A stretch of 39,255 nt of DNA from Candidatus Daviesbacteria bacterium. GTDB taxonomy: Bacteria > Patescibacteriota > Microgenomatia > Daviesbacterales > UBA10151. The notes beneath the pieces are model-generated. The model was not told the origin of the DNA. It made no database searches and saw nothing but the letters and a program-made list of their open reading frames with translations. The position numbers were made by a program, and so were the translations under genes. The DNA is taken from the NCBI GenBank assembly GCA_030648645.1, contig JAUSHL010000006.1, forward strand, positions 1 through 39,255. Direction: 5' to 3'. Positions 1-39,255 of the stretch are shown here, one piece after another (position 1 is the first letter of the stretch; the number at the start of each line of letters is the position of its first letter).

Positions 1-1
1 G

Positions 2-160
2 AACTGCTCCCCTTACCAGAAACTACAAAAACAATACCCCTGGATACCAAAAGATATCTGTGCATTTCCACCCTTGCTACTTGATAATATATCTACTAAT
101 ATTGGTCCCTGGGGTGGATACAATCAGCTAGCTCATTACCCTATTTTAAGAATGATATGA
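2..160 (+). CDS. C-terminal fragment of an unknown protein running off the left edge
   Basis: Frame 2 is open from the window edge: NCSPYQKLQKQYPWIPKDICAFPPLLLDNISTNIGPWGGYNQLAHYPILRMI*. Confidence 0.35.
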   Translation, partial: NCSPYQKLQKQYPWIPKDICAFPPLLLDNISTNIGPWGGYNQLAHYPILRMI

Positions 161-167
161 TGGGACA

Positions 168-437
168 GTGAAGATATTTCTTACTAGACATGTTATAGAA
201 GATAAAATTCCCAGAGGGAAATTATTAGGCTGGAATATTACTAAACTCAGAATTAAACAAACTGTTATAAAACCTTTATGGAAAGGTATTACTAAGCAAA
301 ATCAAGAAACAGCAATGAGTTTAATGGATAAAAGGCATATTTTAAGAGTTATTTTTAAACGCGAAAATGGTATAATCATTGTAATTACTGTGCATGTTGC
401 CAGAAGGGGGACTTATGAAAGTACCAAAGAAAATTAG
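168..437 (+). CDS. DUF4258-like protein, putative toxin of a TA pair
   Basis: Small ORF with N-terminal TRHVIED and C-terminal VITVHVARRG pattern; directly upstream of and overlapping a DUF2283-like gene. Confidence 0.55.
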   Translation: MKIFLTRHVIEDKIPRGKLLGWNITKLRIKQTVIKPLWKGITKQNQETAMSLMDKRHILRVIFKRENGIIIVITVHVARRGTYESTKEN

Positions 438-684
438 CTATAGTGAAGATGTTGATATTTTAATGATTCAGTTGAGCAATAAAAAAATTGATGATTCTTA
501 TGATGTAGATGACATGATTGTTCAAGTGGATGAAAAGGGAGAGCCAGTTTTATTGGAGATTTTTAATGGAAAAAAACATTTAATGGAGTTAGGAAAAACT
601 GTTTCCAGGAAAATCCAAAAAGAAATTTGGCCAAGTACATCTTCTGTTTCTATAGCTCATGAGGTAAAAGTTACAAGAAAGTAG
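415..684 (+). CDS. DUF2283-like protein, putative antitoxin
   Basis: MKVPKKISYSEDVDILMIQLS...VDEKGEPVLLEI resembles DUF2283. ATG at 415 follows a G-rich SD (agaaggggg), preferred over ORF-track start 394. Confidence 0.6.
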   Translation: MKVPKKISYSEDVDILMIQLSNKKIDDSYDVDDMIVQVDEKGEPVLLEIFNGKKHLMELGKTVSRKIQKEIWPSTSSVSIAHEVKVTRK

Positions 685-702
685 AAGTGGGATTACATTA
701 AT

Positions 703-969
703 ATGATTGAATTAAGAATTGATTTTGATTGTAGTGAACCGCAAGAAACAATGAATTGTCATGTTGGGAAACCTATGCCATATGGTTCATTTATCCATCA
801 TTTCGCAATTGGAAAAATGGAATTTAAAATTCCAAATACACCTGCTTGGATGTGTCCTGATAATTGTTTCCAAAAAGGACTAGGTTGTAAGGGTAGCGAA
901 AAATTACTTAGAGATTCAATCGGTGATCAAATTATTAAAGTAGTTGAACCATATTACCAAAAACATTAA
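703..969 (+). CDS. hypothetical protein (88 aa)
   Basis: Complete ORF; no family recognised. Confidence 0.45.
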   Translation: MIELRIDFDCSEPQETMNCHVGKPMPYGSFIHHFAIGKMEFKIPNTPAWMCPDNCFQKGLGCKGSEKLLRDSIGDQIIKVVEPYYQKH

Positions 970-1742
970 TCGATTAGATATATGTCAACGAAACGTGCAC
1001 TCCAGCCTGCTGTTTTAGCATCTTCGAAGCCTAAATCAATAATATTTCCTTTAATTGCACCACCTGTATCTCCTGCTACTGCCATGCCGTATCCGGGGAC
1101 GTATAGTTTAGTTCTGTACTTAATAATTTTAGGATCAACGGCAATTACTCCTTTGCCTTGTCTCATGCCAATTGAAGTCCATTCATCACAACCTAAACAA
1201 TGAGAATCATAATGAGTTGCCCAAACTCTCATTTTTTTCCAGTATCGAATTTCCCCATCAGTCGTTTGAATAGTTTTCCAGACAACTTTTGTGCCTCGGG
1301 AAATTATTTTATCTTTAGGGTCAACAGTTTCTATGCCAACAATCTCTCTGGAGTATTCTTTCTGATCCACCTCGGAGGAGTCACTTCGACTCCGCTCAGT
1401 GCCACCATCCGAGGTGTCTACCGATTTATAGTAAGTAATTTTAGTGATGGTTGTTTTCTTGCCATCTGCTCCTTCCTCTAAAACAACATCAGTTCCGGCT
1501 TCCACTTCCGGATTATCCTGATAAATTGTTTTTTTCTTAATAGCAACTGAATCTTCTAATAACTTTTCGGCAAATCTGGATTCTGTTTTAATCGGAGGTA
1601 AGGTGTGCCAATCGGTAGATTCTGTATTTATTCCTGCAACTTCCTCTGCAACAATTGGAGTGGGTTCCGGTTTTAAAGATGGCAAATAAAAGTGAATAAA
1701 TAAGGCAATTAAAACCAGTGCTCCTCCAATTATTGTTTTCAT
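966..1742 (-). CDS. secreted G5/3D-domain protein (putative cell-wall enzyme)
   Basis: N-terminal TM/signal; G5-like segment (REIVGIETVDPKDKIISRGTK); 3D-like segment (GKGVIAVDPKIIKYRTKLYVPGYGMAVAGDTGGAIKGNIIDLGF). Confidence 0.8.
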   Translation of the reverse strand: MKTIIGGALVLIALFIHFYLPSLKPEPTPIVAEEVAGINTESTDWHTLPPIKTESRFAEKLLEDSVAIKKKTIYQDNPEVEAGTDVVLEEGADGKKTTITKITYYKSVDTSDGGTERSRSDSSEVDQKEYSREIVGIETVDPKDKIISRGTKVVWKTIQTTDGEIRYWKKMRVWATHYDSHCLGCDEWTSIGMRQGKGVIAVDPKIIKYRTKLYVPGYGMAVAGDTGGAIKGNIIDLGFEDAKTAGWSARFVDIYLID

Positions 1743-3838
1743 GAGTTTAACCAGTCATCGGTGTCTTCGTCCAGAGGACGACCATCCTTTGGTTGGTTTT
1801 CTAAAGTTACATCATCCATAAATTCATTGGTTCGACTACTTCGCTCACCATCTTCGACCTGATAAAGTGCAGATGGGGCTTTGGTATCGGATAGATTTTC
1901 CGGTATATCCATGATAAATCTGGATACTAAATTAGCTGATTTGGTTCCGAAATACAATCTTTGTCTGGTATAAGTTAGATATAATTGTTCTTTGGCACGG
2001 GTTATCCCGACATAACAAAGCCTTCTTTCTTCTTCCATTTCATTTGGATCAAGTAAGCATCTGGAATGAGGAAATAATCCCTCTTCCATTCCGACCATAA
2101 AAACCACAGGCCATTCCAAACCTTTGGCTTGATGCAAAGTTGTTAATGTAATTGCCTCTCTGTTGCCCTGTGTTCCTAATTTCCTTTTTAGTTTTTCATC
2201 GGCTGAATATTCATTTTCAACGAGTGTGACTTGTTGTAAAAAATCAGTAAGATTTGGGAATTCTTCAGCCACTGATTTTAATTCCTGAACGTTTTCGATT
2301 CTGGTTTTACCGACTTCTGTCCCATCTTCTAAATAATCAAAATATTCTGTGATATCAATAGTTTTATCTAAAAGTTCCAGAGTAGAATATCCATAATTGT
2401 CATTGCGAGGAGGGTCGATTTTTCGACCCGACGTGGCAATCTTATCTTCCTGAGATTGCTTCTCCTTCGACTCTCCGGCTATCGCCGGATCGCTCAGGAT
2501 CGCAATGACTTCATTACAGAAAACCATGAATTTTACCATTCTGCCTTTACCAATTTTTTCAATTCTTGCCCTAGAAATAGTATCTTCGGGATTAGCAAAA
2601 AGCCGGAGGTAAGAGAGCATATCTTTAATTTCTTTTCTTTCATAGAATCTGGTTCCTCCAACTAGTACATAAGGAAGCCCCAGTTTTAAAAAAACTTCTT
2701 CCAAAGCTCTGGATTGAGCGTTGGTTCGGTAAAGGACAGCAAAAGAAATAAAAGGCAAACCAGATTTTTGAATTGTTTCGGCAACAAATAAACTTTCCGC
2801 AGTTTCGTTTTTAACTTCCGTGATATGAATTTTATCTCCACCGGAGTTGGCAGTCCAGAGCTTTAAAATAGGGTGTGATCTATTTTTGGAAATTACAGCA
2901 TTGGCTGTATCTAAAATATTTTGGGTTGAGCGGTAATTTTGTTCCAAATTAAAAATTTTTGTATTGGGATAATCTTTTTGAAAATTAACAATGTTTCTAA
3001 AATCTGCTCCCCTGAAGGCATAAATTGATTGACTGGCGTCTCCAACAACACAAATATTTTTATATCTATTGCTTAAAAGTTTGGATAATAAATATTGTAC
3101 GGCATTGGTATCCTGATATTCATCAATTAAAATATATCTGAACTGGATCTGATATTTTGATAAAATCTCAGGATAATTCTGGAACAGTTTTACTGTTAAA
3201 AGCAGTAGGTCGTCAAAATCCATGGCCTTATTTTTTTCTAAAATTTCCTGATATTTTAAATAAACTTTTGCCACAGTTTCCTGAAAATATCCCTGGGCAT
3301 AATTTACATATTCCAAAGAAGAAATCATTTCATTTTTGGCTCCGGAAATAGTACTTCTGATACTGGTAGGGGAGATTTTTTGAGATGAAAGATCTAAAGA
3401 TTTTAAAGATTCTTTGACAGCATCCAAGGCATCATTTTCATCATAAATATTAAAATTGACGGGATAGCCTAAAACTTTTCCTTCTTTGCGCAGGATCCGA
3501 GCACAAAAACTATGAAAAGTGCCCATGATTGGTAGGGAGTTTGGGGTTGGCTTGCCCTGAGCAGACTTGTCCTGAGTTTTGTCGAAGGAGTCGAAGGGTT
3601 GTTCGGTGTGGAGGAGTTTGTAAATTCTGTTTTTCATTTCTTCGGCGGCTTTATTGGTAAAAGTTATCATCAAAATATTTTCAGCAGGAATTTGTTTTTC
3701 TGTAATTAAATAGGCAACACGGTGGGTTAAAACCTTGGTTTTACCGGAACCCGCTCCGGCCAAAATTAATGTTGGTCCTTCTGTATTTAAAACAGCCTGT
3801 TTTTGAATAGGATTTAGGTCAGAAAATAGATCGGGCAT
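1739..3838 (-). CDS. pcrA: UvrD/PcrA-family ATP-dependent DNA helicase
   Basis: Walker A GAGSGKTKVLTHR, IDEYQDTN, VVGDASQSIYAFRGA, TLHQAKGLEWPVVF, YVGITRAKEQLYLTYTRQR. Confidence 0.95.
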   Translation of the reverse strand: MPDLFSDLNPIQKQAVLNTEGPTLILAGAGSGKTKVLTHRVAYLITEKQIPAENILMITFTNKAAEEMKNRIYKLLHTEQPFDSFDKTQDKSAQGKPTPNSLPIMGTFHSFCARILRKEGKVLGYPVNFNIYDENDALDAVKESLKSLDLSSQKISPTSIRSTISGAKNEMISSLEYVNYAQGYFQETVAKVYLKYQEILEKNKAMDFDDLLLLTVKLFQNYPEILSKYQIQFRYILIDEYQDTNAVQYLLSKLLSNRYKNICVVGDASQSIYAFRGADFRNIVNFQKDYPNTKIFNLEQNYRSTQNILDTANAVISKNRSHPILKLWTANSGGDKIHITEVKNETAESLFVAETIQKSGLPFISFAVLYRTNAQSRALEEVFLKLGLPYVLVGGTRFYERKEIKDMLSYLRLFANPEDTISRARIEKIGKGRMVKFMVFCNEVIAILSDPAIAGESKEKQSQEDKIATSGRKIDPPRNDNYGYSTLELLDKTIDITEYFDYLEDGTEVGKTRIENVQELKSVAEEFPNLTDFLQQVTLVENEYSADEKLKRKLGTQGNREAITLTTLHQAKGLEWPVVFMVGMEEGLFPHSRCLLDPNEMEEERRLCYVGITRAKEQLYLTYTRQRLYFGTKSANLVSRFIMDIPENLSDTKAPSALYQVEDGERSSRTNEFMDDVTLENQPKDGRPLDEDTDDWLNS
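2399..2509. repeat. GTCATTGCG...CGCAATGAC repeat within uvrD/pcrA (111 nt)
   Basis: Terminal palindromic ends and internal hairpins; near-identical left half to 39131-39230; encodes VIAILSDPAIAGESKEKQSQEDKIATSGRKIDPPRND in the helicase frame. Confidence 0.9.
3551..3599. repeat. CTTCGAC/CTCAGG-type repeat within uvrD/pcrA
   Basis: cttgccctgagcagacttgtcctgagttttgtcgaaggagtcgaaggg; related copies at 4022-4062, 10588-10612 and 23836-23875. Confidence 0.75.
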
Positions 3839-3959
3839 AAGTGGATTTCAGTTTACCAAAAGATCACAAGAGATGCTATTACGTAAATATTTTCCCACTA
3901 ACTCTAACCTCGGGGGTTAGATACGGGGGTTAGATATGCTTAATAGCTAAAACCACACA

Positions 3960-4092
3960 ATTTTGTGATATGTCATAATTTTGTGTGAAATTTAGCTTCA
4001 AAGTTAACGATAATTCCGCAGGCTTGCCTTGAGTGAACTTGTCCTGAGTAAAATCGAAGGGTGTCAAGCTAGTCCACCCCAAGGGTGGACAT
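3960..4092 (+). promoter_or_regulatory. intergenic module copy 1 (subtype A) with hairpin GTCCACCC-CAA-GGGTGGAC
   Basis: Shares TTTTGTGT..AAATTTAGCTTCAAA, GATAATTCCGCAGG and GTGTCAAGCTA.TCCACCCCAAGGGTGGACA with copy 3. Confidence 0.7.
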
Positions 4093-4149
4093 TAACAACT
4101 TTGCACAAACATTTATCAGTGCTATTATATGGTCAAGTTCAAAAAAGAA

Positions 4150-5337
4150 CTATTTATGTTAAGACCTGATGTTAAGATTGATGGGCAAATAACCGGATCA
4201 AACTTAAGAAAAATACTGCCAGGATTGACTGCTTTGGTTCTAATTACAGGTTGCACCACTGTTTCAATATCCCAGGCAGACATAATTCTACTGCCTAATC
4301 ATGTTTATCTACCTATAATCACTAAAAATTATCAGGAAACTAATCCCTACAGGGAGGATGTTACTATTACATCAGCTGGCTTTCATCTTGGTCGCTATAA
4401 TTGGCTAGCTGTGGGAGCAAACTGGCGGGTTTTGGACTACGATAATAATTTTGGTGATCCGCCTTGGACTGTAAGTACTGTGAGTGAGAACAGAGATACT
4501 GTTAATCAAGAATTGGCCAATATGAAATTGGCAGGCATTAAACTGGTGAGGATAGGTTTATTAGACTCTGGTGCAGCTTTTTTCAATGGAGGCTATAGTA
4601 GCGCTATGAGGGATGATGCGAGGACGTTTCTGGAGCTGGCTTATGATAACGAAATTAAAACCGAGCTGGTACTGGCTGATCATCTCTTTGGTGCCAGACA
4701 TTCCCAGATTTTTACCGATACAGGTCTTCGTCAAAGTTTGACTCAAGATTTATTGTCAGATATATTAAGAGACATCCAGGCAAATTCTAAAGCGAGAAGC
4801 TCTTTGTTTAGTATTGATTTATTAAACGAGCCTGAATGGTTAATCAGTAAAGATGATGGTGGAGGATGGGAATATGTCAACGGAGAAAGATCTCCTCAAC
4901 CAGTTGACATTGATAAAATTGATGCTTATCTGATTGAAGCACACGATACATTAAAATCTATTATGCCGGAAAAATTTGCTACCGTCGGTGTTTCTGCTAA
5001 ACATACTCAGGTTATTGAGGGTGTGATGGATCAGCTAGATTATATTGCTATTCATCATTATGCCCATATGGGATCGTTGACACAATATATTGACCGCTTG
5101 CCCACTAATAAATCTTGGGTGCTGGAAGAGTTTCCCACGAGAGACGAGAGCATACCAGTAACTCCTTCGACATACCTGGATTTAGTACTAGGACTTCGAG
5201 AGAGACGCTCAACCGGAGCTCTGATGTGGATGTGGAAACCAATAAGAGGTTCTATAGATAACAATACTGAACTTTCGATGATCCCTAATTTAACTGATTG
5301 GATAGATATACACCAAAATGATATTTTGAACCGATAA
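4150..5337 (+). CDS. putative glycoside hydrolase (clan GH-A/cellulase-like), lipoprotein
   Basis: SIDLLNEPEW and WVLEEFPTR resemble the two catalytic Glu regions of GH-A enzymes; lipobox-like LVLITGC. A -10-like element overlaps the ATG at 4129, so 4150 is preferred. Confidence 0.65.
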   Translation, partial: LFMLRPDVKIDGQITGSNLRKILPGLTALVLITGCTTVSISQADIILLPNHVYLPIITKNYQETNPYREDVTITSAGFHLGRYNWLAVGANWRVLDYDNNFGDPPWTVSTVSENRDTVNQELANMKLAGIKLVRIGLLDSGAAFFNGGYSSAMRDDARTFLELAYDNEIKTELVLADHLFGARHSQIFTDTGLRQSLTQDLLSDILRDIQANSKARSSLFSIDLLNEPEWLISKDDGGGWEYVNGERSPQPVDIDKIDAYLIEAHDTLKSIMPEKFATVGVSAKHTQVIEGVMDQLDYIAIHHYAHMGSLTQYIDRLPTNKSWVLEEFPTRDESIPVTPSTYLDLVLGLRERRSTGALMWMWKPIRGSIDNNTELSMIPNLTDWIDIHQNDILNR

Positions 5338-5394
5338 TAGGCGATATTTAACCTTGGGGGTTGGATATGTTAAATATTTAAAATTACAAACGAA

Positions 5395-5494
5395 ACCCAC
5401 AGTTTTATGAGATATTATCATTTTGTGTTAAATTTAGCCTTAAGATATATGGAAAATCCTTAGGTGTCAATATAATTCCACCCCCGGGGTGGAA
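5395..5494 (+). promoter_or_regulatory. intergenic module copy 2 (subtype B) with hairpin TTCCACCCC-C-GGGGTGGAA
   Basis: Shares TTTTGTGTTAAA...AATCCTTAGGTGTCAATATAATTCCACCCCCGGGGTGGA with copy 4. Confidence 0.7.
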
Positions 5495-5546
5495 AAGGGG
5501 TGGAAAAATAATTAACCTAAAAACATATGATATACTGACATAGATT

Positions 5547-6209
5547 ATGCATAATGAAGAATTTTCTGGTGTACCCATAGGTGATTCTGTTAATAAATTC
5601 CTAAAAGAAGAAGGTGAAAAACAAAAACTATTAAAACAACAAGTCAGAAAATTATTTCTGAAGGCTCACTTTATACAAGATAAGGTATGGGTTGATAGTG
5701 CATTTTTCCCAGAATTAATGGAAGCTGAGTTTGCCAAGAAAGGTATGAATATCTCTCCTGAAGATGAGGCATTTAGTATATTTGTGCAGTTAGATGAAAA
5801 TTCTGATTCAAAAGAGCCGGATATTTTTCTTGGGGGGAAACAGGTTTTAGTGGTAGGTTTGATGGTAGGGGAATTGCTTGATGAAGAAGGTAAAGGGAGT
5901 ATGAAAACTGGCTACGAATTAATATTAGAAGCTGAACATCCCGTGCAGGAGGGTAATATTTGTTATTCTTTTGTTTTTTCAAATGAAGGTTTATGGCTAA
6001 AGCAAAAAATGGCAAGATTAATATATAGAGAAGATGAATTAGAAGTTGTAGAACACACAGAACCAACTGATGAGATCTCAACTCATGATTTGGAGCAAGT
6101 TCAACTAGCTCTTTCACTAATTGAATCACGAATTAAATCCGCTATGTCATCTGTTAACAGGAGGATTGACAAAGAACAACCTCAGATAAAATGGCCAGAA
6201 ATCCCATAA
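5547..6209 (+). CDS. hypothetical protein (220 aa)
   Basis: Complete ORF behind module copy 2; TATACT-like -10 upstream of ATG. Confidence 0.7.
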   Translation: MHNEEFSGVPIGDSVNKFLKEEGEKQKLLKQQVRKLFLKAHFIQDKVWVDSAFFPELMEAEFAKKGMNISPEDEAFSIFVQLDENSDSKEPDIFLGGKQVLVVGLMVGELLDEEGKGSMKTGYELILEAEHPVQEGNICYSFVFSNEGLWLKQKMARLIYREDELEVVEHTEPTDEISTHDLEQVQLALSLIESRIKSAMSSVNRRIDKEQPQIKWPEIP

Positions 6210-6299
6210 AGTGATTAATTTTCAAATCCTTACAAATTTTGTCTTGTACCAATAAGTTCCACGATCGTATACTATATTGTTTTCTAATATATATCATAA

Positions 6300-6374
6300 T
6301 CTTGTATGGAATTGAATTTTTAAGTTAATAATAATTCCGCAGGTGTCAAGCTAATCCACCCCAAGGGTGGACAC
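6300..6374 (+). promoter_or_regulatory. intergenic module copy 3 (subtype A) with hairpin TCCACCC-CAA-GGGTGGA
   Basis: aagttaataataattccgcaggtgtcaagctaatccaccccaagggtggaca matches copy 1 apart from a ~38 nt insertion there. Confidence 0.7.
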
Positions 6375-6428
6375 CAATAACTTCAAATTTGCATAGGGGT
6401 TAAGGTTTATGGTAAACTATGGGTTGCT

Positions 6429-7562
6429 ATGTCAACCGAAGCTTTGTACAATAGAAGAGAATTTCTGACTTTTGCCCATAAAAGGAGCAAACATCCTAAT
6501 AGGCAATCCCATTTTGGTAAAACTAATCCACGCCCATTTTCTTCTCAACCCGGACAAAGCGGAATCGGATTTACTAAACGCGAATTGATTATTGGTAGTT
6601 TAGTAGTTGTAGGAGGCGTTGCAGTTGGTTTATCAAGACCCTGGGAACAATTTACTCCCGTAGAAACCTTGGAATCACTAGTTACTGAAGCTAAAAGAAT
6701 GGAAGATGAATATCAGAATAACAACTTATCAAATAAACCTGTTAGAGAAAAATACGCAGACATTTTAGCTGGAATCTTTACTTTTCATAATCCTGGAGAC
6801 CTCACTAGACCTCAATTGAAGGAAGCAATTACTTTCACAGATACTCTTGACCAATTTGTAAGGGAGAGAATGGCTTCAGACGGTAGAACCGGCAATCCAA
6901 CTCTTCAACAACTGGCAAATGAACGTTTTACAACGGCTGCCACTGATAATAGACAAAGAAAAATTACTGTAAATACTGCATCCGAAGCTTTTAAAAAACA
7001 AAATGTAGCTTTAATGAAAAATGTCCCCCAGAACTGGAATTCCCTAAAAATGCTTCGTATTTCGTTACTGCATGAATTTAATCACTTAGTTATTGAAAGT
7101 GAAGATGAAGTTATTTTCTCTATAATAGATCCTAATAATAAAATTAAAGATAAGCGAATAGAGGGTTTTAGGATTATAGGTATAGATAAAATTGGGAAAC
7201 TTGCTGTAGTATTTACAGATCTTCACGAAGCCGCAATAGAATTCTTTGCAAAAAAACTCAGCCTAGCTGACTTCGGCTCACACCTCAGTAATTTTCAGAG
7301 TGATGTTACAGGAGAAGATGTCACTGCATTAATGGGCTGTTTGGAACAAATATTAGGAGTAATAGGTATGACTTATGAAGAATTAACTAAACTTCATAAA
7401 AAATCAAATCTGAGACAATTCCTATTGACACTATCCGATAAAGCTGGGGTAAGTCCAAATATTTCCTTAGAGGATAGGATTAAATTCGGCTCCGTTATTG
7501 CTGGAGCTATTGAGAGAAATGACCAAAGAATCTTACAAAACTATATTAATCAAGTTAAATAA
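6429..7562 (+). CDS. membrane-anchored protein with HEXXH motif, putative metalloprotease
   Basis: TM segment ELIIGSLVVVGGVAVGL; LLHEFNHLVIES (HEXXH) followed by DLHEAAIEFFAKKL. Confidence 0.55.
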   Translation: MSTEALYNRREFLTFAHKRSKHPNRQSHFGKTNPRPFSSQPGQSGIGFTKRELIIGSLVVVGGVAVGLSRPWEQFTPVETLESLVTEAKRMEDEYQNNNLSNKPVREKYADILAGIFTFHNPGDLTRPQLKEAITFTDTLDQFVRERMASDGRTGNPTLQQLANERFTTAATDNRQRKITVNTASEAFKKQNVALMKNVPQNWNSLKMLRISLLHEFNHLVIESEDEVIFSIIDPNNKIKDKRIEGFRIIGIDKIGKLAVVFTDLHEAAIEFFAKKLSLADFGSHLSNFQSDVTGEDVTALMGCLEQILGVIGMTYEELTKLHKKSNLRQFLLTLSDKAGVSPNISLEDRIKFGSVIAGAIERNDQRILQNYINQVK

Positions 7563-7639
7563 ACCCAACGTACCTAAAATTATCACTTCAACATTTTTAT
7601 AGCCGTCAATGTTTTTTCTGTTTCTGTATCACGCCATGG

Positions 7640-7717
7640 CGCGATTTTGTGTTAAACCTAGCTTCAAAATATATAAAATATCCTTAGGTGTCAATATAAT
7701 TCCACCCCCGGGGTGGA
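7640..7717 (+). promoter_or_regulatory. intergenic module copy 4 (subtype B) with hairpin TCCACCCC-C-GGGGTGGA
   Basis: ttttgtgttaaacctagcttcaaaatatataaaatatccttaggtgtcaatataattccacccccggggtgga; closely matches copy 2. Confidence 0.7.
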
Positions 7718-7760
7718 TGGATTGCAAGATGTTTTTGAAAAATGTAGAATATCAAATAAC

Positions 7761-8093
7761 ATGGAAGGTTTACCTAAAAATTGTAGATCCGATGAAGGAG
7801 TTGAATTGGCAAATCACTTATCAGGGGAAGTTCTTACTAATCCGAAATCATGGGATATTCTTGTAAATTGGTTAACAGAAAGGGCTGATTCTCTGCCTCT
7901 TCTTGGTTGGGATAGAAACTTTGTCAAGACAATTGGTCGAATGGATTCGGAGGACAGGAAAGGTTATTTTCAAGATTTACAGACAGGACTTTTGAGCACA
8001 GAGGAATGTAGGAATTGGAAACAACTAACAAGTGAATACAAAGAGGTAGCTAACAAAATGATATCTTTTTGGCGAATACTCCATGATCTGTAA
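7761..8093 (+). CDS. hypothetical protein (~110 aa)
   Basis: ORF-track start 7713 lies inside the module hairpin; ATG at 7761 gives hairpin-to-start spacing similar to the other modules. Confidence 0.5.
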   Translation: MEGLPKNCRSDEGVELANHLSGEVLTNPKSWDILVNWLTERADSLPLLGWDRNFVKTIGRMDSEDRKGYFQDLQTGLLSTEECRNWKQLTSEYKEVANKMISFWRILHDL

Positions 8094-8140
8094 TTGCTTT
8101 AAATAATTTTTTCAAGTCTTTACAAATTTTTAGATAATGT

Positions 8141-8231
8141 TATACCCAAAACACTCTAATTTGTAATCTTTAATCAAAATTTTGGGTTCAAACTATTTAA
8201 TGAGGGTTGCAAACCCGAGTTAAATTAGTTT
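8141..8231 (+). repeat. dispersed structured intergenic element, copy 1
   Basis: TATACCCAAAACACTCTAATTTGTAATCTTTAATCAAAATTTTGGGTTCAAACTATTTAATGAGGGTTGCAAACCCGAGTTAAATTAGTTT. Confidence 0.85.
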
Positions 8232-8245
8232 ATTATCTTTAGGCT

Positions 8246-8509
8246 ATGAAAAATATAAAATTTTTAGATTTTTGGGCGAGTTGGTGTTCCCCATGTCAGG
8301 CAATGAAACCTGTCATTTCCGAAATTGAAAAAGAATTAAAAGGTCAGGTTGAAGTAATTCAAATCAATGTTGATGAAAATCAGGCAGAAGCTTCTAAATA
8401 TGGAGTAATGGGAATTCCTACTTTTATTGTTTTAAAAGATGGTAAAGAAGTCGGTAGAAAAACAGGAGTGACTCCCAAAATAGATCTTCTCAAAATGATT
8501 AGTGCCTAA
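8246..8509 (+). CDS. trxA: thioredoxin
   Basis: FWASWCSPCQAMKPVI with WCSPC active site; MGIPTFIVLKDGKEVGRKTG. Confidence 0.93.
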   Translation: MKNIKFLDFWASWCSPCQAMKPVISEIEKELKGQVEVIQINVDENQAEASKYGVMGIPTFIVLKDGKEVGRKTGVTPKIDLLKMISA

Positions 8510-8537
8510 ATCTTCTGGATATAGTAAACTAAAAAAT

Positions 8538-9212
8538 ATGTGGATTATTGCCAATTGGAAATCAAACAAAAATATCGCCGAGGCTTTGGATTGGGTAGGG
8601 AAAGTCGGACCGGATTTAGAAAGAAAAGAAAATCTAAAAGTAGTGGTTTGTCCAAACTATACTGATATTGAAGAAGTTAAAAAAGCGATTTTAGTAGGTA
8701 ATTATCCGATGTTGGTGGGAGCGCAGGATTTATCGGCTTTTGATAATGGTCCTTATACCGGAGAAGAATCAGCCAGAATTTTAAAGGAACTGGTGGATTT
8801 AGTTATTTTGGGACATTCAGAAAGAAGAGAAAATTGTTCTGAAACTGATCAAATAGTTGAAGAAAAAGTCAAAAGAGCACTAGAGCATGATATTATTCCT
8901 CTGGTTTGTGTTCAAAATAAAGAAACACCTGTGCCGGAAAATGTAAAATTAGTAGCCTTCGAACCAGTTTTTGCCATAGGTACAGGTAATCCTGATAATT
9001 CTGAAGATGCCTCAAAAGTAGCAGAATCCTTCAAAGAAAAATATGGTCCGGCATCTGCCGGATTAGAGGTTTTATATGGAGGTAGTGTTGATAGTCAAAA
9101 TGCCAAAGCATTTTTACAACAGGAAAACATAAGTGGATTATTGATTGGTACCAGTTCTTTGGATCCTCAAGAATTTATAAAAATTGTTGAAGTTGCTTAC
9201 CAATTTATTTAA
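8538..9212 (+). CDS. tpiA: triosephosphate isomerase
   Basis: MWIIANWKSNKN, ILGHSERR, AFEPVFAIGTG, LYGGSVDSQNA. ATG at 8538 gives the canonical start. Confidence 0.93.
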   Translation: MWIIANWKSNKNIAEALDWVGKVGPDLERKENLKVVVCPNYTDIEEVKKAILVGNYPMLVGAQDLSAFDNGPYTGEESARILKELVDLVILGHSERRENCSETDQIVEEKVKRALEHDIIPLVCVQNKETPVPENVKLVAFEPVFAIGTGNPDNSEDASKVAESFKEKYGPASAGLEVLYGGSVDSQNAKAFLQQENISGLLIGTSSLDPQEFIKIVEVAYQFI

Positions 9213-9215
9213 ATT

Positions 9216-10373
9216 ATGCGCGGAATTATCAAAATTGCTTTACTCATATTTGTTTTAATTTGTATCGGTTTATTTATTTTCTGGTGGGAAAGTTCCAGTT
9301 CTTCTTCTGTTTTCAGATTTGTTTTTGGTAAAGATAAATCTTTGATAATGGAAGATAACCGGGTTAATATCCTGCTTTTAGGGATAGCAGGAGCAGGGCA
9401 TGATGGTCCGAATTTAACAGATACAATTATGGTGGCATCTTATAAACCCTCCACAAATCAGGTTGATTTAATATCTTTACCCCGCGATCTTTGGTTAGAT
9501 GAACATAAAACCAAAGTAAATACTTTATATCAATTAGGAATAAATAAAAAAGATGGATTGGGATTTTCTGAAAATGAAATTGGTAAAATTTTAGGGATTA
9601 ATATTCCATATGCAATCAGAGTAGATTTTAGTGGTTTTGTCAAAGCTGTTGATTTATTGGGGGGAATTGATGTGGATGTACAAAATTCTTTTGATGATTA
9701 TTCATATCCTGTTCCCGGAAAAGAAAATGAACTTTGTGATTATCAGGAAAAAGAAATGGATATTGATGAAACAAAAGCCAAGGAATTAAATTTAAATCCC
9801 GGAAAAGTTAAAGCCTTGGTAGATAAAGATGGTAAAATTGCCACAGCTTCTGCCACAAATATTACTTATTCCGATATTCAGGTATTTAAGTTTTTTCTCT
9901 GCCGCTTTGAACATTTAAGTTTTCAAAAAGGTTTGACTCATATGGATGGAGACACTGCTTTAAAGTTTGTCAGATCGAGACATGGGAACAGTAAGGAAGG
10001 CTCTGATTTTGCCAGATCAAAAAGACAACAATTAGTTTTGCAGGCTTTTAAAAATCAGGTTTTGTCAACGCAAACTCTCACTAATCCTCAAAAAATAGTT
10101 GAACTTTTACAAACTTTTGGTAGTAGCATTGAAACAAATATACCGGTTAAACTTTATCCGGAATTTATTAAAATGTTGAAACAACAGAAAAATATTCAGT
10201 CTTTTGTGATTGATAGTGTTGGTAAAAATCCTTTTTTAGTAATTCCACCACCGGGAGAATATGGTGCTTGGGTTTTAATTCCTCCCAACAATGATTTTTC
10301 CCGAATTCAAAAATATGTTGATGATATTTTATCCGGAAATCCGGAAGCAAGTTTATCTGCGACAACACCATGA
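9216..10373 (+). CDS. LytR-CpsA-Psr family protein
   Basis: NILLLGIAGAGHDGPNLTDTIMVASYKP, DLISLPRDLW, DGDTALKFVRSRHG. Confidence 0.9.
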   Translation: MRGIIKIALLIFVLICIGLFIFWWESSSSSSVFRFVFGKDKSLIMEDNRVNILLLGIAGAGHDGPNLTDTIMVASYKPSTNQVDLISLPRDLWLDEHKTKVNTLYQLGINKKDGLGFSENEIGKILGINIPYAIRVDFSGFVKAVDLLGGIDVDVQNSFDDYSYPVPGKENELCDYQEKEMDIDETKAKELNLNPGKVKALVDKDGKIATASATNITYSDIQVFKFFLCRFEHLSFQKGLTHMDGDTALKFVRSRHGNSKEGSDFARSKRQQLVLQAFKNQVLSTQTLTNPQKIVELLQTFGSSIETNIPVKLYPEFIKMLKQQKNIQSFVIDSVGKNPFLVIPPPGEYGAWVLIPPNNDFSRIQKYVDDILSGNPEASLSATTP

Positions 10374-11038
10374 AAATTATTTTGCTTTTTGGTCCGGGAG
10401 AGGTGAGTAAACGAAATTCTCTTTTAAAATTAAAAAAAGAATTCTCTGGTGCACAAATATCTCTTTTGGATTTAAAACAAGACAGTATTGCTGATTTAGA
10501 GCTTAAAATATTTTCCGGATCATTATTTGAAACTGGTGAAAGATTAGTAGTGGTAGAAAATGTTCCTGATAAAATGGATCTGGAAACCCTTCGACAAGCT
10601 CAGGGCAGGCAATCTGGTCAGGTGACTTTAGTTTTAGTGGCAGGACATCCCGCAGTGACTTCAGTGATATTAAAATCTGCCAAAAAATTGGAGGTCAAAA
10701 TTTATAATTTTGAGGGAGAAAGAGAAATTACTGCTTTCCCTTTTTTGGATAATTTAATTGAAGGTAAAAAACAAGTTTATTTAGAACTGGAAAAATTACT
10801 TTTAGAGTACGGAGTGATGTATGTCTTAACAATGATTTATTATCTCCTGCGGAGAAATATTTTACCTTTGCCAAGTTCTGATTTTATGAGAAAAAAAATT
10901 CAAAAACAAAAAATTGAGTTTAATGAAAAAGATTTTGAAAATTTTTATAGAAAAACTTTAGAGACAGAATATAAAATTAAGGCAGGTTTAATGCCGGAAC
11001 AAGTTGCTCTTACCTGTCTAGTTCGGCAATTTACCTAA
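10370..11038 (+). CDS. holA: DNA polymerase III delta subunit-like protein (short HolA)
   Basis: Overlaps the preceding gene by 4 nt; VVVENVPDK, VTLVLVAG, AFPFLDNLIEGKKQ fit HolA; short. Confidence 0.65.
   Translation: MKIILLFGPGEVSKRNSLLKLKKEFSGAQISLLDLKQDSIADLELKIFSGSLFETGERLVVVENVPDKMDLETLRQAQGRQSGQVTLVLVAGHPAVTSVILKSAKKLEVKIYNFEGEREITAFPFLDNLIEGKKQVYLELEKLLLEYGVMYVLTMIYYLLRRNILPLPSSDFMRKKIQKQKIEFNEKDFENFYRKTLETEYKIKAGLMPEQVALTCLVRQFT
10588..10612. repeat. CCTTCGACAAGCTCAGGGCAGGC-type repeat in holA
   Basis: Encodes TLRQAQGRQS in frame; same family as 3551-3599. Confidence 0.65.
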
Positions 11039-11914
11039 AATATCAACGTCCTTTTGGTCAACTATTTCATCTTTATTTAAATCCCCTAGAATATTTTTAC
11101 CTTTTTTCCCAAAATTATTAAACACAATTCCTGCATCCAGAGCATTAACCATTCTATCGTTATTTAAGTCGTATTTGACGGTTGAGGTAGGAGAAGGAGT
11201 ACTTTCCTGAGCAGATAAATCAAGATCTTGCCCCAAAATAATTTGTGGTAATGAATTTTTTGCAAAAGGCAATATTAGATTAATTTTAGAGCTTTTTTCA
11301 CCGGAAAACACAGTTAAAACCGCCTGTGGATTGGAAGAAAGATCGGCTAAACTGGTCAGAGGTAAAATAAAATTTCCGGAAACTTTAGTTATTGTTGTTA
11401 CATCGGAAGATCCGGGGATGCTTAAATTAACAAAAGCTTCTGTCACGGGCTGTGAATTTTCATCAACTACTTGTCCAATCAGCGGGGAATTGGGAGAGCT
11501 GGGAACATCAGTCGAAGTTTTAAAAGATAGAGGTTGATTAGGATAAGAATTAGTTCCGGAAAAGATTTTATAATAATAAGTGGTATTGGGAGATAAATTA
11601 ATTAAAGTTACAAAATGCAATTTGTATGGTTTGGGGGTGCCTGTGTCCCGGTCATCGTTAAAAATTAAATCCAAAGAAGAAGAACTTTGTCCTGCTTTAA
11701 TAAATCCTGGTGATGGTTCATTTGTCTGCCAATAGATTGTGGCAGAATTTCCTGATAAATTTGTCACGGTAATTTTTTGAGGCTCTACAAATTTGGTAGC
11801 TTTTGTTTGAAAAACGGCTAATTCATTTCTAGAAACTAAAAAAACTCCACCCAATAAACCTATCAAAAGTACTCCAAGTCCTAAGAGTGTCGGTATTTTA
11901 AAGCCTGTATTCAT
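11018..11914 (-). CDS. secreted fibronectin-III-like protein with C-terminal dockerin-like repeats
   Basis: N-terminal TM; NLSPNTTYYYKIFSG; YDLNNDRMVNALDAGIVFNNFG and GDLNKDEIVDQKDVDIL dockerin-like loops. Confidence 0.75.
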   Translation of the reverse strand: MNTGFKIPTLLGLGVLLIGLLGGVFLVSRNELAVFQTKATKFVEPQKITVTNLSGNSATIYWQTNEPSPGFIKAGQSSSSLDLIFNDDRDTGTPKPYKLHFVTLINLSPNTTYYYKIFSGTNSYPNQPLSFKTSTDVPSSPNSPLIGQVVDENSQPVTEAFVNLSIPGSSDVTTITKVSGNFILPLTSLADLSSNPQAVLTVFSGEKSSKINLILPFAKNSLPQIILGQDLDLSAQESTPSPTSTVKYDLNNDRMVNALDAGIVFNNFGKKGKNILGDLNKDEIVDQKDVDILGKLPN

Positions 11915-11915
11915 C

Positions 11916-12083
11916 TTATTTTAAACCGCTGGTATCAAAATTTGGACTAATCGGTTCCAAAAGCTGTTGAACCTCGGGGGTTGGAGCAATATTTGCTCTC
12001 GATTGAATTATATCTAAAGTTACCCAGATTATAACTGTAATAAAAGTAAAAATTAAAATAAATAAAACTTGTTTTCCAGTCAT
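11916..12083 (-). CDS. small single-TM protein (55 aa), not in ORF track
   Basis: MTGKQVLFILIFTFITVIIWVTLDIIQSRANIAPTPEVQQLLEPISPNFDTSGLK*; fills the gap between the pilO-like and dockerin genes on the same strand. Confidence 0.7.
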   Translation of the reverse strand: MTGKQVLFILIFTFITVIIWVTLDIIQSRANIAPTPEVQQLLEPISPNFDTSGLK

Positions 12084-12084
12084 A

Positions 12085-12687
12085 TCATTTTAAATAGTAT
12101 GCGTTACCGGTAATTGATAACACGGTTGGACTATCTGTTTGTTTATTTATAGTAACATTATTTATTTGTAGAAGTCTGGAAGCATTATTTATATTTTGCA
12201 ATACTTGCAGTAAATTTGTAAAAGAGCCTACAGTGTTGTAAGAAAAATCAACTTTATCTAAAGCTAATTTATTAGTTTTTGGCTGATTTGTATCGATTAA
12301 AACCAGTGGTTGAATTTGCAAAGCAGAGACCGAAGCAATGGATTTTGATGAATTATTTAAACTGGCAATAACAAAAGTAACATCTGGCTTAACAGGTACG
12401 GCAAGATTAATCTTAACTTTTACTTCAGGAGGTAAATTATTATAATTTTTTTTGCCTTCAATTAAGTTTTGGGCTTTATTATTTAAACCTTCCAATACTT
12501 GTTGGCTATCAGCAAGGTTTTTTTGTAAATTAAGGATAGTAGAAATAGTTGGACGGATGGCGAAAATGACCAAAATTATAATCATGATCAAGCTAAAAAT
12601 ATAAGGAGCCACTGATTTAACAGTCTTGTTATTTGTAATTGGTTTAATATAAGTAAAATAACGGGAATATTTAACGGTTGTTGCCAT
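12085..12687 (-). CDS. PilO-like type IV pilus assembly protein
   Basis: N-terminal TM plus coiled region; downstream of and abutting a PilN-like gene. Confidence 0.6.
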   Translation of the reverse strand: MATTVKYSRYFTYIKPITNNKTVKSVAPYIFSLIMIIILVIFAIRPTISTILNLQKNLADSQQVLEGLNNKAQNLIEGKKNYNNLPPEVKVKINLAVPVKPDVTFVIASLNNSSKSIASVSALQIQPLVLIDTNQPKTNKLALDKVDFSYNTVGSFTNLLQVLQNINNASRLLQINNVTINKQTDSPTVLSITGNAYYLK

Positions 12688-13313
12688 TAACTGACCTTAC
12701 CTCCATTCTTGTTTAAGTTGCCGGTAATAATAAAAGTAGTTTCTCCTTCAAGAGAGATATTAGTTAAAGATATATTGGCAAACACTGGTTCTGCTTTTAA
12801 AGCTTTGATAAAAGCTGATAATTCAAAATTTGAAGGGGTGATACCGGCAATGGTTAAACCGGGATTGGCTGGAGTTGAGGAATCAATAGAGATATTTGTT
12901 AGACGGATAGTTTTTGGGGTTAAAAGAGCAATTTTAGTAAATACTTGATCAAAATTGGAAGAGTTGTTGTTTGTTTGTTTGATGGTTTGTAATTGAAATT
13001 GGGTTTGACGGATTAAAATTTCATCATTATTTAAACTTTGCACAAAGGGGATAACTTCTTTAATCTTTTCCTGTAAATCACTTAATTCAGAATCCAGTTT
13101 ATATCTATAGACAAAGGCAGAAATGGTAATAAGTTCAACCACAATGACAATAAATTTGCCGGAAGATAATGCCCACTTTAAAAGCCTGATATAAATTTTA
13201 GGCTGTATATTTTTTTGGATCAGTAAATTAATCTTAAAAAAACCAAGGCGTGGGGTTTTTAATAGATCTTTAGCGGATTTTTTAGAATGATTATCTTTGG
13301 CAGGATTATCCAT
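12687..13313 (-). CDS. PilN-like type IV pilus assembly protein
   Basis: INLL N-terminus, single TM, LTPKTIRLTNISID...LTIAGITPSNFELSAFIKAL PilN-type region. Confidence 0.65.
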   Translation of the reverse strand: MDNPAKDNHSKKSAKDLLKTPRLGFFKINLLIQKNIQPKIYIRLLKWALSSGKFIVIVVELITISAFVYRYKLDSELSDLQEKIKEVIPFVQSLNNDEILIRQTQFQLQTIKQTNNNSSNFDQVFTKIALLTPKTIRLTNISIDSSTPANPGLTIAGITPSNFELSAFIKALKAEPVFANISLTNISLEGETTFIITGNLNKNGGKVS

Positions 13314-13346
13314 TGTTTATAGTGTAATACAAGTGGGGAAGAAGTA

Positions 13347-14837
13347 CTAGTTTAATTTACCCGCTTTTAATTCATAACTCTTTGAGATACCAATTTCTTC
13401 TAGGAAATATCGGTCATGAGAAATTACTAAAATTGCCCCTTGGTAATTTTTTAAGGCTTCTTCGATTTCTTCCCGAGTTTCTACTTCTAAATGATTAGTT
13501 GGTTCATCCAAAATAAGAATATGATTTTTTCCAATAAGTAATTTAATAAATTCCAGTTTGGCAATTTGCCCTCTTGAAAGTTGAGAAATAGGTTTTCTCA
13601 GATCACTCGGATTTAAATGCAAATTCATAGCATACTTGAAACAATCTGTTTCCGAAGTTCCAGTTAGGATTAATTCTTCAATTCCTGTTTTGTTTATATC
13701 AAGTTGAGACGTTTCTTGAGAAAAATATCCAATTTTTACATTATTTCCTATCTCGATATTTCCTTTATCTGGTTGTAATTTTTTAGCCAAAATATTTAAT
13801 AAAGTTGTTTTACCTGAACCATTAGTACCTGAAAGCCAAATATGTTGGTTGCCAGAGATTGAAAAAGAAATGTCTTGCAGAACAACTTTGTCATTATAAT
13901 TTTTGCTGATATTTTTGCATCCCAAAATAAATTTATCAGAATGAACTTGCCCTTCAAACCCAAAAGGGAAACTAATTCTTTCTTTTGGTTTTTCAAGCTT
14001 TTCTAAATGTCCAAGTCTTGATTCTACAGCTTTAGCCTGACGATCAATTTTTATCGATCTTTGACTAAAAAAATTAGCAGCAAATTTATCATTATCTCTT
14101 GTTGGTTTAGTGTCTTTAGACAATCTTCTGGCTCTTTCTTTTTTATCACTAATTAATTTTTCTAATCTTGCTACTTCCTCAGTATTTTCTTTGTACTTTT
14201 CTAACTGGGATTTTTCTTCTGCTAATTTTTGTTCTCTGTAAAAAGAATAATTACCGCCATATTTCTTAATTTTCCCATCTTTCAGTTCAATGATTCTATC
14301 GACTGTGTTATCTAATAAGGCTCGGTCGTGGGAAACTAATAAAATATTTCCCTTAAAATCTTTGATAAATTTTTCTAACCAAATTAAACCATGCATATCT
14401 AAATTATTAGTTGGTTCATCGAGTAATAAGGTGGTGGAATTTGTTAAGAGTAGAGAGGCCAGATGGAGTTTAGTTTTTTGCCCACCACTAAGGCTATTGG
14501 CAGGTTGATTTTTATCAATTTTAGATAAACCAAGAGATTGCAAGGCTATCTCAATTTTATAATTGTCACTGGGATTTACTAATTTTGAGGTTAGAAAATC
14601 GCGAACAGTTAGTTCTTTAAAATCTGGATATTGAGGTAAATAATGAATAACTTCATCACCTTTTTGAATATTTCCTTTATCAGATAATAATTCACCAGAC
14701 AGTATCTTTAGGATTGTTGTTTTGCCGGAACCATTATTCCCAATTAGACCAACCACCTCATTATCAAGGCTGAAATTTATATCATCTAATAATTGTTTAT
14801 CCCCGAAGGATTTTGATGTCCCAGTAACAGTTATCAT
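13347..14837 (-). CDS. ABC-F family ATP-binding protein
   Basis: Two ATPase domains: GLIGNNGSGKTTILK / LSGGQKTKLHLA / LLLDEPTNNLD and LSGTNGSGKTTLLN / LSRGQIAKLEF / LILDEPTNHLE. ATG at 14837 used. Confidence 0.93.
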   Translation of the reverse strand: MITVTGTSKSFGDKQLLDDINFSLDNEVVGLIGNNGSGKTTILKILSGELLSDKGNIQKGDEVIHYLPQYPDFKELTVRDFLTSKLVNPSDNYKIEIALQSLGLSKIDKNQPANSLSGGQKTKLHLASLLLTNSTTLLLDEPTNNLDMHGLIWLEKFIKDFKGNILLVSHDRALLDNTVDRIIELKDGKIKKYGGNYSFYREQKLAEEKSQLEKYKENTEEVARLEKLISDKKERARRLSKDTKPTRDNDKFAANFFSQRSIKIDRQAKAVESRLGHLEKLEKPKERISFPFGFEGQVHSDKFILGCKNISKNYNDKVVLQDISFSISGNQHIWLSGTNGSGKTTLLNILAKKLQPDKGNIEIGNNVKIGYFSQETSQLDINKTGIEELILTGTSETDCFKYAMNLHLNPSDLRKPISQLSRGQIAKLEFIKLLIGKNHILILDEPTNHLEVETREEIEEALKNYQGAILVISHDRYFLEEIGISKSYELKAGKLN

Positions 14838-14953
14838 GCTTTTAAGAATACCACTTTCAAGGCTACAATTCGAATAGGGAAGAAGTATTAGTTCACAATT
14901 TAGTGTACGATCGTCCAATGAATTGGTATGAGATAAGGTAACAACTGAAATAA

Positions 14954-14978
14954 ATATCACACCCTTGGGGTGTGATAT
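14954..14978. repeat. hairpin ATATCACACCC-TTG-GGGTGTGATAT
   Basis: Perfect 11-bp stem; same subtype as the hairpins flanking the Y1 transposase. Confidence 0.9.
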
Positions 14979-15078
14979 GAATTTGGTGTGATATGAATTT
15001 GCATTAATATTTGAGTTGCCAAACCGGGTTTGGAAAGCTAAAAAAGTTTGGATTTTAAAAATGATGTATAATGACTTC

Positions 15079-15324
15079 ATGAAACAAAAGATATTGCAAT
15101 ATGATGCTGTTTTAGAAAAAGAAGAAGATGGAGGGTACTCAGTTTGGGTGCCCGATTTACCTGGTTGTGCCACTCAAGGAAATAATCTGGAACAAGCTAT
15201 CGAAAATGCTAAAGAGGCAATTGAACTATATTTAGAAGATGCGGATCAAGAACAGATAGAACAGGGTAGTACTCATAAGGATCGTTTTTTTATTCCTGTT
15301 GAAGTATTTACCCCAATCCTCTAA
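15079..15324 (+). CDS. hicB: HicB family antitoxin
   Basis: YDAVLEKEEDGGYSVWVPDLPGCATQGNNLEQAIENAKEAIELYLED; start at ATG 15079. Confidence 0.88.
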   Translation: MKQKILQYDAVLEKEEDGGYSVWVPDLPGCATQGNNLEQAIENAKEAIELYLEDADQEQIEQGSTHKDRFFIPVEVFTPIL

Positions 15325-15402
15325 CATAGAGGTACATTGCTAAATGGAATATTAAAACCCATTAATTTACCCTTGGAAGAATTTAAGAAGTTGTTAAAAT
15401 AA
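15325..15402 (+). pseudogene. HicA toxin C-terminal remnant
   Basis: In frame after the hicB stop: HRGTLLNGILKPINLPLEEFKKLLK*, resembling HicA C-termini (H.G....ILK...L..EEF..LL); no N-terminal part present. Confidence 0.6.
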
Positions 15403-15439
15403 ACATCAACCAATATCAGTCACATTTTAGTGTACGACC

Positions 15440-15514
15440 TGCCCGCCATCGCTACCTGCCCGAAATGCTTCGCATATCGAAGCAGGCGGGCGCTCAGGTG
15501 TTAGCAGGCGGGTT
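15440..15514. repeat. GC-rich nested palindrome inserted in an intergenic repeat
   Basis: cctgcccgccatcgctacctgcccgaaatgcttcgcatatcgaagcaggcgggcgctcaggtgttagcaggcggg interrupts a sequence that is continuous at ~14898-14936 and ~16580-16615. Confidence 0.75.
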
Positions 15515-15672
15515 GTCCAAGGAATTGATATGACAAGAGTTCTTAAGTACACTTCAATAATTCAAATAATTGAAGTATTAATATTCAAGTTACCAAACCG
15601 GGTTTGGAAAGCTAGTCTTTGGAATTTATGGTGTAATACAAGTAGAGAATAACTGCTAGTTAAAATTAATTA

Positions 15673-16404
15673 TTAGTGTTTAATAATTTCAAAACCATAT
15701 CTTTGATTCACATGAATATTTCCTAAAGAAATATCTCTTTCAAGATAATGATAATCTAAATCTAATTTATCAAAGATCTCTTTATACCACGGTTCTCTAC
15801 CACTTTTCAGATTTGAAGCATCACCTATTAAAATAATACCATCAGGTTTTAATATTCTTAACATTTCTTTAATGGATTGTTCATATAATTCTCTATATTC
15901 TGGCTTCGAATAATGGAAAACAGCTAAATTATCTATTACTTCATCTACAGCATCATTAGGAATTGCCGACAAATCATGAGCAAATGCAGTAATAGCTTGC
16001 TTATCTATTTTTCTTAAACTTGCATCTATTGTCAACATATTAAATTCAGGATAGTATAAATCCCTCCAAAGTTTGATGGTTTCTCTTCTGTCATGAGTGA
16101 AAGATGAATTAGCTCCTACTGGATTTATGGGAATGATCATTGCATCTAATCCTTGTAACGCAACATCCAGAGCAAAACCAGTGAATCCAGATCCTACATC
16201 AGCTATTTTCTTCCCTTTAATATGTTTAATGAATTCCTCCGTGCTTGGAAATCCTAGACTTTTTGAATACATTGAAATATTTCTGGGTGTACTAGGAGCA
16301 CCCTCTAAAACTTCTTTTTCTAATCTTTGGATAGGTGTTAAATTAGTTGATTCTGAAGTTTTTGATTTAAGTCCCCATCCTGAAAACTCTGTATCATCGA
16401 ACAT
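15673..16404 (-). CDS. class I SAM-dependent methyltransferase
   Basis: KKIADVGSGFTGFALDVA (motif I), IKEMLRILKPDGIILIGDASN. Confidence 0.75.
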   Translation of the reverse strand: MFDDTEFSGWGLKSKTSESTNLTPIQRLEKEVLEGAPSTPRNISMYSKSLGFPSTEEFIKHIKGKKIADVGSGFTGFALDVALQGLDAMIIPINPVGANSSFTHDRRETIKLWRDLYYPEFNMLTIDASLRKIDKQAITAFAHDLSAIPNDAVDEVIDNLAVFHYSKPEYRELYEQSIKEMLRILKPDGIILIGDASNLKSGREPWYKEIFDKLDLDYHYLERDISLGNIHVNQRYGFEIIKH

Positions 16405-16454
16405 ATGATATTTATATCACTTTTTAATCCAAAATTCGAATCTTGTTTTTAATT

Positions 16455-16559
16455 TATACCCAAAATACTCTAATTTGCAATTTTTAATCAACATTTTGGG
16501 TTCAAAATATTTAACGAGACCGCCAGCTGGCGGTTGCAAACTCGAGTTAAATTAGTTTA
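16455..16559 (+). repeat. dispersed structured intergenic element, copy 2
   Basis: Same as 8141-8231 with ~13 nt extra forming ACCGCCAGCTGGCGGT. Confidence 0.85.
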
Positions 16560-16654
16560 CAAGAAGAGAATTAATAGTTCGTAATTTAGTGTGTGATCGT
16601 CCAATGAAATGGTATGATGTGATATTGGTTTGATTAAAGAACTGCTGGTTAGAA

Positions 16655-16900
16655 TTATTTTGCTTTTGGAGTTACTAATTTGGACAATCTGGATTTGAGA
16701 CGAGCTGCTTTGTTGCGGTGAATTAAATTGGTTTTGGCTGCTTTATCTAAGGCTGAAAAAACAGCTGTTAAATTTTTAGCATTAGGAGTTTTTCTGGTAA
16801 TCTTAATTAGCTTTTTTAAAGCATTAGACTTGACTGCATTTCTTGCAGTTCTAATTTTATCTTTTCTAACCTTTTTTATAGCGCTTTTTATAATAGGCAT
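16655..16900 (-). CDS. rpsT: 30S ribosomal protein S20
   Basis: MPIIKSAIKKVRKDKIRTARNAVKSNALKK...HRNKAARLKSRLSKLV. Confidence 0.92.
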   Translation of the reverse strand: MPIIKSAIKKVRKDKIRTARNAVKSNALKKLIKITRKTPNAKNLTAVFSALDKAAKTNLIHRNKAARLKSRLSKLVTPKAK

Positions 16901-17078
16901 AATTTCCTGATGCCTATTTCAAGCTTTGCTTATAATAGGCATAATTTTGTTCGGAGTAAGGAGTTGGGAGTTCGTAGTAATTACACAACGAACTACGAAC
17001 ACTGAACCCAGAACTAATCATGTATCTTAACACAGGCTATAGCATTACTTCAAGTCTCTTTGATACAATCATTAAAGT

Positions 17079-18716
17079 ATGGTCAAAAATTTCCTCTCAC
17101 TTCTTTCCACAAGACAAACATCAATCTTATCCGGAGCTGTTGTTTTAATGGTCACGGTTTTTGCTTCCAAAATTTTGGGCTTAGTCAGAGACAGATTGCT
17201 TGCCCAATTTTTTGCTCCTGATCAATTGGCTGTTTTTTTGGCAGCTTTTAGATTACCCGATTTGTTGTTTCAATTACTTATTTTTGGAGCAATTTCTGTA
17301 GCTTTCATTCCTGTTTTTACAGATTATATTCACAAAAAAGGAGAGAAAGAAGCGTTTGCTTTTGCTTCAGATATTTTAAATATGGTACTTCTATTTTTTT
17401 CTATTGTTACTGTTATTGTCTTTTTTTTCTGTGGTCCGATTACTAATTTAATTGTTCCCGGTTTTACCGATTCACAAAAAGAATTAACCACAGCTTTGAC
17501 TCAGGTAATTTTATTGGGGCAGATTATTTTGGTCATCGGATCATTTTTTACCGGAATTTGTCAGTCCTATCAAAGATTTGTTGTACCTGCACTATCTTCT
17601 ATTCTTTATAATGTGGGGATCATTTTTGGGATTTTATTTTTAGTGCCTTACTGGGGTATTTTCGGACCGGCTTATGGAGTAATTATTGGAGCATCTTTGT
17701 ATGTTTTGGTGCAAATTCCGCTGGTTTCCTCCTTAGGTTTTAGACATCTTTTGAGATTAAACTTTCAAAGTTCCGGAATCCGTGAAGTTACCGGTATGAT
17801 GAGTATCAGAACATTGGGTATTGCCATGGAACAAATCAATGAAACTGTTGGTTTAATATTGGCCACCTTAATTACTACCTCTTCTGTCACTTTTTTAACT
17901 TTTGCTCAACACTTGCAAACTGTGCCAATCGGACTTTTTGGGGCAACACTGGCACAAGCAGCCTTACCGGTATTAGCGCGGGAAAACACTAAAGGGGAAA
18001 CTGCTTCTTTTAGAATTACTCTTTTGACTACGATGCATCAAATCATGTTTTTGTGTTTGCCGGCCACAGCTATTCTAATTGTGCTTCGCATTCCGGCTGT
18101 CAGATTGGTCTTTGGGGCTTCGCAGTTTAATTGGGAAGCGACTGTTCTAACAGGAAAAACTGTGGCCTTTCTGGCTTTAGGATTGGCTGCTCAGGCAGTC
18201 ATACTTTTGCTAGTTCGAGCTTTCTATGCTCTGAAAGATACCAGAACTCCGGTGATTGTGTCTGTGGTTACGGTAATTTTAAATGTAGGTTTAAGCTATT
18301 ACTTTGTGGTTATTGCGCATATGGAAGTTTGGAGTTTGGGTTTGGCTTATGCTATTACGGCTAATTTAGCCGTTTTGATGTTGCTTTACTTTTTGAATAG
18401 AAAAGTAGGAGGATTTGAAAGATTCAATCTTTTTATACCTGCTTTTAAAATGATTTTTTCAGCTTTAGTAGCAGCTGTGGCTTTATATCTACCAATTAAA
18501 TCTTTGGATCAGTTGGTTTTTGATACAACCAGAACTGTTAATTTAATTGTATTAACAGGTATTGCTTCTTTGTTTGGATTGACTGTTTATTTTGTGATGG
18601 TCTATTTATTAAAAGTTAAGGAATTGGAAACTTTTGGAGGAATGATTAAAAAGATTTATCATTTCCAATTTAAGTCAGAATCAAAAGAAATTATTGATGA
18701 TACAGGAACTGTCTAA
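17079..18716 (+). CDS. murJ: lipid II flippase MurJ/MviN family
   Basis: SKILGLVRDRLLAQFF, AFRLPDLLFQLLIFGAISVAFIPVF, multiple TM segments. Confidence 0.93.
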   Translation: MVKNFLSLLSTRQTSILSGAVVLMVTVFASKILGLVRDRLLAQFFAPDQLAVFLAAFRLPDLLFQLLIFGAISVAFIPVFTDYIHKKGEKEAFAFASDILNMVLLFFSIVTVIVFFFCGPITNLIVPGFTDSQKELTTALTQVILLGQIILVIGSFFTGICQSYQRFVVPALSSILYNVGIIFGILFLVPYWGIFGPAYGVIIGASLYVLVQIPLVSSLGFRHLLRLNFQSSGIREVTGMMSIRTLGIAMEQINETVGLILATLITTSSVTFLTFAQHLQTVPIGLFGATLAQAALPVLARENTKGETASFRITLLTTMHQIMFLCLPATAILIVLRIPAVRLVFGASQFNWEATVLTGKTVAFLALGLAAQAVILLLVRAFYALKDTRTPVIVSVVTVILNVGLSYYFVVIAHMEVWSLGLAYAITANLAVLMLLYFLNRKVGGFERFNLFIPAFKMIFSALVAAVALYLPIKSLDQLVFDTTRTVNLIVLTGIASLFGLTVYFVMVYLLKVKELETFGGMIKKIYHFQFKSESKEIIDDTGTV

Positions 18717-18736
18717 TTTAAGGTACAATATGCCTC

Positions 18737-18820
18737 ATGAATATTAAGAATTTTTCCATCATAGGGCTACCTTCGCCTTTGGCGAACGATCCTGTAATCG
18801 AGAAGGAGTTTATTGTATGA
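18737..18820 (+). other. short upstream ORF repeating the LepA N-terminus
   Basis: MNIKNFSIIGLPSPLANDPVIEKEFIV*; its TGA overlaps the lepA ATG (gtATGA); contains hairpin TTCGCC-TTT-GGCGAA. Confidence 0.65.
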
Positions 18821-20742
18821 ATATAAAGAACTTCTCGATTATTGCTCATGTTGATCATGGCAAATCAACTTTAGCGGATAGATTATTGGAAGTTACAGGA
18901 ACTATCACGGGTAATAAAATGCAACCACAACTGCTTGATTCTCTGGCATTGGAGCGCGAACGTGGAATCACTATCAAACTCGCTCCAGTCAGAATGAAGT
19001 ATAAATCATCTGTCATTGCGAGCACTTCGATGTCATTGCGAGCGGAGCGAAGCAATCTCAGTGTAAACTCCGCGAAGCAATCTGATGATGAGATTGCTTC
19101 GTCGTCCGGCTCTGCCGGAGCTCCTCGCAATGACGAAAAAGAATATACGCTGAATCTGATAGATACTCCCGGCCATGTGGATTTTTCTTATGAAGTATCG
19201 AGATCTTTGGCAGCGGTTGAGGGGGCAATATTGTTAGTGGATGCAACTTCTGGTATTCAGGCGCAAACTTTATCTCATGGTCTTTCGGCACTGGAACAAA
19301 ATTTAACTTTAATTCCGGTAATTAATAAGGTTGACTTGTTGTCAACCTTGCGATCACCTAACGGTGATCTAAAAATTGATTTTGAGCGTTTAGATGAAAT
19401 AAAAATACAGTTAATTGATACTTTTGGATTTTTGGAAGAGGAGATTTTATTAGTTTCAGGGAAAACAGGCAAAGGAGTAAAAGAGCTTTTGGAGGAAATT
19501 ATTAAAAGAGTGCCTTCGCCAAAAATAGATGATAAAAAACCACTCCGGGCTTTAATATTTGATTCTTTTTTTGATACTTATAAGGGGGTAGTGGCAGGAG
19601 TAAGAATAGTTGATGGGGAAGTGCCAAAAGTGGGCACAAAAATAAAATTTTTAGGGACAGGGGCAATTGGGGAAGTTTTAGAAAAAGGCTATTTTTCTCC
19701 CGGACTTACTCCTATCGAAGATCTAAAATCAGGAGAAATTGGCTATATCGCCACAGGTATTAAACAATCAGATCTTGTCAGAGTTGGCGACACAATATCA
19801 CACCCTCGGGGTGTGATAGAACCTTTACCTGGTTACAAGGAAGTAAAGCCAATGGTTTATGTGGGACTTTATCCAATTGAACAATCAGAATTTTTGGAAC
19901 TTAAAGAGGTTTTAAATAAATTTAGATTAACTGATCCGGCTTTTACTTATGTTCCGGAAAATTCCCAAGCCTTGGGAGCTGGATTTAGATGTGGATTTTT
20001 AGGATTACTTCATGCAGAGGTGGTTCAACAAAGATTATCGGAGGAATTTAATATTGATCTTTTGGCCACCACGCCATCAGTTGAATATTTAGTTGAAGAT
20101 GTCCCAATAACCAATCCTGCAGATCTTCCTCAAGGCGAGAACATTAAAGATTTAAAGGAACCTTGGGTAAAGTTGAGAATTTTTACTCCGCAAGAGTTTA
20201 TTGGGGGGATTATGGACTTGGTTTCAGAAAAAAGAGGAATTTTTCAAAATCAAACTTACTTTGGAAATCAGGTGGAATTACTTTATGAAATGCCACTTTC
20301 AGAAATGATCACTGATTTTTATGATAAATTAAAATCAGTGTCATCAGGATTTGCTTCATTGGATTGGGACTTTTTAGAATTTCGGGAAATTGATGCAGTG
20401 AGAGTTGATATTTTGGTAGGAGGAGAAAAAGTTGATGCATTGTCGACGATTATTGTAAGATCAAGAGCAGAAAGTGTGGGCAGAAGATTAGTTAGTAAAT
20501 TAAAAGATGTATTACCAAGGCAAAATTTTGAAATTGCACTTCAGGCAATAGTTGGGGGTAAAATTATTGCCCGTGAGACAATTTCTCCTTTTCGCAAAGA
20601 TGTGATAGCAAAGCTTTATGGAGGGGACAGAACCAGAAAAGATAAGCTTTTAGATAAGCAGAAAAAAGGGAAAAAGAAAATGAAAATGATAGGACGTGTT
20701 GAAATTCCTCAGGAGGCTTTTTTAAGTATTTTAAAAAGTTAA
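18817..20742 (+). CDS. lepA: translation elongation factor 4 (LepA)
   Basis: MNIKNFSIIAHVDHGKSTLADRLLE, LERERGITIK, LNLIDTPGHVDFSYEVSRSLAA, AGFRCGFLGLLHAEVVQQRL. Confidence 0.96.
   Translation: MNIKNFSIIAHVDHGKSTLADRLLEVTGTITGNKMQPQLLDSLALERERGITIKLAPVRMKYKSSVIASTSMSLRAERSNLSVNSAKQSDDEIASSSGSAGAPRNDEKEYTLNLIDTPGHVDFSYEVSRSLAAVEGAILLVDATSGIQAQTLSHGLSALEQNLTLIPVINKVDLLSTLRSPNGDLKIDFERLDEIKIQLIDTFGFLEEEILLVSGKTGKGVKELLEEIIKRVPSPKIDDKKPLRALIFDSFFDTYKGVVAGVRIVDGEVPKVGTKIKFLGTGAIGEVLEKGYFSPGLTPIEDLKSGEIGYIATGIKQSDLVRVGDTISHPRGVIEPLPGYKEVKPMVYVGLYPIEQSEFLELKEVLNKFRLTDPAFTYVPENSQALGAGFRCGFLGLLHAEVVQQRLSEEFNIDLLATTPSVEYLVEDVPITNPADLPQGENIKDLKEPWVKLRIFTPQEFIGGIMDLVSEKRGIFQNQTYFGNQVELLYEMPLSEMITDFYDKLKSVSSGFASLDWDFLEFREIDAVRVDILVGGEKVDALSTIIVRSRAESVGRRLVSKLKDVLPRQNFEIALQAIVGGKIIARETISPFRKDVIAKLYGGDRTRKDKLLDKQKKGKKKMKMIGRVEIPQEAFLSILKS
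19012..19134. repeat. GTCATTGCG...CGCAATGAC repeat within lepA (123 nt)
   Basis: Encodes VIASTSMSLRAERSNLSVNSAKQSDDEIASSSGSAGAPRND between VRMKYKS and EKEYTLNLIDTPGH. Confidence 0.92.
19327..19369. repeat. two adjacent perfect hairpins in lepA
   Basis: AAGGTTGAC-TTGTT-GTCAACCTT then GATCACC-TAAC-GGTGATC. Confidence 0.85.
19796..19818. repeat. in-frame hairpin TATCACACCC-TCG-GGGTGTGATA in lepA
   Basis: Same subtype as the intergenic hairpins at 14954, 29559, 30279, 31290 and 33372; encodes ISHPRGVI. Confidence 0.88.
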
Positions 20743-20746
20743 TCAT

Positions 20747-21079
20747 ATGAGCGAGATAAAAAATTATTTATTCGGGGTTATCAGAATTGAATATCAAACT
20801 GAAGCTGATCAACTAACTGCTCTTGCAACAATTGTAAGAAAAAAACAGGCATTTGAAATTGAGAGTGGTTATAGAAGATCAGATTCTACTGGCAATTTTC
20901 TTTTAGCAGTAGCACATGGAGGTTATATCCATGATGAGAGCATTGTCAAACAGGCTGGTTTTAAATCTAGGTTGATAGGATTATTGTGGTGGCGAAGAAC
21001 AGGTTTGCTACCCTTGAATTTACCTGATGAATTTGGGAGAAAATATTTGCAAAATAGCTACTGTGTAGATGATAGTTAA
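20747..21079 (+). CDS. hypothetical protein (110 aa)
   Basis: Complete ORF immediately after lepA. Confidence 0.5.
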   Translation: MSEIKNYLFGVIRIEYQTEADQLTALATIVRKKQAFEIESGYRRSDSTGNFLLAVAHGGYIHDESIVKQAGFKSRLIGLLWWRRTGLLPLNLPDEFGRKYLQNSYCVDDS

Positions 21080-21086
21080 TAATCAA

Positions 21087-21135
21087 AGTTTAGCTTGACA
21101 CCTTTTAGCTTGACACCTTTAAGGTGGACGCCTAA
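21087..21135 (+). repeat. left direct repeat flanking the RelE/RelB locus
   Basis: AGTTTAGCTTGACACCTTTTAGCTTGACACCTTTAAGGTGGACGCCTAAAC. Confidence 0.85.
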
Positions 21136-21141
21136 ACAATA

Positions 21142-21160
21142 TTCCACCTCGGGGGTGGGA
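21142..21160. repeat. hairpin TTCCACC-TCGGG-GGTGGGA
   Basis: Member of the TTG/TCG-loop hairpin superfamily. Confidence 0.65.
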
Positions 21161-21169
21161 TGTCAGAAG

Positions 21170-21427
21170 CTAATTATATGTTTGAGTAGTGCGGCGTGCT
21201 ACTTCGGCAATTTTTATTATTTTTTCTGTATCATCTACTCCGAAGAAAATTCTATACTCCCCAGCTCGTAAGCGGTACACATCAGGTTTAGTAGTTTCTA
21301 GCTTAATACCAAACTGACGGGGATTTTCTAGAATAGATTCAATTTTTTTTAGGATTTTAATTTGTTCTTTTTTAGGGAATTTTTTTATTTCTTTTTCAAA
21401 ACGACGAGTATAAACGGGTCGGTACAT
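21170..21427 (-). CDS. RelE/ParE superfamily toxin
   Basis: RRFEKEIKKFPKKEQIKILKKIESILENPRQ...YRLRAGEYRIFFGVDD. Confidence 0.85.
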   Translation of the reverse strand: MYRPVYTRRFEKEIKKFPKKEQIKILKKIESILENPRQFGIKLETTKPDVYRLRAGEYRIFFGVDDTEKIIKIAEVARRTTQTYN

Positions 21428-21428
21428 T

Positions 21429-21728
21429 TTAAATCCCCAGATTCTTTTTTAGTTGTTCGTGAGAAATACCTTTTCCTTCATCAATTTCCCTTAATCCTTT
21501 ATAAACAGATTCAATAAAGCCAGGTTTTTGTAAATCACTTAAAGTTTCATATAAATTCAAGTATGATTCCAAGTCAATTAACACAGCTTGTGGCATACCA
21601 TGCTGGGTTACTACCAGTTCTCCTCCTTCTTTAGGAAGTCTATCCAAGACGTCGCTTAATTGACGACGCAATTCGTCTATACCTATAAATTTCTTTTGTA
21701 AAACCTCAGCTAAATCTAATGTTTGCAT
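21429..21728 (-). CDS. Phd/YefM/RelB-type antitoxin
   Basis: FIGIDELRRQLSDVLDRLPKEGGELVVTQHGMPQAVLIDLESYLNL. Confidence 0.85.
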   Translation of the reverse strand: MQTLDLAEVLQKKFIGIDELRRQLSDVLDRLPKEGGELVVTQHGMPQAVLIDLESYLNLYETLSDLQKPGFIESVYKGLREIDEGKGISHEQLKKNLGI

Positions 21729-21778
21729 GATGTAATCCTATCGTATTCCTAATGTTTTGTCAAGATATTGTTTAAAAA

Positions 21779-21864
21779 AGTTTAGCTTGACACCGCGTCA
21801 AACGCGGTTAGTCGAGTTTGACTCGACACCTTTTAGCTTGACACCTTTAAGGTGGACGCCTAAA
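21779..21864 (+). repeat. right direct repeat flanking the RelE/RelB locus
   Basis: Same core as 21087-21135 with two extra hairpins (ACCGCG-TCAAA-CGCGGT; GTCGAG-TTTGA-CTCGAC). Confidence 0.85.
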
Positions 21865-22030
21865 TATTTATTACAGATCAGGGGCACAACTGATCGCATT
21901 AGATCGAAGATCGCAAGTTCTGCTTATAGCTTATAGCGACTGATTGTACCATTTCTGAGCTTAATTCAAATTTTTGAGGTTGATTTTAATTTAATTTTGG
22001 AGTAAATTACGGGGACGATATTTTATAATT

Positions 22031-22288
22031 ATGACAGAAGTAAATAAATTTCTTGGTATAACAATAGTGAAAGAAACCCGTCAGGAAAGACAACAAAGAG
22101 TTGAAGTACTGTCTCGTGCATCAAATGAATTGGCAAATGGATTGCCCAATGGTCTACCTGATGCCGATCGTTTTATCTGGGATGAACGAAAAAGACTTTC
22201 TCACAGAATAGAATTTTTGGATGGATCTATTTGTCATTTTGGTTTAAGACGTTGGCAATTAATTATTACTATCTTAAAACAGGTCTGA
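22031..22288 (+). CDS. hypothetical protein (85 aa)
   Basis: Complete ORF. Confidence 0.45.
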   Translation: MTEVNKFLGITIVKETRQERQQRVEVLSRASNELANGLPNGLPDADRFIWDERKRLSHRIEFLDGSICHFGLRRWQLIITILKQV

Positions 22289-22339
22289 AAAATTTACCGG
22301 TTGATTTATAGACACTCAAGTTTTAAAATCTCATTTATC

Positions 22340-22681
22340 ATGACAGAATCTAATATTGAAACAATTCAATTTCCCATAGAACCAGGTCATGAAAAAAAGA
22401 CTCTTGATTTTTATCTTCACAGAATTGAATATTTAGCAAAATTACAAAAAAAACTTGAAAAACAATTTGAGCAGTACCCATTCGAGATTTCGTTAATTAA
22501 AATTGCTGGTTTTGAAGCTTATAGAGGTTTAAAAGCTACAGTAAATGTTATTGAAAAACCAAAGAATTTGAGATCAACATCTTCCGGCAGAAAATTTGCA
22601 GAAGAAGCTTTTGAATACTTTGGAATTAAAGTAAATAAAGGAAATCCCTCAATTGATTCGTGCATAAATGACATCAAATAA
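22340..22681 (+). CDS. hypothetical protein (113 aa)
   Basis: ORF with internal ATG at 22340 (MTESNIETIQFPIEPGHEKKTLDFYLHRIEYLAKLQKK). Confidence 0.5.
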   Translation: MTESNIETIQFPIEPGHEKKTLDFYLHRIEYLAKLQKKLEKQFEQYPFEISLIKIAGFEAYRGLKATVNVIEKPKNLRSTSSGRKFAEEAFEYFGIKVNKGNPSIDSCINDIK

Positions 22682-22711
22682 AACTCATTTTCTGCTAGAA
22701 TACATAAAGCT

Positions 22712-23797
22712 ATGAAAGATGAAAAGTTTTTAGAAATTATTGATAAAAATGAACTCTCTCCACGGTCTAATGTCCGTGGTTTCGAGTTCTTGTCTGACGA
22801 CAATAAAACTGTTTTAATTATTGCTTCTGATCCTTTGGATTTTGATTGTTTGGGATCAGGTTTAATTTTAAAAAAATATTTGGAATCTTTGGGAAAAATT
22901 GTAACCCTAATGTGGCCTGGGGAAGCAACCCGCGAGGATAGAGATTATTTTAGATTTTTACCTTATTTTAATGAAGTTATTTTTAAAGATACCAGAGAGA
23001 TTTTAAAAAAGAAAAATTTTGATGTTTTAATCTTGGTAGATGGCTCCTCTTTGGTCCAATTTTATGATACTTCTAAAACAATTGATAATCCTCCAGATTT
23101 AAGTATTTATGACACCAGAATTCATATTGATCATCATTTAGATAATGGACAGGTTTTGGGAACCTATACAATCAGAGATGTTGGTGCCAGTGCTGCTACA
23201 AAAATAATTTTGGAAAAAATTGTCCCCCGGGATTTTATTGATGAAAAATTAGCAACTTTGGGATATTCTGCTATTTTGTGGGATACAGGAAATTTTCAGT
23301 GGCAATTTAATGATGGAACTTTGGAAATTGCTGACTTTTTACTGCAAAAGGGTGCAGAGGTAGATTTTTTACTTAATAAACTTTACAGTTCTTATCCAAA
23401 ACTTCGACTGGAAATGCTTTCTTTAGCAATTAAAAATATTGAATATGATGATAAGTTAAAAACATTATTTTTATTTTTGCCATATCAAACATTTCAGGAA
23501 GAAAAATTGGATGAAAATAAATTTAAGGAACTTCGAGAAGTATTTGTTGATGAAATTGCCGGGAAAATTACCGGGTATGACAGGGGGATTTTAATTTATG
23601 AAAAAGAACCCAATAAAATAAAAATTTCAGCCCGAGGCAATAATTTGTATAACAAAATTAATTTACCTAAAATTCTTTCAGAATTGACTCCTCAGGGTGG
23701 AGGACATTTTAATGCTGCCGGAGCAGAAACAAAAGGGGATTTTGAGGAAATTAAAAAAGCCCTTTTAGAAACGATTCAGAAATATCTTCAAAAATAA
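22712..23797 (+). CDS. DHH/DHHA1 family phosphoesterase (NrnA-like)
   Basis: IIASDPLDFDCLGSGLILKKYL, IHIDHHLDN, GASAATKIILE, ILWDTGNF, GGGHFNAAGAE. Confidence 0.88.
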   Translation: MKDEKFLEIIDKNELSPRSNVRGFEFLSDDNKTVLIIASDPLDFDCLGSGLILKKYLESLGKIVTLMWPGEATREDRDYFRFLPYFNEVIFKDTREILKKKNFDVLILVDGSSLVQFYDTSKTIDNPPDLSIYDTRIHIDHHLDNGQVLGTYTIRDVGASAATKIILEKIVPRDFIDEKLATLGYSAILWDTGNFQWQFNDGTLEIADFLLQKGAEVDFLLNKLYSSYPKLRLEMLSLAIKNIEYDDKLKTLFLFLPYQTFQEEKLDENKFKELREVFVDEIAGKITGYDRGILIYEKEPNKIKISARGNNLYNKINLPKILSELTPQGGGHFNAAGAETKGDFEEIKKALLETIQKYLQK

Positions 23798-23926
23798 TAT
23801 GAGTTCAATTTTCTCTAATGTCATCCCGCACTGGTCCTTCGATACACTCAGGACACTGAGCTTGTCGAATGTGATGCGGGATCTATATAGATTCCGGATC
23901 AAGTCCGGAATGACAAAAAATAAGTA

Positions 23927-23963
23927 TTGACATTTATTAGCAGTCTTGATATATTACTGCTAG
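23927..23963 (+). promoter_or_regulatory. putative sigma70-type promoter with CIRCE-like operator upstream of hrcA
   Basis: TTGACA (23927-23932), 17 nt spacer, TATATT (23950-23955); overlapping TTAGCAGTC-N9-TACTGCTAG (23937-23963) versus CIRCE TTAGCACTC-N9-GAGTGCTAA. Confidence 0.75.
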
Positions 23964-23993
23964 TGACGTACCGTTGGGTACATCATTTTTAAT

Positions 23994-24719
23994 ATGTCAG
24001 ATTTATCGGAAAGACAAAAACAACTTCTAAAAGTAATTATTGAACTTTATGTAAAAACCGGTGATCCGGTTTCCTCCGATTTGATTGAAAAAAATTCCAG
24101 TATTGGTGTTTCCCCTGCTACTTTAAGAAATGAGATGGTTAGACTAACTGATTCAGGATTTTTAAAACAGCCTCATACCAGTGCAGGCAGAGTACCAACT
24201 GCTTTGGGTTTCAGATTATATATCGCCGAGCTCATGAAAGAAAAAGAAGTTTCAGTAGTTGATGAAGTTAATTTAAGACAACAGGTTTTGGATGTCAGGA
24301 CAGAATTTAATAAAATGTTGCAGGTTGCCACCAAAGCTTTAGCCCGGAAATGCGGAACTTTGGCAATTTCCTTGCATGACGACGATGTTTTTTACTCCGG
24401 GGCTGCCAGTATTTTAGATTTACCGGAATTTTTTGATATTGATGTCACCCGTTTTGTGTTATCTTTATTTGATGAATGTTCCCTGCTTCATCAGATTTTA
24501 GATCAGGCAAAAGGTGTTGATCCTTTGCATATTATTTTTGGAGAAGAAACAGGCTATGAATACCTAATACCTACCAGTTTTGCTTTTTTAAATTTTGAAA
24601 CAAAATTTGGCAATCAGGGTATAATTGGAGTTATTGGTCCAAATAGATTAAACTTCCCTCTGGTTATACCTTATCTTAGATATGTGGGAAGAGTTTTAAC
24701 AGAAGGGAGCAGTATTTAA
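23994..24719 (+). CDS. hrcA: heat-inducible transcription repressor HrcA (short form)
   Basis: LSERQKQLLKVIIELYVKTGDPVSS...GVSPATLRNEMVRLTDSGFLKQPHTSAGRVPT. Confidence 0.92.
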   Translation: MSDLSERQKQLLKVIIELYVKTGDPVSSDLIEKNSSIGVSPATLRNEMVRLTDSGFLKQPHTSAGRVPTALGFRLYIAELMKEKEVSVVDEVNLRQQVLDVRTEFNKMLQVATKALARKCGTLAISLHDDDVFYSGAASILDLPEFFDIDVTRFVLSLFDECSLLHQILDQAKGVDPLHIIFGEETGYEYLIPTSFAFLNFETKFGNQGIIGVIGPNRLNFPLVIPYLRYVGRVLTEGSSI

Positions 24720-24863
24720 AAAGGAGTGTAAATTCGAAGCACGAAATCCGAAATCCGAAACAAATTCTAATAAGCAAAATACAAAACTGTTTTGAATTTT
24801 GAAAATTTGAATTTTGAAAATTGTTTCGAGTTTCGATTTTAGAATTTCGAATTTGAATTAATT

Positions 24864-25454
24864 ATGAGTAAACAACGAGAAGAATATAAACAACTTGAAG
24901 AGAAAGTTCAAAGCTTAGAAAATGAGTTAAAGAGGGCTGTGGCAGATTATCATAATTTGGAAAAAAGAGTGGCTGAGGGAAGATCAGAGTTAACCAGTTG
25001 GGGAACCAATGAGTTAGTAAAAAAACTTTTACCCGTATTGGATCATTTGGAAAAAGCTCTTGATGGGGTTAATGGGTCAGATGAAAATGCTGGTCAGAAT
25101 GGATGGGTCAAAGGAGTGGAGTTGGCTGTTAAAGAGTTTAAAAATGTTTTACAATCTGAAGGATTGGAAGAGATAGTGGTTGAGGGAAATTTTAATCCTG
25201 CACTACAAGAAGCGGTAGATACAAAAGAGCCCTCCTCCGCTGAAGCTTCGGAGGGTAAAGGAGAAAATGGTATTTTAGAAATTGTCCAAAAGGGGTATAC
25301 TATGAATGGTAAAATATTAAGACCAGCCAGAGTCGTGGTTGGAAAGAAGAATGTCATTGCGAGCGAAGCGAAGCAATCTGGTTTGGAAGAGGAAGAGATT
25401 GCCACGTCGCCTTCGGCTCCTCGCAATGACGAAGCAGAAGAGGAGAGTAAATAA
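24864..25454 (+). CDS. grpE: nucleotide exchange factor GrpE
   Basis: [53 protein letters not shown]; lies between hrcA and dnaK. Confidence 0.92.
25353..25430. repeat. GTCATTGCG...CGCAATGAC repeat within the grpE 3' end (78 nt)
   Basis: Encodes [26 protein letters not shown] beyond the normal GrpE terminus. Confidence 0.92.
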
Positions 25455-25455
25455 T

Positions 25456-27372
25456 ATGTCAAAAATTATTGGAATTGATTTAGGAACAACAAATTCATGT
25501 GTAGCAGTAATGGAGGGTGGAAAACCTAAAGTTATTCACAGTGCTGAGGGAGAAAATACTATTCCTTCTGTAGTGAACCCCAATAAAAATATTGTGGGAA
25601 GAGTTGCCAAGAGACAGGCTGTGGTAAATCCCAAAGAAACAATTTTTTCTATTAAGAGACTGATGGGTCGAAAGTTTTCTGATCCTGAGGTACAAAGAGA
25701 TATTAAATGGCTTCCTTATGATATTAAAGAAGGTAAAAATGGTATGGCAGTTGTGTCTGTGGAAGGTCATGATTATACCCCACAGGAAATCTCAGCTATG
25801 ATTTTACAAAAAATTAAAGTTGATGCAGAATCCTATTTAGGAGAAAAAGTTACTGATGCTGTAATTACTGTTCCTGCTTATTTTGATGATGCCGGCAGAC
25901 AGGCTACCAAACAGGCCGGAGAAATTGCCGGATTAAATGTGCAAAGAATAATTAATGAACCAACTGCAGCCGCACTGGCTTATGGACTGGAAAAACAAAA
26001 TGCTCATACCATTGCTGTCTATGATTTGGGTGGTGGAACTTTTGATATTTCCATTTTAGACTTGGGTGAGGGAGTATTTGAGGTTAAATCCACCAATGGT
26101 GATACACACTTAGGTGGAGATGATTTTGATCAAAAAATTCTTGATTATTTTATTGATGAGTTCAAGAAACAACAGGGGGTTGATCTAAAATCAGACAGAC
26201 AGGCTTTACAAAGACTTCGAGATGCTGCAGAAAAAGCTAAAGTGGAGCTTTCCTCTTCCATGGAAGCAGATATTTCTTTACCATTTATTACTGCAGATTC
26301 TGCTGGCCCTAAACATTTGGAAATGAAATTATCCAGAGCAAAACTCGAATCTTTGGTCAAAGATTTAATTGATAAAAGCTTTGATGCTGTAAAATCTGCT
26401 CTGAAAGATGCCAAAATTGATGCCAAAGGGGTGGATGAAGTTATTTTGGTTGGAGGAATGACCAGAATGCCGGCAGTGCAGAAAGCAGTGCAGGATTTCT
26501 TTGGCAAAGAACCACACAAAGGAATTAATCCGGATGAAGTGGTGGCTGTTGGGGCTGCAATTCAAGGAGGAGTTTTGGGTGGAGAGGTTAAATCGGTACT
26601 TTTATTGGATGTAACTCCTTTGACTTTGGGACTGGAAACTTTGGGAGGAGTCAGGACTCCTTTAATTTCCAGAAATTCTACTATTCCAACTTCAAAGACA
26701 GAAGTGTTCTCAACCGCTGCTGATAATCAAACTCAGGTGGAAATTAATGTATTGCAAGGGGAACGAGAAATGGCAACTGATAATAAAACATTAGGCAGAT
26801 TTGTTTTGGATGGAATTCCATCCTCACCCCGAGGTGTGCCCCAAATTGAAGTTACTTTTGATATTGATGCCAATGGTATCTTAAATGTCTCGGCCAAAGA
26901 TAAAGCCACCGGTAAAGAACAGAAAATTACTATTACTGGATCAACCGGTTTATCGAAAGAAGAGGCAGCCAGAATGGCGAAAGAAGCAGAGGCTCACGCT
27001 GAAGAAGACCGCAAGAAAAAAGAGGAAATTGATGTTAAAAATCAGGCGGATACTCTGGTTTACACCACGGAAAGATCGCTAAAAGATGCCGGAGATAAAG
27101 TTTCAGCTGAAGTTAGAACTGATGTTGAACAGAAATTAAATGATCTGAAAAGTGTTATCCAAACGGCATCGGTAGAAGATTTAAAGCCAAAAATAGAGGC
27201 ACTTTCTGAGGCAGTTCAGAAAATTGGTGCAGCCATGTATAATCAGCCAGGCGGACAACCGGAACCTGAAATCAAACCCGAAGAAGAGGTGGAAGCTCAT
27301 GAAGAAGAAGGGCAAATAGATACTAAGCAAGCAGTTGAGGGAGAGGTAGTAGAGGACAAAAATAGTAAGTAA
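25456..27372 (+). CDS. dnaK: chaperone DnaK
   Basis: [59 protein letters not shown]. The ORF-track start at 25339 is upstream read-through in the grpE region. Confidence 0.97.
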
Positions 27373-27396
27373 ACACGGAATATAAATAAACCTATT

Positions 27397-27442
27397 AGGC
27401 CTCGGGAGACCCGAAAAAATCGGGCAAGCCGGGGCTTTTTAA
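27397..27442 (+). terminator. intrinsic terminator after dnaK
   Basis: GCCTCGGGAGACCCGAAAAAATCGGGCAAGCCGGGGC followed by TTTTT. Confidence 0.7.
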
Positions 27443-27455
27443 ATTATAATTGTAA

Positions 27456-27482
27456 TGTCATTCCCGCGTAGGCGGGAATCCA
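27456..27482. repeat. TGTCATTCCCGC-GTAG-GCGGGAATCC palindrome before the GIY-YIG gene
   Basis: ATTCCCGC/GCGGGAAT perfect stem with GTAG loop. Confidence 0.85.
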
Positions 27483-27487
27483 GGAAA

Positions 27488-27769
27488 ATGTATTACGTCT
27501 ATATATTATCTAGCAAAAGAAATGGAACTTTATATATAGGAGTAACTAATAATTTAATAAGAAGAGCTTATGAGCATAAAAACGATTTAGTGGAAGGTTT
27601 TACAAAAAAATATGGAGTTCATGATTTGGTTTATTTTGAGTCATGTCAAGATGTAACAGAGGCGATTATTAGAGAGAAACAGATGAAGAAATGGAAAAGA
27701 CAATGGAAAATACAACTTATAGAAAAACAAAATCCAACATGGAAAGATTTATATGCTGAAATTGTATAA
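27488..27769 (+). CDS. single-domain GIY-YIG nuclease family protein
   Basis: MYYVYILSSKRNGTLYIGVTNNLIRRAYEHKN...EAIIREKQMKKWKRQWK; start placed at 27488 because the upstream extension is the palindrome. Confidence 0.9.
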   Translation: MYYVYILSSKRNGTLYIGVTNNLIRRAYEHKNDLVEGFTKKYGVHDLVYFESCQDVTEAIIREKQMKKWKRQWKIQLIEKQNPTWKDLYAEIV

Positions 27770-27787
27770 TAAATATTTACTATATTT

Positions 27788-27858
27788 GTCATTCCTGCGG
27801 AAGCAGGAATCTATATCAATAATTATTTGTATGGATTCCGTGTCAAGCACGGAATGAC
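27788..27858. repeat. GTCATTCC...GGAATGAC repeat (two hairpins)
   Basis: gtcattcctgcggaagcaggaatc...attccgtgtcaagcacggaatgac. Confidence 0.85.
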
Positions 27859-27882
27859 AAGAAAGTATCCAACGGGAGTATT

Positions 27883-28440
27883 ATGGAAAATTTGATTAAT
27901 GAAAATTTAAGAGGATTTGAAATTAAACTGATGACTAAACCAGGAGTCTTTTTCCTGAAAGGAGTAGATTCAGGAAGTCGTCTTCTTATAGACAATTTAG
28001 AAGTAAAAGATGGAACTATGATTTGTGATTTAGGGACTGGGGCTGGGATAATTGGTGTAGTTTGTGCCAAACTTAATCCAGCGGGGCATGTACACATGCT
28101 GGGAGATCATTTAAGTTCGTCGGAATTAGCTAAAAAAAACATTGAACTGAACAATTTAAAAAATGCTGAAGTTTATTTAAGTGACTTATTTTCAGCGGTA
28201 GAAGAGAGAACATATCATCTAATTGTCTCCAACCCCCCTCAACATTTAGGAAATGATTTTTTAGATGAGACAACCAAAGAATGTTTTAAACATCTTAAAT
28301 TTGAAGGAGAGGTTTATTAGGTGGTTCAAAAACATGTTAAGCCATTTGCTGTCAAATTGTTTGAAAAACATTTTGGGGGAGTTGTAACGGTGGCGATGGG
28401 GGGGGAACACGTGGTATTGAAAGGTAAAAAAGTAAATTAA
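27883..28440 (+). pseudogene. RsmC-like methyltransferase interrupted by one in-frame TAG
   Basis: Open to TAG at 28318-28320 (...KFEGEVY*), then continues in frame VVQKHVKPFAVKLFEKHFGGVVTVAMGGEHVVLKGKKVN*, a typical RsmC-like C-terminus. Confidence 0.75.
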
Positions 28441-28470
28441 TAAAATGTATAATGGATACTTACTATATTT

Positions 28471-28539
28471 GTCATTCCTGCGGAAGCAGGAATCTAGGCG
28501 GATTATTTATATAGATTCCCGATTAGATCGGGAATGACA
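28471..28539. repeat. GTCATTCC...GGAATGAC repeat upstream of dnaJ
   Basis: gtcattcctgcggaagcaggaatc...attcccgattagatcgggaatgac; same context as 27788-27858. Confidence 0.85.
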
Positions 28540-28562
28540 GAAAAGTATATGACAGGAATATT

Positions 28563-29462
28563 ATGGCAAATAAAAAAGATTTTTATGAAATTTTAGGGGT
28601 CACTAAATCTGCATCTGATGCAGAGATTAAAAGTGCCTATCGAAAGTTAGCCAGATCTCATCATCCTGATATAGATAAATCAGCCGGTGCTGCGGATAAA
28701 TTTAAGGAAATTTCAGAAGCTTATCAGGTTTTGTCGGATCCGGGAAAAAGAAAAACTTATGATCAGTTTGGAGCAGATGCTTTTTCTCCGGGTAGTGGTG
28801 GTGGAGGCGGTGGAAATCCTTTTGCCGGAGGAGGATTTAGAAATTACTCATATTCAACCTCTTCGGGAAATCCCTTTTCCGGTTTTGAAGATCCTTTTGA
28901 TTTATTTGAACAAATTTTTGGAGGAGGTAATCCATTTTCCGGTTTTGGTGGAGGTCAAGCATATAAAAGAACTCCCACTTATCAATTAGAATTATCTTTT
29001 GAAGAAGCTGTTCATGGTACCTCCAAAGAAGTACAAATCCCGGGAGAAAGTGGTAGAAGTAAAAAAATGAATCTAAAAATTCCGGCTGGTGTGGATAATG
29101 GAACCAAAATGAGGTTTGAGGGTATGGATATTGTGTTTAGAGTTAAAAGACATCATGAATTTTTAAGAGAAGGATCGGATATTTTTTCAGAAATTAATTT
29201 ATCTATTCCTCAGATTGTTTTAGGGGATGTGGTAGAGGTGGAAACTGTTTGGGGAAAAGTTAATTTAAAAGTTTCAACTGGAACTGAACCTGGATCATTA
29301 ATAAGAATCAAAGACAAAGGAGCTCCAAATTTACAAAGAGCTGGTAAAGGTGATCATTATGTGAGAGTAAAATTAGAGGTTCCTAAAAAATTATCAACGG
29401 AAGAAAAATCTCTCTATGAAAAATTATTATCTTTAAAATCCCACAAAAAATCCTGGTTTTAA
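28563..29462 (+). CDS. dnaJ: DnaJ/CbpA-type J-domain co-chaperone without zinc finger
   Basis: DFYEILGVTKSASDAEIKSAYRKLARSHHPDIDK, G/F-rich region, C-terminal substrate-binding domain; no CXXCXGXG repeats. Confidence 0.92.
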   Translation: MANKKDFYEILGVTKSASDAEIKSAYRKLARSHHPDIDKSAGAADKFKEISEAYQVLSDPGKRKTYDQFGADAFSPGSGGGGGGNPFAGGGFRNYSYSTSSGNPFSGFEDPFDLFEQIFGGGNPFSGFGGGQAYKRTPTYQLELSFEEAVHGTSKEVQIPGESGRSKKMNLKIPAGVDNGTKMRFEGMDIVFRVKRHHEFLREGSDIFSEINLSIPQIVLGDVVEVETVWGKVNLKVSTGTEPGSLIRIKDKGAPNLQRAGKGDHYVRVKLEVPKKLSTEEKSLYEKLLSLKSHKKSWF

Positions 29463-29558
29463 AAGTTTGTAGTCTTAGGTCTGAATATCACAAGAGTTAT
29501 CACATAAATCACCAATAATATTAACTCTAACCCTTGAGAATATCACACCCTTGTGAGA

Positions 29559-29583
29559 ATATCACACCCTTGGGGTGTGATAT
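29559..29583. repeat. hairpin ATATCACACCC-TTG-GGGTGTGATAT, downstream flank of the Y1 transposase
   Basis: Perfect 11-bp stem preceded by an additional half-site (gagaatatcacacccttg). Confidence 0.92.
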
Positions 29584-29618
29584 GATATTGAGGATGTGAT
29601 GTTCAATGTGGTGTCCAA

Positions 29619-30269
29619 TTAATCTTCAGGATCAAGTAAGCTATGTTTGAAGTGTTCTAGTTCTCTGCCATAATCTTCATTACCACTGACAAATTCTTTA
29701 TAATCGTTTGCATCTTTAAAAGATCTTAAAATAATTTCACTATTACATAATTTATCTTTAGTTAAGCCAATATAATGTGGATAAGAAGAATAAGGATAAT
29801 CTTCTAAATTATTAGTTATTTCAGAAGTATAAGGATTTAAATGAATATAACGGGAAACATGCATAAATTGAACGTCTGTTTCTATCGGTACCGCCTTAAA
29901 TGTTCCTTGGAATAAATGTCCAACTCGTTTGTGCTTTGTATTGTAATATTTAGTATAGCTATTGATTACCTTACCTAAAAATTCTGTGATTCCATTATCT
30001 TTTAGTTGTTTTATGAGGAGATGGAAATGATTAGGCATAAGGCAATAACAAATTATCTCAACAATCTTTGGATTAAGATTAAAGTCATTCATCTTAAAAC
30101 GATCTTTTGTGGAAAATTTTGGCTTAGGACCTGCAAATTGATAATAATAAAGTGTGTGTAAAAATCTTTGATAATCTCGTTCACTGGAGAAAATAATGCG
30201 TTTTTCCACACCTCGGTTGAAAATATGATAGTAACCATCACTCACAAAAGGTTCAGTTCTACATGGCAT
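29619..30269 (-). CDS. REP-associated tyrosine (Y1 HUH) transposase
   Basis: YYHIFNRGVEKRIIFSSERDYQRFL, YCLMPNHFHLLIKQ (HUH motif), SYTKYYNTKHKRVGHLFQGTFKA (candidate Tyr region), RYIHLNPY. Confidence 0.93.
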   Translation of the reverse strand: MPCRTEPFVSDGYYHIFNRGVEKRIIFSSERDYQRFLHTLYYYQFAGPKPKFSTKDRFKMNDFNLNPKIVEIICYCLMPNHFHLLIKQLKDNGITEFLGKVINSYTKYYNTKHKRVGHLFQGTFKAVPIETDVQFMHVSRYIHLNPYTSEITNNLEDYPYSSYPHYIGLTKDKLCNSEIILRSFKDANDYKEFVSGNEDYGRELEHFKHSLLDPED

Positions 30270-30278
30270 GATTTAATC

Positions 30279-30303
30279 ATATCACACCCTTGGGGTGTGA
30301 TAT
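30279..30303. repeat. hairpin ATATCACACCC-TTG-GGGTGTGATAT, upstream flank of the Y1 transposase
   Basis: Same 25-nt palindrome as 29559-29583. Confidence 0.92.
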
Positions 30304-30404
30304 TGGATCCCTCAAATCCCACAAAAATCCTGGTTTTAGATTTTAGATAATTTTAACTTCCACATATACAAAATTACTATTTCTTAATATAATTTAATGA
30401 ATTA

Positions 30405-31187
30405 ATGGACGAAGAACGAAAACTTGGTACTACACAAAAAGAAGTATTAGATAGTTTACCTTTAAATGAGGTGATTGCTTATTTGCAACAAAGAGTTGCC
30501 GATTCTTCAGTTGACGAAATGGCTCAGACTCAACTGACTACTTTAATTGACCAGGTAAATAAACGTTTGCAACAAGTTAAACTCGCATCGACAGAAAGAG
30601 CAGGTCAAAATTGGCTGGAAAAAATCAAAAAGCAGGTTCTAGTGGCAAGAAGAACCTGTTATTCTCCTAGAGGTTATATCAATGGTCCTGATGTTTATCC
30701 CAACACTGATAGACTGAGAGGAAAAATAACTAGCCGAGAATGGATGTATGCATTTCCACCGAATCCTGCAAAAATTTTGTACGCTGCTCACAAAATACGT
30801 TTGGAAAGCGATATTGAGGCAAGAAAATTTTATCCGGCTATCGTAGTTTCCGACATAATGGTGGGTACTGAACTTCTCACTGTATTAAATATGGTAAATA
30901 TAAACCCGCATGATTCTGCTGCAGTAAATAATTTAGCACTTTATTTTGATAGACCTGTTGGCAAAGAACTAGCCCAAGCGTTGGAGAATGGAGAGGCAAA
31001 ACCTAATATTTTCCTATCAATATACGATTTTTATTATCCCAAACCCCGGCATGAACTCGAAAATTTAGTAAGCGGTAGAGATACCAAAGTATTTCTTATG
31101 CAAGGCGTTCACATAGGAGAAGGAGGAAGAACTGTAATTGACAACCCAAAAGTTACAGAACTTCCTTTAAAACATAACCAATTTTAG
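30405..31187 (+). CDS. hypothetical protein (260 aa)
   Basis: Complete ORF; no family recognised. Confidence 0.65.
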   Translation: MDEERKLGTTQKEVLDSLPLNEVIAYLQQRVADSSVDEMAQTQLTTLIDQVNKRLQQVKLASTERAGQNWLEKIKKQVLVARRTCYSPRGYINGPDVYPNTDRLRGKITSREWMYAFPPNPAKILYAAHKIRLESDIEARKFYPAIVVSDIMVGTELLTVLNMVNINPHDSAAVNNLALYFDRPVGKELAQALENGEAKPNIFLSIYDFYYPKPRHELENLVSGRDTKVFLMQGVHIGEGGRTVIDNPKVTELPLKHNQF

Positions 31188-31289
31188 ATTAGTTAATACA
31201 ATCCTCCAGGTGAAATTAGGTAATATTTAGCTTTCCAAACTTGGTTTGTCAATTCAAAAAAACTCTGGTTTTAGGTTCTATTTCGATTA

Positions 31290-31314
31290 ATATCACACCC
31301 TTGGGGTGTGATAT
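31290..31314. repeat. hairpin ATATCACACCC-TTG-GGGTGTGATAT
   Basis: Perfect copy. Confidence 0.92.
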
Positions 31315-31399
31315 GACTGGTTTTAGCTTCATCTGTCTAGGATGTGATACATCCAGAACGGTTTAACTAAATATTAAAGGCTCATATAATGGCTGCTAT

Positions 31400-32398
31400 A
31401 TGCGCAGCTTTAAAATACTTCCGGTAGAGATGAAGGTTAAGGATTTTAGTCTGTCTAAAGATGCCTTAAAAAGGCTCTATTGGATGGACTGGTACTTTGG
31501 TCATGGGAAAAATGCAGAAGCTACATGCAGGCATTTTGCTATATCTAAAAGTGTATTCTATAGATGGTTGCCCAGGTTTAATCCTGACAATCTATCCACA
31601 CTTGAGTTTGATCCCAGGCTATGTACACCCCATCATCTAAGGGAGATGACTACCCCAACTTGGATCCTTAAGAAAATTTATGATATCAGGTTAGAAGATC
31701 CAGAAAAATCAAAGTATGAAATACATGAAGAACTTTTAAGAGAAGGAATTAAAGTTTGCCATGATACAATCCAGAAAGTAATTAACAGACATTTTGAGCT
31801 TAAGAATACTCAACACAAATCCACTTTAAAAAAGCACAGAAACTATTCTATAGCCAGAATCAAGGCTGCATATGAGCTGAAAGACAAAGATTTAGGCTCA
31901 CTGGTTCAGATTGATACCAAATATCTTTATATCTTAGGCAAAAGGTTTTATCTTTATGTAGCAATTGACTGCAAGTCTAGATATGCTTTTATTTGGGCTT
32001 ATGGATCCTGCAATTCAACCAATGCAGCAGATTTCCTGACCAAGGTAATTGATTACTTTCCATTTTCTATTAAAGCTATTAATACAGATAATGGTCCTGA
32101 ATATTTACTTAACTTCCATAAAAAGTGTGAGGAACTGAATATTACTCATTATTTCTCCCATCCCTACACCCCAAAGGGAAACTCCAGAGCTGAAAGATTA
32201 ATCCAGACAGCAGAGTATGAGTTTTTTAATTATCAAGCTGATCTAATGCCCAACTTAAAAGATATTAACTTGAAATGTATTTTATTTAATGACAAATACA
32301 ACAACAGAAGATTCCACCACAGCCTGTACTACAAAACTCCATCTGAATATGTTTATAATTACCTATCAGAGAAAGGAGGACAACCGTTCTCTATCTAG
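31400..32398 (+). CDS. rve integrase-core (IS481/IS3-like) DDE transposase
   Basis: N-terminal HTH (AEATCRHFAISKSVFYRWLPRF); VQIDTKYLYI, AINTDNGPEY, HPYTPKGNSRAERLIQTAEYEFF. Start may be 31430. Confidence 0.88.
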   Translation: MRSFKILPVEMKVKDFSLSKDALKRLYWMDWYFGHGKNAEATCRHFAISKSVFYRWLPRFNPDNLSTLEFDPRLCTPHHLREMTTPTWILKKIYDIRLEDPEKSKYEIHEELLREGIKVCHDTIQKVINRHFELKNTQHKSTLKKHRNYSIARIKAAYELKDKDLGSLVQIDTKYLYILGKRFYLYVAIDCKSRYAFIWAYGSCNSTNAADFLTKVIDYFPFSIKAINTDNGPEYLLNFHKKCEELNITHYFSHPYTPKGNSRAERLIQTAEYEFFNYQADLMPNLKDINLKCILFNDKYNNRRFHHSLYYKTPSEYVYNYLSEKGGQPFSI

Positions 32399-32560
32399 AC
32401 ATCCTGCACAAAGTCTTGACAAATTGAAAAAGTGGTTATACGATAATTATGTCCAACCTATGCATGGGCTTGGGCTTACTGACAAAGTTTTGAGTGTTCT
32501 AGATGCTTATCTTTGAAAGGAAATTGAGATATAAAGGTAAAAACTGAATGTCTCTGCAAG

Positions 32561-32597
32561 AAGACTCGTTCACAAGACGGGCCTTTTTGTTTTTTAA
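32561..32597 (+). terminator. putative intrinsic terminator
   Basis: AAGACTCGT-TCACAAG-ACGGGCCTT (one mismatch, one G-T pair) followed by TTTTGTTTTTT. Confidence 0.5.
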
Positions 32598-32616
32598 GAG
32601 GTTTTTGTGTTAAATA

Positions 32617-32672
32617 TTCCACATCGGGGGTGGAACATTGTTTTGTTTAGCTTCCCACACTCGGTGTGGGAA
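32617..32672. repeat. two adjacent superfamily hairpins
   Basis: TTCCAC..TCGGG..GTGGAA (32617-32635) and TTCCCACAC-TCG-GTGTGGGAA (32652-32672), the latter preceded by TTTAGC. Confidence 0.8.
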
Positions 32673-32716
32673 CACGAAGAAAATGATTTTGACCTCAAAA
32701 TGATATAATTCTCTTT

Positions 32717-33283
32717 ATGGATGTATATTTTAAAAAAGAGATAACTTATTGCTTTGCTGGGGAGAAGTTTAAATTTGATGTAGGAAATACTTTATTCTCC
32801 ACTTTTGATTTAGATCATGGGACAGATATTCTCCTTCGTGCCATAGATTTTGAAAATCCTAAAACTATTTTAGATTTAGGTTGTGGTTATGGACCTCTGG
32901 GAATAATTTTGGCCAAAAAATATCCTCAAGCTGAAGTTACTATGGTGGACAGAGATCTATTGGCAGTCAAATATGCCAGGAATAATATAAAGAAAAATAA
33001 TATTACAAATGCCACAGTTTTGGGTAGTATTGGATTGGAAAAAGTAAATGATGAAAAATTTGATCTGATTGTTTCCAATATTCCTGCCAAAATTGGTGAT
33101 ATTGCAATTGCCGAAGAATTTATTTTAAATCCTTTTAAACATTTAACTCCCAATGGAGAATTTTGGTTTGTGGTGGTTAATGCTTTAAATCGTTTAATTC
33201 CATCTGTAGGGCGAAAAAATGAATTAAATATTAAAGAAATCAGAAAAAGAAATGGGCACACTGTATACAGGATGAAGAAATAA
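32717..33283 (+). CDS. RsmC-like small methyltransferase
   Basis: TILDLGCGYGPLGIILAKKYPQAEVTMVDRD; DLIVSNIPAK; HLTPNGEFWFVVVNALNRLIPS. Confidence 0.88.
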   Translation: MDVYFKKEITYCFAGEKFKFDVGNTLFSTFDLDHGTDILLRAIDFENPKTILDLGCGYGPLGIILAKKYPQAEVTMVDRDLLAVKYARNNIKKNNITNATVLGSIGLEKVNDEKFDLIVSNIPAKIGDIAIAEEFILNPFKHLTPNGEFWFVVVNALNRLIPSVGRKNELNIKEIRKRNGHTVYRMKK

Positions 33284-33331
33284 ACTCTCCAGACCTTTTT
33301 CTCGCTTTGATATAGGCGAATATAATATTCA

Positions 33332-33360
33332 TAGCCTCCCAGACGTCCTCTGGGAGGCTA
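33332..33360. repeat. hairpin TAGCCTCCCAGA-CGTCC-TCTGGGAGGCTA
   Basis: Perfect 12-bp stem. Confidence 0.85.
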
Positions 33361-33371
33361 GATATGAGAAA

Positions 33372-33398
33372 AATATCACACCCTTGGGGTGTGATATT
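33372..33398. repeat. hairpin AATATCACACCC-TTG-GGGTGTGATATT
   Basis: Perfect 12-bp stem. Confidence 0.92.
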
Positions 33399-33455
33399 AA
33401 TATCCTGAAATTTTTCAACTCTTTTTTCTTTTCTCAACTTTGATATAATCTTGAG

Positions 33456-34034
33456 ATGGATATAGAATTTGAGGCAACATTCCCTAATATTGATAAGAAT
33501 GAAATTAGAGAAAAACTTAAGGAGTTAGATGCTGTATTAAAAAAACCAGAATACATGCAAAAAAGAGTGGTATTTAAACTTCCTAAAGGACATGAAATAA
33601 AAGGTGGATGGTTAAGAGTTAGAGATGAGGGAGATAAAATAACCATGAGTCTTAAAGTGATAGATGGAGACAATATTGATGATCAAAAAGAAATTTATCT
33701 TAAAGTTAGCGACTTTCAACAAGCCGAATTATTATTATCTTCAATTGGGTGTGAGAAAAAAGCATATCAGGAAAGTAAACGTGAATTATGGATTTTAGAT
33801 GATGTGGAAGTAACTATAGATGAATGGCCATTTTTGGAACCATATTTGGAGGTAGAAGGTAAATCAAAAGAAATAGTTGAAGAAGTTTCAAAAAAATTGG
33901 GATTTGATTTTAATAAAGCTCTTTTTTGTTCGGTCGATAAGTTGTATAACCTCAAATATGGTATTTCTCAGGATATTATAAATAATCAAACTCCAGAAAT
34001 TATATTTGGTGGAAAAAATCCTTTTAGTAACTAG
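33456..34034 (+). CDS. CYTH-domain protein (class IV adenylate cyclase/ThTPase-like)
   Basis: DIEFEATFPNIDKNEIREKLKEL...GWLRVRDEGDKITMSLK...VTIDEWPFLEPYLEVEGKS. Confidence 0.85.
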   Translation: MDIEFEATFPNIDKNEIREKLKELDAVLKKPEYMQKRVVFKLPKGHEIKGGWLRVRDEGDKITMSLKVIDGDNIDDQKEIYLKVSDFQQAELLLSSIGCEKKAYQESKRELWILDDVEVTIDEWPFLEPYLEVEGKSKEIVEEVSKKLGFDFNKALFCSVDKLYNLKYGISQDIINNQTPEIIFGGKNPFSN

Positions 34035-34042
34035 TTTTCTAA

Positions 34043-34067
34043 ATATCACACCTCGGATGTGTGATAT
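34043..34067. repeat. hairpin ATATCACAC-CTCGGAT-GTGTGATAT
   Basis: 9-bp stem; related to the ATATCACACCC subtype. Confidence 0.8.
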
Positions 34068-34154
34068 AGATATTCAGAAATTTTCTAGCTATTTTTTCTT
34101 TTCTCAATAATCTAGAGCTTTATATCTTTTTAAAATCTTGATATTATTCTGCTA

Positions 34155-34496
34155 ATGATTATCACCACCACAAAACCTTATTCTCTTGAAGAAATCAAAC
34201 AATTAAAAGAACAGTTTGAGGTGTATGTCAAAACAGTTATTGATATAGAACAGAAAATTTGTTCTGCTGGAATGGATCGACATTTTGAAGGAGAAAAGAT
34301 TCTCTTAAAACAAGGATCAACACAAAGTAATATTTGGGGTGGTGGAATTGATGTTGAGACAAAGGAGATTGATTTTAATTCATTTATAAATATCCGCCCG
34401 AATGATAACAATACTAAAAATGATATTCAGAGCGAGGAAATTAAAAATAAATATAAAAAATTAATTGAGTATTTTTTCAGGCAATTTTATGAATGA
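34155..34496 (+). CDS. hypothetical protein (113 aa)
   Basis: ORF; stop overlaps the next start (ATGAATGA), suggesting coupling. Confidence 0.6.
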   Translation: MIITTTKPYSLEEIKQLKEQFEVYVKTVIDIEQKICSAGMDRHFEGEKILLKQGSTQSNIWGGGIDVETKEIDFNSFINIRPNDNNTKNDIQSEEIKNKYKKLIEYFFRQFYE

Positions 34497-34770
34497 CACA
34501 AAGCTTTTGATTGGTTCATTATCAAATGATCTCTTGCGAGTAGCAAATATGATTGCCCGTGGATCAGATAAAGGAGCTGTGCGTTTTTTTATTGAAGCTC
34601 AAAAGTGGAATACAGAACTAAAAAACCATACAGTAAAACCATATATTCAAAAAATAATTAATGATATTAATAGCGAAAACGGAGAAAATATTTTGAACAT
34701 GGCAAAGGCTGAAAAATATTTAATGTACAGTATTTTACTGCAGAATTATTCTTTACATAACAGTTTCTAA
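34489..34770 (+). CDS. hypothetical protein (93 aa)
   Basis: MNDTKLLIGSLSNDLLRVANMIARGSDKGAVRFFIEAQKW...; start at 34489 overlaps the preceding gene. Confidence 0.6.
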   Translation: MNDTKLLIGSLSNDLLRVANMIARGSDKGAVRFFIEAQKWNTELKNHTVKPYIQKIINDINSENGENILNMAKAEKYLMYSILLQNYSLHNSF

Positions 34771-34811
34771 CTCTTTTTTCTTTTCCCAACTTATGCAATA
34801 CTAATCCCATA

Positions 34812-36332
34812 ATGCTGGCGAAAGTTTTATCCGGAGCAAATGTTGGGCTTGATTCTACCCCTGTAACTGTGGAAATTGATATTGCAGAAAAAGGACTGCC
34901 TGTTTTTACCATTGTCGGTTTGGCTGATCAGGCTGTAAAAGAAAGTAGAGAAAGGGTGAGATCTGCTCTAATAAATGTTGGAGCAAAATTTCCTCAGAAA
35001 AGAATTATTGTAAATTTGGCTCCGGCCGATTTACCAAAGGAAGGTCCGGCTTTTGATTTACCAATTGCAATAGGAATTTTAATTGCTGATGGACAACTCC
35101 TTTCCGATTTATCTGATACTTTAATGGTTGGAGAATTATCTTTGGATGGATCTTTAAGATCAACTCATGGAATTTTATCTTTTGCAGTTTTGGCAAAATC
35201 TTTAGGCTTGAAAAGAATTTTTGTGCCAATTCAAAATGCACTGGAGGCAGCAATTGTGGAAGGGATCGATATCTATGCCTTTAAAACTTTGGATGAAGTT
35301 TTTAAATATTTAACCGGAAACTTAGAAAAAATACCGGAACCAAAAACTGATTTAAATTTGGAAGAAGAAGTTTTGTATGATTATGATTTTAAAGAAATTA
35401 AAGGTCAAACTTCTGCCAGACGTGCCTTAGAAATTGCTGCTGCCGGAGGACACAATGTAATTTTAAAAGGGCCACCTGGGGCCGGGAAAACTTTACTTGC
35501 CCGAGCTTTTCCTTCAATTTTACCTTCACTTTCCCGTGATGAAGCACTGGAGGTTACAAGGATTTATTCTATTTCCGGAAACTTATCTTCTGATAAACCG
35601 GTAATTACCACTAGACCTTTCAGGTCTCCGCATCATACGGCATCATATGTCGGAATTATTGGGGGAGGAAATAATATCAAACCGGGGGAGGTTTCTTTGG
35701 CCCACCGGGGAGTTTTATTTATGGATGAATTGCCGGAATTTCCAAGACAAGTACTGGAGGCTTTAAGGCAACCTTTGGAGGATAGAAAAGTTACCATTTC
35801 CCGGGCTTCCGGATCGATAACTTTTCCATCGCAATTTATTTTGGTCGCTGCTCACAATCCCTGTCCTTGTGGATTTTTAGGGTCTTTAAATAAAAATTGT
35901 GTTTGTATGCCGGGGCAAATTTCCCGCTATAAAAAGAAAATGTCCGGACCATTGCTTGATAGAATTGATATTCATTTGGATGTGCCGGCTGTGGAAATTG
36001 ATAAATTAACCGGAACTGATGAGCCAGAAAATTCCAAAGATATTAAAAAAAGAGTAAATATTGCCCGGGAAATACAACTGAAAAGATTTAAAGGATCTTT
36101 GACTTTAACAAATTCAGAAATGAGTAATGCTCAGATAAAACAATTTTGTCAGATTACTGTGGAAGCCTTAGAACTTTTAAAAATGGCCATTTCTCAAATG
36201 AACTTATCAGCCAGATCTTATCATCGGATTTTAAAATTATCCAGAACTATTGCCGATTTAGCAGAATCAGAAAATATCTTAACAGAACACATTGCAGAAT
36301 CTTTAACATATAGGGCTCGAGAGGAAAGTTAA
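34812..36332 (+). CDS. comM: YifB/ComM family Mg chelatase-like AAA ATPase
   Basis: IVGLADQAVKESRERVRSA, LKGPPGAGKTLLARAFPSILP, FRSPHHTASYVGIIGGG, FMDELPEFPRQVLEALRQPLEDRKVTISRA. Confidence 0.96.
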   Translation: MLAKVLSGANVGLDSTPVTVEIDIAEKGLPVFTIVGLADQAVKESRERVRSALINVGAKFPQKRIIVNLAPADLPKEGPAFDLPIAIGILIADGQLLSDLSDTLMVGELSLDGSLRSTHGILSFAVLAKSLGLKRIFVPIQNALEAAIVEGIDIYAFKTLDEVFKYLTGNLEKIPEPKTDLNLEEEVLYDYDFKEIKGQTSARRALEIAAAGGHNVILKGPPGAGKTLLARAFPSILPSLSRDEALEVTRIYSISGNLSSDKPVITTRPFRSPHHTASYVGIIGGGNNIKPGEVSLAHRGVLFMDELPEFPRQVLEALRQPLEDRKVTISRASGSITFPSQFILVAAHNPCPCGFLGSLNKNCVCMPGQISRYKKKMSGPLLDRIDIHLDVPAVEIDKLTGTDEPENSKDIKKRVNIAREIQLKRFKGSLTLTNSEMSNAQIKQFCQITVEALELLKMAISQMNLSARSYHRILKLSRTIADLAESENILTEHIAESLTYRAREES

Positions 36333-36375
36333 ATTTGAGGTATTGTTTTAATATATCAAAATTGATATAATCATT

Positions 36376-36732
36376 ATGGAATTTAAAATAATTTTTTATA
36401 AAGATAAATCAGGGAATAATTTGATTGAGACGTTTTTTCTTGAGCTGGAGAGAAGTAATCGTGATTTGGTGGCTCAGGCTCGCAGAGGAATTGAGAAGTT
36501 AAGAAATAGAACTTATCATAAAGAACCTTTGTCAAAATATTTGGAACCAGATTTATGGGAGCTAAGAGTTAAATCAGGAACAGATATTTTAAGAATTATT
36601 TATACTTTTAATAAGGGACAGATAATTATTTTATTACATGTCTTCGTTAAGAAGAAACAGAAAACTCCAGCAAATGAGCTGGATATAGCAAGAAAAAGAT
36701 TAATTGAGTTAAAAAATAAAGGAGCAAATTAA
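36376..36732 (+). CDS. HigB/phage Gp49-like RelE-superfamily toxin
   Basis: IEKLRNRTYHKEPLSKYLEPDLWELRVKSGTDILRIIYTF...ILLHVFVKKKQKTP. Confidence 0.88.
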   Translation: MEFKIIFYKDKSGNNLIETFFLELERSNRDLVAQARRGIEKLRNRTYHKEPLSKYLEPDLWELRVKSGTDILRIIYTFNKGQIIILLHVFVKKKQKTPANELDIARKRLIELKNKGAN

Positions 36733-36733
36733 A

Positions 36734-37057
36734 ATGAAAAGAAAAAAAGATGATTTAGATAGATTAACAGAGAAACTTTTAAAACAGGATCCTTCTTTTA
36801 AGGAGGCAATGAATAATGCAGATCAGGCTTGGGATATTGCTTTGCAACTTTTTGATATCAGAAAAAAAATGGGGTTAACTCAAACAGAATTGGCAAAATT
36901 AGTGGGGACAAAACAATCTAATATTGCCAGAATTGAGTCAGCAGATTATACAGGTTATACCCTAAAAACTTTAGAAAAAGTTACTAAAGCCCTAAAAGCC
37001 AGATTAGAAATTAAAATAATTACTCAGGATATTCACAAATTCCCCAGTCATTTATAA
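36734..37057 (+). CDS. XRE-family HTH antitoxin (HigA-like)
   Basis: IRKKMGLTQTELAKLVGTKQSNIARIESADYTGYTLKTLEKVTKAL. Confidence 0.88.
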   Translation: MKRKKDDLDRLTEKLLKQDPSFKEAMNNADQAWDIALQLFDIRKKMGLTQTELAKLVGTKQSNIARIESADYTGYTLKTLEKVTKALKARLEIKIITQDIHKFPSHL

Positions 37058-37146
37058 ACCAATTTAACTCGAATTTGTAACTCTCGTTAAATGGTTTGAA
37101 CCCAAAATATTGATTAAAAGTTACAAATTAGAGTATTTTGGGTATA
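37055..37146 (-). repeat. dispersed structured intergenic element, copy 3 (reverse orientation)
   Basis: Reverse complement reads TATACCCAAAATACTCTAATTTGTAACTTTTAATCAATATTTTGGGTTCAAACCATTTAACGAGAGTTACAAATTCGAGTTAAATTGGTTTA. Confidence 0.85.
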
Positions 37147-37154
37147 ATTTAAAT

Positions 37155-37622
37155 ATGGAAATTAGAGAAGCTCAAGAAAAAGATATTCCTCAAATAATGC
37201 AGATTAAAAATTGGGGAACTGAAAAAGATTGGAATAAAGAAGTTTTAGAAAGAATTAATAAAACTAAAGAGAGAAAAACTGCTTATTTGGTGGCTGAAGA
37301 AAATGGAAAAATTTTAGGGCAGATATTCTTAAAGTTTTATGGAATAAAAACTGCTCCTAATTATCCAAGTATGGAAGATGCTTATGTCAAAGAAGAATTT
37401 AGAGGACAAGGAATAGGTACCAAACTAATTGAAGAATCAGAGAAAATTTCTAGAAAAAATGGTTTTAATAAAATTGGCTTGGCAGTTAACCCAACATTAA
37501 ATCCTAAAGCAAAATCTTTATATGAAAGATTAGGTTATAAAGAAGTAGGAGATCCTACATATTTAGATGGTGTTTATAATGGAACTGAAGATTGGGTAAT
37601 AGATATGGTAAAAGAATTATGA
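37155..37622 (+). CDS. GNAT family N-acetyltransferase
   Basis: MEIREAQEKDIPQIMQIKN...AYVKEEFRGQGIGTKLIEESEKISRKNGFNKIGLAVNPTLNPKAKSLYERLGYKEVG; ATG 37155 follows GGTATAAT at the edge of repeat copy 3. Confidence 0.9.
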   Translation: MEIREAQEKDIPQIMQIKNWGTEKDWNKEVLERINKTKERKTAYLVAEENGKILGQIFLKFYGIKTAPNYPSMEDAYVKEEFRGQGIGTKLIEESEKISRKNGFNKIGLAVNPTLNPKAKSLYERLGYKEVGDPTYLDGVYNGTEDWVIDMVKEL

Positions 37623-38152
37623 GAATAACAAAAAGTTTAATTTTAATTTTAATTTTAATTTTATTTTTTTTATTGATATCATTTCCCAGTTTAGTTTTTG
37701 CCAGAGTAACACCTGAGGATATAGTGCAGGAGAAGAGAGCTACTTATGAGCAAAAGGTTAAAAATTATTCTGCATTAAATCAACAAAAATTAGAAAAATT
37801 AGCAAAGGATATTGCTCTGGTAAATAAAAAAAGAACTGATGAATTAGAAAATATTATGATTGCTCAGGGAAATATTTTAGATGAATATGAAACCCGTTCT
37901 GCTGGTCCTTCGGGAAGCCTCAGGATAAACAAAAATTCTGAAGCTATAAAAAATGCCAGATATTGGATAACATATGCCCATGAAGCAGTAGCATATCAGG
38001 CTGCTAAAATTTATATTTTTAATCTTTCTGCAGAGCAGAACATTAACAATGATGCTGTGTCTTTAATAAATCAAATGGCAGGGGAGTTAAATTCAAGTAG
38101 AACAAAAGTGATAAATTCTCAAAAAACTTTGGAGAAAACAATTAATGACTAG
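37619..38152 (+). CDS. secreted hypothetical protein
   Basis: Start overlaps the GNAT stop; N-terminal hydrophobic LILILILILFFLLISFPSLVFA signal-like segment. Confidence 0.65.
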   Translation: MRITKSLILILILILFFLLISFPSLVFARVTPEDIVQEKRATYEQKVKNYSALNQQKLEKLAKDIALVNKKRTDELENIMIAQGNILDEYETRSAGPSGSLRINKNSEAIKNARYWITYAHEAVAYQAAKIYIFNLSAEQNINNDAVSLINQMAGELNSSRTKVINSQKTLEKTIND

Positions 38153-38432
38153 CAAAAAAATTATAATAACAATAATAATTATCCTCTCTGCCCTATCTAT
38201 TTTTATCTATGTATCCATACATGGTAGGCAAAATGGAGGAGGCAATTTAATTAGTCCTCAGAATATATTTAAGTCCAATTCTGAATCTGCAAAACCAACT
38301 TTTACACCTCCGGCAACTGCCGGACCTACGCCAATTATTTTGGATTTAAAAAATGGACTATCAAAAGAAGTGGAAAAATTAACTCCGGATGATTTTTCCC
38401 CAGATTTCGAAATTCTAAAAAAATCTTTTTGA
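38145..38432 (+). CDS. hypothetical single-TM protein
   Basis: KKIIITIIIILSALSIFIYVSI TM followed by a Pro/Thr-rich segment. Confidence 0.55.
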   Translation: MTSKKIIITIIIILSALSIFIYVSIHGRQNGGGNLISPQNIFKSNSESAKPTFTPPATAGPTPIILDLKNGLSKEVEKLTPDDFSPDFEILKKSF

Positions 38433-38449
38433 CCACAAATTGACCAACA

Positions 38450-38489
38450 AAAAAACCCTATCTACTTTTAGAGCAAACAGGGTTTTTAA
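38450..38489. terminator. bidirectional intrinsic terminator
   Basis: AAAAACCCT...AGGGTTTTT between convergent genes. Confidence 0.75.
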
Positions 38490-38502
38490 GTATGAGTCTC
38501 AT

Positions 38503-38652
38503 TTAGATATGAGATCCGATTTTGTACATTCCAGTGCCACAACTTGAACACTTTCCCTTAACTGCTGGTTTGCCATTTTTCATTGTTACATTCTCTGCAT
38601 TATCAGCATCTCTTTTTTGTCGACATTTAACACAATACATTTGTACTGCCAT
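38503..38652 (-). CDS. small zinc-ribbon protein (49 aa, DUF5679-like), not in ORF track
   Basis: MAVQMYCVKCRQKRDADNAENVTMKNGKPAVKGKCSSCGTGMYKIGSHI*; two CXXC knuckles; strong SD (GAAAGGGGGTG) upstream. Confidence 0.85.
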   Translation of the reverse strand: MAVQMYCVKCRQKRDADNAENVTMKNGKPAVKGKCSSCGTGMYKIGSHI

Positions 38653-38719
38653 TTATTTTCACCCCCTTTCAAGATTAGCGTCTAGTCCGCCAGTTGGCGG
38701 ATTAGCGTCTAGCGTTTAG

Positions 38720-39001
38720 TTATATTTTCAAAAAACCATGATTCATGATAATATATAAAGTAATCTGCACTGCAAAGGCAATTGAAGCCAGTACTAAAAT
38801 TTTTAAAAGATCAGTTCTTAAGTAATTTATATCAGATTGATAATTCTTAGTTGATGAAATAAATTCTGTTTTTGTTGAATTGGTCGTGTTTACAATCTTG
38901 GTATAGGAAATTGGAACGGGATTTTTTCCGTATAATTGTTCTCTTAAAGATTGCAATCTCTTTTCTGTTGGAGTTTGTTTCAATGATTTGATTACTGCCA
39001 T
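38720..39001 (-). CDS. hypothetical C-terminal TM protein (93 aa)
   Basis: LLKILVLASIAFAVQITLYIIMNHGF TM at the C-terminus. Confidence 0.6.
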   Translation of the reverse strand: MAVIKSLKQTPTEKRLQSLREQLYGKNPVPISYTKIVNTTNSTKTEFISSTKNYQSDINYLRTDLLKILVLASIAFAVQITLYIIMNHGFLKI

Positions 39002-39130
39002 TTTTAAAATCTAGCCTCAAACTGAACTCATTTGAGCCTAACAGACTTTTTTATGCCTGTCAAGTGGTAAGGTGTTACACGAAATCTAAAAAGATACACA
39101 TAAACGAAGTCTCAGATGATACAAAATTCT

Positions 39131-39230
39131 GTCATTGCGAGGAGGGTCGATTTTTCGACCCGACGAAGCAATCTTATCTATTTAAGAGATTGCCACGCTC
39201 TCCGCCAGCTGGCGGATCGCTCGCAATGAC
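39131..39230. repeat. GTCATTGCG...CGCAATGAC repeat, intergenic copy (100 nt)
   Basis: gtcattgcgaggagggtcgatttttcgacccgacgaagcaatct...ctccgccagctggcggatcgctcgcaatgac. Confidence 0.92.
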
Positions 39231-39255
39231 AAAGAGTAGTTAATTAAAGGACACA

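Follow-up and report, generated by a model that had tools for sequence, protein, structure and literature searches.

A palindromic repeat carried in frame by essential genes of a Daviesbacteria genome and a small GIY-YIG nuclease as its probable mobiliser

The window analysed here, a stretch of 39,255 nucleotides of a Candidatus Daviesbacteria genome, contains four copies of a palindromic repeat, three of which lie within genes (Table 1). Taken together, the results indicate that this palindrome is probably a non-autonomous element that is tolerated within genes and mobilised by a cognate small GIY-YIG nuclease. The association of such nucleases with repeats of this kind was found to be strong, while their catalytic role is putative.

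Table 1. Repeat copies, host genes and REP-associated genes in the window
Feature	Position	Strand	Remarks
Host uvrD/pcrA helicase	1739..3838	-	Pfam UvrD-helicase/UvrD_C, TIGR01073, PcrA structure 1pjr
111-nt element in uvrD/pcrA	2399..2509	-	encodes VIAILSDPAIAGESKEKQSQEDKIATSGRKIDPPRND
Host lepA (elongation factor 4)	18817..20742	+	TIGR01393 E=1.6e-237
123-nt element in lepA	19012..19134	+	20-nt terminal extension + 103-nt core
Host grpE	24864..25454	+	Pfam GrpE E=1.4e-36
78-nt element lengthening the GrpE C-terminus	25353..25430	+	encodes 26 residues
Sister-type REP (GTCATTCC hairpin)	27457..27479	+	directly upstream of GIY-YIG gene
Stand-alone GIY-YIG nuclease, REP-associated subfamily	27488..27769	+	Pfam GIY-YIG (PF01541) E=2.7e-17, above cut-off
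GTCATTCC REP dimer	27788..27858	+	directly downstream of GIY-YIG gene
Y1_Tnp gene	29619-30269		bounded by own hairpin ATATCACACCCTTGGGGTGTGATAT
100-nt intergenic copy	39131..39230	+	length 1 mod 3

Architecture and ends of the repeat

The positions and lengths of the four copies, as well as the VIA/RND frame of the genic ones, were those given by the first-pass annotation. Within the window, the GTCATTGCG motif (at most one mismatch) occurred 14 times compared with 3.2 +/- 1.7 times in shuffled sequences, and the predicted fold of every copy was far stabler than that of shuffles (z -3.4 to -7.8). The genome, which was analysed as sequence stretches around the element copies, contained 166 GTCATTGCGAG termini and 74 element copies, and full inverted dimers with exact termini gave 63 pattern matches. 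An unpaired YGTC tag was recognisable, as T or C preceded GTC in 73 of the 74 copies, and Y|R flanks were found at 71 of them (background 21%). The ATTGC/GCAAT stem begins with AT, is broken by variable hairpins and ends in a CT or CC tail.

The element resembles a head-out REP dimer of the CGTC/TGTC-tagged kind, in which two hairpins (GTCATTGC...GCAATC) would stand inverted with their tags facing out and a short centre between them, and which would carry exchangeable side hairpins. The CGTC-tagged class contains the Neisseria dRS3 and the Rickettsia RPE-4 and RPE-6 repeats (Di Nocera 2013, PMC3733652), and is characterised by an 8-9 bp stem starting with AT, a 4-5 nt loop and a 3-nt CCA tail (PMC3733652), a description that the GTCATTCC sister family fits well. 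Our element shares with the class the YGTC tag, the AT-starting stem, the inverted dimers, the presence of copies inside genes including uvrA, uvrB and uvrD, and the lack of an adjoining RAYT (REP-associated tyrosine transposase, Y1 family), but its dimers are longer, its side hairpins can be exchanged, its tail is not CCA, a GIY-YIG partner was found and its host lies in the Patescibacteria. The element does not fit a MITE of a DDE transposon, as no fixed-length target site duplication was seen: neither among the copies listed nor at L250 and L251 was a flank repeated, and the flank comparison revealed no consistent duplication. At the protein level, the net change at the insertion sites was about -4 to +4 residues. 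An Rfam search of the window gave no match and a motif-based literature search returned unrelated papers only.

Copies within genes and their reading frame

The first-pass annotation had reported the repeat from three essential genes, which proved to be real hosts but only a sample, since the genome carries 28 in-frame genic copies in 26 mostly essential genes, including lepA, uvrA, uvrB, uvrD, gyrA, topA, recG, rho, gatB, tsaD, rplA and leuS, the last with three copies. The inserts add 23-44 residues to core enzymes of replication, repair, transcription and translation. Comparison with orthologs showed the copies in the 26 genes to be clean insertions, as had been proposed. The sites were empty in related genera in lepA (8/8 same-family proteins), uvrD (4/4 relatives) and ten other genes, and the solved LepA and PcrA/UvrD structures lack the inserts, Aquifex LepA having one residue where 41 are found here. 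In GrpE, the Pfam match stops at residue 161, ahead of the insert. The lepA copy is composite, consisting of a core (19032-19134) and an extension (19012-19031) that repeats the end motif, and only the combined length can be divided by three; the copies in tsaD, rplA and one gene of contig C1 have similar 20-nt extensions. The 111-nt uvrD copy is matched in a glycosyltransferase gene (G000:C28:8967) with unrelated flanks, and the intergenic copy has near-identical relatives on C15, C27, C28 and C39. The clean insertions, along with these matching copies at unrelated sites, imply that the unit GTC...GAC moves. It is rather improbable that the repeat persists mainly through permissive loops and inherited old insertions with low present mobility: the three genic full copies of the genome G001 do all coincide with sites of G000 (the genome studied here), but the matching 111-nt duplicates in two genes, the contig ends falling on the repeat, and the 49 copies of one length class, compared with 0-12 in relatives, point to recent expansion in this lineage.

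The length was divisible by three in 27 of the 28 genic copies and in 18 of the 46 others (p=3.3e-7), and the VIA…RND frame was encoded by 26 genic copies; "genic" here means a spanning-ORF call, a definition that favours in-frame copies; the short ORFs that span copies at C3:19312 and C28:23625 were considered spurious and are not counted. No frameshifted gene was found, and removal of any non-genic copy restored no broken gene. As the genic copies are in frame and frameshifted genes were not seen, disruptive insertions appear to be purged or absent. Neither homologous residues at the insert positions in orthologs nor a random frame and length, which the first-pass annotation had named as grounds for refutation, were observed in this genome. 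A general rule of length and frame is not supported, however: of the 17 genic copies from eight other genera, just 11 had a length divisible by three, while five were 3k+1 long with an SLR start frame and an RND end, and one was 3k+2.

Whether the insert is a portable peptide or a tolerated one had been left open. It is highly improbable that VIA..KQS..IA..RND was selected for a function in the host proteins. The common frame of 26/28 copies does exceed the approximately 62% expected from target-site and open-frame effects (p=3e-4), and eight of the 17 genic copies of other genera lie in the same gene and the same loop as a copy here; on the other hand, the length and the middle of the peptide vary freely, the SLR start frame is also used in other genera, the host proteins are unrelated, any given copy is missing in most relatives, and different palindrome families also occur in frame in these same proteins. 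We infer instead that variable loops tolerate the peptide, because the stop-containing phase is never used, both the sequence and the length of the insert vary freely and the sites are such loops. Tolerance is also the simplest reading since the non-3k copies of other genera keep the frame in another way. The mild VIA/RND excess remains, for which counter-selection of the hydrophobic LLAMT reading is a possible cause.

Rickettsia palindromic elements were reportedly the subject of work by Ogata in 2000. The parallel drawn with them by the first-pass annotation seems apt, as these elements are likewise palindromes of about 100 nt found in frame in conserved genes and also between genes (review PMC2229807), although they belong to another lineage and the likeness drawn here is one of description. 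In-frame insertion in conserved protein genes, an RPE-4-like trait, was seen in the 28 genic copies.

A GIY-YIG gene between inverted REPs

GIY-YIG enzymes are classical homing nucleases, and Penelope-like elements with a GIY-YIG domain also tie such a nuclease to a mobile element. Both resemble the present case in this respect, but here there is neither an intron nor a reverse transcriptase, and REP hairpins flank the gene. In one GIY-YIG subfamily spread over many phyla, a REP was located within 150 bp of the gene at 74 of 80 loci and on both sides at 54, compared with 13% and 1.7%, respectively, of 298 control ORFs (p=2e-39). REP density was 11 per kb near the gene versus 0.1-0.3 per kb beyond 500 bp, and Neisseria gonorrhoeae and Azospirillum lipoferum also have REPs beside a GIY-YIG gene. 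The catalytic residues are conserved, with Y, Y, R, H, E and N at 99-100% over 113 rows of the alignment. The REPs on either side of the gene in the window are of the GTCATTCC and not of the GTCATTGCG type; a unit matching the repeat is found elsewhere in the genome (G000:C17:4007-4498), and 27 of the 30 loci closest to its gene are REP-flanked, about half of them by the GTCATTGCGAG type itself. REP type changed 4-5 times on the nuclease tree compared with about 16 times after shuffling, and twice versus 10.3 times within a phylum set, on trees with few columns and weak support.

Sixteen genomes with the cognate nuclease had a median of 17.5 GTCATTGCGAG termini, whereas the median was 0 both for 10 genomes with another type and for 20 with none, a contrast that is partly built in, as the cognate genomes were chosen for a REP beside the gene, but that still held after four copies were subtracted (p=1e-4 and 0.003). 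Against this dose trend, 22 copies on the same strand occur in G159, one of the genomes negative for the nuclease. In G223, a 410-bp REP–GIY-YIG–REP unit occupies two sites with 99.8% identity and unrelated flanks, and a same-genus genome, G260, has neither REPs nor gene at the locus, the interval there being diverged. A precise empty site was not obtained, as the G260 and G168 intervals were too diverged and the Sinorhizobium records yielded none.

Homing of GIY-YIG genes into REP dimers that were already present would be another possible source of the REP–GIY-YIG association. Such a passenger, cutting dimers of its own type and placing a copy of itself at their centre while the REPs are moved by a different enzyme, would likewise have cognate specificity and a central position between inverted REPs. 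Nevertheless, we consider it unlikely, because the two near-identical G223 copies take in both REPs, the same-genus locus is free of REPs as well as of the gene, REP copy number tracks the cognate nuclease, and the surroundings of these REPs revealed no other enzyme. Movement in trans by a RAYT is scarcely credible. The genome has 12 Y1_Tnp genes, one of them in the window, and GTAG-type REPs do associate with RAYTs (PMC3733652), but GTCATTGCG borders not one of the 12, on which ground a RAYT mobiliser was rejected, several have their own distinct bounding hairpin, and the CGTC REPs were not associated with tyrosine transposases in the survey (PMC3733652). The arrangement recalls REPINs and REPtrons in that an enzyme gene between inverted REPs would form the autonomous unit and gene-less dimers its numerous derivatives; the enzyme here, however, is a GIY-YIG nuclease and not a RAYT, and the tag is YGTC, not GTAG. 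Membership in the GTAG REP/REPtron group was rejected, as neither the GTAG tag nor a linked RAYT was found.

Putative mobilisation and its significance

In the mobilisation that we favour, which the first-pass annotation did not contain, the enzyme would be a small GIY-YIG nuclease whose gene lies between two inverted, type-matched REPs, together forming an autonomous unit with a size of about 0.35-0.45 kb. This nuclease would recognise the REP ends that belong to it, cleave both these ends and a pyrimidine-purine target, and integrate the complete unit or the dimer lacking the gene, with no visible target duplication. On balance, though with less assurance, we also favour a broader reading, in which minimal autonomous elements of this kind, a GIY-YIG gene between inverted YGTC REPs, would form a pan-bacterial class that generates the CGTC-type REPs, including dRS3 and RPE-4/6, and would include the sources of REPs living in frame in essential genes. 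Among the papers that could be searched, none linked GIY-YIG with REP, dRS3 or RAYT in bacteria. The 2013 survey found no transposase for the CGTC/TGTC-tagged REPs (PMC3733652), and the conserved cognate GIY-YIG partner makes this question directly testable. If the proposal is true, a nuclease family known for homing would act as a mobiliser of DNA elements, and the units would be among the smallest autonomous mobile elements. The host genome represents an extreme case of mobile DNA absorbed into coding sequence, and its inserts are useful in that they naturally map the loops that tolerate insertion.

Structure and abundance of the palindromic element

The positions that the first-pass annotation had assigned to four copies in the window, in uvrD, lepA and grpE and once between genes, proved exact, and the palindrome is a genuine repeat, its ends being far commoner than in shuffled sequence. 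Every window copy has a very stable fold with side hairpins. The assembly (0.96 Mb in 45 contigs, the window being contig C26) contains 166 exact GTCATTGCGAG sites versus one for the reversed pattern. Pattern searches matched 63 full elements with exact termini, while 74 copies were found in the fetched stretches when one mismatch per terminus was allowed and nested copies were merged; the copy number is underestimated because many contigs start or stop within the repeat.

The unit consists of two inverted GTCATTGC…GCAATC hairpins with GTC facing outward. Two 111-nt copies, one in uvrD and the other in a gene for a glycosyltransferase, match although their flanks are unrelated, which identifies GTC…GAC as the moving unit. 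No consistent target duplication was visible at the copies; 71 of the 74 are preceded by a pyrimidine and followed by a purine (background 21%). These features fit the CGTC/TGTC-tagged superfamily of short hairpin repeats (REPs), which counts dRS3 among its members along with RPE-4 and RPE-6 of Rickettsia, occurs inside genes, many of them of DNA repair, and was reported to lack a transposase (PMC3733652); the likeness to RPE-4 seen here is one of features.

Copies inside genes and their reading frame

In this genome, 28 genic copies are spread over 26 genes, named from NCBIfam/Pfam. A large fraction of the hosts belongs to DNA repair or topology (uvrD/pcrA, uvrA, uvrB, recG, topA, gyrA, fpg and the DNA polymerase IV gene dinB), resembling a remark on other phyla in PMC3733652. 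The others are lepA, grpE, rho, prmC, gatB, rplA, tsaD, murC, tlyA, leuS (three copies) and genes for a CCA-adding enzyme, a copA-type ATPase, an O-antigen ligase (Wzy_C), a 2-oxoacid oxidoreductase, a FemAB-family and a Peptidase_S74 protein, and WecG-family and GT4-family glycosyltransferases. Orthologs of related genera lacked the insert in 8/8 cases for lepA and 4/4 for uvrD, as expected of true insertions, and it was also missing in uvrB, topA, leuS (sites 1 and 3), copA, uvrA, gyrA, gatB, tsaD, fpg and recG. The structures of Aquifex LepA and of PcrA are consistent with this absence, and the sites checked are variable loops or termini.

The proposed bias toward lengths divisible by three was borne out here: 27/28 genic copies, counted with the 20-nt terminal extensions in lepA, tsaD, rplA and fpg, are 0 mod 3 versus 18/46 of the others (p=3.3e-7). 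The sole exception, in gatB, is 97 nt long, starts in the SLR frame, ends with RND and brings a net gain of 32 codons. The VIA phase is used by 26/28 copies versus 62% expected, given the codon-position bias of YR steps and how open each of the two usable phases is (p=3e-4). No copy is read in the third phase, which invariably terminates in a stop codon (CAA TGA C). "Genic" was defined by an open frame through the element, therefore the converse was examined by excising it from each of the 46 other copies; no convincing gene was restored, thus these conceal no frameshifted gene.

Among 17 genic copies found in eight other genera the rule held only in part: 11 use the VIA frame and are 0 mod 3 in length, while five are 1 mod 3, starting with SLR and ending with RND, and one is 2 mod 3. 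Pooled, 38/45 genic copies versus 26/70 others are 0 mod 3 (p=4e-7). Consequently, the length rule is strong in this genome but does not hold everywhere; what is conserved is that the frame stays open, usually with the RND end. Eight of the 17 coincide in both gene and loop with a copy here (uvrA, uvrB, uvrD, gyrA, tsaD, dinB, wecG and leuS site 2; loci L284, L285, L286, L301, L311, L313 and L315): either these copies were inherited and have been lost many times, or a few permissive loops have captured the element repeatedly.

Further repeats were observed in the same genes and in the window (table). The second in-frame repeat of uvrD, unrelated to the element, encodes about 20 residues absent from PcrA. 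LeuS (locus L071, contig C28) carries three GTCATTGCG inserts besides in-frame peptides of other repeat families (VILNSFQDLGIPKQVRDD; SSYAKASKDKGKTGLPDEVL). The ATATCACACCCTTGGGGTGTGATAT hairpin has about eight window copies, and members of the TTATACCCAAAA..TTTGGGTTC family are at most 92% alike and lie on both strands.

Positions of the GIY-YIG genes and of other repeats (C, contig)
Feature	Position	Associated sequence
GIY-YIG gene	C17:4160	bounding REPs of GTCATTGC type
GIY-YIG gene	window 27457-27858	bounding REPs of GTCATTCC type
GIY-YIG gene	C17:14375	GTCATCC-type REPs, partly degenerate
GIY-YIG gene	C11:10604	GTCATCC-type REPs, partly degenerate
Second in-frame palindromic repeat, uvrD	window 3549-3588	peptide DSFDKTQDKSAQGK
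Similar intergenic copy	window 4021-4060	
RAYT-like Y1 transposase gene (29619-30269) between copies of its own hairpin	window 29558-30310	ATATCACACCCTTGGGGTGTGATAT
Hairpin copy within lepA	window 19794-19826	ATATCACACCCTTGGGGTGTGATAT
Repeat family of 70-94 nt	window 8140-8233, 16448-16519, 37054-37153	TTATACCCAAAA..TTTGGGTTC

Association with GIY-YIG nuclease genes

The genome has 12 Y1_Tnp genes, none of them bounded by this repeat. In one GIY-YIG subfamily, four stand-alone genes each have GTCAT-type REPs at their borders; among the stand-alone genes examined from other GIY-YIG subfamilies, none was bounded by such REPs. Using the four as queries against 85,000 species yielded 80 loci from many phyla, where a GTCAT hairpin lies within 150 bp in 74/80 and on both sides in 54/80, versus 13% and 1.7%, respectively, for 298 other ORFs of the same loci (p=2e-39); the association is probably underestimated because the GTCAT motif missed variant-tag members. 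Hairpins number 11 per kb at a distance of 0-60 bp; past 500 bp their density has dropped to 0.1-0.3 per kb. The typical unit (343-542 bp, median 377 bp) comprises a REP, about 31 nt, an ORF of about 93 codons, about 19 nt and an inverted REP. Such REPs also adjoin a GIY-YIG gene in Neisseria gonorrhoeae and Azospirillum lipoferum, and in Sinorhizobium meliloti (L283) the gene lies between hairpins with a variant CCTC tag (CCTCAT).

For most relatives of the C17 nuclease, the bordering REPs are of the GTCATTGCGAG type itself, and REP types cluster on the weakly supported nuclease tree (about 95 columns). The median number of GTCATTGCGAG-type termini is 17.5 in genomes that encode the cognate nuclease and 0 in others; the former genomes were selected by a REP beside the gene, and the contrast stays significant after subtracting those copies. 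In G159, a genome in which no cognate GIY-YIG was detected, all 22 GTCATTGCGAG sites lie on the same strand, perhaps as a tandem array; elsewhere the strands are balanced.

Another genome carries two 410-bp units, one base apart, with unrelated flanks, and a genome of the same genus has neither REP nor gene at that site. The main rival explanation is that the GIY-YIG gene homes into REP dimers; the relative lacking both REPs and gene speaks against homing, as does the relation between nuclease and copy number, though neither settles it. Insertion, in-frame survival and the cognate REP–nuclease association are shown, and, at the level of sequence, the dimer and the REP–GIY-YIG–REP unit both behave as mobile units. 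In the mechanism that we propose, the nuclease would recognise and cut its own REP ends and insert the element DNA at YR steps, and genic copies would last since the loops in which they land are tolerant and the frame is open and hydrophilic.
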